Notes under the pieces: generated by a model | Seen by the model: the letters and a program-made list of their open reading frames with translations, nothing else | Database searches by the model: none | What the model was told of the DNA's origin: nothing | Part shown: positions 1 through 64,000 of the stretch, piece after piece | Layout of the letters: the number at the start of each line of letters is the position of its first letter | How positions within the stretch are numbered: position 1 is the first letter of the stretch | Position numbers and translations under genes: made by a program | Source: Acidobacteriota bacterium | Lineage (GTDB): Bacteria; Acidobacteriota; UBA6911; RPQK01; JAJDTT01 | NCBI GenBank assembly: GCA_028874215.1 | Contig: JAPPLF010000016.1 | Location: forward strand, 1 to 64,000 | Length of the DNA: 64,000 nucleotides | Reading direction: 5' to 3'

Positions 1-360
<360 letters not shown>

Positions 361-430
361 CTCCAAAGAGCCCTATCTACCTGGTTGTCAAAGATCACGG
401 CCTCCCCAGTCGGGGTCGCCAGAGCGGCTC

Positions 431-460
431 ACTATACTCCTACACACCGACTCATGGCAA
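431..460 (-). promoter_or_regulatory. Probable rRNA operon promoter
   Basis: Read on the minus strand there is a -35 TTGCCA (460-455), an 18-bp spacer and a -10 TATAGT (436-431), each 5 of 6 to the sigma-70 consensus. A start near 424 would give a leader of about 65 nt before 16S. In that leader GATCTTTGACAAC (396-384) resembles a boxA antitermination element, with CTCTTTGGAG nearer the gene. Immediately upstream of the -35 lies an inverted repeat, CCTGCC-N5-GGCAGG (463-479), and beyond 481 the DNA becomes AT-rich, as in an UP element. Confidence 0.6.
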
Positions 461-562
461 CCCCTGCCGCCCGGGCAGGTCATAGAAATTTGTGCCCCAG
501 CTGGAGAGAAATCGAATTGAGTCGACTTAAGATATTGAAAACATTAGACAAAGGAGGTACGG

Positions 563-679
563 ATGCATGGACCGTCCGAAAGAACCATGCAACGCGCACA
601 TCGGGGGGCTATCGCAAAAAACCCGCAGCGTGCGCAGATTCCCTCCAACATCGTGGCGGCTTCAACCCGAGGCTGCTAA
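563..679 (+). CDS. Possible 38-residue ORF
   Basis: ATG at 563 (or 567 in another frame) follows an excellent Shine-Dalgarno AAGGAGGT (551-558). The 563 frame gives a 38-residue basic peptide with no recognisable domain, stopping at TAA 677-679. It is in the same frame as the next ORF (689), which itself has no ribosome site. The two could be one gene broken by the TAA, or this could be a leader peptide. Only the ribosome site supports it. Confidence 0.25.
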   Translation: MHGPSERTMQRAHRGAIAKNPQRAQIPSNIVAASTRGC

Positions 680-688
680 TCTGATACC

Positions 689-1000
689 ATGGTGTTCGAT
701 GCTTCACGGACCAAGATCCGGCCAGGACAACTTCTCTATCAGGACCGTTACAGAGAAATCGAAATGGGCATCGCCTTCAAGAAGATCGTCTGCCGCCACT
801 GCGATTTTCCTGGATTCTACAAGTACCGGGTCCAGCAGTTGAGACGGCGGCCCAGGATCCTGGTGGAGGAGGACCAAGAAGTTCGCCTGGACCATGAGGA
901 GATCTGGGAAACGATTCCCCGCTTCGCTGAAATACCCCAAACCCTCAAGTGCAAGCGGTGCCGTGAAGTACTGGGGTCGTACGTGCTCTGCGTCTATTGA
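689..1000 (+). CDS. Small CxxC-CxxC hypothetical protein
   Basis: This 103-residue ORF encodes two CxxC pairs, CRHC near residue 35 and CKRC near residue 93, spaced like a split zinc ribbon, with a basic and acidic linker between them. I do not recognise the family. The ATG at 689 has no ribosome site; an internal ATG at 764 keeps both CxxC pairs and is an alternative start. It converges on NadE. The cysteine pairs argue for a real gene, the weak start and short length against. Confidence 0.4.
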   Translation: MVFDASRTKIRPGQLLYQDRYREIEMGIAFKKIVCRHCDFPGFYKYRVQQLRRRPRILVEEDQEVRLDHEEIWETIPRFAEIPQTLKCKRCREVLGSYVLCVY

Positions 1001-1097
1001 GAATCGTCGAGGCGGACCGCCCGGATTCCGTGTCGACGCGTCATCGGCCGGTTCCGTTTCCCGTAGCGGTGGGCCTTTCGAACCAAACCCGATCGGA

Positions 1098-2867
1098 CTA
1101 GCCGTTCCCTCCCCTCCATCCGTTGATGATGGTCTCCCTCAGGTCGAAGCCGAACGCCCGTGCGGAGACGACGACGATGGGAGCGCCCTGGAGCCTTTTG
1201 TAGACCGATGAGTTCAAGCTCCGATAGATATTTCCTGAGAGCTTGCTGAATTCAGGTTCGCCGTATCTCTCATAGATCCCGCCTGCCTGCGTGGGATATC
1301 TGGCCGGGTCCAATTCCTGGTGCCGGAACCTGATATTCAACTCAGAGGGACTGCTGCCCCGCTCCACGAGATCGTTGACCAATGGTCCCACCACGTCGTA
1401 GTCGAACGGGTCCTCCTGATCCTCCTTCAACTCTGCGGAAGGAGCGATCGAGAAGATCTCCTCGGGAATCATGGTGCGGCCCCACCTTCGATTGACGTGT
1501 CTGGCCAGGGCGTAGACATCCGGCTTCGACAGGTCACCGATGACTGAGAGGCCTCCGACCATGTCGCCGTAAAGGGTTGCGTAGCCCAGGGCGATTTCTG
1601 TTTGGTTCCCGTTGGTGAGGAGCAGGGCCCTCCGGTCGTTGGACTCGGCCATCATGATCAATCCCCGAACCCTGGCCTGAAGGTTCTCGAGGGTCACCGA
1701 CAGGTTCATGGGATGAAGGTGCTCTTCGAACGCTTCCGTGATGGTGTCCACCATCTTCTGTATAGGCACTTCGTGATAGTCCAACTCGAAGTTTCGGGCC
1801 AGCTTTCGGGCCGCTCCCAGAGTTGTTGCCGAGTTGTATCGAGAGGGAAGACTGTAAACCGACAGCAGGTCTCTTCCCATGGCCTCGTAGGCGATGGCGG
1901 CCCCCAACGCCGAATCGATGCCCCCGGAAATGGCCTCCAGGACTCGCGTGAAGATCCCGATCTTGTCGTAGTAATCGCGGACGCTCATGACCAGCGCCTG
2001 ATAGATCTCCTCTTCCCGGCTGAAGGGCGGGACAGGCACCGGAGTGGATTCTCCGTCCTCGAAGACGACTTCCTCCTGAGCTTCCCTGAACTGCGGGAGA
2101 GCGCCCACGAGTTGTCCACTCCGGTCGTAGGCCACACTGAAACCATCGAAGGGAATGATGTTTTTCCCGTTGTCGCCGACTCCGACCGTATTGACGTAGA
2201 TCACAGGCAGGGCGTGATGCCGGATCTGCTTTCGGATCACCGAATCTCGAATGAAACGCTTGCCGTCCCGGCTTCCCGGATTGCTGCCCACGAAGGGGCT
2301 CGCGTTGATGCAGAATAGGTAACGGGCCCCCTTTTCCCGATACAGGGCAGATGGCTTGAGAGCATAGGACTCGTCCCAAAGGTCCTCGCAGATCAGCACA
2401 CCGATGGGAACGCTTCCCTGACCTGCGGGAATGGTCACCGGCTCTACTACCTCGCCCGGGACGAAATAGCGTTTGTCGTCGAAGTAACGATACGCGGGAA
2501 GCAGTCTTTTCCGGACGACCTGCAGAAGCCTTCCGTGGCTCAGTACAGCCGCCGCGTTGTGCCGAACGACTCTCCCGTCGGGGCCCAACTTCGCGTCGTC
2601 GAAATCGATGAAGCCGACGATGGCGGAAATGTCCTGGCACGCGGGCAGGATCTCTTCGATCAGGCACCTTTGGTTGGCCCGCAGGAACTCCAGGTTGATC
2701 AGGAGCTTCTCGTCGAGGCAGTAACCCGTGAGGCACATCTCCGGCAGCACGACCAGGTCCGCACCCCGCTCCCGGGCCGTCCGGATCGCCTCTAAGATCT
2801 TCCTGCTGTTGCCCCTGAGGTCACCGGTCTTCGGGTTGATCTGGGCCAGGGAAACCTTGAACCTCAT
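1098..2867 (-). CDS. nadE: Glutamine-dependent NAD+ synthetase
   Basis: Makes NAD+ from deamido-NAD+ with ATP, using ammonia released from glutamine, in the cytoplasm. About 589 residues in two domains. The N-terminal nitrilase-type glutaminase shows the Glu in VVLPEMCLTGY (near residue 43), the Lys region KRLLPAYRYF and the Cys in LICEDLWDE. The C-terminal synthetase carries the ATP-pyrophosphatase P-loop SGGIDSA near residue 325 and the family end IAPSAELKEDQEDPFDYD. The ATG at 2867 starts the conserved MRFKVSLAQINP, but a GTG 27 bp upstream (2894) has the better ribosome site (AGGA), so the N-terminus may be nine residues longer. It is divergent from the Tat protein at 3074. Confidence 0.95.
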   Translation of the reverse strand: MRFKVSLAQINPKTGDLRGNSRKILEAIRTARERGADLVVLPEMCLTGYCLDEKLLINLEFLRANQRCLIEEILPACQDISAIVGFIDFDDAKLGPDGRVVRHNAAAVLSHGRLLQVVRKRLLPAYRYFDDKRYFVPGEVVEPVTIPAGQGSVPIGVLICEDLWDESYALKPSALYREKGARYLFCINASPFVGSNPGSRDGKRFIRDSVIRKQIRHHALPVIYVNTVGVGDNGKNIIPFDGFSVAYDRSGQLVGALPQFREAQEEVVFEDGESTPVPVPPFSREEEIYQALVMSVRDYYDKIGIFTRVLEAISGGIDSALGAAIAYEAMGRDLLSVYSLPSRYNSATTLGAARKLARNFELDYHEVPIQKMVDTITEAFEEHLHPMNLSVTLENLQARVRGLIMMAESNDRRALLLTNGNQTEIALGYATLYGDMVGGLSVIGDLSKPDVYALARHVNRRWGRTMIPEEIFSIAPSAELKEDQEDPFDYDVVGPLVNDLVERGSSPSELNIRFRHQELDPARYPTQAGGIYERYGEPEFSKLSGNIYRSLNSSVYKRLQGAPIVVVSARAFGFDLRETIINGWRGGNG

Positions 2868-3059
2868 GATCGTCAAGTCTCGGCAGGCTCGCACGCTGAT
2901 CCTGACTCATCCATCCATGCGAGCTCAAGGCTCCTACAGCATATCGCCCTTTTTCAGCCAATGTGGAAACGGGAGGCATACGAATTGCTGTGATATTCTC
3001 CGCTCGGCCAATGGTCACCCAGCGTCCCCCCGAACACTCGTTTCGCGAATTCTGTAAGC

Positions 3060-3069
3060 AGGAGGAAAG
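3060..3069 (+). promoter_or_regulatory. Shine-Dalgarno fixing a GTG start
   Basis: AGGAGGAAAG lies just before GTG 3074 and fits it better than the ATG at 3086, so the Tat protein begins at the GTG. Confidence 0.6.
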
Positions 3070-3073
3070 ATAA

Positions 3074-4762
3074 GTGCCACAAAGGATGAACAGGCGGAGT
3101 TTCGTTGCCACCACGGCTGCCGGAGTGGCTGCGGGAGGGGTCTCTGGCGGATCGGTAACCCGGCCCTCCAGTGCCGGCTCACCGTTGAAAGACTACGCAC
3201 CCAGAGGTTCTCGACGGATCATCTATGTCAGCGATCCGTCCAGCGTCGCGATGAACTATCTTCCCGATCCGGCGCCGGAGGAGTCGATTCGGGCTTGGGT
3301 GGATCAGCTTTCCGAGGCCCGGGTCGATGTCTTTATTCAGGAAGCCTACACTCAAGGTTGGACCACCTATTGGCGGGAGGACGGGCTGGAATATGACGCC
3401 CGGCCTCAGCACCGCCGGTTCCTTCCCCTTCTGGAGCGTGGGGTTCAGCCCCTGGAGGTCCTGCTGGACCAGTGCCACAGGCGGGGAATGGAGTTTCTGG
3501 CGGGGATCCGGATCAACGACAACCATGGCCACATCTCCGTCGAGCAAGGCGTCGGCGCGGGATCCAGTTTTCTCGTCGACCACCCCGAATGGCAGATCCG
3601 GGAGCTGCCGCCAGGACCCTACTATAAGCTCAGCACTCCGTTGGACTTCACGTTTCCCCAGGTTCGGAACTACGTCGTCGACGTCATGGGCCGGTTGGTC
3701 GATCGCTTTCCCGTCGACGGATTGGAACTCTGCTTCCGGGACCATCGCTATTTCCCGCCGGGCAAGGGTCCCGAGCGAAAGCATCTGATGACCGACCTGG
3801 TAGCGCGGACCCGGGCCATTCTGGATGAAAGGGGACGGCTGAGGAGGAAGAAACTGCTCTTGGGGGCGCGCGTCTTCCAGACCCTGGACGAATGCCGGTC
3901 CCTCGGGTTGGATGTGGAGACCTGGATTTCGCGGGGACTCATCGACTTCGTCGCCCCCAACGACACCATGCACACCGAACCCAACGTGCAATACGAGGAG
4001 TTCCGCCGTTTGACTGACAACGGCAACTGCCTCCTCTATCCCGGAATGCTTCCCTGGACCAGCCAGCGCATGCGGAGGCGCCTGGGCAATAGACACATGT
4101 CCCTGGATCAGCAGCGGGCGGCGGCTGCCAATCTGTACGCGGCGGGAGGGGACGGGATCAGCTTCTACAATCACTTCGTTACCCTGACCTGGGCCCCCTT
4201 CTATCCCCAGCGGCTTCGGGAAATGGCCGCCGTGCGGCAACCCGAGTTGGTGATGACGGGTGACCGGCACTACGTCTTCGAGCCGTCATGGGGGGGCAGC
4301 CTCGGGTTCGGCAAGGACCGGGCCTCCACCGGCGCGGTCAAGGCGGATCGTCTTCTGCTCCAAAGGAAACCGGGGTCGACGGGCGCTTTCCGTTTTCGAG
4401 TCTGCGAACACCTCGGCCAGTCTCGAGGCGCAACACTCCTCTTCCGTGCCTATGGAGCTGATGAGGACGACCGGATGGAGATCCGAATCAACGGCAACCG
4501 AATCGACGACGGGTCGATCCGTGCTCGCTCCAATGAATCGCGGACCGACCTGCGAGGCGTAGTGGATCCATCCTCCACCAAGTCTTCCGGTCTACCGCCG
4601 GTGCCCGAACTGCCGGGTGACTGGCGGACCTTCTGGTTTGACCTGACGGAACCGCCCGCCGTATTCGGGGACAACCATTTGGAAGTGACGTTGACGGAGG
4701 TGTCGTCGTCCTCCGGCGAAGATATCCTCATCGATGAGTTGGAGGTGTTCGTCAAAGCGTAG
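3074..4762 (+). CDS. Tat-exported TIM-barrel protein, glycoside-hydrolase-like
   Basis: 562 residues. A twin-arginine signal (NRRSFVATTAAGVAAGG) is followed from about residue 48 by RIIYVSDPSS and alternating strands and helices of a putative TIM barrel, such as GMEFLAGIRINDNHGH, VDGLELCFRDH and GDGISFYNHF. A beta-rich C-terminal domain occupies about residues 430-562. It is clearly paralogous to the gene at 16135. The family looks like the uncharacterised glycosyl-hydrolase-like (GHL) group; substrate is unknown and catalytic acids cannot be assigned. Likely first gene of an operon: the next ATG is 30 bp after its stop. Confidence 0.7.
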   Translation: MPQRMNRRSFVATTAAGVAAGGVSGGSVTRPSSAGSPLKDYAPRGSRRIIYVSDPSSVAMNYLPDPAPEESIRAWVDQLSEARVDVFIQEAYTQGWTTYWREDGLEYDARPQHRRFLPLLERGVQPLEVLLDQCHRRGMEFLAGIRINDNHGHISVEQGVGAGSSFLVDHPEWQIRELPPGPYYKLSTPLDFTFPQVRNYVVDVMGRLVDRFPVDGLELCFRDHRYFPPGKGPERKHLMTDLVARTRAILDERGRLRRKKLLLGARVFQTLDECRSLGLDVETWISRGLIDFVAPNDTMHTEPNVQYEEFRRLTDNGNCLLYPGMLPWTSQRMRRRLGNRHMSLDQQRAAAANLYAAGGDGISFYNHFVTLTWAPFYPQRLREMAAVRQPELVMTGDRHYVFEPSWGGSLGFGKDRASTGAVKADRLLLQRKPGSTGAFRFRVCEHLGQSRGATLLFRAYGADEDDRMEIRINGNRIDDGSIRARSNESRTDLRGVVDPSSTKSSGLPPVPELPGDWRTFWFDLTEPPAVFGDNHLEVTLTEVSSSSGEDILIDELEVFVKA

Positions 4763-4792
4763 ATTCACCCTGTCCCCCGAAGGAGAGTCCCC

Positions 4793-6298
4793 ATGACAAG
4801 ACGCCACGAAGTCTCGGCTTGGATCAAACCGCTCAGTCTCGTCGTCCTATGGTCTCTGGCCGCTTGCGGCTCCCCGCCGCCGCCGGCAGAAACGCCGCCG
4901 CCTCCTGATAGTGGGATCATCGATGTGACGCGGAGTTTCCCGGATTTGCGTTTTCCCGTAAAAACCCCGGAAGGAGAGACCTGGATCTATCAGTTGGGAT
5001 TGCCCATCCAGTTGGGCCCCAACACCGGCGGGTATATCTGCAACATCCGGGTTTCGGGATGGAAAGGAACCGACTTCGAAAACGGCTCCGATCTGATCCC
5101 GTTCGACGACATCACCGGCCTGAACCCGGAACGCGCCGTCCCCATTACCCGCAACCACAACGAGCTCAACCCCAATTCCAAGCCGCCCAACCAGGAAGCC
5201 ATCATGGTGAAGTACCCGGTCATGGGAGGCTTCGTTCCCTTCGGCGCGAAACGGCCGGACGGCTCGCCCCATCCCCACGCCGGCACCGGCTTCGGCCTCA
5301 ACCAGTCCATCGCCTGGAGGACCACCGTCGAAGGTCCCCCGCCCTATGGGGTGAACATGTTCGGCCGGAATCCCAAGACCTCGGTGTTCGAAGATTTGAG
5401 TCAGATGTACTCCTACCTGGAGCTTCATCAACTGGCCTATGACGGCGAGACCTTCAGTGTGGCCAATACCGAGCGGGTTTCGCAGGAATCCATGCTTGCA
5501 GGCTGGCGTCTGACCGCAAGCCTGATGACGGCGATTCCCGACGGCGACGATCTTCTCTTTGCCATGAAGGGCAACCGGCCGGGAATGACGGGCGGTTCGG
5601 GGTTGGCGCGGTGGAGGCGCGTGGACGGCTCATGGCGCCCCGTCTCCTTCGTTCCCGTCACCGGCCAGGACAACAGCTTCGAGGCCAGCGCGGTCCGCGA
5701 TCAGGACGGGTCCATCCTCTTCTCTGCCCGCGGAAGCAGGAGTCCCGAGCACTTCGAAGCTTCCGAGACGCGGACGGCCGACCATGACATCCGAGTCTGG
5801 CGCTCCCGCGACAATGGTGAGACCTGGACCAAAATCATCCATGTCCGGGGCCTGATCTCATCGGCCCCCATCGTCCTGAATCAGGCCGCTGACGGCACCC
5901 CCTACGTGACGGCCAACCTCTACGAGGTCTTCATGGAGGGTCTGGACCGGATCAAGCTGGTCAAGGATTCCCGTGGGAGCCCTCTCTGGGGGGGACGCAG
6001 CCGCAAAACCCTCTGTTTCTGGCCTTTGAACGAGGAGAGGACCGGGTTGCTCCCGGCCCTGATCGCCCGGGACCTGAGGAAGGAATTCGGACCGGCTCCC
6101 GGCGGCACCGCCTGGAGGGTGGACCACCCCGTGGCCGTCACCCTGCGCCTGGCCGATGGAAGGTGGCGCAACGTCATCGCGCTGCGGATCCTGGAGTACG
6201 GAGAGTTGACCCATATGCAAGACCCGACGCCTCACACGGGAGCATACCTGGAGGAGGTGATCTCGGCCGGGGAACCGATTCCCGTGTGGAACTTCTAA
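4793..6298 (+). CDS. BNR/sialidase-like lipoprotein
   Basis: 501 residues with a type II signal peptide (VVLWSLAAC, lipobox LAAC) and a proline-rich linker (PPPPAETPPPP), so it should be lipid-anchored. One clear Asp-box, SRDNGETW, lies near residue 340, consistent with a BNR beta-propeller of the sialidase superfamily. The other blades are degenerate and the sialidase arginine triad cannot be traced, so enzymatic activity is uncertain. A GGAGAG ribosome site precedes the ATG. It sits between the Tat TIM-barrel protein and a Tat cupin, suggesting a shared extracytoplasmic carbohydrate substrate. Confidence 0.65.
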   Translation: MTRRHEVSAWIKPLSLVVLWSLAACGSPPPPAETPPPPDSGIIDVTRSFPDLRFPVKTPEGETWIYQLGLPIQLGPNTGGYICNIRVSGWKGTDFENGSDLIPFDDITGLNPERAVPITRNHNELNPNSKPPNQEAIMVKYPVMGGFVPFGAKRPDGSPHPHAGTGFGLNQSIAWRTTVEGPPPYGVNMFGRNPKTSVFEDLSQMYSYLELHQLAYDGETFSVANTERVSQESMLAGWRLTASLMTAIPDGDDLLFAMKGNRPGMTGGSGLARWRRVDGSWRPVSFVPVTGQDNSFEASAVRDQDGSILFSARGSRSPEHFEASETRTADHDIRVWRSRDNGETWTKIIHVRGLISSAPIVLNQAADGTPYVTANLYEVFMEGLDRIKLVKDSRGSPLWGGRSRKTLCFWPLNEERTGLLPALIARDLRKEFGPAPGGTAWRVDHPVAVTLRLADGRWRNVIALRILEYGELTHMQDPTPHTGAYLEEVISAGEPIPVWNF

Positions 6299-6346
6299 AC
6301 CAATTGCTCGGGCGCAAACGAGGGAAAAGAGCTCCGAGGAGGTCAA

Positions 6347-6916
6347 ATGTGGAGATCCGAGAAGAAAAGGAGAGGTTTCTTGAAGACTTCGGCCGCCGGA
6401 GTTTCGGCGCTGGCCCTGATCCTGAAGGAAGCGGCGCTGGCGGGGGCGGCCGTGAGGACCGCCGAGGGCCACAAACAGCGGTCCCGGCGGGTTCGATGGG
6501 ACTGGCTTCCGCCGGCGGGGACTCCGGGGAGCCCCATCAATGACCAGGACCACCCGTGGCCCAAGGCCGAAAACGGGGATCTTCGCGCCTACGATCCCCA
6601 CTTGGAATGCGAGCACGTCGCATTCTCCATCGGTCACCTGAAGCCGGGCCAGTCGGTAGGACACCATACGCACGAACAGGCGGAAGAGACCTACATCCTG
6701 ATGCAGGGCCGGAGCCAGATTCGAATCGACGACACCGTGGTCGAGGCAAAAGCCTTCGATGCCTTCCGATTCCCAGCCGACGTGCCGCGGTCGGTCTACA
6801 ATCACACCCAGGAGGACTGCTGGTGGGTCTTCATCGGGACTCCGCCCGACGAATACTACCGGGAGGGCTCATTGCGCGACCAGGCCCGAAAGAACAAGTT
6901 GGGAGAGTCGTTGTAG
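6347..6916 (+). CDS. Tat-exported cupin-domain protein
   Basis: 189 residues. An RRGFLKTSAAG twin-arginine signal is followed by one small cupin barrel. The metal motif is GHHTHEQAEETYILMQG (near residues 103-119), with two to three His and the Glu expected for a metal-binding cupin; the second motif has FPADVPRSVYNH. Such single cupins include sugar isomerases, lyases and sensors, so no reaction is assigned. AGGAGG precedes the ATG by about 5 nt. It is the last gene of the 3074-6916 set and ends 59 bp before the tRNA. Confidence 0.75.
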   Translation: MWRSEKKRRGFLKTSAAGVSALALILKEAALAGAAVRTAEGHKQRSRRVRWDWLPPAGTPGSPINDQDHPWPKAENGDLRAYDPHLECEHVAFSIGHLKPGQSVGHHTHEQAEETYILMQGRSQIRIDDTVVEAKAFDAFRFPADVPRSVYNHTQEDCWWVFIGTPPDEYYREGSLRDQARKNKLGESL

Positions 6917-6933
6917 ATTGCTCTGAGCGCGCC

Positions 6934-6962
6934 TTCCTGGCACGGCTCGATTCTGCTAAACT
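6934..6962 (+). promoter_or_regulatory. Possible tRNA-Arg promoter
   Basis: A TAAACT -10 (6957-6962) preceded by an extended TG, with a weak -35 TTCCTG at 17-bp spacing (6934-6939), would start transcription about 7 nt before the tRNA. Only moderately matched. Confidence 0.35.
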
Positions 6963-6975
6963 CCCGGCACTTAAA

Positions 6976-7049
6976 GCGCCCGTAGCTCAGCTGGATAGAG
7001 CGTTGGTCTACGAAACCAAAGGCCGCAGGTTCGAGCCCTGCCGGGCGCG
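6976..7049 (+). tRNA. tRNA-Arg (anticodon ACG)
   Basis: A complete cloverleaf can be drawn by hand. Acceptor GCGCCCG pairs with CGGGCGC, with discriminator G; D stem GCTC/GAGC; anticodon stem TTGGT/ACCAA with loop CTACGAA. The anticodon ACG is at 7010-7012. The T arm is GCAGG-TTCGAGC-CCTGC and the variable loop is AGGCC. CCA is not encoded. The A34 would be deaminated to inosine to read CGU/CGC/CGA. Confidence 0.96.
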
Positions 7050-7107
7050 TTTCATCCCCCTGTTCCGGCGGATGCGGGTTTCTCGGTAGAGGCCTTGGTT
7101 CGTCTGA

Positions 7108-8682
7108 TCATTCCTGATCGACCCAGAAGGAGAAGAGCTTGGCCTTGTCCAGGTGGAACCGCAGCCGCACCGCTTTTCCCCGCAGGGAGCTCAGATCCGA
7201 CTTGCCCTGCCAGCTCGCCGTATATCCGATCTCGTCCCCGCCGAAGGCGTCCGAGTCCTCTTTTCCGAATCCGGTCACTGTTTTGCCCGTAGCGGCGTCC
7301 AGGACCTCGATCCTCACGGTGCCGTAGCCGGGACCCACGAACCTGTCCACTCCGGTGGCGTTGATCTTGAGACGGTTTCCCTCGAGCAAGAGGGGACGCG
7401 TGGTCAGGGCTCCCTTCCCGGTCACGCTCACGAAGCCGTCGAGCCTGAGGACGGCCAGGCCGACCTGTCCCAGTTGGGGCTCCTGGCGATGGTAGAACCA
7501 GTGGTGCCCGCGAAATCCCTCGTAGTAGATCCAGATCTCGCCCAGGTCTTCGCGGACGATCCCGTTGTGGACTGAATAGACCAGGTGCTCATCCCAGGTT
7601 CCCGGCGGCCCGTTGGGGATGAAGACCCGCCGGTCGCCGACCCGCTGGAATCGCTCCGCGTCCCGGCTCCAGAGCAGTTGCACGTCCATCTTCTCCATCC
7701 AGGGGGACTGGGCGTTGCCGGTATCCATGGCCGACGGCGCGGTCCCGAACATGGTGTGGTAGACGGAGGTGAATCCGACGTACCCCTCCTCGTAGGGGAG
7801 CACTTCCAAGGTGTAGAAATTTCGATCCCCGACCCGGTCCTTGTCGTCGGCGTGAAAGGCAATGAAGCGGTCCGGGGCGTCCCGCAGCGTCGGTTGGGCG
7901 TCCCAGTTGAGAAAGTCGGCACTCGTAGCGAAGGAAGCGGTGCGGACACGTGCATCTGCGGGATAGACCGGCTCCGGAGTCATCCACCGGCTCAGCTTGT
8001 TGAAACTCCTCAGGTAGAGGATGTACCGCTTCTTGTTGGGGTCCCAGAGCAGGTTGTTGTTGGTATCCGACCAGAAATTGACGACCGGCCGCTCCACTTC
8101 GTAGGCCTTCCAGTGCAGGCCGTCCCGGGAATAGGCGGGCATCATGACGCGCTTGCCGTCCCGCATCTGGAAGTAGATCATCTTGAACCGCTCGTCCTCG
8201 CTCTTGGCGGCCGGATCACGGAAGACGGTGTTGCTCGCCGCCTCCGTGTCGAAGGGCAGGGAGATGAAATTCGTGTCATAACCGAGGTACTCCACCTGTC
8301 CCAGGCGCGGCTTGACCCAATGGATGCCGTCCTCGGACTCGGCGTAGAAGATCCATTTTTGCGACCAGTCCCAGTTGACCATCAACCCGTAGAACCGGTA
8401 GAGCTTCCGGTCCGGATCGTAGAAGATCTGTCCACAGTCGCCCCCATGGGACAGTCCTCCCTTGTGTTCCCAATCCTTGTCCATCCGGATCACCGGATTG
8501 TCCCGGTATTTCAACGGCTGGTTCAGGTGCCGGTAGACCCGCGGCTCCATCGACTCGACGACGTGGTCGTCGATGAAGAGTTGCCGTTGCGAGCCGATCT
8601 TCAGCGGTTTGTGGGAGGCTGCTTCCGCGACCGCCGCAACGAGACCGATAGACAGAACGAGGGTTCCCACCCGGTATCTCAT
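7108..8682 (-). CDS. Secreted five-bladed-propeller-like protein (GH32/43 type)
   Basis: 524 residues from ATG 8682, which has GGAG about 9 nt upstream; the reading frame continues further upstream but without a plausible start or signal. MRYRVGTLVLSIGLVAAVAEA is a type I signal peptide. The mature start IGSQRQLFIDDHVVE and the C-terminal module ending LRFHLDKAKLFSFWV define a large uncharacterised secreted family seen in planctomycetes and acidobacteria. Its body resembles a GH32/GH43 beta-propeller. A paralogue lies at 14548. The catalytic acids and substrate cannot be assigned. Divergent from the Nramp-like gene. Confidence 0.65.
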   Translation of the reverse strand: MRYRVGTLVLSIGLVAAVAEAASHKPLKIGSQRQLFIDDHVVESMEPRVYRHLNQPLKYRDNPVIRMDKDWEHKGGLSHGGDCGQIFYDPDRKLYRFYGLMVNWDWSQKWIFYAESEDGIHWVKPRLGQVEYLGYDTNFISLPFDTEAASNTVFRDPAAKSEDERFKMIYFQMRDGKRVMMPAYSRDGLHWKAYEVERPVVNFWSDTNNNLLWDPNKKRYILYLRSFNKLSRWMTPEPVYPADARVRTASFATSADFLNWDAQPTLRDAPDRFIAFHADDKDRVGDRNFYTLEVLPYEEGYVGFTSVYHTMFGTAPSAMDTGNAQSPWMEKMDVQLLWSRDAERFQRVGDRRVFIPNGPPGTWDEHLVYSVHNGIVREDLGEIWIYYEGFRGHHWFYHRQEPQLGQVGLAVLRLDGFVSVTGKGALTTRPLLLEGNRLKINATGVDRFVGPGYGTVRIEVLDAATGKTVTGFGKEDSDAFGGDEIGYTASWQGKSDLSSLRGKAVRLRFHLDKAKLFSFWVDQE

Positions 8683-8739
8683 GATTCGTTCACTCCGTTG
8701 ATTCCCAATACAGATTTCACCACGAGGCGCACACCACCT

Positions 8740-8745
8740 TATACT
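8740..8745 (+). promoter_or_regulatory. -10 element placed for a leaderless start
   Basis: TATACT ends 7 bp before the ATG at 8753, and no Shine-Dalgarno is present. Transcription would begin at or next to the A of the start codon. The -35 is poor (TTCACC at 18 bp spacing). Confidence 0.4.
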
Positions 8746-8752
8746 GACGCCC

Positions 8753-10255
8753 ATGCCCGAAGAATCCAAACCAGGGCTTCCCCCGCCTCCGCCTTCGTTG
8801 CTTTCCCGGAGCCCCCTTCGCTGGCTGGCCTTCTTCGGTCCCGGCGCCATCATCGCTTCGGTCAACATCGGCAGCGGAGAAATCTTCTTCCCTTCCCGGA
8901 CCGGCTCAGTCTTCGGATACCGGATCCTCTGGGTCCTGCTGCTCATCGCCCTGCTCAAGTGGATCCTGGTCTACACCAGCATGCGCCACATGATCCTGAC
9001 CGGAGGCCATCCGTGCCGGCGTTGGAGTTCCATCCCCGGTCCTCCCGGATGGATGAACCTGTTCATGGTCGCGGTGGCGGTGGTTTGCTCGCCGCTCTGG
9101 TTGTGCTTCCTGGAGGGCGTGCTGGGGACCATCTGCACCTGGATCTTCGGCGTGGGAAGCCTCCACGCCTGGGCGAGTCTCTGGGTGGCGGTGGCCCTTC
9201 TGCTCCTGGCCGTCGGCCGCTACCAGTTCCTGGAAAAGGCGCAGATGTTGATTCTGGGCGTGACGGTGAGCTGCATCCTCGTCGCCGTCTTCCACGTTCG
9301 GCCCGACTGGTGGAAGGTGTTCGAAGGTTTCCTGGTGCCAGTCGCCTTGACCTATCCCGAGTGGCTTGCGCGGGAGTTGCCGGAAATGGCGGCCCGATCC
9401 CCTTGGCTGGAGATCATGGTCTATGCCGCTGCCCTCGGAGGCCAGAGTTACGACTACCTGGCGTACGTCTCCTTCCTGCGGGAGAAGAAGTGGGGTCACA
9501 GCGCATGCGGTCCGGTCACATCGGCCCGGTTGGCGAAGGCCGCGGCTCGTCCCGATGATCCCGCGCGTCTCTGGGTTCGGGCAGCGGTCATCGATACCGT
9601 GGTCAGCTTCGCCATGATCGTGTTGGTCGCCGCCTGCTTCTCGATTCTGGGAACCGTTCTCCTGCAGCCTCACTACCTGGTTCCGGACGGAGTCAACCTC
9701 CTCAATTACCAAGCCACCTTCCTCACCACATTGAGTCCGTGGCTGCTGCCTCTCTACAAGATCGGCGTCTTTTTCGCCTTCTTCGGAATCCTCTACGGTG
9801 GCCCGGAGGTGACGTACCGGCTCTTGTACGAGTTCGGGTTGACCCTGGGGAAGACCCGCTCGGAGCTGGACAATTCGAGACTGCGATGGGCCACCATTCT
9901 CTGGATCCTGCTGGGAGGCCTGGGCATCCTCTGGTTGACGCGGCTCTTCCCCCAGGTGGATCTCCTGGACATCGTGACCCCCGCCGGCATCTACACGGGT
10001 GTACTGCTCTGCGGCTTCTATTGCCTGGCCAACATCTGGTCGGATTGGAAGTTTCTGCCGGAGGAATTGAGGATGCCCCGTTTCCTGGCGGCCGCCAACC
10101 TGGTGGCCGGGCTTGCCTTCACCGCCATGGGACTCAAGGCCATCTGGGACTACGATCAGATCCGCGGATTCGTGATCCTGGCGGTGCTGCTCTCGGGATC
10201 CATGTTGGTCGCATCCCGGTGGAAACGGATCCGTCCGATTTCTGATGCTCAGTAG
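8753..10255 (+). CDS. Nramp-like membrane transporter
   Basis: 500 residues with about eleven hydrophobic segments. The first (near residue 28) reads FFGPGAIIASVNIGSGEIFF and aligns with Nramp TM1, where canonical metal transporters carry GPG...DPGN. The sixth, AAALGGQSYDYLAY near residue 225, replaces the canonical MPH motif. The protein therefore belongs to the Nramp superfamily but has lost the textbook Mn/Fe site; an Mg-type or non-metal substrate is possible. Its stop overlaps the convergent iolD stop by 7 bp. No ribosome site is seen. Confidence 0.75.
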   Translation: MPEESKPGLPPPPPSLLSRSPLRWLAFFGPGAIIASVNIGSGEIFFPSRTGSVFGYRILWVLLLIALLKWILVYTSMRHMILTGGHPCRRWSSIPGPPGWMNLFMVAVAVVCSPLWLCFLEGVLGTICTWIFGVGSLHAWASLWVAVALLLLAVGRYQFLEKAQMLILGVTVSCILVAVFHVRPDWWKVFEGFLVPVALTYPEWLARELPEMAARSPWLEIMVYAAALGGQSYDYLAYVSFLREKKWGHSACGPVTSARLAKAAARPDDPARLWVRAAVIDTVVSFAMIVLVAACFSILGTVLLQPHYLVPDGVNLLNYQATFLTTLSPWLLPLYKIGVFFAFFGILYGGPEVTYRLLYEFGLTLGKTRSELDNSRLRWATILWILLGGLGILWLTRLFPQVDLLDIVTPAGIYTGVLLCGFYCLANIWSDWKFLPEELRMPRFLAAANLVAGLAFTAMGLKAIWDYDQIRGFVILAVLLSGSMLVASRWKRIRPISDAQ

Positions 10256-12138
10256 TGGAACCGCTGGAACCGGCGTTCTTCGTCGTATTGCCTGCGCAGT
10301 TCCCGCGTCAGCGGATCGTTGCTGACCTCAGCCACCATGAAGTCCCAGAAGAGTCCTGAGGGGGGCGAGGTGGCATCCCGGGCGGTCCGGACCACGATGA
10401 CACAGGTTCCGGTTTCCTCCCTCGCTTGGCGAAGGGCCCGTTGCAGCTCCTCTCTGGTCGACACGTTGAACGTCCTGGCCCCCATGGACGCCGCATTCCC
10501 GGCGTAGTCGATCTTCAGGTAGTCCCCGTCGAGCCGTCCCGTTTCGGGATTGCGCCGGCGAAATTCATTGCCGAACGCCTGTCCGGAGCGGAGTTCCTGC
10601 AGCCCGCGGATGCATTGATAACCCCGGTTCTCGCTGACGACGACCGTCAGCTTGAGGCCTTCCTGGACTGCGGTGACCAGCTCGGTGGGGTTCATCAGGT
10701 AGGTTCCGTCGCCGATGAAGACGACCACCTCTCCTTCGGGATGAGCCATCCGGACGCCGAGGCCGGCCGGCATCTCATAGCCCATGCACGAGTAGCCGAA
10801 TTCCAGGTGGCAATGGCGCGCGCCGGTGGCGTCCCAGAATTTGAGGATGTCGCCAGGCGGGCTGCCGGCGGCGGCGATGACCGTGTCTCCGGGCCGTGAT
10901 TCTTCCTGCAAGGTCCGCACCAGTTGTGTCTGGAGCATCACTTCGCCCTGGTGCCCGTCGACCTCGCGCCGGCACACTCCCTCCCAGTCCCGGCAGATCT
11001 CGGCCACCTCCCGTCGATAGCACGGTTCGGTCTCGATCCCGGCCTCCTGAGCGGCACCGGCGAGCGCCTCGAGCGCCTCCTTCGCATCGGCCAGGAGAGG
11101 CAAGGCTCCCTGCTTGCAGGCGTCGCGGCCGCAGACGTTGATGTTGATAAAGCGAACGTCCGGATGCTGAAAACCCGATTGGGAGCCGGTGTCGAAATCG
11201 GAAAGACGGGTTCCGACGCACAGGATCAAGTCCGCTGCGGCGGCCAGCTTGGTCGCGGACGGGTTCCCGGTGGTGCCCAGACCGCCGGCCAGCAGGTCCG
11301 ACGGCCGGCCGTGGGCCCCCTTGCCGGCGTGGGTCTCCACCACGGGAAGACCGCAGCGGCGGGAGAAGCGCTCCAACTGAGCTGAGGCATCGGAATAGAT
11401 GACGCCTCCGCCGGCGATGATGAGGGGCCGCCGGGCCACCCTCAACATCTCCAAGGCCTCCCGGATCCGCTGGGCGTCGGGCAGGCGCCGCTCGATCCGC
11501 CATTCTCTCTCTTCGAAGAAATGGACCGGAAAATCGAACGCCTCCGGCTGGACGTCCTGGCACAGACTAAGGGTGACCGCACCGGTTTCCGCCGGGTCCG
11601 TCAACACCCGCATGGCTTCCGGAAGAGCGGTGAGAATCTGCTCCGGCCGGGTGATGCGGTCGAAAAAGCGGCTCACGGGGCGGAAGCAGTCGTTCACGCT
11701 CACGTCTGCGCCGGAAGGGTGCTCCAGTTGCTGCAGCACCGGGCCCTGCTTCCGATTGGCATAGATGTCCGAGGGAAAGAGGAGCACGGGCAAACGGTTG
11801 ATGGTGGCCGCCGCGGCGCCCGTGATCATGTTGGTGGCGCCGGGTCCGATGGAGGTGGTACAGGCCAGGGTGGCCAGACGGCGCTTGGCCCGGGCAAAAC
11901 CGGCCGCCGTATGCACCATGGACTGCTCGTTGCACGGCTGGAAATAGGGCAGCTCCGAACCGTACTCCTCCAACGCCTGTCCCATGCCGGTGACGTTGCC
12001 GTGGCCGAAGATGCCGAACATGGCCGGCACCAGCCGTTGCCGGATGCCATCCCGCTCGCTGTACTGCGCTTGCAGGAATTTGACGATGGCCTGAGCGGCG
12101 GTCAGCCGAGTGGTTCGTTGGTTTGCTGGAGTCATCAT
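10249..12138 (-). CDS. iolD: 3D-trihydroxycyclohexane-1,2-dione acylhydrolase (IolD)
   Basis: Opens the inositol-derived ring to 5-deoxy-glucuronate; thiamine-diphosphate dependent and cytoplasmic. 629 residues. Family signatures run from the start: FGIFGHGNVTGMGQALEEYG, the TPP-activating Glu in QPCNEQSMVHTAAGFA, TSIGPGATNMITGAAAATIN, ADVSVNDCFRPVSR, and the TPP-Mg segment FIGDGTYLMNPTELV with SENRGYQCI. ATG 12138 has AAGGA about 10 nt upstream and is preferred to GTG 12165. No other iol gene is in the window, so it may be an orphan step or act on another cyclic polyol. Confidence 0.93.
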   Translation of the reverse strand: MMTPANQRTTRLTAAQAIVKFLQAQYSERDGIRQRLVPAMFGIFGHGNVTGMGQALEEYGSELPYFQPCNEQSMVHTAAGFARAKRRLATLACTTSIGPGATNMITGAAAATINRLPVLLFPSDIYANRKQGPVLQQLEHPSGADVSVNDCFRPVSRFFDRITRPEQILTALPEAMRVLTDPAETGAVTLSLCQDVQPEAFDFPVHFFEEREWRIERRLPDAQRIREALEMLRVARRPLIIAGGGVIYSDASAQLERFSRRCGLPVVETHAGKGAHGRPSDLLAGGLGTTGNPSATKLAAAADLILCVGTRLSDFDTGSQSGFQHPDVRFININVCGRDACKQGALPLLADAKEALEALAGAAQEAGIETEPCYRREVAEICRDWEGVCRREVDGHQGEVMLQTQLVRTLQEESRPGDTVIAAAGSPPGDILKFWDATGARHCHLEFGYSCMGYEMPAGLGVRMAHPEGEVVVFIGDGTYLMNPTELVTAVQEGLKLTVVVSENRGYQCIRGLQELRSGQAFGNEFRRRNPETGRLDGDYLKIDYAGNAASMGARTFNVSTREELQRALRQAREETGTCVIVVRTARDATSPPSGLFWDFMVAEVSNDPLTRELRRQYDEERRFQRFHY

Positions 12139-12250
12139 CGGTTCGTGTCCTTTCCGGCCGGTCACCGGCAGGGTCGTCCTGCGGTCGGGTCAATCCTATG
12201 ATAGATTCCGAGTCGCCACCAAGATGGGCCGACAGCCGGAGGCCGTTCAC

Positions 12251-13336
12251 ATGATTCGCAAGCTGGGTACCGGAATCGGGTTCGCGTTGGGCCTCCTTTT
12301 TCTCGTGGAGGGCGTGGCGTGGCTGCTGCTTTCCCTGGGCTCCGGCCCGGCCTCGGGCTTCCTGGTGTCTCGCGGCGGCGAGTTTCACCGGCGCTTGGCC
12401 AAGGTGTTCGTGGGGACCTCCCGGGGCACGCTGGCCGTGGACCCGCATCTGGGCTACGCTGCCGAGCCCGCATTTCAGGTCTTCGGAGCCGGAGAAGGAG
12501 AGGGTGTACTGCGCATCGTGGCCCTGGGAGGCTCCACCACCGATCCCTACAACCAGGGACACTGGTCGGGAGCTCTCTCGGAGCTCCTGGTCAATGAGGG
12601 AATCCCCGCGCGCATCTACAACGGGGGCGTGGGCAGCTACTCCACCAACCAGGAGGTGATCAAGCTGATCCGGGACGCCTTGGCGCTGAACCCTCACGTG
12701 GTGATCTCGGTGGACGGGGTCAACGATCTGGGGTTGGTCAAGTCCATCACCCCGTTCACTCCCATGGTGAACCATCCGCAGCAGGCGATCATGGAATACG
12801 TGGTCGGTTCCGCATCGCAGAGCCTGTTTCTGCCCAATTTGGCCCGTTTGCTGGGATCCGGCGAGAACATCCTGCAGCCACCTCATTGGGGTCATCCGAA
12901 CGAAATGAAAGCGGAGGAGGTGTGGGAGAAGCACCTGCGCATCATGAACGCCGTCTCCGGGGAGTTCGGCATACGGTACATGGCAGTGCTGCAGCCCATT
13001 ATGGGTTTCGGAAGCTATGATCCGTCTCCCCGCGAAGAAGAGATGTGGGAGGAGCGGAAGCAGCGGCCGCGTCCGGATGAGACGCCCTACCACGTGGCGC
13101 TGACCCGATACTACGAGGCGGCCCAGGTTCGCTGCCACCAGATTCCCTACTGCGCCGATCTGACCGGGATCTACGCCGGGAAGACGGATCTCTACAACGA
13201 TCCCCGGCATCCCAACCCCGAGGGCTATCGACTGTTGGGAGAGGCCATCTTCAAGGAACTTCGGGACCGCGGCCTGCTGTCTCCGACCCAGGATGCTGAA
13301 TCCGATCCGCAAGGAGGCGACGCAGATACACGCTAA
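12251..13336 (+). CDS. Membrane-anchored SGNH/GDSL hydrolase
   Basis: 361 residues. A single N-terminal hydrophobic segment (GFALGLLFLVEGVAWLLLSL) anchors the protein, and the catalytic domain follows. SGNH blocks are visible: GGSTTDPY (Ser nucleophile), the Gly in VGSYSTNQE, GVNDL (Asn) and DPRHPNPEGYRLLGE (Asp and His). Esterase or deacetylase activity on an extracytoplasmic glycan or lipid is likely; the substrate is unknown. ATG 12251 has GGAGG 8 nt upstream, better than upstream in-frame starts. Its 3' end overlaps the Tat amidohydrolase by 44 bp, so the two are probably cotranslated. Confidence 0.85.
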   Translation: MIRKLGTGIGFALGLLFLVEGVAWLLLSLGSGPASGFLVSRGGEFHRRLAKVFVGTSRGTLAVDPHLGYAAEPAFQVFGAGEGEGVLRIVALGGSTTDPYNQGHWSGALSELLVNEGIPARIYNGGVGSYSTNQEVIKLIRDALALNPHVVISVDGVNDLGLVKSITPFTPMVNHPQQAIMEYVVGSASQSLFLPNLARLLGSGENILQPPHWGHPNEMKAEEVWEKHLRIMNAVSGEFGIRYMAVLQPIMGFGSYDPSPREEEMWEERKQRPRPDETPYHVALTRYYEAAQVRCHQIPYCADLTGIYAGKTDLYNDPRHPNPEGYRLLGEAIFKELRDRGLLSPTQDAESDPQGGDADTR

Positions 13337-14534
13337 ACGCGGCTCCAGACCTAAATCCGAGCCAGACAGCCGGAACGTCGGCCGGAGGCGGTTCCTGTCC
13401 ACGGGCGCCGGTGTCCTGGCGGCCACCCGGCTGAAGCGGACCGTTTCCGCCCGCCCCCAGGAAGGAACCCCGGCCCGAAAACCTTCCATCCGGACCCGTG
13501 AAGGAGAAAACCCTCCCCGGACGCTGGAAGGCCTGGACCTGCAAATCTGGGAAGAGGAGCTCGCGGACTTCGTTCCCACCCGGATCTTCGACGCTCATTG
13601 CCATATCTACCGGGCCGGCTTCGACCTGAACTACCGGGCGGCGCTTTCCGGAATAGAGGATTTCAAGACCGAAACCGTCTGGACCGACTGCGGTATCGAC
13701 ACGGTGCGCCAAGTCGAAAGCGTCCTGATGCCGGGCCGCAAGATCACGCACCTGGCGTTTCCGTTTCCCTTCTACCGGTGTGATTTCCGGAAGTCGAACG
13801 AATTCACCGGCCAAGAGGTCCGGAAGGAGCCCGGGTCCGCCGGGCTGATGCTGGTGGAGCCGTCCATTTCCGCACATGAGGTGGAGGAAACGATCCTGAA
13901 GCATCGGCTCTTGGGCCTGAAACCCTATCCCCGGTATTGCCCGCCCCGGGATTCTGGATGCCGGATCACTGACTTCCTGCCCGAGCACCAGATCGCAGTG
14001 GCCGACCGCTACGGGCTGCTCATCATGCTCCACGTGGGCATGAAGAAGTCTTTCGCCGATCCCAGAAACGTGAGCGACATGCTCCGATTGGCCGACCGCT
14101 ATCCCCGGGCCCGTTGGATTCTGGCTCACAGCGCGCGCAGCTTCTCACCGTACCCCATCGAAAGGGCCGCCCCCGCTTTCCGCGGGCTTCCCAACATCTG
14201 GTACGAAGTCTCTGCCGTCTGCTGCATGGAGTCCTTCGACGTGCTCTTCTCTCAGGTGGACACGGACCGGATCCTGTATGGGGCCGACTCGGGCGACGTG
14301 GCCTTCTCCCGGGGGAAGATCGTCTTCTATGGGTCGAGCTGGGGAGACCTGACTCCCTCCACCAACAAACTGGGGGGAGAATTGACGTATTTGCTCTACG
14401 AGCAGTTGCGGGCCATGCGGCGGGCGGCGATCCGGCTGGGCCTGACCGGAGAACAGCTCCAGGACATCTTCTTCAACACGGGAGACCGCCTGGTCCGGTC
14501 CGTTGCCGCGTCGATGCGGGACAAATTCCAATAA
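13293..14534 (+). CDS. Tat-exported amidohydrolase (amidohydrolase_2 family)
   Basis: 413 residues. A twin-arginine signal (GRRRFLSTGAGVLAA) precedes a metal-dependent TIM barrel. FDAHCHIY provides the HxH on strand 1, LHVG and LAHSARSF the later His, and YGADSGD the strand-8 Asp. Members hydrolyse or decarboxylate carboxylic acids and lactones; here the reaction is unassigned. ATG 13293 lacks a ribosome site. Within the frame, AAGGAGG (13312-13318) lies 8 nt before an ATA codon at 13326. A secreted form of this usually cytosolic family is uncommon. It is followed 13 bp later by the propeller protein. Confidence 0.8.
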   Translation: MLNPIRKEATQIHAKRGSRPKSEPDSRNVGRRRFLSTGAGVLAATRLKRTVSARPQEGTPARKPSIRTREGENPPRTLEGLDLQIWEEELADFVPTRIFDAHCHIYRAGFDLNYRAALSGIEDFKTETVWTDCGIDTVRQVESVLMPGRKITHLAFPFPFYRCDFRKSNEFTGQEVRKEPGSAGLMLVEPSISAHEVEETILKHRLLGLKPYPRYCPPRDSGCRITDFLPEHQIAVADRYGLLIMLHVGMKKSFADPRNVSDMLRLADRYPRARWILAHSARSFSPYPIERAAPAFRGLPNIWYEVSAVCCMESFDVLFSQVDTDRILYGADSGDVAFSRGKIVFYGSSWGDLTPSTNKLGGELTYLLYEQLRAMRRAAIRLGLTGEQLQDIFFNTGDRLVRSVAASMRDKFQ

Positions 14535-14547
14535 GGGGAACCATCCG

Positions 14548-16116
14548 ATGAAAACGAGCTGCATGGCTTGTCCCCGGGCGGCGACAACCACGGTCATCAT
14601 TTTGAGTGTTGTACTGAACCTCTCCGCCTCGCAACACGAGCACCAGTGGACCATTCGGGGCTCCTACTCGATTCTTCCCACCGAGCCGCTGGAGATCGGT
14701 CACGAACGCCAGCTCCTGATGGACAACCACGTGGTCGAGGATGTGCGGGCCCTTCGCCGTAAGGTCCATCAACCGGAAAAACACCCCTCCAATCCGCTCT
14801 TCTCGACCGGATCGAAGGACCTCAATCCGGACACGACGGTCACCTATGTGAGCGTTCTCCGAGACCCGGACAGCGGTCTCTACCGCCTGTGGGATTCCAG
14901 TAGCGTATTGATCGAGATCCCCACTCCACCCGGCTTCTACTGGTTGAGCCGCGCCCGCTACTACGAGTCCAAAGATGGCCTCCAGTGGACCGCCCCCAAG
15001 CTGGGACTGGTTGAGGTCGACGGTTCCAAGGCCAACAACGTCTTCAAAGGGGGCGACAAGATCAGTTTCGACAGCGTGGGCGTGATCCCGACCCCTCCCA
15101 AATGGCGGGATCAGGGTCGGTACCTGATGATCTACAACCTGAGTCCCGCCGGACGCGATCCCCATCCTGAATTGATCGCGGGTGGCCAGGAACTCCGGGT
15201 GGCCTTCAGTGACGACGGCTACCGCTGGACCGACCAGAAGGAGAACCCTATCTTCCGGGGCCAGAGCGACACCGCCAACAACCTGACCTACAACCCCGAG
15301 CGCGGCGTCGTCATGTATTACCGCCGACCGCCCATCAACGCCGGCGAGATCCGGCGCATCGCCTATTCCGAAAGCGCCGACCTGCTCAACTGGAGCCAGC
15401 CCGAGCATGTCGTGGTTCCCGACGAACTGGATCCCTACTCTCTCTATTGCATGCCGGTCGTGCGGTACCAGGGGGTCTACCTCGGGTTTCTCCACATGTT
15501 CTACCTGCGGCCCCCATTCCAGCGGGAGGGAGACATCGAGAAGAAGCTGAAGATCGACGTCCAGCTCGCCTGGAGCCGGGACGGCAGGAACTGGGAACGC
15601 CATCCGGAACGTCCCATCTTCCTGGAGACGGGGCCTGACGGCTCCTACGACCGGGGCCGAGTCTACGTCGCCAAGGGACTCGTCGAACGCGAGGACCGGG
15701 TCGACCTCTATTACTCCGGACACGAGAGCCTGCACATTTCCCGCGACGTCCGGCCCGGGGACGGCCACATCTGCCTGGCGTCGCTACGCCGCGACGGATT
15801 CGTTTCGTTGAAGGCTGCCGATCAGGGGAGCATGTTGACGCGGCCCCTCCGGCACCCGGGCGGCCGTCTGCGAATCAACGCCCGGACGGAAGATGGGGGC
15901 TCCGTCCGAGTGGAGGTCCGCCGCGGTGACGGAGAGCATGACGGGCTGCGGTTCAAGGAATGGTCGGGCGACCGGTGCCGGCCCTTCAGCGGAGACTCCA
16001 CGAACCACACGGTCGCCTGGGAGGGTTCCGCCGGCCCCGCCCCCCTCAAGGACCAGGCGATCCGGCTGGAATTCCACTTGGAGAAAGCGGAGCTCTTTTC
16101 CTTCTGGTTCGAGTAA
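14548..16116 (+). CDS. Secreted propeller protein, paralogue of 7108 gene
   Basis: 522 residues from ATG 14548 (AAGGGGA 7 nt upstream); the in-frame extension to 14503 overlaps the preceding gene and lacks a ribosome site. The N-terminus has a signal peptide (TTTVIILSVVLNLSAS). The mature protein begins with LEIGHERQLLMDNHVVE, matching IGSQRQLFIDDHVVE of the 7108 gene, and ends LEFHLEKAELFSFWFE, matching its C-terminal module. The middle has GH32/43-type propeller features such as YYESKDGLQWT and AFSDDGYRWT. Function unknown, presumably glycan-directed. It converges on the TIM-barrel gene, with 18 bp between stops. Confidence 0.65.
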   Translation: MKTSCMACPRAATTTVIILSVVLNLSASQHEHQWTIRGSYSILPTEPLEIGHERQLLMDNHVVEDVRALRRKVHQPEKHPSNPLFSTGSKDLNPDTTVTYVSVLRDPDSGLYRLWDSSSVLIEIPTPPGFYWLSRARYYESKDGLQWTAPKLGLVEVDGSKANNVFKGGDKISFDSVGVIPTPPKWRDQGRYLMIYNLSPAGRDPHPELIAGGQELRVAFSDDGYRWTDQKENPIFRGQSDTANNLTYNPERGVVMYYRRPPINAGEIRRIAYSESADLLNWSQPEHVVVPDELDPYSLYCMPVVRYQGVYLGFLHMFYLRPPFQREGDIEKKLKIDVQLAWSRDGRNWERHPERPIFLETGPDGSYDRGRVYVAKGLVEREDRVDLYYSGHESLHISRDVRPGDGHICLASLRRDGFVSLKAADQGSMLTRPLRHPGGRLRINARTEDGGSVRVEVRRGDGEHDGLRFKEWSGDRCRPFSGDSTNHTVAWEGSAGPAPLKDQAIRLEFHLEKAELFSFWFE

Positions 16117-16134
16117 CCGGCTTGGACGTTGCCG

Positions 16135-17856
16135 TCAGGCGCTGTCTTCGGACCGGAACCGCACCCAAAGCTGGGCATTCACCAGTTGGAGCGGGCCCCC
16201 GGTCTTGAATGGATCGTCGCTGGACGCCACCAGCAACTCCAGTTCGTTATCCCCCAGATTCAGTGGAGGGGCGGCCAGGAGATAAGTCACCTGGTGGGCC
16301 TTGAAGTGATAGTGGCCGTGGGGAGACACGGTTCCGTCCGCCTCGTGGCGATGCTCGTGCGAATGGGCATACCCGATCCGGACGGCCTCTCCCGCTCCTG
16401 CGGAATGCCCGTTGACGGTCAACTCCAACCCGCCTTCCTGCAGATGTCCGTGCACCGTCAGCTCCAGCCGTAGTTCCTGGAGCGTGCCGTCTTTCGCGGC
16501 CGCCTGGACGTCGTCTCCCAACGGAAGTGGAAGATTTGCTGTGCGGCCGGGTGTCAGGTGCAGCGGCAGGGGAGGCTCGGCCGTAACGTGCCTGTAGTGG
16601 ATGAACACCGAACTGTCGACACAGTAAAGCTTGTCCCTGCCTTCCAACGTATCAACCTCGCCCACGTCGTTCAGACAGGCATAGACACGATTACGGGTCG
16701 CGGCGAGCTCCTCCGGGGTATCCACGGAGTAGGGGTCGAAGGGTGTGGCCAGATTCCAGAAGTGGATGCCGTCGGCTCCGGCGCGGTGCCAACGGGCCGC
16801 CAGCGCCCGGTTCCCTTCCCGGCACCAGGCCGGGGCGCAGCTCCATGGCTTCTGATTGATGCAGGGGTAGACCCGCACGTCGTGTTCGTGGGCCGTTTGG
16901 ACGAAGTGTTCGACGTCCAACGTGCTCGACGCATAACCGCCGCCGGCGATGATCAGGTCCACCAGGTCGTTGGCCATCCAGGCCTCCACGTCCATGCCCA
17001 GGTGGATCGCCTGCTCGAAGGTATCGGGGACCCGGGCCGACAGCAGCAGGGGTCTCCCGCGCCGCGCCGCGGCTGCATCGGCCATCTTTCGAATCCGGGC
17101 CATGAAGCCGGTCATGATCGCCGTCTCTTCCGGAGTCGCCGGTTCGCCGCGCATGCAGCGGCTGAAGAACATGGGATGCCGGAAGTAGTCCATCTCGAAG
17201 CCGTCCACGTCGAACCCCTCGCAGACCTCCCGGACGATGGTGAACTGGCGGTCCCGCGCGGCCTCATGCGAGAAGTCGTACGCTGTCACGTACAACTGCA
17301 GGTGGGAAAGTGTCCCCTGCGTGTCCACCAGCAGCTCGGGGTGCTGGCTCTTGAAGGGGTGCATGAGGTTTCTCATGATGCTGTCGTGGCAGTCGTTCAT
17401 GCTCATGTGGGCGAAGGCTTCCATCCCGTTTTCGTGGGCGAAGTCGATGACCAACTGCAGCGGGTCGTGTCCCGCGTCCACCAGCGCCTTGTGATTCTTG
17501 GCCCAGGCCTGATCGGTGACCGAAGTCCCGCCGGCCGCGGCGTAGAGCCTTTTCCGAGCCTTGCTGATGTAGGCCGGACTGTGAGCGTAGACGGCGTAGG
17601 TGATGGCGTCGACCTGCGTCCCGACCAGCGGCTTGAGCCGGGGCGCCAGGAATCCCTCGGGCGTGTCGCTTCCTGCGTGGGAAAGACCGTAGTTGTCATC
17701 CACGAAGATGATTCGCCGGCGCCGGCGGGCTGCCTCCAACCGGTCCAGCTTGGCTTGGGACGGGCCGGGAATCTCCTCGCCTCCCCTGCACCCGGCCGCC
17801 CACCCGGCCGCTCCGCCGATCGTGGCCGCAATGGCTTCCCTTCGCGTGAGACTCAT
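16135..17856 (-). CDS. Exported TIM-barrel protein with His-rich C-terminal domain
   Basis: 573 residues, paralogous to the gene at 3074 (RRIIFVDDNYG, GMEAFAHMSMNDCHD, VDGFEMDYFRH, GADGIHFWNL). The N-terminus combines a twin-arginine-like TRREAIAATIGG with a lipobox WAAGC, so a Tat-exported lipoprotein is likely. The C-terminal beta domain has two tandem LELTV-x-GH units and then a segment (about residues 496-521) with eight His in 26 residues, suggesting metal binding. GGAGG lies 5 nt before the ATG. Catalytic residues and substrate are unknown. Confidence 0.65.
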   Translation of the reverse strand: MSLTRREAIAATIGGAAGWAAGCRGGEEIPGPSQAKLDRLEAARRRRRIIFVDDNYGLSHAGSDTPEGFLAPRLKPLVGTQVDAITYAVYAHSPAYISKARKRLYAAAGGTSVTDQAWAKNHKALVDAGHDPLQLVIDFAHENGMEAFAHMSMNDCHDSIMRNLMHPFKSQHPELLVDTQGTLSHLQLYVTAYDFSHEAARDRQFTIVREVCEGFDVDGFEMDYFRHPMFFSRCMRGEPATPEETAIMTGFMARIRKMADAAAARRGRPLLLSARVPDTFEQAIHLGMDVEAWMANDLVDLIIAGGGYASSTLDVEHFVQTAHEHDVRVYPCINQKPWSCAPAWCREGNRALAARWHRAGADGIHFWNLATPFDPYSVDTPEELAATRNRVYACLNDVGEVDTLEGRDKLYCVDSSVFIHYRHVTAEPPLPLHLTPGRTANLPLPLGDDVQAAAKDGTLQELRLELTVHGHLQEGGLELTVNGHSAGAGEAVRIGYAHSHEHRHEADGTVSPHGHYHFKAHQVTYLLAAPPLNLGDNELELLVASSDDPFKTGGPLQLVNAQLWVRFRSEDSA

Positions 17857-17934
17857 CTCATCCTCCCTGAGATTGAAGATGGCCGGAGAATATCCGCCAA
17901 TACTCGATTCAGTCCATACCTGGTGGCTTCCCGA

Positions 17935-19512
17935 CTACTCGGGATTGGAGAGTCGACCCCATATCTTTTGCATTGCTTGATGGAAGACGGTCGCGTCCAG
18001 TTCGCCAATGGAACCGACTCTTTCCGTCATGTTGAACAGTGAAGCGTAAGTTTCTTCACGCATCCGCTCCCGCCGAGTCCGGAGGACGTCCAACACCTCT
18101 TCCTTCCTGGTCGAATCCAGATCCAGATCTTCGGATCGCCTCAATTCCTCTTCCAGATTGGACAACTTTCGCTGTCGACAAAAGGCATTGTTCATGAAGT
18201 TGACCAGGATGTCTCGTCCGGGCCGGGATTGATTGATGACGCCCAGTTGATAGTACGCATCGCACAACTCGGTGCCGCCGTCCACGACTTTGAGAAATTC
18301 GGGGCGGGCGGAGGCGAGATCCCCCTTCTCCAGGTGTAGAAGGCCCGACAGGTATAAGGCCGCTTCGGAGCGGGGCATGTCGGCCAAGGCTCGGTCGACC
18401 CATTCCCGCGCCTTTTCCGATGACCCGGCCGCGTAATAATTATTGGCTTTCCAGTAGCAGGTGCGGGCGCGAAAACTTATTCGTGACTCCTGGGGGATGC
18501 CGTTCCACACCGCCGGCGCGAGTTCCAGCAGGCGGTCCAGGGAGTGCTGGGATGGCTCGTGCCGTCCCAGCAAATGAAGAACAACGCCGTGGCCGAACAA
18601 GGCGGAAATGTTTTGCGGATCCCAGGTCAGGGCATCCTCGAAATAACGAAGCGCCCGCCGGTAGAGATGCAGAGATCGAAGGTGGAACTCGCCCAATCCA
18701 ACCATGGCCTTCGTGTACTCGGGCACGAGGCGAATGGCTTCCGTCATCGAGTCGATGGCTTCCGCATATCTGGACTCCTCCAGCAGCCGGCTTCCCCGGT
18801 AGAGCAACAGCTCGGCGAAACCGGGATGCCTCTCGACATGATCCGCGATCTGGTCAAGCCGCTTGTTCTTCCAGGACAGGTAAAGCGTCAGTGGAGAGGA
18901 CCTGTCCGGATCCAGAACTTCGAGAGGATTCTTGACGGACTGTTCGGAGTCTTGGTTCTGGTCGGTGAGGAGAAATCGGAGATAGGCCGCAAGCAATGGG
19001 TTCTCGACCGGTATCTCCCGGTCCCAATATGAACTTGGGATGCGGGCCTTGCCGGTGGGCGTGGAACGGCGCTGTCGCAACCGCTCTTGCGCCGATCGGC
19101 AAAGGATCTCATGAAACGACGTGGTTCCCCGGGAGCAGAGCGAAGAGAGCCGTTCGGCCTGGAAGGGACCGTAGATTCCCTCCTCCGCCTGGCGCATCAG
19201 GATGAGGAATTGGGTGGTGAGCAGCTTTTGCAGGATTATTGGGTCTGCCGATTCCCCATAGGCTTGCCCGCAGACCGCTTCGGTCCTTTGCCAACCGTGA
19301 AGATGTTGCTCGGAGTCGGGAGCCGATTCGGCTGCGGGAACTTCACGTCGCTGCGCCGAGGGACCGGACGGATCCGATTGGGTCGGAATCGGCCGCTTGG
19401 AACTGCAGGCTGTCAGAAAAATCGGAAGAAGAACGGAGCCAATGAACACAGTCCGGAAGCGAGGCCGTAGGGATTGGCCACGACGAAATTCCGGTCGCTC
19501 GCGAAACTCCAC
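17935..19512 (-). CDS. TPR-repeat lipoprotein
   Basis: About 525 residues. A type II signal (VFIGSVLLPIFLTAC, lipobox LTAC) is followed by a low-complexity linker and a helical region. TPR units run from about residue 215 to 430, for example AEAIDSMTEAIRLVPEYTKA, ALRYFEDALTWDPQNISAL and AREWVDRALADMPRSEAAL. The C-terminus is helical and charged. GTG 19512 has GAGG 6 nt upstream and is favoured over GTG 19527. It likely scaffolds a periplasmic assembly. It lies downstream of the TlpA-like gene on the same strand, 108 bp away. Confidence 0.75.
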   Translation of the reverse strand: MEFRERPEFRRGQSLRPRFRTVFIGSVLLPIFLTACSSKRPIPTQSDPSGPSAQRREVPAAESAPDSEQHLHGWQRTEAVCGQAYGESADPIILQKLLTTQFLILMRQAEEGIYGPFQAERLSSLCSRGTTSFHEILCRSAQERLRQRRSTPTGKARIPSSYWDREIPVENPLLAAYLRFLLTDQNQDSEQSVKNPLEVLDPDRSSPLTLYLSWKNKRLDQIADHVERHPGFAELLLYRGSRLLEESRYAEAIDSMTEAIRLVPEYTKAMVGLGEFHLRSLHLYRRALRYFEDALTWDPQNISALFGHGVVLHLLGRHEPSQHSLDRLLELAPAVWNGIPQESRISFRARTCYWKANNYYAAGSSEKAREWVDRALADMPRSEAALYLSGLLHLEKGDLASARPEFLKVVDGGTELCDAYYQLGVINQSRPGRDILVNFMNNAFCRQRKLSNLEEELRRSEDLDLDSTRKEEVLDVLRTRRERMREETYASLFNMTERVGSIGELDATVFHQAMQKIWGRLSNPE

Positions 19513-19620
19513 TGAATTCCTCAACACGGTCAGAAAAGCAACGAACGGCCGGAATCGGGTTCGAAGTCCGGATTCCTCGTCAAGTCGCTGAATATCAGAC
19601 GATAATGAAGCGACCGTCGT

Positions 19621-20880
19621 TCATCTTTGAGTGTCTTGTCGAACCAGAACGGACTCGATTTTCGAGGCAAGATCTTCCAGCTTCCAACCCCCGTTTCCCG
19701 CATATTGAATGTCGCCCAGAGGGTCCACCAGCACGTACATGGGAATCGCCATCCGGATCCCCTCCATGCTGCCGAATGTCCTCCAGAGGGGATCCGAATC
19801 GCCTCTTCCGCTCATGATGTGAGTCCATTTCAGATCGTATTTCTTGATGATCTTGCCCGCGTTTGCCGCACTTGTCTCTTGGTCGACGTTGACGCCGATC
19901 ACCTTCCACCTGCCGTCGTATCTCCGGTCGAGTTCCCGGAGTCTCGGAAAACCTGCCAAACAGGGTTTGCACCACGATGCCCAGAAATTCATCAAGTAGG
20001 TCTCTCCCTTCAGCTCATCCGAAGTGACCGTGCCACCAGCCGTGGTCCGGGCCTTGAATGAAGGCACTTGCGCGCCGACCTTCGGGATTCGAACCGGTGT
20101 CTTCACGAGCTTGACGAAGGACGCATCTGGTGAGAGTTCGCTGATCCAGAACGTTTCTCCACAGATTTCAATGACATGATCAGATCCCGACCTCTCGTCT
20201 TGTCTCCAGATTCTCCCATCCCCGTTCAGTTCGGGTTGGATCGTTGTGCCGCGGGCAGAATCAGCTAAATCGAAGTCGCCGTCTCCATCGAAGTCCGCAA
20301 CCGCAAAGAGTCCCTCACAGCTCTTGAATCGGAATCGACCCTCCGCGCGATAACGTGGTTTCCACCAGAACAAATGTGCAGCCTGCCCGTTCCGATCAGT
20401 CCAGACCTGATAGGACAAGATGTATTGCAGTTTCCGCGATCCGCGCGGCCAACGGCGCAAGACTTGTACCCGAGCCGGTGTTTCCGGATCGAGGGCCTGC
20501 TCCGATTCTTCCAACAGATTTCCATCTCCGTCCGAGTCGACCCGAACCAGATACCGGGATTCTTGTTCGGGCGACTTGCGGAGTGTAACGATCGTATTGC
20601 CCGGCGCGAGGCCGACCATGTCGGCGAAGACATACCGGGGCTTCAGCTTTTTTCCGCTCTCCAGATCCAAGTACCCCACCGACGGCGGTTCTTCATAGTC
20701 CGAGTTCATTTCCAAAGAGATGGTGATTTCGGTCTGACCAGCGAAGGGGGCCGTCAACAGTTCCTTGCCCTGCACGGCTTCTGCGGCCTGCGGTGCTTCC
20801 GCCAGTACGGAACCTCCCACGAAAGCGCTCAGAAGGAGCAGGAAGACGCCGGCCGCTGATTTGCATGCCCCGGCCTGCAT
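19621..20880 (-). CDS. Exported TlpA/ResA-like thioredoxin with Asp-rich N-terminal domain
   Basis: 419 residues with a type I signal (GVFLLLLSAFVGGSVLA). The C-terminal ~150 residues form a thioredoxin fold with active site WASWCKPC near residue 305, followed by VIGVNVDQE and the cis-Pro segment MAIPMYVLVD, as in TlpA/ResA reductases. The N-terminal ~260 residues are unusual: VDSDGDGNLLEE and DFDGDGDFDLAD resemble dockerin or EF-hand calcium loops. It probably reduces or remodels disulfides of an exported partner. Strong ribosome site (GAGAGGT). Ends 21 bp from the sialidase, so cotranscribed with it. Confidence 0.8.
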   Translation of the reverse strand: MQAGACKSAAGVFLLLLSAFVGGSVLAEAPQAAEAVQGKELLTAPFAGQTEITISLEMNSDYEEPPSVGYLDLESGKKLKPRYVFADMVGLAPGNTIVTLRKSPEQESRYLVRVDSDGDGNLLEESEQALDPETPARVQVLRRWPRGSRKLQYILSYQVWTDRNGQAAHLFWWKPRYRAEGRFRFKSCEGLFAVADFDGDGDFDLADSARGTTIQPELNGDGRIWRQDERSGSDHVIEICGETFWISELSPDASFVKLVKTPVRIPKVGAQVPSFKARTTAGGTVTSDELKGETYLMNFWASWCKPCLAGFPRLRELDRRYDGRWKVIGVNVDQETSAANAGKIIKKYDLKWTHIMSGRGDSDPLWRTFGSMEGIRMAIPMYVLVDPLGDIQYAGNGGWKLEDLASKIESVLVRQDTQR

Positions 20881-20901
20881 GGTTTCGACCTCTCCGGGTG
20901 C

Positions 20902-22167
20902 CTACCGGGAACCCTTTTCCAGCTCGCCGATGTCGAAACGGTGGAAGCTGATCTCGCCGTATCGGACGCCCTCTTCCTGGAAGGTCTCCGCCAGGAGGCC
21001 GATGGTTCCGTCCGACAGCCGCTGCAGAACCGAATAGGCGGCGAACCCATCGTTGAATTTGACCGGATTGACGAAGGTCTCTCCCTCGTCGTAGCTGGTC
21101 CAGACGGTGATCCTCGTCCGGTTGAGACCGTCTCGGCCTTGGGGAGCCGAGAACAGGATCCGGTCCTTGTCATGGCCGGCCCGGGTGGCCGAATAGCGGA
21201 CCATGGAACCGTCCACCCGCGTGAGGGCTATGGTGTCCGACAGGTCGGGGCCCCATGTGAGGCCGCCGTCGGCGCTGATGTGGCGCCGGCGAAAAGCCCC
21301 GCGGGTCTGCCGCGCGTCCAGCAGCAACCGGCCGTCGGTCAGCTCCACGACCTCGTCCTCGTTGGCTGCGGGTCCACCGGTGGCGCGTCCTACCTTCCAG
21401 GTTCTTCCGTGGTCGTCCGAATAGTAGACGAACGGCTCCGCCGTGGCCCGTCCGTCCGGCGTCCGGGAACGGTACCGCTTGGCCGGCACCACGAGACGGC
21501 CGTTGGGGGCTACCTGTGGATCCTGCCATTGGAGCTGGATTCCATGGCCGGGACCCGGTTCGGCTTGCCTCCAATAGAATCCATCGTTGGTTTCGGACGG
21601 CTCATCCGGATAGTCGATCTGACGGCGCGGGGACCAGGTCCGGCCGTGGTCGTTGCTGGAGCGGACCCAGGTCACGTGATTGACGGCGCCGGCGGCCGGG
21701 TTCTGACCCGGCTTCATCACCAGCGGGCCCCGGTCGGGCCACTGTCCGTACAACAGGTGCACGGTCTGGGTCACGGCGTCGAGAACGGGAGTCGGGTCGG
21801 CGAAATCGACCAGGCTCCCGTCCGGCCGGAAACCGGAATCGATGACCTGCATCGGTTCCCAGGTCCTGCCTTGATCGGTGCTCCGGCGCAGGACCATATC
21901 GAGAGGGGCGTTCTCGTCGATTGTGGGATCTCTTCCCCGGCCCCGGCGGCCTTCCGCGAAGGCCAGAATCGACCCGTCGCCGGCGACGACCATCCCCGGG
22001 ATCCGGAAGGTATGGTATCGGTCCTGCCGGGTGACGTAATCTCCCTTGGGGGACCGATAGGGGAACGTCACTCCCAGGACCTCAGCCCGGCATTGGGAGA
22101 TGCCGGTCCAGATGAACAGGCTGATGAGAATTGAAAGACGGCGAAGGCCTCTGTGGGTAAGGAACAT
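20902..22167 (-). CDS. Exported exo-alpha-sialidase-like (GH33 type) protein
   Basis: 421 residues from ATG 22167 (GAGG 5 nt upstream). The open frame runs on to 24450 but only antisense to two real genes. A signal peptide (LSILISLFIWTGISQCRA) is followed by the sialidase hallmarks: FRIPGM (the FRIP Arg), LAFAEGRRG, and four Asp-boxes including STDQGRTW, SSNDHGRTW, YSDDHGRTW and SADGGLTW. A retaining sialidase fold is well supported; sialic acid itself is an assumption. First gene of a minus-strand run to 16135. Confidence 0.85.
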   Translation of the reverse strand: MFLTHRGLRRLSILISLFIWTGISQCRAEVLGVTFPYRSPKGDYVTRQDRYHTFRIPGMVVAGDGSILAFAEGRRGRGRDPTIDENAPLDMVLRRSTDQGRTWEPMQVIDSGFRPDGSLVDFADPTPVLDAVTQTVHLLYGQWPDRGPLVMKPGQNPAAGAVNHVTWVRSSNDHGRTWSPRRQIDYPDEPSETNDGFYWRQAEPGPGHGIQLQWQDPQVAPNGRLVVPAKRYRSRTPDGRATAEPFVYYSDDHGRTWKVGRATGGPAANEDEVVELTDGRLLLDARQTRGAFRRRHISADGGLTWGPDLSDTIALTRVDGSMVRYSATRAGHDKDRILFSAPQGRDGLNRTRITVWTSYDEGETFVNPVKFNDGFAAYSVLQRLSDGTIGLLAETFQEEGVRYGEISFHRFDIGELEKGSR

Positions 22168-22326
22168 TCGACCTCGTGAAAGACGGCCGCAAACGCTGTT
22201 GTGGAACCGATTATAGACCAGATCGCCGGTCGCGGCCGAAGCCGGGCGCTTGTGGAACCAACGAGTCGCTGGCAGACTTGGGGAGTACACGGCGCAGCCG
22301 CGCCGATTAAAGCAGGAGAAGACAAA

Positions 22327-23724
22327 ATGCTCGATCGCCGCCATTTCCTGATTGCGGGAGGCTTGGTTCCCGCCGGTTTCCTGGGCCTGCGTCACTTGAT
22401 GAGTGACCGTCCCCTCTACAAAGATGCCGACCTGGTGGATCCCGGGTACGGACCGTTGCAACGCGACCCCAGGGGCATCCTGGATCTCCCGGAGGGGTTC
22501 CGGTACCGCATCGTGTCCTGGGCCGGGCAGACCATGTCGGACGGCCTGTTCCTGCCCGGGGCGCCCGACGGCATGGCTGCCTTTCCGGGACCGGACGGTC
22601 TCGCCGTCGTGATCCGCAATCATGAACTGACGACTCAATCGGACCGCGGCCCGTTCGGCAGGGACAACCGCCGGCTGGAGCTGCTGGATCGCGGCAAGAT
22701 CTACGACTTCGGTGAAGGCAAGACCCCGTCGTGCGGGGGCACCAGCACGTTTCTCTTCGATACGGGCCGCCAGGAGATCGTCTCCCAGTTCCTGAGTCTG
22801 GCGGGAACCATACGCAACTGCGCCGGGGGAGCCACGCCCTGGAACAGTTGGATCAGTTGCGAGGAGACCGTGCGGACGGCCGGACACGACGAAGAGGCTG
22901 GAATCTGGGCCGATCAGGACCATGGCTACAACTTCGAGGTTCCCGCCACGACCGGAATGGAGGTTGTGGACCCCGTCCCCCTGCGCGCCATGGGCCGTTT
23001 CAATCACGAAGCCGTCGCCGTGGCCGAGGAGACCGGAATCGTCTACCAGACGGAAGATCGAGGCGACGGCCTCCTCTACCGGTTTCTCCCCAAGTCCCCC
23101 GGCAACTTGCAGGCGGGAGGACGGCTTCAGGTCCTCAAGATCCGGGACCGGAGCAGTGCGGACACTCGCAACTGGAATCTCTGGAGAACCATCCCCGTTG
23201 GAGAACCGGTGGCCGTCGAGTGGATCGATATGGAGGACCCGGACCCCCGGGAGGACAACCTGCGATACCGGGGATTTGAGGCCGGCGCCGCTCGCTTCGC
23301 CCGGGGAGAAGGCATGTGGTACGGCAACCAAACGGTCTATTTCGCCTGCACCAACGGCGGGTACCGCAGAAACGGCCAGATCTTTAAGTACCGGCCAAGC
23401 CCGGGGGAAGGCACGCCGGAGGAGAGTCAAGCGCCCGGTACCCTGGAGCTCTTCATCGAACCGGACGACGTGGACCTGCTCAAGAGCGCCGACAACCTGA
23501 CACTGAGCCCCTGGGGCGACCTGGTCCTTTGCGAGGATCGATCCACCGAGGTCGTGCGTCTCATCGGAGTCACTCCGGAGGGCCGGTGCTACGTTCTGGC
23601 CAACAACCGGCTGCGGACCGAATTCGCCGGCGCCTGCTTCACCCCAGACGGGTCGACACTCCTGGTCAACATCCAGCAGAAGGGCCTGACGGTGGCCATC
23701 ACCGGCCCCTGGTCGAGGGCCTGA
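22327..23724 (+). CDS. PhoX-type (DUF839) Tat-exported phosphatase
   Basis: 465 residues. The Tat-like start DRRHFLIAGGLVPAG is followed by the DUF839/PhoX body: VIRNHE, SWISCEET, MGRFNHEA and YQTEDRGDGLLYRF, residues that in characterised PhoX proteins hold an iron-calcium centre and hydrolyse phosphomonoesters. Phosphatase activity is therefore the best guess, though many DUF839 members are untested. ATG 22327 has CAGGAG 8 nt upstream. It starts the set with two glycosyltransferases and an exporter, 12 bp before the first of these. Confidence 0.85.
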   Translation: MLDRRHFLIAGGLVPAGFLGLRHLMSDRPLYKDADLVDPGYGPLQRDPRGILDLPEGFRYRIVSWAGQTMSDGLFLPGAPDGMAAFPGPDGLAVVIRNHELTTQSDRGPFGRDNRRLELLDRGKIYDFGEGKTPSCGGTSTFLFDTGRQEIVSQFLSLAGTIRNCAGGATPWNSWISCEETVRTAGHDEEAGIWADQDHGYNFEVPATTGMEVVDPVPLRAMGRFNHEAVAVAEETGIVYQTEDRGDGLLYRFLPKSPGNLQAGGRLQVLKIRDRSSADTRNWNLWRTIPVGEPVAVEWIDMEDPDPREDNLRYRGFEAGAARFARGEGMWYGNQTVYFACTNGGYRRNGQIFKYRPSPGEGTPEESQAPGTLELFIEPDDVDLLKSADNLTLSPWGDLVLCEDRSTEVVRLIGVTPEGRCYVLANNRLRTEFAGACFTPDGSTLLVNIQQKGLTVAITGPWSRA

Positions 23725-23736
23725 CGCCGCTCCCCG

Positions 23737-24963
23737 GTGAAGGTCCTCCGCTTCTCCCACGACTACCTGGTCAACACCGGCGGCCTCATGGGCCACCTGC
23801 GCGCGCTGAACCGGGCGCTGGCCGGGACCGGCCGTGCCGAGGTGCTCCAGACCTTCCTGGTGGGAGAGTCGCAGATGGAGGCGCTGGAGGCCGCGGGAAA
23901 GGTCAGGCGCCGGGATGGCCACTGGTATGAGGCGCGTACCCCGATCCGAGTCTTTCCCTGCCTCGTACCCATGCGTACTCCCGGACGCACCGACATGGAC
24001 TCCGACACGGCCTGCACCGCGTTCCGGCGCCACCTGGACGGGTTGCTGCGGCGGGAACGGCCCCATCTGCTGCACGTCCACCTGGTTCGGCATCGAATCC
24101 AGGTCGTGGCCCTGGAGGCCGCCGGGGCCGCAGGCACACCCGCCGTCATCACCCACCATGAAGGAAGGCCCGCGACACCGAAGATGGCCGAAATCCTCCG
24201 GGAGTCCTGCCGGTTGGCGGATCGCGTCTGTGCCGTGACCCGTTTCTCGGCTGCCGCTTTCGGCGGTCCCCGTGTCGACTATCGTGGATTCTTCGTCGAC
24301 CGCGACTTCTGGAATCCGGGCGCCGTCGCGAACCGTGATCGCGATGCCTGGCGGCGACGGCTTGCGCCGGGAGCGACGGATCGCCTTATGGTCTACCCGG
24401 CGCGATTCATACCGCGGAAAAACCACGAGTTTCTGATCCGCGGCCTGCACCGGGTGGTTCGGAGCCGGGCGGTCCGGGACGCGGGCCTGGGGGTGAGGCT
24501 GGCTCTACCGGGGCCGACTCTACCGGAAGGACTTCCCTTCAAGTCCCGCTTGGAGAAGCTGGTCTCCAACCTGGATCTGGACGGCCACGTCACCTTCCTG
24601 GAAACGCTTTCTCCGGCCGATCTGCGCGCTCTCTATTCCGCCGCGCAGATCGTCGTCTACCCGGCTCGGAACGAGGGAGCGGGACGCAGCCATCTGGAAG
24701 GGATGCTCCTGGGCTGTTGCCCCGCCGTATCCGGTGACGGAGGCCTCGTGGAATATGTTCGCCATAGGGTCAACGGAATCGTTTTTTCCCCGAATCACGT
24801 CGACGATCTGGTGCGGGGACTCGAGTCCATTTTGCTCTCGGACGACCTGCGCCGGAGCTTGGCCGCTGCGGCCCGGGAGACCGCTGCCGGCTTGACGCTG
24901 GACCGGTACGCAAGCGACCATTTGACCCTGTATCGACGTCTGATGGACGAGAAACGGGCATGA
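23737..24963 (+). CDS. GT4-family glycosyltransferase
   Basis: 408 residues with two Rossmann-like halves (GT-B). The N-terminal half opens VLRFSHDYLVNTGGLMGHLR with the usual glycine loop. The C-terminal half has YPARFIPRKNHEFLIRGL and the retaining E-x7-E motif in NEGAGRSHLEGM near residue 310. It should transfer a sugar from a nucleotide donor in the cytosol; donor and acceptor are unknown. It uses a GTG start without a clear ribosome site and is probably translated by coupling to phoX. It overlaps the next gene by 4 bp (ATGA). Confidence 0.88.
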   Translation: MKVLRFSHDYLVNTGGLMGHLRALNRALAGTGRAEVLQTFLVGESQMEALEAAGKVRRRDGHWYEARTPIRVFPCLVPMRTPGRTDMDSDTACTAFRRHLDGLLRRERPHLLHVHLVRHRIQVVALEAAGAAGTPAVITHHEGRPATPKMAEILRESCRLADRVCAVTRFSAAAFGGPRVDYRGFFVDRDFWNPGAVANRDRDAWRRRLAPGATDRLMVYPARFIPRKNHEFLIRGLHRVVRSRAVRDAGLGVRLALPGPTLPEGLPFKSRLEKLVSNLDLDGHVTFLETLSPADLRALYSAAQIVVYPARNEGAGRSHLEGMLLGCCPAVSGDGGLVEYVRHRVNGIVFSPNHVDDLVRGLESILLSDDLRRSLAAAARETAAGLTLDRYASDHLTLYRRLMDEKRA

Positions 24964-26177
24964 GCAAACCGCTGGTCATCATCTCCCGCAATCCCGATTC
25001 CTATCTGTCGGGACACAGCATTTTCTCGTGGCAACTGTCGGAATTCCTGGCGGGAAACGCCGGAATTCCCGTAGTCCACGTCACCCATTCCTCCCGGGAA
25101 GGTTCCCGGCACAGCGTTCGGATCACCCCTCCCGTGGCGGCCCGCCGCTACCGGCGCATCGAGGTTCAATACGAGCCAATGGCCAAAGTGCCCCACAGCT
25201 TGAGCTCCTGTGTGGTGGCCGACTCCATCGACGGCATCCTTCGGGAGTACCCAAACGGGGTTCGTGGAGTTCTGGCCGTCTCCCCTCTGAGCTATCTGGC
25301 CGATGTCCTCAATGTCTGCCGGAAGCCGTCGATTCCGGTGGTGAGCCTGCTGCGGGGAACCGATACGCTGCAGTTGGCCAGGCCTTGGGGAGAGACCTGG
25401 TCGGGACGTCGATACCGCCGGGCGCTGGAACGATGTGACGGCATCTTCACCGTTTCCAGTTGGCTGAAAGATCTGGCGCGGAAAATCGATCTGCCGGTGA
25501 ATGGGGTGGTGGCGCCCGTGACCTTTCATCCTTTCTCCAGTGAGACTCTCGAGTCGGAGGCCCGGAGTCTGGAGGAGAAAATGTTTCCCGGGAATCGCCC
25601 GAACCGAGGGCGGCTGGTGGCGTTCGCCGGGCGAATGGCGGTGGAGAAAGGGGCTCTCAAGGTCGCCCACGTCCTGGACGCACTGTTGAAACGGGAACCG
25701 TCGGTCCGCGCGGTCATGGCGGGGTCGGGTTCCGAACGGGACCGGGTCGGCCAGGTCCTGGCTCATTGGATCTCGGCAGGCCGTGCCTGGGCCGGTCCCC
25801 TCTCCTTTCCCGAAGTCCTGGCCCTCTCCAGCCGGACCGACCTCATGCTCATGGGCTCGGGACTGGAAGAGGAGGACAACTTTACCGAGGCCATCAGCAG
25901 CTCCTCCGTCACCTTCGCCTCCAGAGGCACGCCGGTGCTGTACCGGGGCGGACCCCGCTCGGGGGGCATTCGCGAAGCGGTCGGAGAGGAAAACCGGGTC
26001 TGGTGCGAATCCCTGGCCAGCCACGAGTGCTGGTCGGAGGCCATCCGGGACCTGTTTCGGGATGAAGCCCGCTACCGGAGGATCTCCTCCCAGAACCGTG
26101 CCGCGGGAAAGGCGTTCGAGATTCATACCGTCCTCTCTCCCCTGCTCACCTGTTTCGGAATCCGGCTTGCCTGTTGA
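24960..26177 (+). CDS. Second glycosyltransferase (GT4-like)
   Basis: 405 residues, GT-B fold. The donor-domain start RLVAFAGRMAVEKGALKVAHVL and MAGSGSERDRVGQVL are typical of GT4 enzymes; the N-terminus IISRNPDSYLSGHSIFSWQL is divergent. The acidic stretch SGLEEEDNFTEAIS sits where the E-x7-E usually lies. Acceptor unknown. The ATGA overlap with the preceding transferase indicates coordinated synthesis of both, likely adding two sugars to one product. Confidence 0.82.
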   Translation: MSKPLVIISRNPDSYLSGHSIFSWQLSEFLAGNAGIPVVHVTHSSREGSRHSVRITPPVAARRYRRIEVQYEPMAKVPHSLSSCVVADSIDGILREYPNGVRGVLAVSPLSYLADVLNVCRKPSIPVVSLLRGTDTLQLARPWGETWSGRRYRRALERCDGIFTVSSWLKDLARKIDLPVNGVVAPVTFHPFSSETLESEARSLEEKMFPGNRPNRGRLVAFAGRMAVEKGALKVAHVLDALLKREPSVRAVMAGSGSERDRVGQVLAHWISAGRAWAGPLSFPEVLALSSRTDLMLMGSGLEEEDNFTEAISSSSVTFASRGTPVLYRGGPRSGGIREAVGEENRVWCESLASHECWSEAIRDLFRDEARYRRISSQNRAAGKAFEIHTVLSPLLTCFGIRLAC

Positions 26178-26230
26178 AACAGGCAGCCCACGTGCCGGGC
26201 GACAGCCACTGCGACCGTAAGAAGGGATCA

Positions 26231-27373
26231 ATGAGTTCGTTCGGCCGTCTTTTGACCGCCCGTGTCTGTTTCTCCGGCTGTTACGCCCTGCTGCTGATCG
26301 GGCTCCCTTTGGTCCTGGCCGGCCGGAACGTGGAGGTGAGCCGGATCGGGTTCGTGATGGGAAGCTACGCCGCCGGCGTCCTGGCGGGACGTCCGTTGGC
26401 GACGTGGCTTCTGGGAAGCCGTTCCCGCAAACGGGTCGCCACCTACGGTGCGGTGCTCATTGGCGGATCCGTTCTTCTCTACTGGTGGGTGCCCCACGTC
26501 TCGTCGTACGTGATCTTTCGAGTGCTCCAAGGCGTGGGTTCGTCCCTGCTGATCACGGCCACCACCACCATGGCCATCGATCAGACCCCCAAGCACCGGA
26601 GGGGCCGATCCCTGTCCTACCTGGGAATGAGCCACACGGCGGTGCTGTCGGCGGGACCATTGTTGGCCGTCCTCCTGTTGGAGCAGGCCGGACCGAACCT
26701 CCTTTTTTCCGGTACCGCCGGTGTGACGTTGATCGGCCTGGTGTTGCTCTCGAGAGTGAAGGAGGAGGTCCACCCTGAAAATCTTCAACCGCCGGGGGAA
26801 CGGGACCCCCATCGCAGGATCGGCCGTCCCATTCTCCTGGCGACGCTCCTGCTCTTTCTGAACGCCGTGGTGCACGGCGGAGTCTTCTACTTTCTGCCGC
26901 TCCAAGTGAATCAGGCCCTCGGTGGCAACGGGGGCGTTTTCTTTACCTGCTTTGCTATCGCCGCGCTTTCGGGACGACTGGTCTCGGGACGAGTCGCCGA
27001 CAGCCTGGGGCGGCTACCGGCCGGGTTCCTGGCCCAATTGCTGCTGGTCGCCGGTGTTTACCTCATCGGAGGAATCGAATCCATGACCGGGCTGGGTGCC
27101 GCGGGACTCGTCTACGGAGCGGGTTTCGGCGCCTACATGACGGCCATGACCACCTTCGTCTCCGACCACACCAACCACGAGAATCGCCCCCGGATCATCG
27201 CCCTCTACTTCAGCGCTCTGGATCTCGGAAACTCGGTGGCGGGATGGCTGTTGGGACCGGTGGCGGAGAATATCGGGATACCGGCCATGCTCCATGCCTG
27301 TCTTGGAATCAGCCTGGTGGCCGGAGTCCTGTTCCTGGTGGGATTGGGACGTGGCCTTGTTCGCCCGCGGTGA
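26231..27373 (+). CDS. MFS transporter
   Basis: 380 residues with about twelve hydrophobic helices and MFS hallmarks, such as the loop after TM2 (GRPLATWLLGSRSRKR) and, in the second half, SGRLVSGRVADSLGR. ATG 26231 has AAGGG 5 nt upstream and is preferred to the upstream in-frame TTG. Its place at the end of the phosphatase and glycosyltransferase set suggests export of a glycosylated small product, although uptake of an acceptor is equally possible. Its stop is 7 bp from the convergent methyltransferase stop. Confidence 0.85.
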   Translation: MSSFGRLLTARVCFSGCYALLLIGLPLVLAGRNVEVSRIGFVMGSYAAGVLAGRPLATWLLGSRSRKRVATYGAVLIGGSVLLYWWVPHVSSYVIFRVLQGVGSSLLITATTTMAIDQTPKHRRGRSLSYLGMSHTAVLSAGPLLAVLLLEQAGPNLLFSGTAGVTLIGLVLLSRVKEEVHPENLQPPGERDPHRRIGRPILLATLLLFLNAVVHGGVFYFLPLQVNQALGGNGGVFFTCFAIAALSGRLVSGRVADSLGRLPAGFLAQLLLVAGVYLIGGIESMTGLGAAGLVYGAGFGAYMTAMTTFVSDHTNHENRPRIIALYFSALDLGNSVAGWLLGPVAENIGIPAMLHACLGISLVAGVLFLVGLGRGLVRPR

Positions 27374-27380
27374 ACGTGGG

Positions 27381-28283
27381 TCAAGGGTTTTCGTCCGCCA
27401 TCCATCTCAGGTCCAACTCCAGGTCCAGACGATGGACCAGAGCCCTGAGTTCGTTGTCCAGGGCCTGAGCCGGACCAACCACGAAGGCCGTTTCTCCAAA
27501 TGGGCGGGACCGGATCAGATCTTCCAGCAGTGTCCTCTCCTCAGCGGAGAGATCAACCGGCGTCCCATCGTCGCGACGCCGAAGTTCCCGGGTTTCCCAG
27601 GCATACGCATAGTCCCCCAGGACGGTCAGGTACGGGTCGGCCAGGGCCGGCCCTTCCTTCTTTCGGACGATGGCCTGGTAGTCGAGGTGCACCAGTTCCA
27701 GATAGTTTCGATAGGCGGTGATGAAGGCCTGGATGCTCACACCGGGCCGGACCTCCGCCGGGTATTCCTCCATCTTCCACCGGTAGTCGTCGAAGATCAG
27801 GAGGCCCCCGACCTTCAGCAGGTCCCACGACAACACCGCATCCGCCAGGACCATGTCCCCCGTGTGGCCGCCGTCGATATAGATGATGTCGTAGGAATCG
27901 GGCTTCAGGCCGCGGAGCTTGACCTGGGAACGGCCGGTGATGGTGATGGCCTTGTGAGCAGCCCCCGAGAGTTCGAGGTTGGCGAGATACCGTTCCTTCA
28001 AGTCTCCTGGAAAAAGGTCTATTCCAGTGAGAGTTGACGTTGGATGGGTGAGAATATTATTCAACATCCAGACAGCGGATCGGCCCTCGAAGACCCCCAC
28101 TTCCAGGTAGTGGGTGTCGGGCCGGCCCGCGTAGGGCTCCAAGACCCGCGTCCAGACCGGAACGGCGCTGGTGAACCAGTCGTAGGTGAACTCGTAGGGT
28201 TCCGGGGTCTCAGGTGGCGGCGCTTCACCGCACCCCAAAATCAGCCCCAGACCCATGACAAAAAGGAATCGACGGCAACGCAT
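27381..28283 (-). CDS. Methyltransferase-fold protein with lipoprotein signal
   Basis: 300 residues. The N-terminus, MRCRRFLFVMGLGLILGC followed by GEAPPPETPEP, looks like a lipoprotein signal and linker. The body is a class I SAM-dependent methyltransferase of the Methyltransf_24 type: YLEVGVFEGRSAVWML (motif I, near residue 59), the acidic LTGIDLFPGD, YIDGGHTGDMVLADAVLSW and KVGGLLIFDDYRW. All core motifs look intact. The oddity is location, since SAM is a cytosolic cofactor. Either the signal is not used, or the fold serves another purpose outside. Confidence 0.72.
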   Translation of the reverse strand: MRCRRFLFVMGLGLILGCGEAPPPETPEPYEFTYDWFTSAVPVWTRVLEPYAGRPDTHYLEVGVFEGRSAVWMLNNILTHPTSTLTGIDLFPGDLKERYLANLELSGAAHKAITITGRSQVKLRGLKPDSYDIIYIDGGHTGDMVLADAVLSWDLLKVGGLLIFDDYRWKMEEYPAEVRPGVSIQAFITAYRNYLELVHLDYQAIVRKKEGPALADPYLTVLGDYAYAWETRELRRRDDGTPVDLSAEERTLLEDLIRSRPFGETAFVVGPAQALDNELRALVHRLDLELDLRWMADENP

Positions 28284-28365
28284 GGACCAACCCTGTCGAA
28301 TGAGCGGTCAAGGGTAGTCCGCAGCCGCCGCCGCTGGCAAGGACCGGTCTCAACGCCGAGCCTTG

Positions 28366-28410
28366 GGAATCCATTATTCCTGCGTGGTTAGCCCTTCCCA
28401 GGGCAGGAAT
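28366..28410 (+). repeat. Nested, mutually exclusive inverted repeats
   Basis: GGAAT-N5-ATTCC (28366-28380) shares its right arm with ATTCCTGC-N19-GCAGGAAT (28376-28410). The two hairpins cannot form together. They lie about 160 bp upstream of the SDR start, in the 285-bp gap between the methyltransferase and SDR genes, where I see no gene. Confidence 0.35.
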
Positions 28411-28568
28411 CGGCTGAACGCCGGGTCATGGGATTTCATAGCGACTTCGGCCGTGTCCTGCTACGCTGCAACCCGAACTGAGCTTGAGGAGAGACTCCGG
28501 CGGGACCGGGAAGTACGGTCGTCCGAACCCGCCCCCCTGGGGACTTGAGAATTCAGGAGGCGCCAGAG

Positions 28569-29354
28569 ATGCGACTCGAGGGAAAGGTGGCCATCGTCAC
28601 CGGCGGCGGCACTGGATTGGGCCGCGCCATCGCACTCCGCTTTGCTGCCGAGGGGGCCAGCGTCGCCATTGGCGAGATTCGACCCGACGCGGGTGAAAGC
28701 ACCTGCCGCGAGATCTCGGCTCAAGGGGGAGAGGCGGTCTCCATTCCCACCGACGTCACCGTTCCGGAACAGGTGAACACCCTGGTCGAAGCCTGCGACG
28801 AGCAGTTCGGCCGAATCGATGTCCTGGTCAACAACGCCGGGGTGACCGCGGTGCACCATCCCCAGCTCTTCGCCCACTGCCTCGATCTCGATCTGGAGAA
28901 CTGGAACCGGGTCATCGACATCAACCTCACCAGCCTCTTCATCTGCAGCCAGAAGGTGGCGCGCTACATGGTTCGCCGGAACATCCGGGGACGGATCATC
29001 AACATCGCGTCCACTGCCAGCTTCGGCGCCGACCTGGGGGGCGCCAACTACGTCGCGGCCAAGCACGGCGTCATGGGCCTGACCCGGTCCATGGCCGTGG
29101 AATTGGGATCGCACAAGATCATCGTCAACGCCATCGCGCCGGGAATGACGGAGACGGAAGGAGCGAGGCCCATCTTCCGGGAGGAGCGCAGACGAACCGG
29201 AATCGAGAAGTCGGTGCCGCTGAACCGGGCGGGCACGCCGGCAGAGGTGGCCTCGGCGGCGGTCTTTCTGGCGTCGGACGAGTGCACCTACGTCAACGGG
29301 TCGGCCATCGTCGTCGACGGGGGCTTCCTGGCCTACGAGCGGTGGTGGTATTGA
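28569..29354 (+). CDS. Short-chain dehydrogenase/reductase
   Basis: 261 residues, classical SDR. The dinucleotide site TGGGTGLG is near residue 12, NNAG near 90, the catalytic Ser in NIASTAS and Tyr/Lys in YVAAK near 155-159, then NAIAPGMTETEG and the C-terminal VNGSAIVVDGG. It uses NAD(P)H to oxidise or reduce an alcohol/ketone; substrate unknown. ATG 28569 has AGGAGG 8 nt upstream, preferred to the in-frame ATG at 28545. Confidence 0.9.
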   Translation: MRLEGKVAIVTGGGTGLGRAIALRFAAEGASVAIGEIRPDAGESTCREISAQGGEAVSIPTDVTVPEQVNTLVEACDEQFGRIDVLVNNAGVTAVHHPQLFAHCLDLDLENWNRVIDINLTSLFICSQKVARYMVRRNIRGRIINIASTASFGADLGGANYVAAKHGVMGLTRSMAVELGSHKIIVNAIAPGMTETEGARPIFREERRRTGIEKSVPLNRAGTPAEVASAAVFLASDECTYVNGSAIVVDGGFLAYERWWY

Positions 29355-29360
29355 TCCCCG

Positions 29361-29377
29361 CGGAGAGTCACTCTCCG
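29361..29377. terminator. Hairpin between convergent stops
   Basis: CGGAGAG-TCA-CTCTCCG is a perfect 7-bp stem with a 3-nt loop. The loop is exactly the stop codon (TGA on the minus strand) of the alpha/beta-hydrolase. It lies 7 bp after the SDR stop. No T-run follows, so any termination would be inefficient or factor-aided. Confidence 0.35.
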
Positions 29378-30438
29378 AGCTGAGACTTGAACCACTCCAC
29401 CGTCCATTCGAAGTACTCGATGCGAAAGTTGTGCTCGTCGTCAGGACGGTGGACGACGAACCGCTCCGCCAAACCCTTTTCCTCGTACACCGGCCGAACC
29501 ACCTCGATGAGCCGGTCCACGCCCGAACGGGGCATGTCCTGGTCGCGCAAGGGCGCCAGCATCATCAGAGGCCGGGGAGCGATGGTGGCGGCGACGATCT
29601 CCGGGTGGTCGAAATACCGCAGCATGTGGGGGATGTAGCAGTAGGAACTGGACCGGTCCGGATCCCCTTCATGGATTACGGCGGCCAGAGTCCCCAGGCC
29701 GCCGCAGAGGACCGCTACTGCGGGAATCGAGGGATCGCAGGCGGCGGCCATCCAGGTCGCGTAGCTGCCCAGCGAGAATCCCGTCAGGCCGACCCGCGCC
29801 GGGTCGACCGCCGGCTCGGCCTCCAGCACCCGCGCCGCTTTCAGGGCCTCCTCCACCAGGACCCCCATCTGGGTCCGGCCATAGGGGATCAGCATCTTGG
29901 CCTCTCTTTCCCAGTCCTCGAACACCCGGCGCCGGATCACGGTTCCCTTCAAGTTGATGGCGAGCGTGGCGAAGCCCCGTCGGGCCAACTCCCGGGCCCA
30001 ACCCCTCAACGGCCCCTGACCATCCCTCTCCCGGTAAAGGCGCTCGTCGCTGATCTGGTCCACGCTGCCGCTGGTGCCGGGCATGCAGACGATGCCGGGA
30101 AGTGTCTGGGGTGCGGCGCCCCGGGGAACCATCAAGAGACCGGGCACCGTCTCGCCCAGCGAATTGAGGAAGCTGATGCGGGTCGAATCGATGCCGTCGT
30201 CACTGGAAACCGTCGCTTCGCGAGTGACCTCCACTCTGGTGGGAAGGCTCTCCAGTCCCAACAGTTCCATGAGTTTGGGCCGGACGCCCCCTCCGCGAAT
30301 CGGTTGCGGGGCGAAGGCCTGGATGTCTTGCGGAATCCTGTAGTAGGGCAACTCTGGCGCCGGTTCCTCAGCTTGGCAGCCAAATAGCCAGACAACCGAA
30401 GAGATCAATACGATGACCAGAAAAATATTGACTCGCAT
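29368..30438 (-). CDS. Alpha/beta-hydrolase lipoprotein
   Basis: 356 residues from ATG 30438, which places a clean lipoprotein signal at the N-terminus (IFLVIVLISSVVWLFGC). The fold is the dienelactone-hydrolase/acetyl-xylan-esterase type, with nucleophile GFSLGSY near residue 217, an Asp in the loop after IAPRPLMMLAPLRDQDMP, and the His in DDEHNF near 342. An oxyanion segment VCMPGTSG precedes. It probably cleaves carboxyl esters on polymers outside the cell. Confidence 0.82.
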   Translation of the reverse strand: MRVNIFLVIVLISSVVWLFGCQAEEPAPELPYYRIPQDIQAFAPQPIRGGGVRPKLMELLGLESLPTRVEVTREATVSSDDGIDSTRISFLNSLGETVPGLLMVPRGAAPQTLPGIVCMPGTSGSVDQISDERLYRERDGQGPLRGWARELARRGFATLAINLKGTVIRRRVFEDWEREAKMLIPYGRTQMGVLVEEALKAARVLEAEPAVDPARVGLTGFSLGSYATWMAAACDPSIPAVAVLCGGLGTLAAVIHEGDPDRSSSYCYIPHMLRYFDHPEIVAATIAPRPLMMLAPLRDQDMPRSGVDRLIEVVRPVYEEKGLAERFVVHRPDDEHNFRIEYFEWTVEWFKSQLGE

Positions 30439-30509
30439 TCCAGACCCCCAAATCCAAACCCGCACCGCAAGCGAGCGATGGCGTTAACATAGCAGAAGGA
30501 CAAGCTGAA

Positions 30510-30767
30510 ATGGGCAATGTGAAGACGACCGTAGAGATCTCCGACCGCTTGCTGGCGCGGGCGAACCGCCAAGCCAGGAAATCGGGCCGCTCATTGAGCG
30601 CGCTGATCGAAGAAGGACTTCGTCAAGATCTGGACACTCCCGTTCCCCGTATTCGTTACCGGCTCACCGAAGTGAGTGCGGGGAATCCGTCCGGTACCGA
30701 CCCGCTTGAGGCGTACTCGTGGCAGGAGTTGCGCGCTATGATCTACGGACATCCGGGAAAGCGGTGA
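30510..30767 (+). CDS. Ribbon-helix-helix antitoxin-like protein (orphan)
   Basis: 85 residues. The N-terminal half, VKTTVEISDRLLARANRQAR then SLSALIEEGLR, is a ribbon-helix-helix DNA-binding pattern as in VapB antitoxins; the C-terminal half is the toxin-neutralising tail type. A VapC toxin would normally begin at the overlapping GTG (30764), but that frame encodes only about 20 residues with no PIN motif. AAGGA lies about 9 nt before the ATG. It is therefore an orphan antitoxin. Confidence 0.7.
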   Translation: MGNVKTTVEISDRLLARANRQARKSGRSLSALIEEGLRQDLDTPVPRIRYRLTEVSAGNPSGTDPLEAYSWQELRAMIYGHPGKR

Positions 30768-30782
30768 CCGCTGCATGGACTG

Positions 30783-30860
30783 TTACGCCACGACACGGTA
30801 GATGCGCCATTGCAATTCCCCGGTGACGATATCGACCACTTCCGGAACAAGGGGTTTCAA
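30783..30860 (-). pseudogene. Remnant of a toxin C-terminus (DUF5615-like)
   Basis: Just after the DUF433 gene, in another frame, 25 residues LKPLVPEVVDIVTGELQWRI... end at TAA 30785-30783. This resembles the tail of DUF5615 PIN-like proteins (pattern L-x-P-L-V-P-E-hydrophobic), the usual partner of DUF433 antitoxins. The catalytic N-terminal ~85 residues are missing. The match is from memory of the family and the segment is short. Confidence 0.4.
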
Positions 30861-31102
30861 CTCTTGTTCGCGTGTCCGAGACCAGCAGCTTCACCCGAAT
30901 TCCCGGTGAGCATCGTCTTTGCCCGTTGGAGCACCTTGATCGCTTGGCTTCGTGACACCGTCGGGTAGCTGTCCAGGAACTCGTCGAGCCGATCGCCGGC
31001 TTCCAGGTGCTCTATCAAGATGCGTATCGGGACCCTGGTCCCGGAAAATACCGGGGTTCCGCCAAGGACGTCGGTGTCTTTGTTGATCAGCGGGTCCGTC
31101 AT
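30857..31102 (-). CDS. DUF433 antitoxin-like protein (orphan)
   Basis: 81 residues. LGGTPVFSGTRVPIRILIEHLEAG and LDEFLDSYPTVSRSQAIKVL are the DUF433 signature, a winged-helix antitoxin normally paired with a downstream DUF5615 nuclease-like toxin. The last ~15 residues (SGEAAGLGHANKS) look atypical and may come from a frameshift over the old gene junction. GAGG lies 8 nt before the ATG and overlaps the stop of the CRTAC1 gene 10 bp upstream. Confidence 0.8.
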   Translation of the reverse strand: MTDPLINKDTDVLGGTPVFSGTRVPIRILIEHLEAGDRLDEFLDSYPTVSRSQAIKVLQRAKTMLTGNSGEAAGLGHANKS

Positions 31103-31112
31103 TGTTCAATCC

Positions 31113-32771
31113 TCAGAGGCCAATTCGAACTCGAGGTTCCGTCACCAGGTTGTAGGCGTCGAGCTTCCAATCCTTCAGAATCTGCTTCCTCCCGTTGGGC
31201 CAGCGGATCGTCACTTCTTCGACCTCTTGATTCCCGGTTCCAAAGAGCAGCCGTTGATCGTTTTGGGAGAGGTAGCTGGAGCCGCTCCGCACGACGGCCA
31301 CTTGCCGTAGGCCCCCCGCGGAAACCGTCACTCGGGCACCGACCGCATCGCGGTTGGAGATCGATCCAACCAGTTCGAATCCGATCCAGCGCCGCCCGTT
31401 TGTCGGACTCTCGTTCCAGTACAGGCTGGCGGACGAGTCCATGTGATTCACGACCATGTCCGGCCTGCCGTCGTTGTTCAGATCCCCCACCGCCGCCCCG
31501 CGGGTGTTCTCCAATTGGACCAGACCCGCCTGTCGCCCCACCTCGACCAGCCGCCCTCCCTCTTCGTTTCGGAAGAGGAGATCGCGCTGCCGGAAAGATG
31601 TCCCGATCTGAACCTTGTCCACCTGGGGGTAGACGTGCCCGTTGGCGATGAAGAGGTCGAGCCATCCGTCCAGGTCCGCATCGAAGAAGAAGGTCCCCCA
31701 GCCCAGATACTGCCAAGTGGATTCCCCGAGTCCCCAACGGTAGCTGGAGTCGGTGAAGAAGGATCCCCGGTTCAGGTACAGCGTGTTGTTGTCCTCCGAG
31801 AAGTTGGTCTGCACCAGGTCGAGCCGTCCGTCCCGGTTCACGTCTCCCACCGCGATCCCCATGCCGTCCTGTTCGTTTCCGTTCTCGCCCAGCGCAACTC
31901 CGGTCTCCATCGCCACCTCGACGAACCGGCCTTTCTCATTTCTAAACAGGAAGTTGGGACAGGAATCGTTGGCCACGAAGATGTCCTGGTCGCCGTCTTC
32001 GTCGTAGTCGAACCAGATGCATCCCAGGCCGTAGTAGGTGGAGCCGTTCAAAATGCCGGACTCCCGGCTCACGTCCCGGAACCGGCCGCCACCCAGGTTT
32101 TTGTAGAGCGAGTCTTCGGCCCCCGGCATGCCGCGGGGTCCGCATTGGACCGGGATCCCCCGGTAGCTGCAGAACTTGGGTGTGGAAGGGGGAGGATGGC
32201 GTGGATCGAACTGGACGTAGCGGGCCACGTACAGGTCGAGCAGTCCGTCCGCGTCGTAGTCGCCGAAAGCGGCGCCGGCTCCCCACCGCTTGTCGGCCAG
32301 ACCTGACGAGGCCGTGATGTCGCGGAAGGTTCCGTCGCCGTTGTTTCGGAACAGGGTGTTTCGATCGAACCCGGTGAGGAAGAGATCCTGGAATCCGTCG
32401 TTGTCCACGTCGGCCGCCACCGCTCCCATGTCCCACGGGCCGCCGGGGACGCCGGCCTGCAGCGTGACGTCTCGAAACGTGCCGTTTCCCTGGTTCCGGT
32501 AGAGCGCGTTCCGGACCGAACGTTTGCCTGCCAGGAACTCCTCGACGGTATTCCCGTTGACGAGATAGACGTCGAGCCACCCGTCGTTGTCGTAGTCAAA
32601 CAGGGCCACTCCGCCGCTGATCGACTCGATGATGTACGGTTTGTCCGCCGAACCACTCACGAAACGGAATTCGATCCCCGCCTCGGCCGCACCCTCCCTG
32701 AATTGGATGGAGCCTGATTCACCTGAAACCTGGACCACGGACAGCGCCAGGAGGAGGACCGCCTTGCTCAT
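31113..32771 (-). CDS. CRTAC1-like FG-GAP/ASPIC-UnbV protein
   Basis: 552 residues with an N-terminal signal (AVLLLALSVVQVSG). Repeated calcium-loop blades of the VCBS/FG-GAP type follow: FDYDNDGWLDVYLVNG, ADVDNDGFQDLFLTG, GDYDADGLLDLYVARY, FDYDEDGDQDIFVANDS, GDVNRDGRLDLVQTN and GDLNNDGRPDMVVNH. The C-terminal ASPIC/UnbV domain (about residues 440-540) has VGARVTVSAGG, SGSSYLSQND and EVTIRWPNGRKQ. Extracellular adhesion or binding is likely. ATGA overlap with the TPR gene upstream. Confidence 0.9.
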   Translation of the reverse strand: MSKAVLLLALSVVQVSGESGSIQFREGAAEAGIEFRFVSGSADKPYIIESISGGVALFDYDNDGWLDVYLVNGNTVEEFLAGKRSVRNALYRNQGNGTFRDVTLQAGVPGGPWDMGAVAADVDNDGFQDLFLTGFDRNTLFRNNGDGTFRDITASSGLADKRWGAGAAFGDYDADGLLDLYVARYVQFDPRHPPPSTPKFCSYRGIPVQCGPRGMPGAEDSLYKNLGGGRFRDVSRESGILNGSTYYGLGCIWFDYDEDGDQDIFVANDSCPNFLFRNEKGRFVEVAMETGVALGENGNEQDGMGIAVGDVNRDGRLDLVQTNFSEDNNTLYLNRGSFFTDSSYRWGLGESTWQYLGWGTFFFDADLDGWLDLFIANGHVYPQVDKVQIGTSFRQRDLLFRNEEGGRLVEVGRQAGLVQLENTRGAAVGDLNNDGRPDMVVNHMDSSASLYWNESPTNGRRWIGFELVGSISNRDAVGARVTVSAGGLRQVAVVRSGSSYLSQNDQRLLFGTGNQEVEEVTIRWPNGRKQILKDWKLDAYNLVTEPRVRIGL

Positions 32772-33985
32772 GGTGCGGGAGCGCCCTCTCTCCGTCCGTC
32801 CATCAGCTTTCGGGAGAACTCGAAAGCGCTTCCCGCCTCCTGGTCCCGTCCCATGGCCTGCAGGACCCTGCCCCGGAGGTAATGGGCGCGGCCGGAGTTG
32901 GGATCCGAATCGACGGCCGCGCCGACCTGTGCTTCGGCTTCTTCCAGCCGGCCGGCCGAGAGGGCGATCTCCGTGGCCAGAAGATGAAAGTCGGCCGTCC
33001 CCGGTTGGAGCTCGATGGCCCGTTTGATCAATTCCCCGCTCCGGCGAGTCTGGTTCCTGCGAAAGAGAATCTCCGCCAGATGGAAATGCGCCGCCGGATG
33101 ATCGCTGCCGGAGGCGATCTGCGACTCGAGCTTCATGATCGCCTTGTCATAGTCCCCTTGCAGCTTGTAGAGCAGTCCGAGGCTGTAGGCCAGATTGGGA
33201 ATCCCGGGTTGCAGCCGGTCCGCCCGCTGCAGTGCCGCCAAGGCGTCGTCGCGGAGGTTCATGTTGTGCAGGATCTGCCCCAGGTAGAAATGGGCCAAGG
33301 CCAGATTGGGCTCCAGCACGAGGGTTCTGCGAAGTTCCTGCACCGCGCGCTCCAGATCGCCGCTCTCGCCCAGGGCAAGGGCAAATTGGAAACGATAGGT
33401 GGCAACGTCCGGCTGTTTTTCGACCGCCTTCGCCAGGTGGGCGACGGACTGTTCCAGGTCTCCCTGGCGTCCATGGGAGAGCGCCAGCAGAAAATGCGCC
33501 TCGCCGGTGGCCTCGGGTGACCCTGCCAGGGGTTGGAGCGTCTCGACGACAGCCTGCGGATTTCCGGCGCGGTACTCGGATTGCGCCAATCGGATCAGAA
33601 GGTCGGAACCGTGAGGAAACGCCATCGCGCGCCGGTACGCTCGGGCGGCTTCCCTCCACTGCTGCTTCCGGTCATGGATCTCTCCCAGCAACAACAGGTG
33701 TGGTCCCGACGCGGTTTGGCTCCCGACCACCGGTTGCAGCGTCCTCTCCGCATCGGCCAGGTCTCCCGAGGCGAAGGCGATGGCCGCTTTCCAGTACAGC
33801 CACGCAGAGCTGGACGGATCTTCCGCCAGTTTCTGCCGGACCAGTTCCCGGGCTTCCAGGAGCCGGCCGGTTTCGATCAGTTTGCGGATCTCTCCCTGGC
33901 CACGGATCAATGCGAAGGTGGCCCAGATCGCTGCCAACAGAAGCAAGGAGCAGGTCCGCCAGGTGATTCGCGGCGGCGAGGCCAA
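32768..33985 (-). CDS. Membrane-anchored TPR protein
   Basis: At least 405 residues: a transmembrane segment (CSLLLLAAIWATFALI) then about ten TPR units, such as AARAYRRAMAFPHGSDLLIR, AVQELRRTLVLEPNLALAHF and ALAALQRADRLQPGIPNLAY. The only canonical-type start is TTG 33985, which lacks a ribosome site. A perfect AAGGAGGT (34070-34063) instead sits 6 nt before an in-frame ACG at 34057, giving a basic 24-residue extension before the membrane segment. It overlaps the CRTAC1 gene by 4 bp, a pairing common in acidobacterial and planctomycete genomes. Confidence 0.85.
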   Translation of the reverse strand: MASPPRITWRTCSLLLLAAIWATFALIRGQGEIRKLIETGRLLEARELVRQKLAEDPSSSAWLYWKAAIAFASGDLADAERTLQPVVGSQTASGPHLLLLGEIHDRKQQWREAARAYRRAMAFPHGSDLLIRLAQSEYRAGNPQAVVETLQPLAGSPEATGEAHFLLALSHGRQGDLEQSVAHLAKAVEKQPDVATYRFQFALALGESGDLERAVQELRRTLVLEPNLALAHFYLGQILHNMNLRDDALAALQRADRLQPGIPNLAYSLGLLYKLQGDYDKAIMKLESQIASGSDHPAAHFHLAEILFRRNQTRRSGELIKRAIELQPGTADFHLLATEIALSAGRLEEAEAQVGAAVDSDPNSGRAHYLRGRVLQAMGRDQEAGSAFEFSRKLMDGRREGAPAP

Positions 33986-34298
33986 GCGAGAGGGTTGGAG
34001 ACGAGAGGCACGGGCGCTCCTTCGTTGAGCAGGTTCCCGACGGTTCCCTCTTCTCGTAGGTCACCTCCTTCCTGGCGCCGATCTCTAAAATCCAGTTGAT
34101 TGTAGGGAACGGATCCGGCCGATGACAAGATTCTCAGTGGCCTGGTGCAGTGCCATCGGAGAGGATTCCGAACCCCGAAACAGCGCTGGAGACTCGGTAT
34201 GACGGGATCAGCGGGTTCGATTGCGGTATCGTAACGTGCCGGCTGGGAAAGCGCCGATACGGGCCCCGGAAGGGTGACGCCGGCTCAGAGTCAAGGAC
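33986..34298. other. Divergent intergenic region (TPR gene / hyuA)
   Basis: 313 bp. The left part may be the N-terminal extension of the TPR gene with its Shine-Dalgarno at 34063-34070. The remaining ~230 bp must hold promoters for both directions. I see no RNA gene, strong palindrome or clear sigma-70 promoter pair there. Confidence 0.5.
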
Positions 34299-36389
34299 AT
34301 GGACAGCTATCGAATCGGTGTGGACATCGGGGGAACGTTCACGGACCTGGTCATGATGAACGAGTCCACCGGAGAGTTGCGGCTCGTGAAAATGGCCAGC
34401 ACTCCCAGCGATCCCTCGGTGGGATTTCTGAACACGGTGGAACGTGCCTTGAAAGAATCCAAGGTGGCCGCCGCGGACGTCTCCTACAACGTCCATGGGA
34501 CCACTGTGGCGACCAATACACTCATTGAGGGGAAGGGCGCCCGGACAGCCTTGGTCGCCACCGAGGGGTTTCGGGACGTCCTGGAAATCGCCCGGCAGAT
34601 CCGGCCCAGACTCTACGACATCTTTTGCGAGAAGCCGAAGCCGGTGATTCCGCGGAACCGATGCTACGGAGTGCCGGGGCGCCTGGACTACGCCGGCCAG
34701 GTCCTCACTCCCCTGGATGAGGAATCGGCGCGGGAAGTGGCCCGCCGCATGAAGGAGGCCGCCGTCGAGTCGGTGGCCGTCTGCCTGCTGCATTCGTACG
34801 TCAACCCGTCGCACGAGAAACGGGTTCGCGACCTCCTTCGGGAGGAATTGCCGGGAGTGTTTCTGTCCATCTCGTCCGATCTCTGTCCGGAGATGAGGGA
34901 GTACTTTCGCGCCAGCACCACCGCCATCAACGCCGTGGTGATGCCCATCGTGACCCGCTACCTGGAGAACCTGGAGAACCGGTTGGCCCGTTTGGGTGTC
35001 GGCGTGGGGTTGCACCTCATGACCTCGGCCGGCGGGGTCATGGCCTCGGACGTGGCCAAGCGGGAACCGGTCCACCTGATCGAATCGGGACCGGCGGCCG
35101 GGGTCATCGCGACGCGTTACCTGGGAGAACTGGTGGGGACCCGGGACGTCATCAGTTTCGACATGGGAGGCACCACCGCCAAGCTCGGGCTGGTGGAAGG
35201 GGGAAACGTCAAGATCGCGCCCCATTTCGAAGTCGGCAGCGCCGCCGTGGCGGAGAGCAAGGGAGCCGGATACCCGGTCAGGACTCCCGTGGTCGACCTG
35301 GTGGAGATCGGCGCCGGCGGCGGGAGCATCGCCTGGATCGATCCCGGAGGCGCGTTGCGGGTCGGGCCGCGAAGCGGCGGCGCCGATCCGGGCCCCGCCT
35401 GCTACGGAAAGGGCCAGAAGGAACCGTGCATCACCGACGCCAACCTGGTGCTGGGACGTCTCAACCCGGACTATTTCATCGGGGGAGAACAGACGCTCGA
35501 TCCGGAGCTGGCGGAAGCGGCGGTCCGACAACTGGCCGGCCGGTTGGGACTGGGCGTGGTGGAGACGGCCAACGGGATCATCGAGATCGCCAACGCCAAC
35601 ATGATCGGCGCGGTCCGGACCATCTCGGTTCAAAGGGGCTTCGATCCACGGGACTTCGTATTGGTCGCCTTCGGGGGCGCCGGACCCATGCACGCCAACG
35701 GGTTGGCCCGGGAGTTGGGGATTCCCAAGGTGCTCATTCCCATGAGCCCGGGGGTGACCTCCGCCCTGGGATTGCTGGTGAGCGACATCAAGCACGATTA
35801 TGTCCGCGCCTTTCATCAGCAGATCGATTCACTCGATCTCGAGCTTCTCAACCGGTCCTTCTCCGAATTGGCCGAACGTGGCCGGGATGTCCTGTTCTCC
35901 GAGGGCATTTCCGGGGAAGACGTCACCTTTGCCCACTATCTGGACATGAGGTACGTGGGTCAGGGATACGAATTGAAGATCGAGATTCCTGGTCGAGACC
36001 TGACGGAGGGCGACAAAAGAACCGTGAACGAGGCCTTCTACAAGGAACACGAGCGGGCTTACGGCTATGCCGACGACACGGAACCGACGGAAGCGGTGGC
36101 ACTGAGGCTGACCGCCGTCGGGAGGATCCGGCAGCCGCGCCTGCGCCGGCTCGAGACCGGTACGGGTGACGCCGGCGATGCCGTCAAGAATGAACGGCCC
36201 GTCCACTTTGCCGAGCGTGGTGGTGCGGTCCCGTGCAAGGTCTACGATCGCTATCGCCTGAAGTCAGGAGACCGCATCATGGGGCCGGCCATCGTGGAGG
36301 AGGTGGATTCGACCGTGGTCCTCCATCCGGACTACCAGGCGGACGTCGACCTCCACGGCAACATTCTGATCCAGGACGGACAGCCATGA
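34299..36389 (+). CDS. hyuA: Hydantoinase/oxoprolinase subunit A
   Basis: ATP-dependent ring-opening or carboxylation subunit, cytoplasmic. 696 residues. The N-terminal domain starts RIGVDIGGTFTDLVM (actin-like phosphate loop) and continues NVHGTTVATNTLIEGKG. The catalytic half has SGPAAGVIATRYLG and ISFDMGGTTAKLGLVEGG, then FGGAGPMHANGLA. Members act on N-methylhydantoin, 5-oxoproline, acetone or acetophenone; sequence alone does not decide. AAGGA is only 1 nt from the ATG, so initiation is probably weak. The stop overlaps the hyuB start (ATGA). Confidence 0.93.
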   Translation: MDSYRIGVDIGGTFTDLVMMNESTGELRLVKMASTPSDPSVGFLNTVERALKESKVAAADVSYNVHGTTVATNTLIEGKGARTALVATEGFRDVLEIARQIRPRLYDIFCEKPKPVIPRNRCYGVPGRLDYAGQVLTPLDEESAREVARRMKEAAVESVAVCLLHSYVNPSHEKRVRDLLREELPGVFLSISSDLCPEMREYFRASTTAINAVVMPIVTRYLENLENRLARLGVGVGLHLMTSAGGVMASDVAKREPVHLIESGPAAGVIATRYLGELVGTRDVISFDMGGTTAKLGLVEGGNVKIAPHFEVGSAAVAESKGAGYPVRTPVVDLVEIGAGGGSIAWIDPGGALRVGPRSGGADPGPACYGKGQKEPCITDANLVLGRLNPDYFIGGEQTLDPELAEAAVRQLAGRLGLGVVETANGIIEIANANMIGAVRTISVQRGFDPRDFVLVAFGGAGPMHANGLARELGIPKVLIPMSPGVTSALGLLVSDIKHDYVRAFHQQIDSLDLELLNRSFSELAERGRDVLFSEGISGEDVTFAHYLDMRYVGQGYELKIEIPGRDLTEGDKRTVNEAFYKEHERAYGYADDTEPTEAVALRLTAVGRIRQPRLRRLETGTGDAGDAVKNERPVHFAERGGAVPCKVYDRYRLKSGDRIMGPAIVEEVDSTVVLHPDYQADVDLHGNILIQDGQP

Positions 36390-38161
36390 GCAAGAGCCAT
36401 GAGACGGGAAAAAAGGCTGCGGCACTCAGGATGGACCCCATCCGGTTCGAAGTCATTCGCAGCGCCTTCGAAGCCGCCGCCGACGAGATGGGCGCCGCCC
36501 TGAGAAAGGCGGCCTACTCCACCAACATCAAGACCCGTTCCGACTTCTCCTGTGCGCTGTTCGACTCCAAGCTCCGCATCATCGCCCAGTCCTTCTCCCA
36601 GCCGGTGCATCTGGCCTCCATGTCCAGAATGATCCCCAACACCATCCGGCAATACGGGATCGAGAAACTTCGTCCAGGCGACGCCCTGGTCATGAACCAC
36701 CCCTATCGGGGCGGCGTCCACCTCAACGACGTGGCCATCATGGCCCCCTTCTTCAGCGGCGGGCAGATCCACGGGTACGCGGCCACCATCGCGCACCATG
36801 TGGACATCGGCGGTTATGCGCCGGGTGGCTACTGCATTTCCACGGAGCTCTACCAGGAAGGGATCATCATTCCCCCGGCCAAGCTGGTTTCCGAGGGGGA
36901 GATCGTCGACGACGTCTTCCGCCTCATCCTGGCCAACATCCGCTCGCCACGGCAGTCCACAGGGGATTTTCGGGCCCAGATCGCCGCCTCGCTGCTGGGA
37001 CAGAAACGGATGGCCGAGATTCTCTCCAGGTTCGGCGCGGAGTCGATGGAGATCTTCGTCGATGAGCTGATCGAGTACACCGAGCGCTGGGCCCGGGCCG
37101 AGATCTCGAAACTCCCGGATGGAGTCTACGAAACCGAAACCCTGCTGGACGATGACGGGGTGACGGACCGGCCGATCCGGCTGGCGCTGAAGGTGGAGAT
37201 CAAGAAGGGGCGGGTCTCGTTCGATCTCACCGGATCGGACGACCAGCGCAGCTCTCCCATGAACGCCACCTTGACCCAGACCTATTCGCCCCTGGCCTAC
37301 GTCGTCAAGTGCCTGATCGATTCCGATATTCCCACCAACGAAGGCTTCTACCGGCTCATCGACGTGAAGGCGCCTCCGGGAACGGTGGTGAATGCAACTC
37401 CCCCGGTGGGCGTGGTCGGCGGCTGGGAAGTGGTCATGCGGCTGTGCTGTCTGGGTTTCCAGGCCCTTTCGGACGCGATGCCGAACAAGGTCATGGCCAG
37501 CACCAAGAGCATCAACTGCCACATGGCCTGCGGGGGAACCGATCCCCGCACCGGTGAGTACTACACCTTCATCGAGACCATGGCCGGCGGATGGGGAGGC
37601 CTTCCCACCAAGGACGGAATGGACGCCGTCCAGTCCCATATCCAGAACACGGAGAACTCAGCCATCGAGGAGACTGAGAACAATCTGCCCTTCCTGATCA
37701 CCCGCTACGAGCTGATTCCGGACTCGGAAGGGGCCGGCCGCTACCGGGGAGGATTGGGTCTGCGCCGCGACTGGAAGTTCCCCGGCCACGAGGCCACGCT
37801 GACGGTCTTCTCCGACAACCGGAAATTTGCGCCCTGGGGGCTGTTCGGAGGGGGGAGCGGATCTCCCTCCAGGTACATTCTCAACCCGGACGGAGAAGCG
37901 AAGGAACTCCCATCCAAGGTCACATTGCAGCTCCAGCCCGGCTCCGTCATCAGCTACCGGACGCCGGGCGGCGGTGGCTACGGGACTCCACTGGAGCGGG
38001 ACCCCGAGCGAGTGCTGGAAGACGTGGCCCAAGGCAAGGTGACGCGGGATCGGGCCCGGGACGTCTACGGCGTCGTCCTGGATGCGTCCGGAACGGCAGT
38101 GGATCTCCAGTCCACGCGAAGCCGGCGTGGCCGTCTTGCCGGGTCCCGCCAGCGGCGGTGA
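36386..38161 (+). CDS. hyuB: Hydantoinase/oxoprolinase subunit B
   Basis: 591 residues, partner of HyuA, together an ATP-dependent amidohydrolase or carboxylase. Family segments are intact: DFSCALFDSKLRIIAQS, VHLASMSRMIPN, NHPYRGGVHLNDVAI, TIAHHVDIGGYAPGG, TGSDDQRSSPMNAT, and the C-terminal GGGSGSPSRYILNPDG with TPGGGGYGTPLERDP. The start is the ATG overlapping the hyuA stop. The last ~20 residues are basic and atypical. It converges on the beta-helix gene with 16 bp between stops. Confidence 0.93.
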   Translation: MSKSHETGKKAAALRMDPIRFEVIRSAFEAAADEMGAALRKAAYSTNIKTRSDFSCALFDSKLRIIAQSFSQPVHLASMSRMIPNTIRQYGIEKLRPGDALVMNHPYRGGVHLNDVAIMAPFFSGGQIHGYAATIAHHVDIGGYAPGGYCISTELYQEGIIIPPAKLVSEGEIVDDVFRLILANIRSPRQSTGDFRAQIAASLLGQKRMAEILSRFGAESMEIFVDELIEYTERWARAEISKLPDGVYETETLLDDDGVTDRPIRLALKVEIKKGRVSFDLTGSDDQRSSPMNATLTQTYSPLAYVVKCLIDSDIPTNEGFYRLIDVKAPPGTVVNATPPVGVVGGWEVVMRLCCLGFQALSDAMPNKVMASTKSINCHMACGGTDPRTGEYYTFIETMAGGWGGLPTKDGMDAVQSHIQNTENSAIEETENNLPFLITRYELIPDSEGAGRYRGGLGLRRDWKFPGHEATLTVFSDNRKFAPWGLFGGGSGSPSRYILNPDGEAKELPSKVTLQLQPGSVISYRTPGGGGYGTPLERDPERVLEDVAQGKVTRDRARDVYGVVLDASGTAVDLQSTRSRRGRLAGSRQRR

Positions 38162-38177
38162 CGCTGCCCGGTGGTTC

Positions 38178-40028
38178 TCATTTGATGAGAACGAGTTTCA
38201 ACCGGCGGTGGGCCGGACTCCAACCTTCAATGAAGGGTCCCACTGCGATCACACCGCCGGGGTATTTGCGGCCGAAGTAGTCGAAACCCATCCGTTCGTC
38301 GCGGGTCACCTTCAGGACCTCGTCTTTCCGAGCCGACCAGGACAGGATCCCGTCCTCGGGTCCGATGGCAATGTCGAGGTTTGCCGTTCGGCTGTGGGAG
38401 TCCAGGCCGGTCGACTGCCATTCGGCCAAGCTGAAGTTCTGTCCTGCCCCCGAGACGATGTTGTAATCCGACACGTTCTCCGTATTGGCGTATTCGAACG
38501 GCACCGGGCACTCGGCGACGACATTGTTGATCACGCGGTTGTGCTTGGAGACGCCTACCCGGTCCCGGGTTTTGGTCTTCGTCATGCGGATGCCGTACGG
38601 CGCGCAGTTCACCAGCAGGTTGTGGGTCACCAGGAGCCGGTCGGAGTCGTGCAGGTAGAAACCGGAGCCCTGGACGTTGTAGACGACATTGTGATCGATC
38701 AGGTTGATGACGTTGGAGGCCTCGAAGAAGAGCCCCCCGGCGTAACTGGAGATGTCGTGAATCAGGTTCCGGGTGACCCGCGTGTTCCGGTTCGCGAAAT
38801 CGATCCAGATTCCCGACGAGGCATAGCAATCGTGAACGTGATTCCGGGTGACGACGGAATCCAGCATGATCAGGAGCTTGATGCCCGCCACCTCCCAGTA
38901 GCGCTCGACGTCCTGCCAACCGCAGTCGTGGACGTGATTGTCGGAAACGAGGCTGCGGGAGACGACGGTTCCTTGAATGCCGCCGGTGCCGCAGTCGTAC
39001 ACGTGGTTGCGGCGCACCAGGTGGTCTCCCGTCGTCTTCGCCAGCTCGTTCCGGTTCCCCGCGTTGGGGCCCTCTTCGGTGAACGCGCCGATCTCGATGC
39101 CCACCGCGTTGACGTGCCGGACGGTGTTTTCCTCGATGATCCAATGGCGGCCGCCCCAGGTCGTGATGGCGCCGTTTCCGGAGCGGATGAATCCGTTGCC
39201 GGCATGCTCGAACGTGAGCCCCTTGATCCGGATGTATTCCATCCCCTTCACCAGGGGGTTGATCAGGAACTGCCGTGTGGTCACCTCGATCTGCCGGGTG
39301 TTGGGGTCCCTGCGGTCGAACGGGTTGAGGTGCAGTTGCCGGTTCTCGCCGTCGATCCAGAACGTGCCGGCGACCCGGTGCAACTCCTCGATCCGGGCCA
39401 ACTGGGTCAGGCGCCGCCCGTCTTGAAACACCATGGCTCGCGGCAGGGTGTGGGGGATCCGTCCCCGCTCCGCCCGGGCCCAGCGCATGACCGCGAAGTC
39501 GGCGTCTGAAGTGTTGACGGCGGCAAACGGGTGGTTGTCGCCGAAGAACTCGGGGGGCAGATCCGCCTTCCAGACGTTGGCCGACTTGGACCGTCCCGAG
39601 TTGCTCCACACGGCCCTCAGCACCTCGGACCCGCTGATGACGGCCTCCGCGCCCGGCGCCGCCTCGAAGCTGACCATGCCGTCCGGGCCCGTGCCCCCCC
39701 GCCGCGGCCGGACCCACTCACGGTAGAGGCCCGATTTGATCAAGACCTTTTCTGCGGGCCGGACCACGTCCGCCGCACGTTGGATCGTCAGAAAAGGGGC
39801 CTCTTCGGTGCCAGGGTTGTCGTCCGCCGCCACGGGGTGCCGCTGGTCCACGTAGTAGACCCGCCGGTACTCGGTCACATCTTCCCAGGTCTGGAACTCC
39901 GTCCCGTCGGGAAGCAGGACCGGTGGATCCGGCACACCCGAAGTTCCGGCCGTCAGGATCCCGGCTCCCGCCGAAAACAAGCCCACGAGCGCGAAAACCG
40001 CAATCGGCGTCCTGAGACGTGTGATCAT
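38178..40028 (-). CDS. Secreted right-handed beta-helix protein
   Basis: 616 residues with a signal peptide (IAVFALVGLFSAGAGILTAG). After YYVDQRHPVAADDNPGTEEAPF and FLTIQRAADVV it carries many parallel beta-helix coils with Asn/His ladders, such as NHVHDCGW, RNHVHDCYASSGIW, RNLIHDISSYAGG and HNLLVNCAPYG, as in pectate-lyase-like or GH141-type enzymes. Polysaccharide lyase or hydrolase is likely; substrate unknown. AGGAGG lies 7 nt before the ATG. Last gene of the long minus-strand block. Confidence 0.8.
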   Translation of the reverse strand: MITRLRTPIAVFALVGLFSAGAGILTAGTSGVPDPPVLLPDGTEFQTWEDVTEYRRVYYVDQRHPVAADDNPGTEEAPFLTIQRAADVVRPAEKVLIKSGLYREWVRPRRGGTGPDGMVSFEAAPGAEAVISGSEVLRAVWSNSGRSKSANVWKADLPPEFFGDNHPFAAVNTSDADFAVMRWARAERGRIPHTLPRAMVFQDGRRLTQLARIEELHRVAGTFWIDGENRQLHLNPFDRRDPNTRQIEVTTRQFLINPLVKGMEYIRIKGLTFEHAGNGFIRSGNGAITTWGGRHWIIEENTVRHVNAVGIEIGAFTEEGPNAGNRNELAKTTGDHLVRRNHVYDCGTGGIQGTVVSRSLVSDNHVHDCGWQDVERYWEVAGIKLLIMLDSVVTRNHVHDCYASSGIWIDFANRNTRVTRNLIHDISSYAGGLFFEASNVINLIDHNVVYNVQGSGFYLHDSDRLLVTHNLLVNCAPYGIRMTKTKTRDRVGVSKHNRVINNVVAECPVPFEYANTENVSDYNIVSGAGQNFSLAEWQSTGLDSHSRTANLDIAIGPEDGILSWSARKDEVLKVTRDERMGFDYFGRKYPGGVIAVGPFIEGWSPAHRRLKLVLIK

Positions 40029-40074
40029 GGGTGATCCTCCTGGGATCTCGAGGCCATGGCTTTTCCCGCTCCTT

Positions 40075-41205
40075 TCATCGAACCTTCAGTTCCTCGATCA
40101 TATCGTGAATTCGGTCCAGAGCAGGGCTCAGGTAACCGTGCGGCAGACCGAAACTCACGCGCAGGAAGTGATCGATGCCAAAGTGATCTCCCGGCATGAT
40201 CAGGACACTCTTTTCCAAGGCGAGCCGCCGGGCCAGCCGGGTCGAGTTGATCTCCAAATGGTAACGAATGAAGGCGATCGCCCCGGCGTCCGGCGGCCTC
40301 AGGCTGAAGGTGCCCGGATGCCGGTCCATCCAGCTTCGGAGTATGGGATAACCTCGACGGATGTAGGAACGGGTGCGGCGCACCAGCCAGGGGCGGACTT
40401 CGGGAGACAGGGCCAGGGCCGCCAGCCGGTTGGAAAGCATGGTCGCGCTGATGGTCGTGTATTCATGCCGTGCCCAGAATTCGTCCACGATGCCGCCCGG
40501 CGCCACGACCCAGCCGATCCTCAGGCCCGGAAGCCCGTAGGCCTTGCTCAGGCTCCCCGTTGCCAGGACCTTGTCGTACCTTCCATAGAAGGTCGGCGTC
40601 TCCTGGTCGGTGACGCGCTCGGCCCCGGCATAGACTTCATCGGCCAGGATCCAGCTTCCGGACCGGTCAGCGATCTCGATGACGGCTTCCATTTCGGATT
40701 CGGTCAGAACGCGCCCGGTCGGGTTGTTGGGATTGCATACCGCGATCAGCCGGGTGTTGGCCGTCGCCATTGACTCCAGTTCGGCCAGATCCGGCGCCCA
40801 ACCCGTTTCCTCCCGCAGATGAAAGGTCTTCAATGCAAGGCCGTGGTTCTTCGCCAGTCCCCAGATCTGCATGTAGTTCGGGAGCATGACGACGATCTCG
40901 TCGCCGGGGTCCAGAAGGGTTCTGATCACGAGGTAGTTGGCCTCGATGGCACCGACCGTCACCAGGACGTTCTCAGGCGTTGCGCCCGGATAGAGCCGCG
41001 CAATGTTCCGCCGAAGCTCAGGTATTCCGTTGGTGTGGGGATAGTTCAGATCGGTGTCCAGCAAGCCCTCAAGAGTGCCGTTCTCCCGATCGACGAGCTC
41101 CCGGAGCAGGACCGGATGGGCGCCGCTCTCTGAGAGATTGAATTTCACCTCCTTCTCGAACCGGGACATCATCCGTTCCATTTGGAATGGCTGAAACACC
41201 CGCAT
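40075..41205 (-). CDS. Class I/II PLP aminotransferase
   Basis: 376 residues, fold type I. NPNNPTGRVL (near residue 164) and DEVYAG bind PLP; the Schiff-base lysine is in TGSLSKAYGLPGLRIGW near 228; the distal Arg lies in FLRVSFGLPHG. The acceptor is unknown. ATG 41205 has a perfect AGGAGGT 7 nt upstream; the longer frame is not credible. It lies 46 bp before the beta-helix gene. A cytosolic aminotransferase among secreted hydrolases suggests that the locus feeds on an amine or amino acid. Confidence 0.9.
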   Translation of the reverse strand: MRVFQPFQMERMMSRFEKEVKFNLSESGAHPVLLRELVDRENGTLEGLLDTDLNYPHTNGIPELRRNIARLYPGATPENVLVTVGAIEANYLVIRTLLDPGDEIVVMLPNYMQIWGLAKNHGLALKTFHLREETGWAPDLAELESMATANTRLIAVCNPNNPTGRVLTESEMEAVIEIADRSGSWILADEVYAGAERVTDQETPTFYGRYDKVLATGSLSKAYGLPGLRIGWVVAPGGIVDEFWARHEYTTISATMLSNRLAALALSPEVRPWLVRRTRSYIRRGYPILRSWMDRHPGTFSLRPPDAGAIAFIRYHLEINSTRLARRLALEKSVLIMPGDHFGIDHFLRVSFGLPHGYLSPALDRIHDMIEELKVR

Positions 41206-41303
41206 GGTTGCTACCTCCTCTGTTCGCCGAAAGGCGCCGTCACGTCTCACGCAAATCCTGTGGCCGGCACGGGGAGAGGCATCTGACCTCCGTTGAGCAG
41301 ACG

Positions 41304-42557
41304 TCAATCGCCGGCGTCGCGGCGGCCGGGAAGATCCAGGGCCAGCGACCGGAAGCCCCGGACGCGGTGAAACGTGATGTGCGTACTCTTGGCCTGCGAA
41401 TGCCGGCCTCCCAGCGCCGTCCGCACCGCCAGCAGCAGGTCATCCCCTTCCGGCAGCAGAGACGCGTAGTTGTAAGCTTCGCGAGGCTTCCTGGTCATGG
41501 CCACGCAGCCGGCCTGGAACCAGTTGTGGGCGTCGACACTGTACATCAGGATCAGAATCCGCCGATCGTCGCCCCCCGGGGCGCCGCCCAGCGAATCGAC
41601 GGGGATGTTGCCCGCCATCCAATACAACCCGGAAGGTTCGTCGCGGATGATGTGAAATTTGTTCTGCGCCCCAGGCATCGGGAAGAACTGCCCGAAGGTG
41701 TGTCTCAAGGTCGTCCCGTCATCCGCGAGGTCGGTGACCGCTGCCAGTCCGGCGGTGGATTGATGCGTCAGACCTTGAGCGGCTCCGCCGGGAACGCGGA
41801 GCCGATGGAAACCTCGGATCTCACCCTTCACCTCCACCAGGTTTGATTCGAGCCAGTGGTCCGGGCGTCGTCCGGCAGCCGGCACGCGGGTCAAGAGCGG
41901 CGGGGTGCCCGGGTAGTCCAGCCGGTCGGACATTCGCCAGGCGGACCTGTCCAGCAGATTCCGTGAGAGGTCCCCGGCAATGACCACGCACCCCTGGTAA
42001 TTTCGCAGATTCGGCGTGCCGTCGGCGTCCTGGTGCAGGTTGAAGGACCGGTAGAGGCGCCGGTCCTTGATCAGGACCCCGGTGGGCGCGTTCCAGTAGC
42101 TTCCCTCGAACAACGTGACCGGCTCCGTCCAGGATCGTCCTTCGTTGTTGGAGCGCAGGATCACGATGTTCCGGCGGATGGCCAGATTTCCAAGAAGATA
42201 CAACTTGGATTCATGCACGAACGGCTGCGCGGAGTGCAGATCGAGCGGAGGAAGCTGCCGCCAGGTCCGGCCTCCGTCGTCACTGACGGCCAGCCGAAAC
42301 CGGCGAGGCACCTGGGCGTTCGCGTCAATCAGGGTGTGTTCGAAGGTCACCAAGAGCCGGCCGCTGGGAAGCTTCACCAGCGCCGGTTCGTAGACGAACA
42401 GCCTCCCCGGATCGGGCGACTCGGCGACCACGGTTTTTTCGGTGTGGAGCATGGGGCCGGGCCTGCCGCCTGCGGCCTGCTGTGTCCAAGACGATGCCCC
42501 GAGCGTCATCATCCACCATGGCATGGCGAGAACAAGAAACTTGGTCTTGACGGTCAC
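41304..42557 (-). CDS. Exported sialidase-like BNR protein
   Basis: 417 residues with a signal region (FLVLAMPWWMMTLGASS). Two Asp-boxes are clear, SDDGGRTW near residue 92 and SNNEGRSW near 137, along with YEPALVKLPSGRLLVTFEH. It is a sialidase-superfamily beta-propeller, but FRIP is absent, so true sialidase activity is doubtful. The start is GTG 42557 with AAGGA 8 nt upstream. It lies 54 bp downstream of the symporter. Confidence 0.75.
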   Translation of the reverse strand: MTVKTKFLVLAMPWWMMTLGASSWTQQAAGGRPGPMLHTEKTVVAESPDPGRLFVYEPALVKLPSGRLLVTFEHTLIDANAQVPRRFRLAVSDDGGRTWRQLPPLDLHSAQPFVHESKLYLLGNLAIRRNIVILRSNNEGRSWTEPVTLFEGSYWNAPTGVLIKDRRLYRSFNLHQDADGTPNLRNYQGCVVIAGDLSRNLLDRSAWRMSDRLDYPGTPPLLTRVPAAGRRPDHWLESNLVEVKGEIRGFHRLRVPGGAAQGLTHQSTAGLAAVTDLADDGTTLRHTFGQFFPMPGAQNKFHIIRDEPSGLYWMAGNIPVDSLGGAPGGDDRRILILMYSVDAHNWFQAGCVAMTRKPREAYNYASLLPEGDDLLLAVRTALGGRHSQAKSTHITFHRVRGFRSLALDLPGRRDAGD

Positions 42558-42611
42558 TGGCGAATTCCTTGTTTGAGGTTGCTGAATCCGGACCCGGACC
42601 TGGTCCGCCGG

Positions 42612-44057
42612 TTACGGCTCTGACGAGTCCGGTCGGATCGGACGCGCATCGCGCGTCTCCCACCAGGTTCCGAGCGCCAGCAGCGAGACAGTGATGGGCA
42701 CCCCGATCAGAATGGGATCGATGGTCCAGACGACCACGATGGTGCCCACCTCCTGGACGCTTCCCAGGACCTGGTAGAGGATGATCACGCTGGCTCCGGT
42801 CAGCATGGAGGTGAGAACGGTTCTGGGAGCCCGCCGGACTCGGGGAAACAGGACCATCGCCGCCACCACGGGCGCCACCGAAGCTCCCATGATCCGTCCG
42901 CCCAGCCAGAACAGTTCGATCATCAAGGGAAAAACGTAGTAAATGGCGGCGGCCAGCGCGCCGACCAGAATGACGTTCAGGCGGTAGAGCCAGAGCTGAG
43001 CCCTGGGACTGGCGTTGGGATTGAGGAACCGGTTGTAGATGTCGATGGTGAAGTTGGAGGCGATGGTGTTGATGGTGGAGTCGAGAGTGGACATGCTGGC
43101 GGCCAGGATCCCCACGATGATTATGCTGCCCAATTGCCCCCCGGCCACGCCGAAGGTCATTTGGAGGAATACGTCGTCGCCGGAGATGTCCGCTCCGTAG
43201 AGGGCCCGCCCCAAGACGCCGATCAGCGGCGGAACCATGTACCAGATCGTCGAGATGATCCCGCCGTAGAGGAATCCCTTGTGGGCGGCGGCCGTGCTGG
43301 AGGCTGCCAACCCCCGCTGAATCACGCTCTGATAGCCGAAGGTGATGGATATGCCGATGATGACCCAGGCGATGACCTGGCTGGGACCGCCGGTGCCGAA
43401 GCTGCCGAGAAAGTCCGGGTCCTCGATGGACCGCAGTACGGAAAAACCTCCGGCGCCCAGAAAACCGAAAACCACGAGCGCGACGGATCCGATGGAGACG
43501 ATGAAGAACTGGATCGCGTCCGTCACCAGGATGGCCCACATCCCACCCAGGAAGACGTAGACCAGGGTCAAGGCCCCGACCAGCGCCAGGGACTGCAGCA
43601 GCGAGATCTGCAGGATGCTGGAAGTGACCACGGCCAGGGAACCCATGACTCCCGCGGTGGCGCCCAAGTCCCGAAGGATGATGAGGGAAAGGGAAACGAG
43701 GCGGTGACGGGGGCCGTAGAAGCGCTCGAAGAGCTGGGGAACGGTGATGATTCGGGTGGCCCGAAGGCGCGGGACCACGTAGTAGGACATCCAGATGGTG
43801 GCGAGGACGAATGAACCGCCGGTCCAGTAGGCGCTCAAGCCGAAGTCCTTGGCCACTCCCGAGATCCCGATCAGGGTGGTCCCGTTGATCCAGGTTGCGG
43901 CCACCGAGAAGGCGATCAACCAGGGTCCGGAGCTGCGGCCGGCGACGGCCATGTCCTCCATCCGGCCGACCCGCGTCCGGGCGGCCCAGATGCCGATCCC
44001 GAACATCAGGAGCAGGTAGGTTGCGATCAGCCACCAGGAGGGCTGGAACTCTTCCAT
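42612..44057 (-). CDS. SSS-family sodium/solute symporter
   Basis: 481 residues, about thirteen transmembrane helices. The TM1 pattern LLLMFGIGIWAARTRVGRME, the DMAVAGRSSGPWLIAFS segment and the TM8 sodium-site region ASMSTLDSTINTIASNFTIDI are typical of the solute:sodium symporter family. The substrate may be a sugar, amino acid, carboxylate or urea-like compound. GAGG lies 7 nt before the ATG. A 60-residue membrane protein is encoded 3 bp upstream, as in several SSS operons with small accessory subunits. Confidence 0.92.
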   Translation of the reverse strand: MEEFQPSWWLIATYLLLMFGIGIWAARTRVGRMEDMAVAGRSSGPWLIAFSVAATWINGTTLIGISGVAKDFGLSAYWTGGSFVLATIWMSYYVVPRLRATRIITVPQLFERFYGPRHRLVSLSLIILRDLGATAGVMGSLAVVTSSILQISLLQSLALVGALTLVYVFLGGMWAILVTDAIQFFIVSIGSVALVVFGFLGAGGFSVLRSIEDPDFLGSFGTGGPSQVIAWVIIGISITFGYQSVIQRGLAASSTAAAHKGFLYGGIISTIWYMVPPLIGVLGRALYGADISGDDVFLQMTFGVAGGQLGSIIIVGILAASMSTLDSTINTIASNFTIDIYNRFLNPNASPRAQLWLYRLNVILVGALAAAIYYVFPLMIELFWLGGRIMGASVAPVVAAMVLFPRVRRAPRTVLTSMLTGASVIILYQVLGSVQEVGTIVVVWTIDPILIGVPITVSLLALGTWWETRDARPIRPDSSEP

Positions 44058-44060
44058 CGC

Positions 44061-44243
44061 TTATCCTCGCAGGAGAACTCCCCAGATCCAGACGTAGGCG
44101 AAACCGGCCAGGACCAGCAGGGCCAGGCTCAACCAGGGGTTCAGCCGCGGCAACTCGACCCGGTCCATCAGGTCGAGCTCATGGCTGGCGTACCGATAGG
44201 ATTCTCCCCTGTCGTCCCGGGTTTCGGTCTTATCGGGTTCCAT
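44061..44243 (-). CDS. Small single-span membrane protein beside SSS symporter
   Basis: 60 residues: an acidic N-terminus (EPDKTETRDDRGESYRYASH) and one hydrophobic helix (LSLALLVLAGFAYVWIWGVLL). A purine-rich AAGGGGG precedes the ATG. Its stop lies 3 bp before the symporter start, so it is almost certainly cotranslated. I infer a symporter accessory subunit; no family name is assigned. Confidence 0.7.
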   Translation of the reverse strand: MEPDKTETRDDRGESYRYASHELDLMDRVELPRLNPWLSLALLVLAGFAYVWIWGVLLRG

Positions 44244-44270
44244 CGTTCCCCCTTGGAAATTTCGTTCCCT

Positions 44271-45440
44271 TCAACCCCGGTTTCCGCCTCCCCAGGCCGA
44301 GGAGAAGGTCTCCCCTTCCAGGAAGCGGGACGGCCGAAACTGGTGAATGTCGATCTCGGGTTCGTCACCCGCGATGATGTCCGCCAGCGCCTCACCCAGC
44401 GGCGGGCCGATCTTGAAGCCATGGCCGCTGCCTCCGAAGAAGGCGTAGTAGCCCTCGATGTGGGGCTCCGGTCCCACGACCGGGTGCCAGTCGTCCATGA
44501 TCGTATAGATGGACGCGTATCCGTGGTGGTATTCCATCTCCCGAAGCACGGGAATCCGCTTGAACAGGCAGGCCTCGATCCGCCCGCGCTGATCCGCGTC
44601 CAGGTCCTCGTTGTACGAATCGATGTTCAGCGGCTCCACCTCTTTGGGGTAGCCGAGTCCGGCCAGCATCGTGTTGTCCGCGTGAGGCTTGTAGTAGGCG
44701 CGTTGCGGGGGATCGGAAATGACGGGAAGAGGGCCGAAATCACCCGGCTGAGTCACGATCAGGTCCGTCTCCCGGCTCCAGCGGACAGAGTAGTTGAGGC
44801 CGGCCCAAAGGCCCACCTGCCGCCCCCAGGGCCCGGCTGCGTTCACCACCACGGGGGTGTCGATGGTTCCCTGCTCCGTCTCCACGGAGCGGACGCGGCC
44901 GCCGTCGAGGTTGATGCCGGTGGCCGCCACTCCCACGTGCGCCGTCAGACCCCACTGATGGGCTCCGTTCACCAAGCTCTCGGTCGTCCGGATCGGATCC
45001 GCGCAGCCGGAGCGAGGCTCGAAGATGGCGCGGACGATCCCCTCCAGGTTCAGCGGCGGCGCGAGTTCCCGGATGTCTTCCCGCGACAGTTCCCGGACCT
45101 CGACGCCGTGGGTGCTCTCCATCTCCAGTATCTGGTCACCGGCCATCTTCCATCCCTCATCCAAGAGGAGGAGAAATCCGATCTGCCGAAACCCGGAATC
45201 GCCTCCCAGCGCCTCCCGGTCGTTCTCGAACATCTGCACCGCGCGCCACGCCAGTTTCACGGTGATGGGGTTGGAGTAGTAGGTCCGGACCACGGCGGCC
45301 GACCGGCCCGTGCTCACGCCGGCCAGACGGCCCTTCTCAAGCAAGACGACCTTTTTGAATCCCTTTCGGGCCAGAAAATGGGCCACGCTTGCGCCCGCGA
45401 TTCCCCCTCCGATCACTACCGCATCCGCTGTCTTATGCAT
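44271..45440 (-). CDS. FAD-dependent amine/amino-acid oxidase (DAO family)
   Basis: 389 residues. The N-terminal FAD site is VVIGGGIAGASVAHFLARKG with LLEKG at the second strand; STGRSAAVVRTYYSNP and the C-terminal FFGGSGHGFKIGPPLGEAL are typical of the sarcosine-oxidase/glycine-oxidase branch. It probably oxidises a secondary or primary amine. It is paralogous to the gene at 58687. AAGGAGG lies 8 nt before the ATG. Its neighbours (symporter, aminotransferase) fit a role in catabolism of an imported amine. Confidence 0.87.
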   Translation of the reverse strand: MHKTADAVVIGGGIAGASVAHFLARKGFKKVVLLEKGRLAGVSTGRSAAVVRTYYSNPITVKLAWRAVQMFENDREALGGDSGFRQIGFLLLLDEGWKMAGDQILEMESTHGVEVRELSREDIRELAPPLNLEGIVRAIFEPRSGCADPIRTTESLVNGAHQWGLTAHVGVAATGINLDGGRVRSVETEQGTIDTPVVVNAAGPWGRQVGLWAGLNYSVRWSRETDLIVTQPGDFGPLPVISDPPQRAYYKPHADNTMLAGLGYPKEVEPLNIDSYNEDLDADQRGRIEACLFKRIPVLREMEYHHGYASIYTIMDDWHPVVGPEPHIEGYYAFFGGSGHGFKIGPPLGEALADIIAGDEPEIDIHQFRPSRFLEGETFSSAWGGGNRG

Positions 45441-45493
45441 CTCGCCGACCTCCTTGACTCGGGAAGAATATAGCTCCTCTCGGAATCGATTTC

Positions 45494-47374
45494 TCAGGGA
45501 ATCACCGGAAGCACGATGTGCGACGGGTAGGCGGCATCGTGATGAACCGTCTGCGTCGCCTTTCTCAGTTCCGCGTCTTCACCAAACTTTTGGCCGGTGT
45601 TGGGATTGCGGTCGTACTTCGGAAAGTTGCTGCTCGAAATCTCCAGTTGAATCCGGTGCCCACGCTTGAAGACGTGGCTGATGGACCACAGATCGATGGT
45701 GTATTCGTAGACTTTGCCCGGTTCCAGCAGCGTCTGCTTCTTGAACGAATCCCGATAGCGGGCCCGTATGATCCCCTCCGCCAGCAATTGAGCGTAGCCG
45801 TTGGGGTGGACGTCCACCAGCTTGGCGGTGAAGTCGGTGTCGGTCGCGCTGGAGGCGGCATGGAGCAGGGTCAGGACCCGACCCGTCACCTCGATCTCCT
45901 CTGCCAGGATCTCGCCGGTGTAGACGAGCACATCGTCCCGCCGCTGGATGGCCCTCTGATCCCGGGGCCCCCCGGTGGAGGGGTACATGCTCACGTTGCC
46001 GCCGTAGGTCGGAACCGGATCGTCCGGATCGTAGGCGAAGACATCGGCCGGTTCTTGGGACGGCGGCCGGGTGCTCAGAGTGCCGTTGCCGAAGCGGCTG
46101 TTGGCCTGCCCGCCGCTGTGGAGGTAGTACTTCGTGATCCGGGCACGTTTGAGGGGCCATTCGTGCTCAGTGCGCCACTCGTTCTCCCCCATCACGAAGA
46201 TGTCGACGGGCGGCTCGTCCATCATCCCGTTGTCGATGCCCTTGAGCCAGTAGTCGTACCAGCGAAGCTCGATGGGACGAAAGTCCACGTCCGCCTCCGG
46301 ACCATAGTCGAGATCGCCCACCTCCCGGGGTCCCACCCCATGCCTCCAGGGACCGACGAGCAGGCGATGCTGGCCGCGAATCTTCTCGGGGCCGTACTGG
46401 ACCATGCCCAGGTAACCGTTGATGGTGGCCTGGGAAACCTGGTCGTACCAGCCGGTGATGTTGAGGGTCGGCACCTGGACCTTGTGGTACTGTCCCGCGC
46501 CCATCTCTCCGGCCCGGGGACGGTCTCCCACGCTGAACCGCCAGTAGTGGTCGTTGTCCGGATGATCCACCAGGTCCTGCCACAGGATGTCGGTTTGCCC
46601 GAACATGGCCTGGTCCATGGTCCGGATGGGAAGGTGACGGTACAGCTTGTCCCAGTCCAGGAAATCGTTCCGGAGGCCGTCGTTGTTGTTGGCCGTCAGG
46701 TTGCCGAGCAATGCCAGCAGGTTGAGGCTGTTGGAGAGTTGGAACGCGCCATTGGGGTACACGTTGTCCCAATGGTCGTCGGGAGTCACATACGGGATCA
46801 GGGCCGTGAGGTAGCGGTTCGCTTCGGTGGCGCCCATCCACTGCACGAATCCCAGATACGAACCGCCGCACATCCCGATTTTTCCCGTGGACCAGGGCTG
46901 TTCTCCGAGCCAGGTCTGACAGTCGTAGACATCCTGTCCGTCGAACTTTCCTTCCCGCCACTTCGGGTCCCAGTAGAGGTAGGATTCCCCTTCGGAATCG
47001 TAACGCCCCCTGACGTCGATACAGGCGAAGACGTATCCCCGGGGTACGAAGTATTGGGCGCGGCCGATGATGTCCCCCTGAAAGAACTCCGACTTCCGGG
47101 TGTTGTCATAAGGCATGTAGACGAAGATCACCGGGAACTTCCCATCCGCCTTGGGCCGCCAGATGTTGGCCGACAGCCGGACGCCGTCCCGCATGCGGAC
47201 CTTGACGTCATGTTCGAAGTGGATGCCGTATCGGGGTTGCGAGAGCTTGTCCACCCAGGAGGGATCGTTGCTGACGAACCAGGGACCCGACGCCAGTCCG
47301 GTTGCCGTCATGAAGATCAGAACCTGGAGGACAACGGGTACGGACGGGATGGGAATCCTGGGATAACACGACAT
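45494..47374 (-). CDS. Secreted CocE/NonD-family serine hydrolase 1
   Basis: 626 residues from ATG 47374 (GAGAGGT upstream). A signal peptide (VPVVLQVLIFMTATGLASG) is followed by the X-Pro dipeptidyl-peptidase S15 fold: VRMRDGVRLSANIWRP, the nucleophile in GMCGGSYLGF near residue 160, NITGWYDQ, and the His in LVGPWRHG. The C-terminal galactose-binding-like domain ends PSHIVLPVIP. It cleaves esters or amides with bulky acyl groups; substrate unknown. It is the most divergent of three tandem paralogues and lacks their C-terminal extension. Confidence 0.88.
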   Translation of the reverse strand: MSCYPRIPIPSVPVVLQVLIFMTATGLASGPWFVSNDPSWVDKLSQPRYGIHFEHDVKVRMRDGVRLSANIWRPKADGKFPVIFVYMPYDNTRKSEFFQGDIIGRAQYFVPRGYVFACIDVRGRYDSEGESYLYWDPKWREGKFDGQDVYDCQTWLGEQPWSTGKIGMCGGSYLGFVQWMGATEANRYLTALIPYVTPDDHWDNVYPNGAFQLSNSLNLLALLGNLTANNNDGLRNDFLDWDKLYRHLPIRTMDQAMFGQTDILWQDLVDHPDNDHYWRFSVGDRPRAGEMGAGQYHKVQVPTLNITGWYDQVSQATINGYLGMVQYGPEKIRGQHRLLVGPWRHGVGPREVGDLDYGPEADVDFRPIELRWYDYWLKGIDNGMMDEPPVDIFVMGENEWRTEHEWPLKRARITKYYLHSGGQANSRFGNGTLSTRPPSQEPADVFAYDPDDPVPTYGGNVSMYPSTGGPRDQRAIQRRDDVLVYTGEILAEEIEVTGRVLTLLHAASSATDTDFTAKLVDVHPNGYAQLLAEGIIRARYRDSFKKQTLLEPGKVYEYTIDLWSISHVFKRGHRIQLEISSSNFPKYDRNPNTGQKFGEDAELRKATQTVHHDAAYPSHIVLPVIP

Positions 47375-47419
47375 GGAACACCTCTCCCTCTGGCTGCGGA
47401 ACACAGGATCTGCGGCACG

Positions 47420-49522
47420 CTAGTTCAGTCTTCGTGGAATGGTGACCGACCAACTCCGGTTGAAGTGTCTCCTCCCGTTGACGGTGATCTCGATCTCCAC
47501 CAGGTGACGGAATGCCGCCTTGTTGCTGGAGGTCAACTCGTTCGCTTCGATCTTGACTTCCGATTCCGGCCGCGTGATCGACAGCGTGGCCTCTGCCTTC
47601 AGCGCCGCGTTGGCCGGGTTCTTTTCGGACACGGTGAAACTCGAGAAAAGCTTCATGTATTGCTCGGCGTCGCCCCGTTTACCCTTTCTTTCCTTGCCGA
47701 GCCGGACCGTCGTGGTTTCCGCAACGAGGTCCTGGGTAATGGAGTACGCCATCGGTTTCTCTTGATCCAGCGCCACCTTGGGGTCGGCGTTGGGCAGGTT
47801 CACGAACTCGGGCTCCGGCAGTTTGGGATTCTGTTCCGGGATCACCGGCAGGACGATGTGAGACGGGTAACGGCCGTTGCGGTACACGGTGTTCACCGCC
47901 GGCAGGGCCGTGGGCCAGGCGTTCTGGATGTCGGCGTTGGCGATGGCCACCCGGACCCGGTGCCCGGGAGCGAACACGTAGGTCATCACCTTCACTTCCA
48001 CCGGCACCTCGTGCACCTCTCCGGGCCGGAGCGGTTCGGGATCGAAATGAGACTTCCGGTGCGCGGCGTTCAGGCCGCCGTAACGGACCAGCTTGGAGGT
48101 CCCGTCCGGCGCCACGTCGATGAGCTTCACGCGGAAATAGGCAACCTCGGCCGTGGAGGAGATGTGCAGCATGGCGCGTGGCGTGCCCGAAACCTCCAGC
48201 GGTTCCTCCAATGGTTCCGTGGTGTAGGTCAGGGAGTAGGCTTCGTCGGCCCGCTGGTCGATGGGGTTGCCCCAGGGGAGAATCCCTCCCCCCCAGTGGA
48301 TTCCCGAGGTGACCCCCACGGTGGGCTTGTACTCAAGGCGGTCTCCTTCCTCATCCGATCCCCCGGGAGCCGTCCGGCTCAGCTTGCCGTCCGGGTGAAA
48401 GTACATCCTGGTGGGCTGCTCCCGAGCAATGGGCCATTCCAGTTCGGAGCGCCAGAAACCGGGCTCCTCGATGGGCATGACGGGAGAGGGAGGATCGTAT
48501 TCCCGGACGAAGACCGTCACCGGAGGCTCCTCCAGCACCCCGTTGTCGATCCCCTTGAGCCAATAGTCGAACCACTTCAACATGATGGGCCGGCCGTCGA
48601 TCCGGGGACCGGGCACCGTCTTCTTGTTCTCGGCCCAGATGTGCCGCCAGGGTCCCACCAGGGCTTTCTTGTGCTTGACTTCCAGCTTGGAAAAGGCCCG
48701 CAGCAGGGCCGTCGGATAGACGTCGGCCCAGCCGGCGATGACGAAGACCGGACACTTGACCCGGCTGTAGTCGGCCGACAATGACCGGTCCTGCCAGTAC
48801 GGCCCTTCCTGCTGGTGAGAGATGTATCCGATTCCCCAGGGCTGGTTGTTGTCCAGGTGCGTCTGCCAGATTTTGCTCCACTTCTCACCGACGATTTCGG
48901 GATCGGGGGGCGCGAAGTTGTAGGCCGTCATGAGGGGTGAATAGGTGTCGAACATGTATGGGCGAAGAGAGCCGCCGGGATAGGTCCACTCGGTGTAGAC
49001 GCTGTCGTTGGCCGAGCGCACGATAATGGTCTTGAGGCTGGGCGGATTCTGGACCGCCACCTGCCACTGCACCACGCCGCCGTAGGAAATGCCGGTCATC
49101 CCCACGTTGCCGTTGGACCACGGTTGACGAGCGATCCACTCCACCATCTCGTAGCCGTCCCGCCTCTCGTCGTCGGAGTAGATGTCCTTGCTCCATCCGC
49201 CGGAGTTGCCCGTGCCGCGGACGTCGTACTGGACGATGGCGTAGCCCCGTTCCGCCAGATACGGCACCAGCATGGGCCTTTCGTCCCGATAGTCGGGCAA
49301 GGGTTCCCTCACCCCGCGGTAGGGGTGGTACATCATGACGGCGGGAAAACGGCCTTCCGCGTCCGGCATGGTGATTTTGGTCGCCAGCTCCACCCCGTCC
49401 CGCATGGCGACGCGGGGATAGATGATCTTGACCTTCCCCTCGTAGATCGGCTTCGAGAGCCCGTGGGACTCTGCGAGCAGCGTCGCGGGCAGGATCGTGA
49501 GCAGGAAAAACAGGATCCGCAT
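47420..49522 (-). CDS. Secreted CocE/NonD-family serine hydrolase 2
   Basis: 700 residues from ATG 49522 with AGAAGGAGAG just upstream. Signal peptide ILFFLLTILPATLLA. The S15 hydrolase domain has YPRVAMRDGVELATKITMP, YDVRGTGNSGG, the nucleophile in GMTGISYGGVVQWQ near residue 138, VIAGWADV and the His in LVGPWRHIW. After the C-terminal jelly-roll there is an extra ~120-residue domain ending RHFNRSWSVTIPRRLN, shared with the next paralogue but not with the first. Confidence 0.88.
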   Translation of the reverse strand: MRILFFLLTILPATLLAESHGLSKPIYEGKVKIIYPRVAMRDGVELATKITMPDAEGRFPAVMMYHPYRGVREPLPDYRDERPMLVPYLAERGYAIVQYDVRGTGNSGGWSKDIYSDDERRDGYEMVEWIARQPWSNGNVGMTGISYGGVVQWQVAVQNPPSLKTIIVRSANDSVYTEWTYPGGSLRPYMFDTYSPLMTAYNFAPPDPEIVGEKWSKIWQTHLDNNQPWGIGYISHQQEGPYWQDRSLSADYSRVKCPVFVIAGWADVYPTALLRAFSKLEVKHKKALVGPWRHIWAENKKTVPGPRIDGRPIMLKWFDYWLKGIDNGVLEEPPVTVFVREYDPPSPVMPIEEPGFWRSELEWPIAREQPTRMYFHPDGKLSRTAPGGSDEEGDRLEYKPTVGVTSGIHWGGGILPWGNPIDQRADEAYSLTYTTEPLEEPLEVSGTPRAMLHISSTAEVAYFRVKLIDVAPDGTSKLVRYGGLNAAHRKSHFDPEPLRPGEVHEVPVEVKVMTYVFAPGHRVRVAIANADIQNAWPTALPAVNTVYRNGRYPSHIVLPVIPEQNPKLPEPEFVNLPNADPKVALDQEKPMAYSITQDLVAETTTVRLGKERKGKRGDAEQYMKLFSSFTVSEKNPANAALKAEATLSITRPESEVKIEANELTSSNKAAFRHLVEIEITVNGRRHFNRSWSVTIPRRLN

Positions 49523-49594
49523 GATGACTCTCCTTCTGTTGCCCGATTCTCTTGGCATCGGTCGTTCCAGCCGGACGCCGGACGAGGCCGCGTT

Positions 49595-51616
49595 TCAGTT
49601 CAATTGTCGGGGCACGCTGACTCTCCAACTCTTGTGGAAGTGACGCTTCCCGTTCATCGTCACCTCCACCTGGCTCACGAAATGGAACGCCTCCAGATCG
49701 CTGATCAGAAATTCATTGGCTTCCACGGTCATTCCCGACCCCGCGGGCGGGACCTGGTAAACGTAACGGGCCTTGAGAACCGTTTCCGCGGGATCCCGTC
49801 TCGACACCGTATAGGTGGAATGCGCCAGTCCTGGCGCCGGACCCGTCTCGGAGACTCTCTCCAGAGTGGCCGTCACCGATTCGTTCACCAGGTCGTGCCT
49901 GATCTCGTGCCGGGTGCTGCTGCTGATGTCCGCCATTGTCGCGGGCGGCCTCGGAGAAGGCCTGAATTCCGGTCGGCCTATGGATGGAGCCTGAGCAGGC
50001 GTCACCGGCAAGACGACATGAGAAGGATGCCGCCCGTCCCGGTGGATGGCGTTGACGGCGGGCTTGGCAGTGGGCCAAGCATTCTGAAAATCCGAACTGG
50101 CAATGCTGACCCGGATGCGGTGGCCTTTCTCGAACAGGTAGGAGACATATTTCAGGTCGATTTCCAGCTCGTAGATCTGTCCGGGATTCATGGGTTCCGG
50201 ATTCGAGTGGGAATCGCGGTGCGTGGCGAGCAATCCGCCGTCGGTCAGCCATTTCGAGGTGCCGTCGGGCGCCACATCCGTGAGCTTCACGTGGAAGTAG
50301 GCCGCGTCGGCCGTGGAGGCGGCATAAAGCACGGCCTTCGGATTCCCCGTGACCTCCAGGTCCTGCTCCAGCGGTGAAGTGGTGTAGGTCATGGAGCAGG
50401 CGTCGTCGAGCCGCTGGTCCACCGGCATGGCCCAGGGCATGATTCCCCCGCCCCAGTAGATCCCCGCGCTGATCCCGACCGACGGGTCGTACGCGTACTC
50501 GTCGGACGCGCTCTCGCCGGGGGGTCTCATTCGATTCAGCCGTCCGTCAGGTTGGAGGTAAAATGGAGTGTCCTGATTCCGGGCCGGCGGCCACTCGTTT
50601 TCATGTCTCCAGAATCCGGCGTCCTCCAGGTACATATGAGCCGCGGGCCGCTTGTAGCGGCGAATGAAGAGAGTCACGGCGGGCTCTTCCATGACGCCGG
50701 TGTCTTCCCCTTTGAGCCACTGGTCGAACCACTTGAGCATCTCGTGCCTGAAATCGATCCTGGGACCGGGCAGGGCTTCTTCCGGCCAGTAGTGTCCCCA
50801 AGGACCCAACAGGATCTTCTTGGGGACTTCCAGCTTGGAGAAGGCCCGCAGGATGGGGGTGGGATAAGGGTCGGCCCAACCGCACCAGAACATGACGGGA
50901 ACCTTGATCCGGCTGTAGTCCGGCTGCAGTGAGCGATCACGCCAGTAGGGCCCCTGGAGCAGATTCGAAATGAAGCCGATCCCCCAGGGAACGTTCTTCT
51001 CCAGCCGCTCTTCCCACAGTCGGCTCCACTCGGGCCCAACGATATCTGCGTCGGGCGGCGCCGCGTTGAAGGCGGTCATCATGGGGGCGAAGCTGTCGAA
51101 CATGTAGGGACGGATGCTGCCGCCCGGATTCGTCCAATCCAGGTAGACGTCGTCGTTGGAGGATCCGATCACCAGGGTCTTCAGCGCGGGAGGATTCTGC
51201 ACCCCCACCTGCCACTGAACCACACCGCCGTAGGACATGCCCCACATCCCGACGTTGCCGCTGCACCAGGGTTGGGCGGCGATCCATTCCACCATGTCGC
51301 AGGCGTCCCGGCGCTCCTCGTCGGAATAGACGTCCTGCGTCGTCCCTCCGGAATTTCCGGTGCCGCGGACATCGAAGTAGATGACGGCGTAGCCCCGTTG
51401 GGCAAAGTAGGGAGGCCCGTCCCAGCGGTGGTTGTAGGTCGATTCTGAGCTCGTATCTTTGACCTGCCTCAGCCAACGATAGGGGTTGTAGGCCATGATG
51501 GCCGGAAACCTGCCCTCCGCTTTCGGCCGAACGACGACGGCCGCCAGCTCGACTCCGTCTCTCATCGGGACCCGGACCCGACGGTCCAGTTGCACATCGT
51601 ACTCAGACCGGGACAT
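49595..51616 (-). CDS. CocE/NonD-family serine hydrolase 3, no signal peptide
   Basis: 673 residues, closely related to hydrolase 2 along its full length (GMWGMSYGGVVQWQ nucleophile, FWCGWADPYP, LLGPWGHYWP, C-terminal KRHFHKSWRVSVPRQLN). The start is firmly set by GGAGG 7 nt before ATG 51616, and the protein begins SRSEYDVQLDRRVRVPMRDG with no signal peptide. It should be cytosolic, or exported by an unknown route, while its sisters are secreted. First of the three in transcription order. Confidence 0.88.
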   Translation of the reverse strand: MSRSEYDVQLDRRVRVPMRDGVELAAVVVRPKAEGRFPAIMAYNPYRWLRQVKDTSSESTYNHRWDGPPYFAQRGYAVIYFDVRGTGNSGGTTQDVYSDEERRDACDMVEWIAAQPWCSGNVGMWGMSYGGVVQWQVGVQNPPALKTLVIGSSNDDVYLDWTNPGGSIRPYMFDSFAPMMTAFNAAPPDADIVGPEWSRLWEERLEKNVPWGIGFISNLLQGPYWRDRSLQPDYSRIKVPVMFWCGWADPYPTPILRAFSKLEVPKKILLGPWGHYWPEEALPGPRIDFRHEMLKWFDQWLKGEDTGVMEEPAVTLFIRRYKRPAAHMYLEDAGFWRHENEWPPARNQDTPFYLQPDGRLNRMRPPGESASDEYAYDPSVGISAGIYWGGGIMPWAMPVDQRLDDACSMTYTTSPLEQDLEVTGNPKAVLYAASTADAAYFHVKLTDVAPDGTSKWLTDGGLLATHRDSHSNPEPMNPGQIYELEIDLKYVSYLFEKGHRIRVSIASSDFQNAWPTAKPAVNAIHRDGRHPSHVVLPVTPAQAPSIGRPEFRPSPRPPATMADISSSTRHEIRHDLVNESVTATLERVSETGPAPGLAHSTYTVSRRDPAETVLKARYVYQVPPAGSGMTVEANEFLISDLEAFHFVSQVEVTMNGKRHFHKSWRVSVPRQLN

Positions 51617-51781
51617 GGGAAATCCTCCGGTCAGCCGATTTCGTCTCTTGGATACTCCTGCCCGAAATCTCGGAATGGTTCGGACGGTAAGTCCTCGATT
51701 CCTTCTGAAGGAGCGACGATTGAAAGTGAAGATCTGGAGGAATCGGGAACCGGAGACACGGGAGGTCTCGATTCGAAGAGG

Positions 51782-52867
51782 TCACTCTTCCACCAGGACA
51801 CGCATTCCCCGGGTGCTGGTCCGCCCGCCGGGCTCGATTTCCGGCCGGAATGAAGGCCGATAGGCGTCCGGGCTGTTGAGCCAACTTCCTCCCCGCATGC
51901 TGCGGACTCCCTCGGCCTCCGGTCCTCGTGGATCGGTTCGGGCCGGGTCTTCCCCCGCCCAGTCCAGGGTGTATTCCCAGACGTTGCCGATGGCGTCGAA
52001 GAGGCCTCGCGGGTTGGGATAGAACTTTCCCACGGGAGCCGTGCCCTCGTATCCGTCGTCCCTTCCCTCGGGGATGAGACTGCGCATTTCGGTCCCCGTC
52101 AGGAACAGGTCGGCGTCGGAAACGTCCGCCATGGCGGCATCCGCCACGTTGGCCCAGTAGCCGCTGGGAAGCCGGGGATCCCGCACGTAGTCGGCCGGCC
52201 TCTTGCCCCAGTAGTAGCGGGTGACGGTCAGGGCCCGCTGGCCGTATTCCAGCTCACCCTCGGTTGGTAGACGAACCGTTCGTCCGGTCTCGGCGCTCAG
52301 CCAGCGGCAGAACTCGGCGGCGTCGAACCAACTGATGCAGGTCACGGGATGGTCCGAGTCTTGGGGAAAACCGGGATTTCGCCAGGAGGCGCCGGATTTG
52401 GGACCCCAGCTCCCTCCGCCCATGGTGTAGCAGCCTTTCCCCAGTTCCCGCCAGGATCGGCGACCCGTTTCGGCGTCCGTTTCGTAGCCGCTGTCCTCCA
52501 CGAAGCGCTGGAACTGCCCGACGGTGACCTCGTACTTCCCGAGATGGAAGGCTTTGGTAATGGTCACCTGGCGGGCGCGCAGATCATGGGGAGCGAAGAG
52601 ACCGATCAAGGCACGAGACCAGTCGGTCTCCCCCATCATGAACTCGCCGGGCGGGATCCGGACCAGTTCCAGTTTTACCCCCGATCCGAGATCCAGCGTG
52701 ACCTCCTCATGCCCGGCAGCCGGGCGCGCCGACGCCCGGTCGAGACCGCTAGAGCCAAGCAGGACGGAGAGGACGATCAGCGCCACGGAACGGCGAGTTT
52801 TAATCGCCCGTGCATGGTGCCGCATGTGCAGGCGAATGCCAATGGGGCGCGTTTCGCACTCGTTCAT
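51782..52867 (-). CDS. SUMF1/FGE-like protein without catalytic cysteines
   Basis: 361 residues. After a membrane or signal segment (SVALIVLSVLLGSSGL) comes the formylglycine-generating-enzyme fold: RIPPGEFMMGETD, YEVTVGQFQRFVEDSGY, PVTCISWFDAAEFCRWLS, RLPTEGELEYGQRA, GLFDAIGNVWEYTLDW and MRGGSWLNSPDAYRPSFRPE. Genuine FGE has two cysteines in the last block; here none, so it is not a sulfatase activator. It may bind substrate or act as a hydroxylase-like or structural member. ATG 52867 has GGAG 5 nt upstream. Confidence 0.82.
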   Translation of the reverse strand: MNECETRPIGIRLHMRHHARAIKTRRSVALIVLSVLLGSSGLDRASARPAAGHEEVTLDLGSGVKLELVRIPPGEFMMGETDWSRALIGLFAPHDLRARQVTITKAFHLGKYEVTVGQFQRFVEDSGYETDAETGRRSWRELGKGCYTMGGGSWGPKSGASWRNPGFPQDSDHPVTCISWFDAAEFCRWLSAETGRTVRLPTEGELEYGQRALTVTRYYWGKRPADYVRDPRLPSGYWANVADAAMADVSDADLFLTGTEMRSLIPEGRDDGYEGTAPVGKFYPNPRGLFDAIGNVWEYTLDWAGEDPARTDPRGPEAEGVRSMRGGSWLNSPDAYRPSFRPEIEPGGRTSTRGMRVLVEE

Positions 52868-52883
52868 GCTCACTCCGCAATTC

Positions 52884-52939
52884 GGCGGTTGGAAACCGCC
52901 GCTCCCGCTCCTACCGGCGGTAGGAAAACCGCCGCTCCT
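52884..52939. repeat. Pair of short palindromic (REP-like) repeats
   Basis: GGCGGTTGGAAACCGCC (52884-52900) and GGCGGT-AGGAAA-ACCGCC (52916-52933) are each followed by GCTCC, giving two direct copies 32 bp apart of a hairpin-forming unit. They fill the gap after the TonB receptor stop. Related units occur at 62125 and 63517. Confidence 0.6.
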
Positions 52940-55900
52940 TAGAACGTGTACTTCAGCGAGAACTGGATTTCCCGCGCCTCGAACGCACCGCCGATCACGC
53001 CGAAGGCCGGGGTGCCGAAGGTATTGGCCGGCTGCAGGAAGTTGGCCCGGTTGAGGACGTTGAACACCTCCCCTCGAAATTCGAGCACATGGTCTTCGGT
53101 GATCGGGAACCTGCGATGCAGCCCGAAGTCGACGTTGGCGAACCCCGGACCGCGGGTCACGTTTCGGCCCAGATTCCCATAAGTGAACGGCTGTGGATTC
53201 TGGAAGGCCCTGATGTTGAAGAACTGCTGCACGGTCTTGGGGCCGGCGTTGGGGTCCTGACCCGACACCCAATCCGGAGTGTCCGTTCCGAGTCCGGTGT
53301 TGCTGTTGTCGTAGGGCAGTCCGATGTGGAACGGCTGGCCGCCCTCCAGCGTCACGATCCCTTGAATCCGCCAGTTCCGGAGCAACATTCCGCCGAGGCC
53401 CCCCATTCCCTTGCCGAAGGGAAGCTGATAGACCCAGTTCGCTGCGAAGCGGTGCGGAACGTCATATTGACAGGGTCCCCAATCCTCTTCGAAGTTGCGC
53501 GGGTCCCGTGTCCCCCGGGGAGAACCGTCCCCGTTGACCTGGACACTCCCGGTATCCATGCACCTGGACCAGACATAGGAGACAAGGAAGCCCAGGCCGC
53601 CGGAGAATCGCTGCTCCGCCCTCAACTCCAGCCCGTTGTAGCTCGACCAGCCCTGGTTGTCGGTCCGGGTGTCGTTCACGATGGAAGGGATAATTCGGCG
53701 CGAGGCAACGGATCCCGGTCCCGGTCTCAGCGGTGAGTTGGCATTGAAAACGGTGAGGAGGTTGCTCCCCCGGTTGCCGATATAGGAGGCGGAAATGGCG
53801 GTATTCCCGATCTGCCGCTGCAGGGTCAGGTTCCAGACCTGGTTGTAGGGGTCCGTCCATCCGGGATCGTTGGAGTAGAAGTTCAAGCTGGGAAGCCCAA
53901 CCCCGGGAAACGGGGCGCTGAAGGACAACTGGGGTGTCCTGGTGTCCGAGATGAAGGTCTCCGGACTGACGTAGGGAGGCGACATGGCGGCGAAGAACGA
54001 GAAGACCATGTTGGGGGACATGTAGAAAAGCCCGTAGCCGCCGCGAAGAACGGTCTGGTCGTTGATCCGGTATGCAAAACCCAGCCGGGGGGCGAAGTTG
54101 TTCTTGTCCGCCTTGTAGACTCCCCGCGGGATGTCCTCTCCGGCGTGCGCCAGAACCAGCTCGGGTGCACTGGAGTAATCCGGCTGGGCGTAGCGCCCGT
54201 GTTTCTCATAGGGGGGCTGGAACAGCTCGTACCGCACCCCCAGGTTCAAGGTCAGATCAGGCGACACCTTCCAGTCGTCGTTGATGTAGATGCCGAAGTC
54301 CTTCTTGCGGAAGTTGCGGAAACCGTCATTGACCGTGCAACACCGGGAGGTCCGGTTGGGTACGCCCAGAATGTAGTCCGCCACGGGGTTCCCCGTCCCC
54401 GGCTGAGTCCCGGTTTCGGTCAACTGCGACGTGAAAATTCCGTTGAAGGTGAACAAGCCGTGGGCAAACAGGGCATGGCCGCCGTTCATCTGGTACCAGT
54501 CGACGGAGGCGCCCGTGGAAATGTTGTGGTTGCCGGTGATGTAGGAGAAGTTCTCCCTCACCGCGAACTGGTTGTCGGAGCGATTGTTGGGCGCATTGGC
54601 GATGGCCCCGGTGCCGCCCAGACCGGCGATGTTGATGTTGGGGTTGCCCAGAAAACGGGGACTCAATCCGTGGATCCCCAACTCCTCGTTGACCGCCACT
54701 TCCTGTTCCGAGTCCTCCAGGACCTGCGTGTGCCGGTTGAAGCCGACCCGGAGGTCGTTCACCGCACTGGCTCCGAACGTGTGGGTATGACCCAGCACGG
54801 CATTCTGAGCCGGGGACTTCCAGACGGTGGTGAAATTGGGGAGCGAAGCGAAGACGAAGGGCCAAAGGCGGTCGTACTTCACCAGCGTATAGCGGCCGAA
54901 GATGGTGTCTTCCTCTCCGATCCTCTGGTCGATCCGAATGTTCAACTGGTCGCTGATGACCTCCTGGATTGACGAATCGACGAGATTACTGACCACACCG
55001 GGACGATTCGCCGTGGGAAACAACCGCGTGAAGGCCTTGACCGAGGCCGGATGCCACATGTTCTCGGGGATCACCTTGTTCGCAAAAGGCGCGCGCAGAC
55101 CGGTGTCGGGGTCGACGTCGAAGGGGTTGAAGATGGGATTGCCCTCGCTGAAGTCTCCCCGCCGTTGCAGATCGGTGGGTACGCTGACGGCGCGGGTCAC
55201 TTCCTTGTCCGACCGGATCGCCTCGTAGGTGACGAAGAAAAAGGTCTGGTCTTCCACGATCGGTCCGCCGATGGCCACACCCATATTCTGCTGCGAGAAG
55301 GGCTCCTTCTCCGCGGCGAAGAAGGTGCGGGCGTCAAAGGCGTCGTTCCGGAAAAAGCCCCAGGCGGAACCGTGGTAATCGTTCACCCCTGCGCGGGAAG
55401 CGATATTGACCACACCTCCCGAAGCCCGTCCGAACGCGGCCGAGTAGTTCCCGGCCTGGAACTTGAACTCCTGGATGGCGTCGACGGTCATGCGGAATCC
55501 GACTCGGGTATCGACCGCGTCCTTCATGTCGATCCCGTCCAGCAGGAAGACCGTGCCTTCAGCCGGCGCCCCGTGCACCGAGAAGTTGCCGCCGAAAATG
55601 CTGCTGTGAAAGCTGATCCCCCCTCCGGGGAGCTTGTGGGTGGAGACGGCTCCGGGCTGCAATTCCACCAACTGGATGAAATTGCGGCCGTTCAAAGGGA
55701 GGTTGACGATCGTCTCATGATCGACCACGTCTCCGATTTCGCCCGACTCGGTCTGCAGGGGCGGGGGTGTCCCCAGGACCTCCACGACCTCCTGGATCTC
55801 ACTCGGCGAGAGAGTGATGTCCACGGCGACGGTTTCATTGACCCGGACCACGATGTCCCGCCGGAGCACGGGTTGAAATCCCGCCAACTCCGCCCGAATC

Positions 55901-56133
55901 GAGTAGTCGCCCGGCTGCAGGAAAACGAACTTGTAGGCCCCCGTGTCGCCGGTGACGGCGCCAAAGGTCCGGGCCGTTCCCACGTTGGTCAGGAGGACGT
56001 CGACGCCCGGGATGATGCCGCCCGTCTCGTCCGTGACCCGGCCGCTGATCCCGCCCGTGGTGATCTGGGCCGACAGGGGCGCTGCCAGCATGGCAACGCT
56101 CAGGAAAAGGATTGAAATCTGGATTCTTCGCAT
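52939..56133 (-). CDS. Oar-like TonB-dependent outer-membrane receptor
   Basis: 1064 residues. A signal peptide (SILFLSVAMLAAPLSA) precedes a carboxypeptidase-regulatory domain at about residues 25-105 (ISGRVTDETGGIIPGVDVLL), a TonB plug (NLPLNGRNFIQLVELQPG, FLLDGIDMKDAVDTR, QAGNYSAAFGRASGGVVNI) and a long beta-barrel ending in aromatic Phe (EIQFSLKYTF). This type is greatly expanded in Acidobacteriota. It imports large or complexed substrates with energy from TonB. AAGGAG lies 8 nt before the ATG. Confidence 0.95.
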   Translation of the reverse strand: MRRIQISILFLSVAMLAAPLSAQITTGGISGRVTDETGGIIPGVDVLLTNVGTARTFGAVTGDTGAYKFVFLQPGDYSIRAELAGFQPVLRRDIVVRVNETVAVDITLSPSEIQEVVEVLGTPPPLQTESGEIGDVVDHETIVNLPLNGRNFIQLVELQPGAVSTHKLPGGGISFHSSIFGGNFSVHGAPAEGTVFLLDGIDMKDAVDTRVGFRMTVDAIQEFKFQAGNYSAAFGRASGGVVNIASRAGVNDYHGSAWGFFRNDAFDARTFFAAEKEPFSQQNMGVAIGGPIVEDQTFFFVTYEAIRSDKEVTRAVSVPTDLQRRGDFSEGNPIFNPFDVDPDTGLRAPFANKVIPENMWHPASVKAFTRLFPTANRPGVVSNLVDSSIQEVISDQLNIRIDQRIGEEDTIFGRYTLVKYDRLWPFVFASLPNFTTVWKSPAQNAVLGHTHTFGASAVNDLRVGFNRHTQVLEDSEQEVAVNEELGIHGLSPRFLGNPNINIAGLGGTGAIANAPNNRSDNQFAVRENFSYITGNHNISTGASVDWYQMNGGHALFAHGLFTFNGIFTSQLTETGTQPGTGNPVADYILGVPNRTSRCCTVNDGFRNFRKKDFGIYINDDWKVSPDLTLNLGVRYELFQPPYEKHGRYAQPDYSSAPELVLAHAGEDIPRGVYKADKNNFAPRLGFAYRINDQTVLRGGYGLFYMSPNMVFSFFAAMSPPYVSPETFISDTRTPQLSFSAPFPGVGLPSLNFYSNDPGWTDPYNQVWNLTLQRQIGNTAISASYIGNRGSNLLTVFNANSPLRPGPGSVASRRIIPSIVNDTRTDNQGWSSYNGLELRAEQRFSGGLGFLVSYVWSRCMDTGSVQVNGDGSPRGTRDPRNFEEDWGPCQYDVPHRFAANWVYQLPFGKGMGGLGGMLLRNWRIQGIVTLEGGQPFHIGLPYDNSNTGLGTDTPDWVSGQDPNAGPKTVQQFFNIRAFQNPQPFTYGNLGRNVTRGPGFANVDFGLHRRFPITEDHVLEFRGEVFNVLNRANFLQPANTFGTPAFGVIGGAFEAREIQFSLKYTF

Positions 56134-56186
56134 CGGTTACGCTCCTTCGGTCAATTAAGTTCCCTGCGGTTCGCAGTTCGAATGTC

Positions 56187-57344
56187 TCACTTCACGATGG
56201 TCTTCAAGAGCCGGAAGACCCAATCCCGGTCGCCCTGATACTGGGATCCGAAATAGGTGGATCCGACGACTTTACGGGCTACGTAGTTGGTCCGGATGGT
56301 GGCCACCACCAGATCGTACTCGGGGACCACCGAGATCCGGGAGACGGCCTGCCAGTTGATGTTGCCGCCCCGCGCTTCCTGCACGCCCTGTCCCGGCAAC
56401 CACCAGTTCAGGCTGTAGTCCTCGCCCCCGTGGCCGGCATGCCGGCGGCTTTGCGGTTTGCGCGTCTGCTCCACCCACTCCTTGCTGACTAGTTGCTGGT
56501 CCCGCCAGCGCCCGTTGCGCAGGAAGAGATAGCCGAAGCGGGCGGCGTCGTCCGAATTGATGACCACCCAGCCCGGTCCGGCCCGGACGGCGTGTCCGCC
56601 GATCTCCCACGGCGGATCCAGGTAGCGTCCGTAGCCCGGCCAGAAGGGGTACATGAGGTTTTCCTGAATCACACGCGCGGGCATCCAGTCCCAACGCCCG
56701 GCGGGCACTTGGAGATGCCGGAAGATCTTCTCGTCCAGCACGTCCTTGAGATCCTTGCCCCAAAGCGCCGTCAAGGCCTGGGCGAACCGCCACATCCCCC
56801 CGTCGCTGTAGATGTATTCGCCCCCCGGCGCCCGGTGGGCATAGTTGTAGGTGGAATCCCCCATCTCGCCGTCGGACCGGCTCAGGTCAATGTCCGGAAA
56901 GCCCGACACCATGTTGGCGAAATGCCTCCAGGTGATTTTTCGATGGTGGCCTTCGTTGAGGTATTTGTAAGAATGGGACAGCTCTCCCTCGCCCGTCCAG
57001 GTCTTCCAGACCAGGTCGTCCAACTCGACCAGGCCGGCATCGACGGCCAGGCCCAGGCAGGTCGCGTTAAACGTCTTGCCCATGGACGCGGTCTGGACGG
57101 CAGTCCTCTGGTTGCCCCAGGTGGCCACCACGTATCCGTGGCGGACAATGGTCCCCCCGATCCCGACCCGCGGCAGGATCCTCCTCAGGGCATCCTCGTC
57201 GAAGCCCACGTCCGCAGGACGCCTGGTTTCCCACTCCTTGCCCGGAAAACGATCGAGTGCGTCGGCCGGAACGTCAGTCGCTTGGGCGGTCCCGGCGGAA
57301 ATCCCCAGGGCAAGGATCGTGCAGGCCGCCAGGAAACGATTTAT
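56187..57344 (-). CDS. Beta-lactamase-fold serine hydrolase, ATA start
   Basis: 385 residues. The catalytic SxxK is in TASMGKTFNA, with the YSDGG equivalent of the YxN motif; overall a class C/EstB-type hydrolase. The first ordinary start codon is GTG 57209 inside the domain, but the frame continues upstream with a good signal peptide (FLAACTILALGISAGTAQA) that begins at an ATA codon (57344). GAGGAG lies exactly 6 nt before this ATA. No ATG, GTG or TTG exists between. Esterase, peptidase or amidase activity is possible. First enzyme gene before the TonB receptor in transcription order. Confidence 0.85.
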   Translation of the reverse strand: MNRFLAACTILALGISAGTAQATDVPADALDRFPGKEWETRRPADVGFDEDALRRILPRVGIGGTIVRHGYVVATWGNQRTAVQTASMGKTFNATCLGLAVDAGLVELDDLVWKTWTGEGELSHSYKYLNEGHHRKITWRHFANMVSGFPDIDLSRSDGEMGDSTYNYAHRAPGGEYIYSDGGMWRFAQALTALWGKDLKDVLDEKIFRHLQVPAGRWDWMPARVIQENLMYPFWPGYGRYLDPPWEIGGHAVRAGPGWVVINSDDAARFGYLFLRNGRWRDQQLVSKEWVEQTRKPQSRRHAGHGGEDYSLNWWLPGQGVQEARGGNINWQAVSRISVVPEYDLVVATIRTNYVARKVVGSTYFGSQYQGDRDWVFRLLKTIVK

Positions 57345-57375
57345 CGCTCTCTCCTCAAGCTGAAGGTCGGAAACG

Positions 57376-57399
57376 AACGCTCATTGCGTGAGCGTTTTT
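57376..57399. promoter_or_regulatory. Perfect palindrome, operator or terminator
   Basis: AACGCTCA-TTGCG-TGAGCGTT is an 8-bp perfect inverted repeat, followed on the plus strand by TTTTT. It lies between the carbonic anhydrase stop (minus strand) and the hydrolase start, 32 bp upstream of its ATA. As a terminator it would have to serve the minus-strand carbonic anhydrase, where the U-run is weak. As a repressor operator it is well placed. Confidence 0.5.
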
Positions 57400-57481
57400 C
57401 CAATGAGGCACACCATATCGGTAGCCCGGAATGCAAGTCAAGAGGCAATGGGCCTCTACGGGGAGGACAGCGCCGCGGCGG

Positions 57482-58288
57482 TCATTCGCGCAGCAGAACG
57501 CGGTCGCCGAGGGGCTGCACAGGGCGAAAGTTGTGTGGATGAATGGCGCCGAATGCGGCAATTTGCGTCTTCGACATCGATAGCGGCTCGGTCAGGACGA
57601 CCCAGTCGACACCTTCGGTGCAGGGTGGAGTGGTGAGGGAACCCCGGTACCTCCATGTCGTTCGGACGGCAGGCAGGAGCAATGCCAAATCGAGTTCGCC
57701 CGGCACCATTTGCGACTCGGACTTTTCGGGTGGAAGATGCTTCCAGACTGGAGCCAGGGCCTCACTCGCCGGTCCTTCCTTGAACAGAATTCCAAGCACC
57801 GTAAGCGACCCGAAATCACTTCGATGCACCAGGTGCATCTCCAGCGCCAGTCGACTGCCGTCAAATGTATGTTCGCTGGGATGGTGGAAGTGAAACTGCA
57901 CCAAGGCGGAGCGTACTCCGTTGAGGACGATGCCGCTGCCGGAGTTCGGGTTCACCTGGATCGTATGCCCGGTGTTCTCGATGGCGAATCGGGTCCTGCG
58001 GTAGTCGAACTCGATCGGCGCCAGCTCGGCGGACTGGCCCGCCGTCAGATCGATGGGCGACTGTTCGTCGCCCGAGGCGCAGGAGATAAACGCGGAATCG
58101 AGCGCCCCCCAGACTTCCGGGCCGTTGTGCGGCCCGTAGCCCCAACACGGAACGGCAGGATGCTGGTTTCGTCCGGGTCCCATGGATATCGACTCTGCCT
58201 CACTTACGTCCATTACCCGCACAGCGGACTGTCCGGGTGGAAACTTGTTGATAATAGGAGTATCTGGCCGTTCGCGGGCGCAGGACAC
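57482..58288 (-). CDS. Alpha-class carbonic anhydrase
   Basis: Hydrates CO2 to bicarbonate. Up to 268 residues. Zinc ligands are in QFHFHHPSEHT (two His) and EMHLVH (third His). Also seen are SPIDL and SLTTPPCTEGVDW; Cys in FISCASGD and PPCTEG likely form the usual disulfide. Alpha enzymes are normally periplasmic, yet no signal peptide is present. The start is uncertain: GTG 58288, ATG 58213 or ATG 58183, none with a good ribosome site. Confidence 0.88.
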   Translation of the reverse strand: MSCARERPDTPIINKFPPGQSAVRVMDVSEAESISMGPGRNQHPAVPCWGYGPHNGPEVWGALDSAFISCASGDEQSPIDLTAGQSAELAPIEFDYRRTRFAIENTGHTIQVNPNSGSGIVLNGVRSALVQFHFHHPSEHTFDGSRLALEMHLVHRSDFGSLTVLGILFKEGPASEALAPVWKHLPPEKSESQMVPGELDLALLLPAVRTTWRYRGSLTTPPCTEGVDWVVLTEPLSMSKTQIAAFGAIHPHNFRPVQPLGDRVLLRE

Positions 58289-58335
58289 GATGACCGGTGC
58301 CGACCGCCCTCTTTCACAAGCATCAGAACCAGGAG

Positions 58336-58647
58336 TCAGTCCTGTTTCGGTGACGGCGCGGCGCGCCCGGGTTGGCCCGCCGCGGTAGCGGAGATTTTAG
58401 TCTCGGTGAAGAGCCGGCGGCCGGTATGCCCTTGATTCCGGTGGCGCCACCAACGGAGTCCCGCAAACGCTGCCAAGCCTCCCACGACTCCCAGAATCAG
58501 GAAACCGCGGACAGGCGGGACTCCTGCCCAGAAAATGAACATGACGCCGAAGACGAAGATGAGCCCGGCGGCGCCTCTGACCGGAATCTTCTCGATCCGG
58601 ATCCCGGGATGGGGTTTCAATGGCTTGGGAGGTGGCGACTGTGGCAT
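58336..58647 (-). CDS. Small two-helix membrane protein
   Basis: 103 residues: a proline-rich N-terminus (PQSPPPKPLKPHPG), two hydrophobic helices (GAAGLIFVFGVMFIFWAGV and FLILGVVGGLAAFAGL) and a basic tail. Family unknown. No Shine-Dalgarno precedes its ATG. It starts 39 bp from the divergent oxidase; the gap holds CCTCC-GATT-GGAGG, whose right arm is the oxidase ribosome site. Confidence 0.6.
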   Translation of the reverse strand: MPQSPPPKPLKPHPGIRIEKIPVRGAAGLIFVFGVMFIFWAGVPPVRGFLILGVVGGLAAFAGLRWWRHRNQGHTGRRLFTETKISATAAGQPGRAAPSPKQD

Positions 58648-58686
58648 GAATTCAGCGTACCATAGCCTCCGATTGGAGGACGAAGC

Positions 58687-59925
58687 ATGGCAAACACGTC
58701 ACAGTCGGTGATCGTCGTCGGCGCCGGGATCGCCGGATTAAGCACCTCGTTCCATCTGGCCGACAAGGGAGTTCGGAAGGTCCTGCTCCTGGACAAGGGC
58801 CGGGTGGGGGACGGGTCCAGCAGCCGGTCGGGGGCCATCAACACCATGATGATGGCCACCGAGGGAGCCAGCCGGGCGCGAGGCATCACCTTCGACATCT
58901 TCGAGCGGTTCGACAAGATCCTTGAAAACTACGACTTTCACCAGGTCGGGTGCCTGAATCTCCTGGACTCCCGGCAGTTCGAGCGGGCCCGCCGCCTGCA
59001 TCCCATGCACCGTCGCGCTGGAGCTCGATTTCAGGTGTTGCGGCGGCGTGAGATCGAGGAACGATTCCCCGATCTACGGATCGGCGGCGACGAGTACGGT
59101 GTGCTGGACCTGCGCGGCGGTTACAGTGAGCCGGACCGCTACCTGCCCGCTCTCAGCGCCAAGGTCCGGGAGATGGGAGTGGAACTCCGGGAAGGCGTGA
59201 CCATCGACGATTTCCTGATCGAAGGCGGACGGGTCACGGGCGTCCGGACCCGGGAATCGGGGAAATTGCGGGCGGACTCGGTGGTCTGCACCGTCAATGC
59301 CTGGGCCAACTCCCTGATGGCGCAGGCGGGTCAACCGCTGCCGGTGCGCAACTTCGTTCACGAACGGTGGGTCACCATGCCCTTGGAACATCCGCCCCGG
59401 CTCCCGGCCACCAACGACGATGCCAAGGGCGTCTATTACCGTCCCACGGAGGATGATCGTGTTCTTTTGGGCACCGGCGCCCACGAAGCGGTTCAGATCG
59501 AGAGGCCCGGACCCGACTTCCGTCTCACCGAACTGGTGCCCGATCCCCGTTCCCTGCCCTTCATTCAGGTGGCGGTTCGGGACCGCCTGCCCCTGATTCA
59601 AGGCGTCGGGATCGACTACCACCGCGTGGGCCTGGTGAGCTACGCCTTGGACTTTCTGCCCAATATCGGTCCCGTGGACGCCCTGCCGGGGCTCTATCTT
59701 GCCGTCACCTTCAACTCGGGCGGCTTCGGCTACCATCCCGTGGCCGGTTTCCTCCTGGCGGAATACATGGTGGACGGACAGACCAGCATCGATGCGTCCG
59801 AATTCTCCCCGGACCGTTTTCCGGACTTCGACACCGAAGGTTACTTGGCAAAAACCGTCACTCACGGGCAGATGATCCGGGACCACGAGGCCCGGACGGC
59901 GCTTCCGGTGCGCAAGCGGCATTGA
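58687..59925 (+). CDS. FAD-dependent amine/amino-acid oxidase (DAO family) 2
   Basis: 412 residues. FAD site IVVGAGIAGLSTSFHLADKG with LLLDKG, then SSSRSGAINTMMMATE and a C-terminal FAD-contact FNSGGFGYHPVAGFLLAEYM. Domain order is that of sarcosine/dimethylglycine-type oxidases and it is paralogous to the gene at 44271. Substrate unknown. GGAGG lies 7 nt before the ATG, in the stem of a 5-bp hairpin. About 3.7 kb downstream is the glycine cleavage gene. Confidence 0.85.
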   Translation: MANTSQSVIVVGAGIAGLSTSFHLADKGVRKVLLLDKGRVGDGSSSRSGAINTMMMATEGASRARGITFDIFERFDKILENYDFHQVGCLNLLDSRQFERARRLHPMHRRAGARFQVLRRREIEERFPDLRIGGDEYGVLDLRGGYSEPDRYLPALSAKVREMGVELREGVTIDDFLIEGGRVTGVRTRESGKLRADSVVCTVNAWANSLMAQAGQPLPVRNFVHERWVTMPLEHPPRLPATNDDAKGVYYRPTEDDRVLLGTGAHEAVQIERPGPDFRLTELVPDPRSLPFIQVAVRDRLPLIQGVGIDYHRVGLVSYALDFLPNIGPVDALPGLYLAVTFNSGGFGYHPVAGFLLAEYMVDGQTSIDASEFSPDRFPDFDTEGYLAKTVTHGQMIRDHEARTALPVRKRH

Positions 59926-60061
59926 TCCGGTTCCGAGTTTAGTGAACAAACGCCTCGCGGGATTCCGGCCCGGGTCTCCTCGTTGCGTCCTTCCGCCGAG
60001 CAGGACAGAATGTCCGGAACCGACAGGACCTGCAAGAATACGCCCGGAGGGAGGAACCCGA

Positions 60062-60805
60062 ATGAGTGACGGTCAGACCCATCACCAGCGCACCGGCCGG
60101 GAGACCCGGATGGAGAATGCCGTCATCGGTGAGGGCACTTTCATCGAGCCCGACGTCACGCTCGGATACCGGTATCACCGGGACTGCGGCCCGGCCCGAA
60201 TCGGCCGCCACGGGATCTTGCGGCAAGGGACCGTCATCTACGGCGACACTCGGATCGGCGACTATTTCCAGACCGGTCTCTACGCGGTCATCCGGGCCAA
60301 AGTCCGGATCGGGGACTACTGCACCATCTTCAACCATTCAGTGGTGGAAGGGATCGTCCGGATGGGAGACGGGGTGCGGGTCATGGCTCACACCTACATC
60401 CCGACACGGACCTGGTTCGGCGACCATGTCTTCGTGGGACCGGGGGTCATCTTCCTGAACGACCGGGAGCCTTGCCGTTACGAAGTCATGCCGACGCCCA
60501 GCGGAGCCACCATCGAAGACGAGGTCGTCATCGGCGGCGGTTGCACCATCCTTCCGGGGATCACCATCGGAGAGGGAAGCTTCATTGCCGCGGGGGCGGT
60601 GGTGCACCGCGACGTTCCCAGGAAGAGCTTCGTCAAGGGGGTTCCCGGACGCGTGGAGCCGCTTCCGGACAAGTTCGACATGCCCAACAACCTGGGAGTG
60701 ATGAGACAGAAGGTCGATCTGTGGCATCCTCTCACCGCCGATCTGGCCGCCGTCGATTGGCCGGATCGGTGGGGTCCGGCCCCCAACTGGGCCGCGTCCG
60801 ATTGA
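60062..60805 (+). CDS. Left-handed beta-helix (hexapeptide) acyltransferase-like
   Basis: 247 residues from ATG 60062 (GGGAGG 7 nt upstream). Hexapeptide turns run from residue 20 to about 190, for example VIGEGTFIEPDV, YGDTRIGDYFQTG, GDHVFVGPGVIF, IEDEVVIGGGCTILPGI and GEGSFIAAGAVVHRDVP. The last is typical of acetyltransferases such as WbbJ/NeuD types. A trimeric sugar or amino-sugar acyltransferase is likely. The stretch from 59942 in the same frame is not needed. Confidence 0.85.
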   Translation: MSDGQTHHQRTGRETRMENAVIGEGTFIEPDVTLGYRYHRDCGPARIGRHGILRQGTVIYGDTRIGDYFQTGLYAVIRAKVRIGDYCTIFNHSVVEGIVRMGDGVRVMAHTYIPTRTWFGDHVFVGPGVIFLNDREPCRYEVMPTPSGATIEDEVVIGGGCTILPGITIGEGSFIAAGAVVHRDVPRKSFVKGVPGRVEPLPDKFDMPNNLGVMRQKVDLWHPLTADLAAVDWPDRWGPAPNWAASD

Positions 60806-60850
60806 GGATCCGTCCAGGTCCGGCGTTCCGGTCCAGGAGGCGATGGAGAC

Positions 60851-62119
60851 ATGAAGAAAATTCCGGTCCTACTCCTGGCCGTCTGCTTTTCCGGCGTCTC
60901 CCTGTCCGCCAACTGGCCGGACTACCGGGGCCCCCGCCGGGACGGTGTGTCCGAGGTCGCGAACCTGCCGCTGCGCTGGAGCGAGACGCTCAACGTTCGC
61001 TGGAAGACGCCCATTCATGGCCGTGCCTGGTCCTCGCCCGTGATCTGGGGGAAACAGGTCTGGCTCACCACCGCCACTGAGGACGGCAAGAAGCTCTCCG
61101 TTCTGTGCATCGATCGCGACAGTGGCAAGATCCTCGTCGACCGCAAGCTCTTCGACGTCGCCAAACCTCGTCCCCTGAGCAACGCCGTCAACACCTATGC
61201 CAGCCCCTCGCCCACCATCGAGGAGGGCCGGGTGTATGTCCATTTCGGGAGTTACGGGACCGCCTGCCTGGACACGGATACGTTCCAGGTCATCTGGGAA
61301 CGAAGGGACCTCCCCTGTGACCATTGGCGCGGCCCGGCCTCGTCGCCCGTGCTCTGGGAGGACCTCCTCTTCCTCCACATGGACGGCGCCGACGTCCAGT
61401 ACGTGGCCGCTCTGGACAAGGCCACGGGCTTCAACCGGTGGGTGACCTTCCGCTCGGTCGACTACGGAGACCTGGAAGAGAACGGCCGGCCCCGCATGTC
61501 CGGAGACTTCCGCAAGGCCTACAACACGCCGCTGGTGATCGAGTTCCAGGGAGAACCGCAACTCATCAGCCCCAGCGCCAAGGGAGCCTACGGCTACGAT
61601 CCCCGCACCGGACGCGAGATCTGGCAGATTCGCCACGGGGGTCACTCGTCGGCGCCGAGGACCCTCTACTCCGACGGCCAGGTCGGAATCGGCACCGGAT
61701 ACATCGGGAACGCGGCCCAGCTTTGGGCGATCCGACTCGGCGGCCGGGGCGACGTGACCGGAACCCACGTGGCGTGGAAGTACGCGCGCGGCGCTCCGAA
61801 GCACTCCTCTCCGGTGCTGTCCGGAGGGCGGGTCTACATGGTGAGCAACGACGGGGTCGCCACCTGCCTCGACTTCAGGAACGGACAGGAGATCTGGAAG
61901 AAACGAATCGGCGGTCTCCACTCCGCCTCGGTCCTCTACGCCGCCGGCCGGATTCACTATTTCGACGAGGACGGCCGAACCACCATTCTCCAACCCGGGG
62001 AGACACCGGAAATCCTGGCCAGGAACAAGCTGGACGACGGTTTCATGGCCTCGCCCGCCGTGGCCGACGGAGCCCTCTTCCTGCGCACGAAGACACACCT
62101 CTACCGGATCCAGGAGTAG
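60851..62119 (+). CDS. PQQ-type beta-propeller protein, copy 1
   Basis: 422 residues with a signal peptide (IPVLLLAVCFSGVSLS). Begins NWPDYRGPRRDGVS and carries outer-membrane-BamB/PQQ-like blades (GKQVWLTTATEDGKKLSVLC, GRVYVHFGSYGTACLD, GGRVYMVSNDGVATCLD). No PQQ or heme ligands can be assigned, so it is more likely a binding or scaffold propeller. A near-identical copy follows 95 bp later. The ATG starts 45 bp after the acyltransferase stop; its ribosome site (AGGAGG) is good. Confidence 0.82.
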   Translation: MKKIPVLLLAVCFSGVSLSANWPDYRGPRRDGVSEVANLPLRWSETLNVRWKTPIHGRAWSSPVIWGKQVWLTTATEDGKKLSVLCIDRDSGKILVDRKLFDVAKPRPLSNAVNTYASPSPTIEEGRVYVHFGSYGTACLDTDTFQVIWERRDLPCDHWRGPASSPVLWEDLLFLHMDGADVQYVAALDKATGFNRWVTFRSVDYGDLEENGRPRMSGDFRKAYNTPLVIEFQGEPQLISPSAKGAYGYDPRTGREIWQIRHGGHSSAPRTLYSDGQVGIGTGYIGNAAQLWAIRLGGRGDVTGTHVAWKYARGAPKHSSPVLSGGRVYMVSNDGVATCLDFRNGQEIWKKRIGGLHSASVLYAAGRIHYFDEDGRTTILQPGETPEILARNKLDDGFMASPAVADGALFLRTKTHLYRIQE

Positions 62120-62124
62120 TGGAA

Positions 62125-62148
62125 CGGCGATTTCCAGTCGCCGATTCC
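62125..62148. repeat. REP-like palindrome after propeller copy 1
   Basis: CGGCGATTTCCAGTCGCCGATTCC can fold with GGCGA/TCGCC stems and resembles the units at 52884 and 52916. It starts 5 bp after the stop codon. Confidence 0.35.
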
Positions 62149-62214
62149 CTTGGTCTGCGACTGACTTCGAGCTCGACCGGCTTTGGTATTACTTTCAAGT
62201 CGGCAAAGGAGACT

Positions 62215-63483
62215 ATGAAGAGAATTCCGATCCTGCTTCTGGCCGCGTGCATTTCGAGCGCGGCCCTGTTCGGAAACTGGCCCGACTATCGAGGTCCCGG
62301 CCGGAACGGCATCTCCGACGCCGCGAACCTCCCTCTTCGCTGGGGCGAAACGCTCAACGTTCGATGGAAGACGCCGATTCACGGCCGCGGCTGGTCTTCG
62401 CCGGTGATTCGCGACAAACAGGTCTGGCTCACCACCGCCACGGAGGACGGAAAAGAGCTCTCCGTCTTGTGCGTCGACCGGGACAGCGGACGCATCCTGC
62501 TGGATCGGAAGCTCTTCGACGTCGCCAGACCTCGTCCCCTGAGCAACCCCGACAATTCCTACGCCAGTCCTTCTCCGACCATCGAGGAAGGCCGCGTCTA
62601 CATCAATTTCGGGAGCTATGGGACCGCCTGCCTGGACACGGGGACTTTCGAGGTGCTCTGGCAACGCCGGGACCTCCCCTGCGACCACTGGCGCGGCCCG
62701 GCCTCTTCCCCCTATCTCTGGGAGGACCTCCTCTTCCTGAACATGGACGGCGCCGACGTCCAGTACGTGGTGGCTCTGGACAAGGCGACCGGCGCCAACC
62801 GGTGGGTGACGTTTCGATCGGTGGACTACGGAGACCTGGAGGAGGACGGCCGCCCACGCGCGTCCGGAGACTTCCGCAAGGCCTACAATACGCCGCTGGT
62901 GGTCGATTTCCAGGGAGAGCCACAACTCATCAGTCCCGGCGCCAAAGGGGCCTATGGATACGATCCCAGAACCGGACGCGAGATCTGGCAGATTCGCCAC
63001 ACCGGTCACTCATCGGCGCCCAGGACCCTTTACGCCGACGGGCAGGTGGGCATCGCCACGGGGCATATCGGCGGAACGGCGCAACTTTGGGCGGTCCGGC
63101 TCGGCGGCCGGGGCGACGTGACCGGATCCCATGTCGCCTGGAAACACGCCCGGGGCGCTCCCAAGCGCTCCTCCCCGGTTCTGGTCGGGGGGCGGGTCTA
63201 CATGGTGAGCAACGACGGGATCGCCACTTGCATCGACTTCAAGAGTGGAGAGGAAATCTGGAAGGAACGAATCGGGGGTCTCCACTCTTCCTCGGTGCTT
63301 TATGCCAGCCGCCGGATCCACTTCTTCGACGAGGACGGCGTCGCCACCATCATCCAACCGGGCGATGCGCTGGAGATCCTGGCCCGAAACAAGCTGGACG
63401 ACGGCTTCATGGCATCGCCCGCCGTGGCCGACGGAGCGCTCTTCCTGCGCACGAAGACTCATCTCTACCGGATCCAGGAGTAG
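62215..63483 (+). CDS. PQQ-type beta-propeller protein, copy 2
   Basis: 422 residues, same length as copy 1 and colinear without gaps; about 70 substitutions by hand count, or roughly 83 percent identity. Differences cluster in the signal peptide (IPILLLAACISSAALF) and at surface positions; the last 30 residues are identical. ATG 62215 follows AAAGGAG closely. A recent tandem duplication with purifying selection on the propeller is implied. Confidence 0.82.
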   Translation: MKRIPILLLAACISSAALFGNWPDYRGPGRNGISDAANLPLRWGETLNVRWKTPIHGRGWSSPVIRDKQVWLTTATEDGKELSVLCVDRDSGRILLDRKLFDVARPRPLSNPDNSYASPSPTIEEGRVYINFGSYGTACLDTGTFEVLWQRRDLPCDHWRGPASSPYLWEDLLFLNMDGADVQYVVALDKATGANRWVTFRSVDYGDLEEDGRPRASGDFRKAYNTPLVVDFQGEPQLISPGAKGAYGYDPRTGREIWQIRHTGHSSAPRTLYADGQVGIATGHIGGTAQLWAVRLGGRGDVTGSHVAWKHARGAPKRSSPVLVGGRVYMVSNDGIATCIDFKSGEEIWKERIGGLHSSSVLYASRRIHFFDEDGVATIIQPGDALEILARNKLDDGFMASPAVADGALFLRTKTHLYRIQE

Positions 63484-63516
63484 CGGCGTTCCGTCGTTTA
63501 CCGGCGCCCAGAAAAT

Positions 63517-63539
63517 CGGCGGTTCGGAAACCCCGCTCC
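63517..63539. repeat. REP-like palindrome after propeller copy 2
   Basis: CGGCGGTTCGGAAACCCCGCTCC is a slightly degenerate copy of the unit at 52884-52905, 34 bp after the stop codon. Confidence 0.4.
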
Positions 63540-63637
63540 GCCTTGTCTTTTCCCGTCTTGCTCGTAGTAGACTGAGCGCCACCGGCGCCGGGTCGTCTTT
63601 CCCCAACGGCGCCGAGTCGAGCAGACGGAGGAGCAAC

Positions 63638-64000
63638 GTGAGTCAAAAGCGGATCGTCTACCCCTACATCCCCAATTCGGTCCCGGAAATCAAGGCCCGG
63701 ATGCTCAAGGAAGTGGGCGCCCGGGACATCATGGATCTCTACGCCGAGATCCCCGACGATCTGATCCTGAAGCGGAAGATGGACCTCCCCGAGCCGATCC
63801 TGGACGAGTACTCCCTGAAACGGCACCTGGAGGAGATCCTGGACCGGAACCGGAACTGCGATGACCACCTGAATTTTCTGGGTGCCGGCTGCGCCCAGCA
63901 CCACGTCCCAGCGGTCTGCGACGAGATCAGCAGCCGGGGCGAGTTCGTGACGGCGTACGTGGGCGAGCCTTACGCCGATCATGGGAAGTGGCAGGCCCTC
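63638..64000 (+). CDS. gcvPA: Glycine dehydrogenase (decarboxylating) subunit 1, 5' part
   Basis: P-protein half that, with GcvPB, decarboxylates glycine in the cleavage system. The first 121 codons are present and the gene runs off the window. The GTG start has GGAGGAG 5 nt upstream. YPYIPNSVPEIKARMLKEVG, YAEIPDDLILKR and NFLGAGCAQHHVPAVCDEI match the N-terminus of the alpha subunit of two-subunit glycine dehydrogenases. The motif GEFVTAYVGEPYADHG is slightly unlike the usual FYTAYTPYQPE, so this may be a divergent clade. Confidence 0.8.
   Translation, partial: MSQKRIVYPYIPNSVPEIKARMLKEVGARDIMDLYAEIPDDLILKRKMDLPEPILDEYSLKRHLEEILDRNRNCDDHLNFLGAGCAQHHVPAVCDEISSRGEFVTAYVGEPYADHGKWQAL

Follow-up and report, generated by a model that had tools for sequence, protein, structure and literature searches.

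We consider it probable that a locus in the 64,000-nucleotide stretch of Acidobacteriota DNA analysed here (the window) represents a catabolic gene set of patchy distribution that acts on a small cyclic amide, either a lactam or a hydantoin. As judged from sequence comparisons, the conserved core of this set is predicted to consist of an SSS sodium:solute symporter with a 60-aa partner protein, the two subunits HydA and HydB of an ATP-dependent hydrolase, and an FAD enzyme of the sarcosine-oxidase type (DAO), with CocE-type serine hydrolases as regular companions. The set would most likely enable marine bacteria of two phyla, largely sponge-associated ones, to use such an amide as food. The visible 20-kb run of genes from 38178 to 58647, which had been put forward as one system in a first-pass annotation of the window, was not the functional unit.

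Gene content of the locus

Scans for open reading frames (ORFs) and Pfam domains identified 14 genes between 38178 and 58647, all of them on the minus strand, as had been reported previously. The intergenic gaps measured −4 to 272 bp and not 3 to about 165 bp as first given, the largest gap adjoining a carbonic anhydrase gene. Near the middle of this run are the genes for the SSS symporter (42612..44057; PF00474, E 3e-34), its single-TM partner of 60 aa (44061..44243) and the FAD-dependent DAO-family oxidase of the sarcosine-oxidase/dimethylglycine-dehydrogenase type (44271..45440; PF01266, E 3e-56). These are followed by the genes for CocE/NonD hydrolase 1 (45494..47404) and CocE/S15 hydrolase 2 (47420..49558), both with PF02129 and PF08530, and for CocE/S15 hydrolase 3 (49595..51616). 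On the plus strand, just outside the run, lie HydA (34299..36389; PF01968/PF05378), encoding the alpha subunit of an ATP-dependent lactamase/hydantoinase, and HydB (36233..38161; PF02538, E 3e-177), encoding the metal-binding, ring-opening beta subunit, whose true start is probably at about 36425. Some overlapping genes, such as the HydB gene of the window, are passed over by the greedy gene caller and were recovered by direct comparison.

The remaining minus-strand genes encode a secreted right-handed beta-helix protein (38178..40028; PF13229), a PLP aminotransferase of class I/II (40075..41205; PF00155), a secreted BNR/sialidase-fold-like protein (41304..42557; PF13088, under its cut-off), a secreted FGE/SUMF1-like protein (51782..52885, start approximate; PF03781, E 1.5e-49) with a RGGSWLNSPDAYRP segment that lacks the FGE cysteines, an Oar-type TonB-dependent receptor (52939..56133; PF25183, 752 bits, and PF13620), a beta-lactamase-fold serine hydrolase (56187..57209; PF00144), a eukaryotic-type alpha-carbonic anhydrase (57482..58288; PF00194, E 1e-40) and a small membrane protein without a Pfam match (58336..58647). 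The first-pass annotation had named the receptor, the beta-lactamase fold, the FGE-like protein without cysteines, the three CocE hydrolases, the oxidase, the symporter with its partner, the aminotransferase and two secreted polysaccharide-type proteins (the beta-helix and BNR ones) correctly, and had left the carbonic anhydrase unnamed. A SusD-type lipoprotein, as in a SusC/SusD polysaccharide utilisation locus, was not found by the Pfam scan among the genes of 38178-58647.

Two starts deserve comment. The aminotransferase ORF is open to 41307, and its 4-bp overlap with the BNR gene arises only if the first TTG of this ORF is taken as the start; an ATG at about 41205 agrees with the relatives in a comparison with loci L036 and L037. 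For the beta-lactamase-fold gene, the orthologue in the related genome G001 encodes 386 aa with a signal-like start, and coding in the window probably begins upstream of 57209.

The 20-kb run is not conserved as a unit

With its single direction and mostly short gaps, the whole run could be read as a single operon that includes a dedicated outer-membrane receptor, the substrate being an acylated or peptidic amine. Indeed, the genes for the receptor, the FGE-like and BNR proteins, the aminotransferase and the beta-helix protein are shared within the genus, the beta-helix gene in G001 and G002 only. We regard this reading as quite unlikely and rejected the run as an operon unit, since it is broken up in relatives and no more than the core is retained at distant loci. 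In G001 and G002 the gap between the BNR and aminotransferase genes is 2.2 and 4.7 kb, respectively, with an opposite-strand gene in it, so that the unbroken minus-strand run is specific to the window strain. In addition, the carbonic anhydrase gene is absent from the same place in G001, where the gene order on either side is again that of the window. The receptor, beta-lactamase-fold, FGE-like, BNR, beta-helix and aminotransferase genes were absent from the core loci of Bryobacterales and Gemmatimonadota described below, except for a weak receptor match (31%) at the edge of locus L041. The proposal of one 20-kb system is therefore unsupported: these six gene types do not recur at those loci, while HydA and HydB (34299-38161) belong to the recurring set and were left outside it. 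Thus, the six types and the carbonic anhydrase gene are lineage- or strain-level neighbours outside the core, the carbonic anhydrase being a strain-level difference. This enzyme had been considered as a bicarbonate supplier for HydAB, as caprolactamase requires bicarbonate (PMC8453981), but since its gene is missing at that place in G001 it was rejected as a core part.

HydA and HydB are predicted to form a complete ring-opening enzyme

The ATP motifs, metal ligands and proposed catalytic Tyr of this enzyme family have been defined for caprolactamase (PMC8453981). HydA carries the sequences DIGGTFTD, DMGGT and GADPGP, in agreement with the family patterns DxGGTxTD, DxGGT and GxxPGP. In HydB, the Asp-His-Asp-His metal ligands and the Tyr align with those of 6yra_B, all five matching CapB residues 41, 99, 102, 124 and 136. 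Among PDB entries, the nearest solved relative of HydA was the N-methylhydantoinase 7hk5 (E 1.5e-145), and the caprolactamase-family chain 6yra_A was matched with an E-value of 8e-123. On these grounds HydA and HydB are predicted to form a complete ATP-dependent lactam/hydantoin hydrolase. They belong to the same two-subunit ATP-dependent lactamase family as the caprolactamase CapAB of Pseudomonas jessenii (PMC8453981), with motifs and metal site kept. However, they scored 584.8 and 310.8 bits against the NCBIfam caprolactamase equivalog cut-off of 1000, and the likeness concerns the genes alone and not the caprolactam pathway.

The symporter partner and the oxidase

SSS symporters with small membrane subunits are known in the ActP/YjcH, PanF/YhdT and DUF4212 types. 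The window resembles these in that a large SSS protein is encoded beside a short TM protein, but differs in that the 60-aa partner and its homologues of 54-68 aa match no Pfam family. Homologues of the partner adjoin SSS genes in three lineages and also adjoin paralogous SSS genes.

The predicted structural model of DAO (mean pLDDT 81.5) gave VIA Z scores of 44 to 1y56_B, 43 to DMGDH and 39 to monomeric sarcosine oxidase, its nearest fold being an archaeal L-proline dehydrogenase. Together with the PF01266 domain, these scores place the protein in the sarcosine oxidase/DMGDH-type DAO family. Nevertheless, it missed the curated soxA/soxB cut-offs (TIGR01373, 88 vs 529; TIGR01377, 70 vs 480), as well as the NCBIfam cut-off for N-methyltryptophan oxidase. 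Residues R52, K266 and K343 (in GHGFK) were invariant over 17 orthologues, and Ser310 stands where the motif predicts the covalent-flavin Cys of monomeric sarcosine oxidase. For this comparison we assumed the positions of the covalent-flavin Cys and the carboxylate-binding Arg/Lys in monomeric sarcosine oxidase.

The core recurs in distant bacteria

When the SSS protein was compared with 84,980 species genomes in a genome-contig scan, 16 relatives with 58-98% identity were found in Acidobacteriota of the same genus, in two Bryobacterales and in ten Gemmatimonadota MAGs, several of which bear the name Palauibacter. All ten Gemmatimonadota loci displayed the order HydA, small TM protein, SSS, HydB and DAO, contiguous and on one strand, and thus HydAB next to an amino-acid oxidase. 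A CocE gene was located divergently upstream of this core wherever the flanking sequence extends there, and the SSS-DAO spacing was about 1.8 kb where positions were compared. In the Bryobacterales, the genes for the small protein, SSS, HydA and HydB are consecutive and flanked on either side by CocE genes, and HydA and HydB downstream of SSS are 69-75% identical to the window pair. Their DAO genes are found on separate contigs, adjoined by HydAB genes of a second type and, where the stretch is longer, by a CocE gene. In the genus of the window, HydAB is convergent to the SSS and DAO genes and outside their transcription unit. A recurring order of receptor, CocE, DAO and SSS had been proposed as a check on the first-pass annotation, and scattering of the genes in relatives as grounds against it. 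SSS and DAO do recur in distant bacteria with CocE adjoining, whereas the receptor does not; scattering was seen in part, in the split Bryobacterales set.

Presence of the two proteins was tightly linked. Among 395 Gemmatimonadota genomes, DAO and SSS, each at a minimum identity of 58%, shared the same 11 hosts, and the other 384 had neither. Within the Bryobacterales order, DAO was detected in two of 200 genomes, the same two that have SSS. A search of 396 Acidobacteriota genomes for SSS returned the window genus only, the two Bryobacterales having come from the genome-contig scan. Across the Gemmatimonadota, Bryobacterales and window genus, SSS and DAO occurred together in 18 of 18 genomes; the relatedness of the Gemmatimonadota hosts (12 genomes) means that these co-occurrence counts are not independent, and the separate lineages or events perhaps number three or four. 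Neither the SSS tree nor the DAO tree held the two Acidobacteriota groups together, the key DAO fork having moderate support (87/95). This split and the very patchy distribution would fit transfer between phyla, or possibly loss. Literature searches for a published cluster of CocE, hydantoinase and symporter genes gave nothing relevant.

CocE hydrolases accompany related loci

Two of the three CocE proteins of the window, hydrolases 1 and 3, passed the TIGR00976 (CocE/NonD) cut-off of 66.3 with 459.6 and 339.2 bits. By eye, hydrolases 1 and 2 have signal-peptide-like starts and hydrolase 3 has no obvious one. A 56% homologue of hydrolase 1 occurs near the Bryobacterales SSS gene, and homologues of hydrolase 3 (58-62%) are divergent from it. 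The genome of the window (5.7 Mb) holds 20 CocE-type (PepX_C) genes and seven HydB genes, and several of these lie together: contig C97 carries CocE, SSS (47%), a 54-aa partner and HydB (51%); C90 carries SSS (45%), a partner, an enolase-superfamily enzyme, two CocE genes and a receptor; and C83 carries seven CocE genes, a beta-lactamase-fold gene, a receptor and HydB-HydA. The Gemmatimonadota CocE proteins share 60-70% identity with C83 copies, and the Bryobacterales CocE near DAO shares 67% with a different C83 copy. The CocE subfamilies vary from lineage to lineage.

With 20 CocE genes in one large, hydrolase-rich genome, the association could conceivably reflect chance clustering of common hydrolase genes. 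However, the window locus excluded, three of the seven SSS/HydB loci of the genome had a CocE gene at a distance of 10 kb or less, against an expectation of about 0.3 (binomial ∼0.003, on a hand-estimated background of 4.4%). Chance clustering is at odds as well with the identical presence of SSS and DAO over the 395 Gemmatimonadota genomes; it is already disfavoured, and we consider it very improbable.

Proposed pathway and candidate substrates

The pathway steps are what we infer beyond the gene content itself. Outside the cytoplasm, the secreted CocE enzymes would release the cyclic amide by cleaving a precursor ester or amide, after which the SSS symporter and its partner, by analogy with their family, would import it with sodium. 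As suggested by the complete active sites, HydA would phosphorylate the ring amide and its hydrolysis would take place at the HydB metal site, yielding an amino acid or N-alkyl amino acid. The newly exposed amine could then be oxidised by the FAD enzyme, as its fold and family suggest. Lactam hydrolysis yields an amino acid, and amino acids are the compounds on which the DAO oxidase family naturally acts. In the first-pass annotation, catabolism of an acylated or peptidic amine had been proposed. Our data support the breakdown of some small molecule with an amine group, but the additional partner found throughout is an ATP-dependent cyclic-amide hydrolase, which makes a lactam or hydantoin likelier than an amine of the acylated or peptidic type.

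The pairing of a HydAB-type amidohydrolase with an amino-acid oxidase is also known from the nmpABCDEF cluster for N-methylpyrrolidone in Alicycliphilus BQ1, where nmpAB encodes an N-methylhydantoin amidohydrolase and nmpC an amino-acid oxidase (PMC6987047); the pairing was compared by description, as far as the accessible part of that report goes. That part describes no SSS symporter with a small partner and no CocE gene, and the phyla differ (PMC6987047). The succinate-semialdehyde dehydrogenase of the nmp cluster was not among the core genes scanned, the flanking ORFs having been scanned in part.

Candidate substrates are an N-methyl lactam and creatinine-derived 1-methylhydantoin. In the latter case, a more specific version of the cyclic-amide reading, the SSS protein would import creatinine or methylhydantoin, HydAB would produce N-carbamoylsarcosine, an amidase encoded elsewhere would release sarcosine, and DAO would convert this to glycine. 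An N-methylhydantoinase route for host creatinine has been reported in sponge microbiomes (PMC6742649), and it shares with the window set the HydAB type, a sarcosine-oxidase-type enzyme and the sponge habitat of many hosts. Several host MAGs bear sponge or coral names, N-methylhydantoinase is the nearest solved relative of HydA, and DAO belongs to the sarcosine-oxidase family. However, the core loci are without a carbamoylsarcosine amidase, and the isochorismatase family, to which the known amidase belongs, was present in 14 and absent in 4 of the 18 genomes, which are MAGs. The missed sarcosine-oxidase and N-methyltryptophan-oxidase cut-offs also argue against this version, and one host is a Tara Oceans-type MAG (ERR599156) and not a sponge bin. 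We therefore consider use of 1-methylhydantoin rather unlikely.

Similarly doubtful to us is a use of peptides or imino acids, in which CocE/S15 enzymes and a prolidase-like amidohydrolase of the Gemmatimonadota would free proline- or pyroglutamyl-type units, HydAB would act as a 5-oxoprolinase and DAO would act on proline-like imino acids. This would agree with the L-proline dehydrogenase fold of DAO, with the X-Pro dipeptidyl-peptidase domains shared by CocE, and with Xaa-Pro dipeptidase as the best model for the Gemmatimonadota amidohydrolase. Yet this amidohydrolase misses the cut-off of the dipeptidase model, and the CocE proteins score much higher against the CocE/NonD model than against models of X-Pro peptidases. 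A gamma-glutamyltranspeptidase gene, which would also suit such a diet, lies within the BNR-aminotransferase interval of G002, but was seen in that one genome only.

Within the cyclic-amide reading, a simple or N-methyl lactam is slightly preferred over 1-methylhydantoin, as it needs no extra enzyme. More tentatively, the set may be a horizontally spread pathway of marine, largely sponge- or coral-associated Acidobacteriota and Gemmatimonadota, in which an N-substituted cyclic amide of host or microbial origin would be imported by an undescribed transporter of SSS and small-subunit type, followed by ATP-dependent ring opening and FAD oxidation. If right, this would name genes for a nitrogen-compound diet common to unrelated uncultured marine symbionts, and a new small-subunit type would join the SSS transporter family. 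The Gemmatimonadota HydAB proteins are nearer to the second HydAB type, found on C83 and C97 of the window genome, than to the window pair (about 50%), and the HydAB types may therefore differ in substrate.

Additional features of the locus

Each SSS paralogue is adjoined by a single-TM protein of 54-68 aa (44061-44243 in the window; L052:3563-3727 and L055:2077-2241 in two of the compared loci). None of these small neighbours matched a Pfam family, and they may represent a new type of SSS small subunit. FG-GAP/UnbV-ASPIC proteins, at some loci accompanied by TPR proteins, were, in the loci compared, recurrently adjacent to the CocE/SSS/Hyd loci of the window genus and Bryobacterales (31113-33985 in the window; L052:5756-7453; L055:6862-8316; L068:1876-3576; L040:20108-21403).

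A second DAO-family oxidase (58687-59925, plus strand; 27% to the first) lies just past the minus-strand run and is also retained in the congeneric relative G001. The relative G002 carries a second DAO of this family (61%) adjoining a sulfatase (L065:9832-12689), with neither an SSS of the type found here nor HydAB within the 20 kb read.

At the position equivalent to 41205-41304, relatives have 2.2-4.7 kb, including an opposite-strand gene and, in G002, a gamma-glutamyltranspeptidase; this DNA was probably lost from the window strain. The alpha-carbonic anhydrase at 57482-58288 looks like a strain-level gain, the syntenic place in G001 being without the gene. The true start of the beta-lactamase-fold gene seems to lie upstream (57209-57340), with a signal-like peptide; this interval holds no usual start codon for it, where the G001 gene has GTG.
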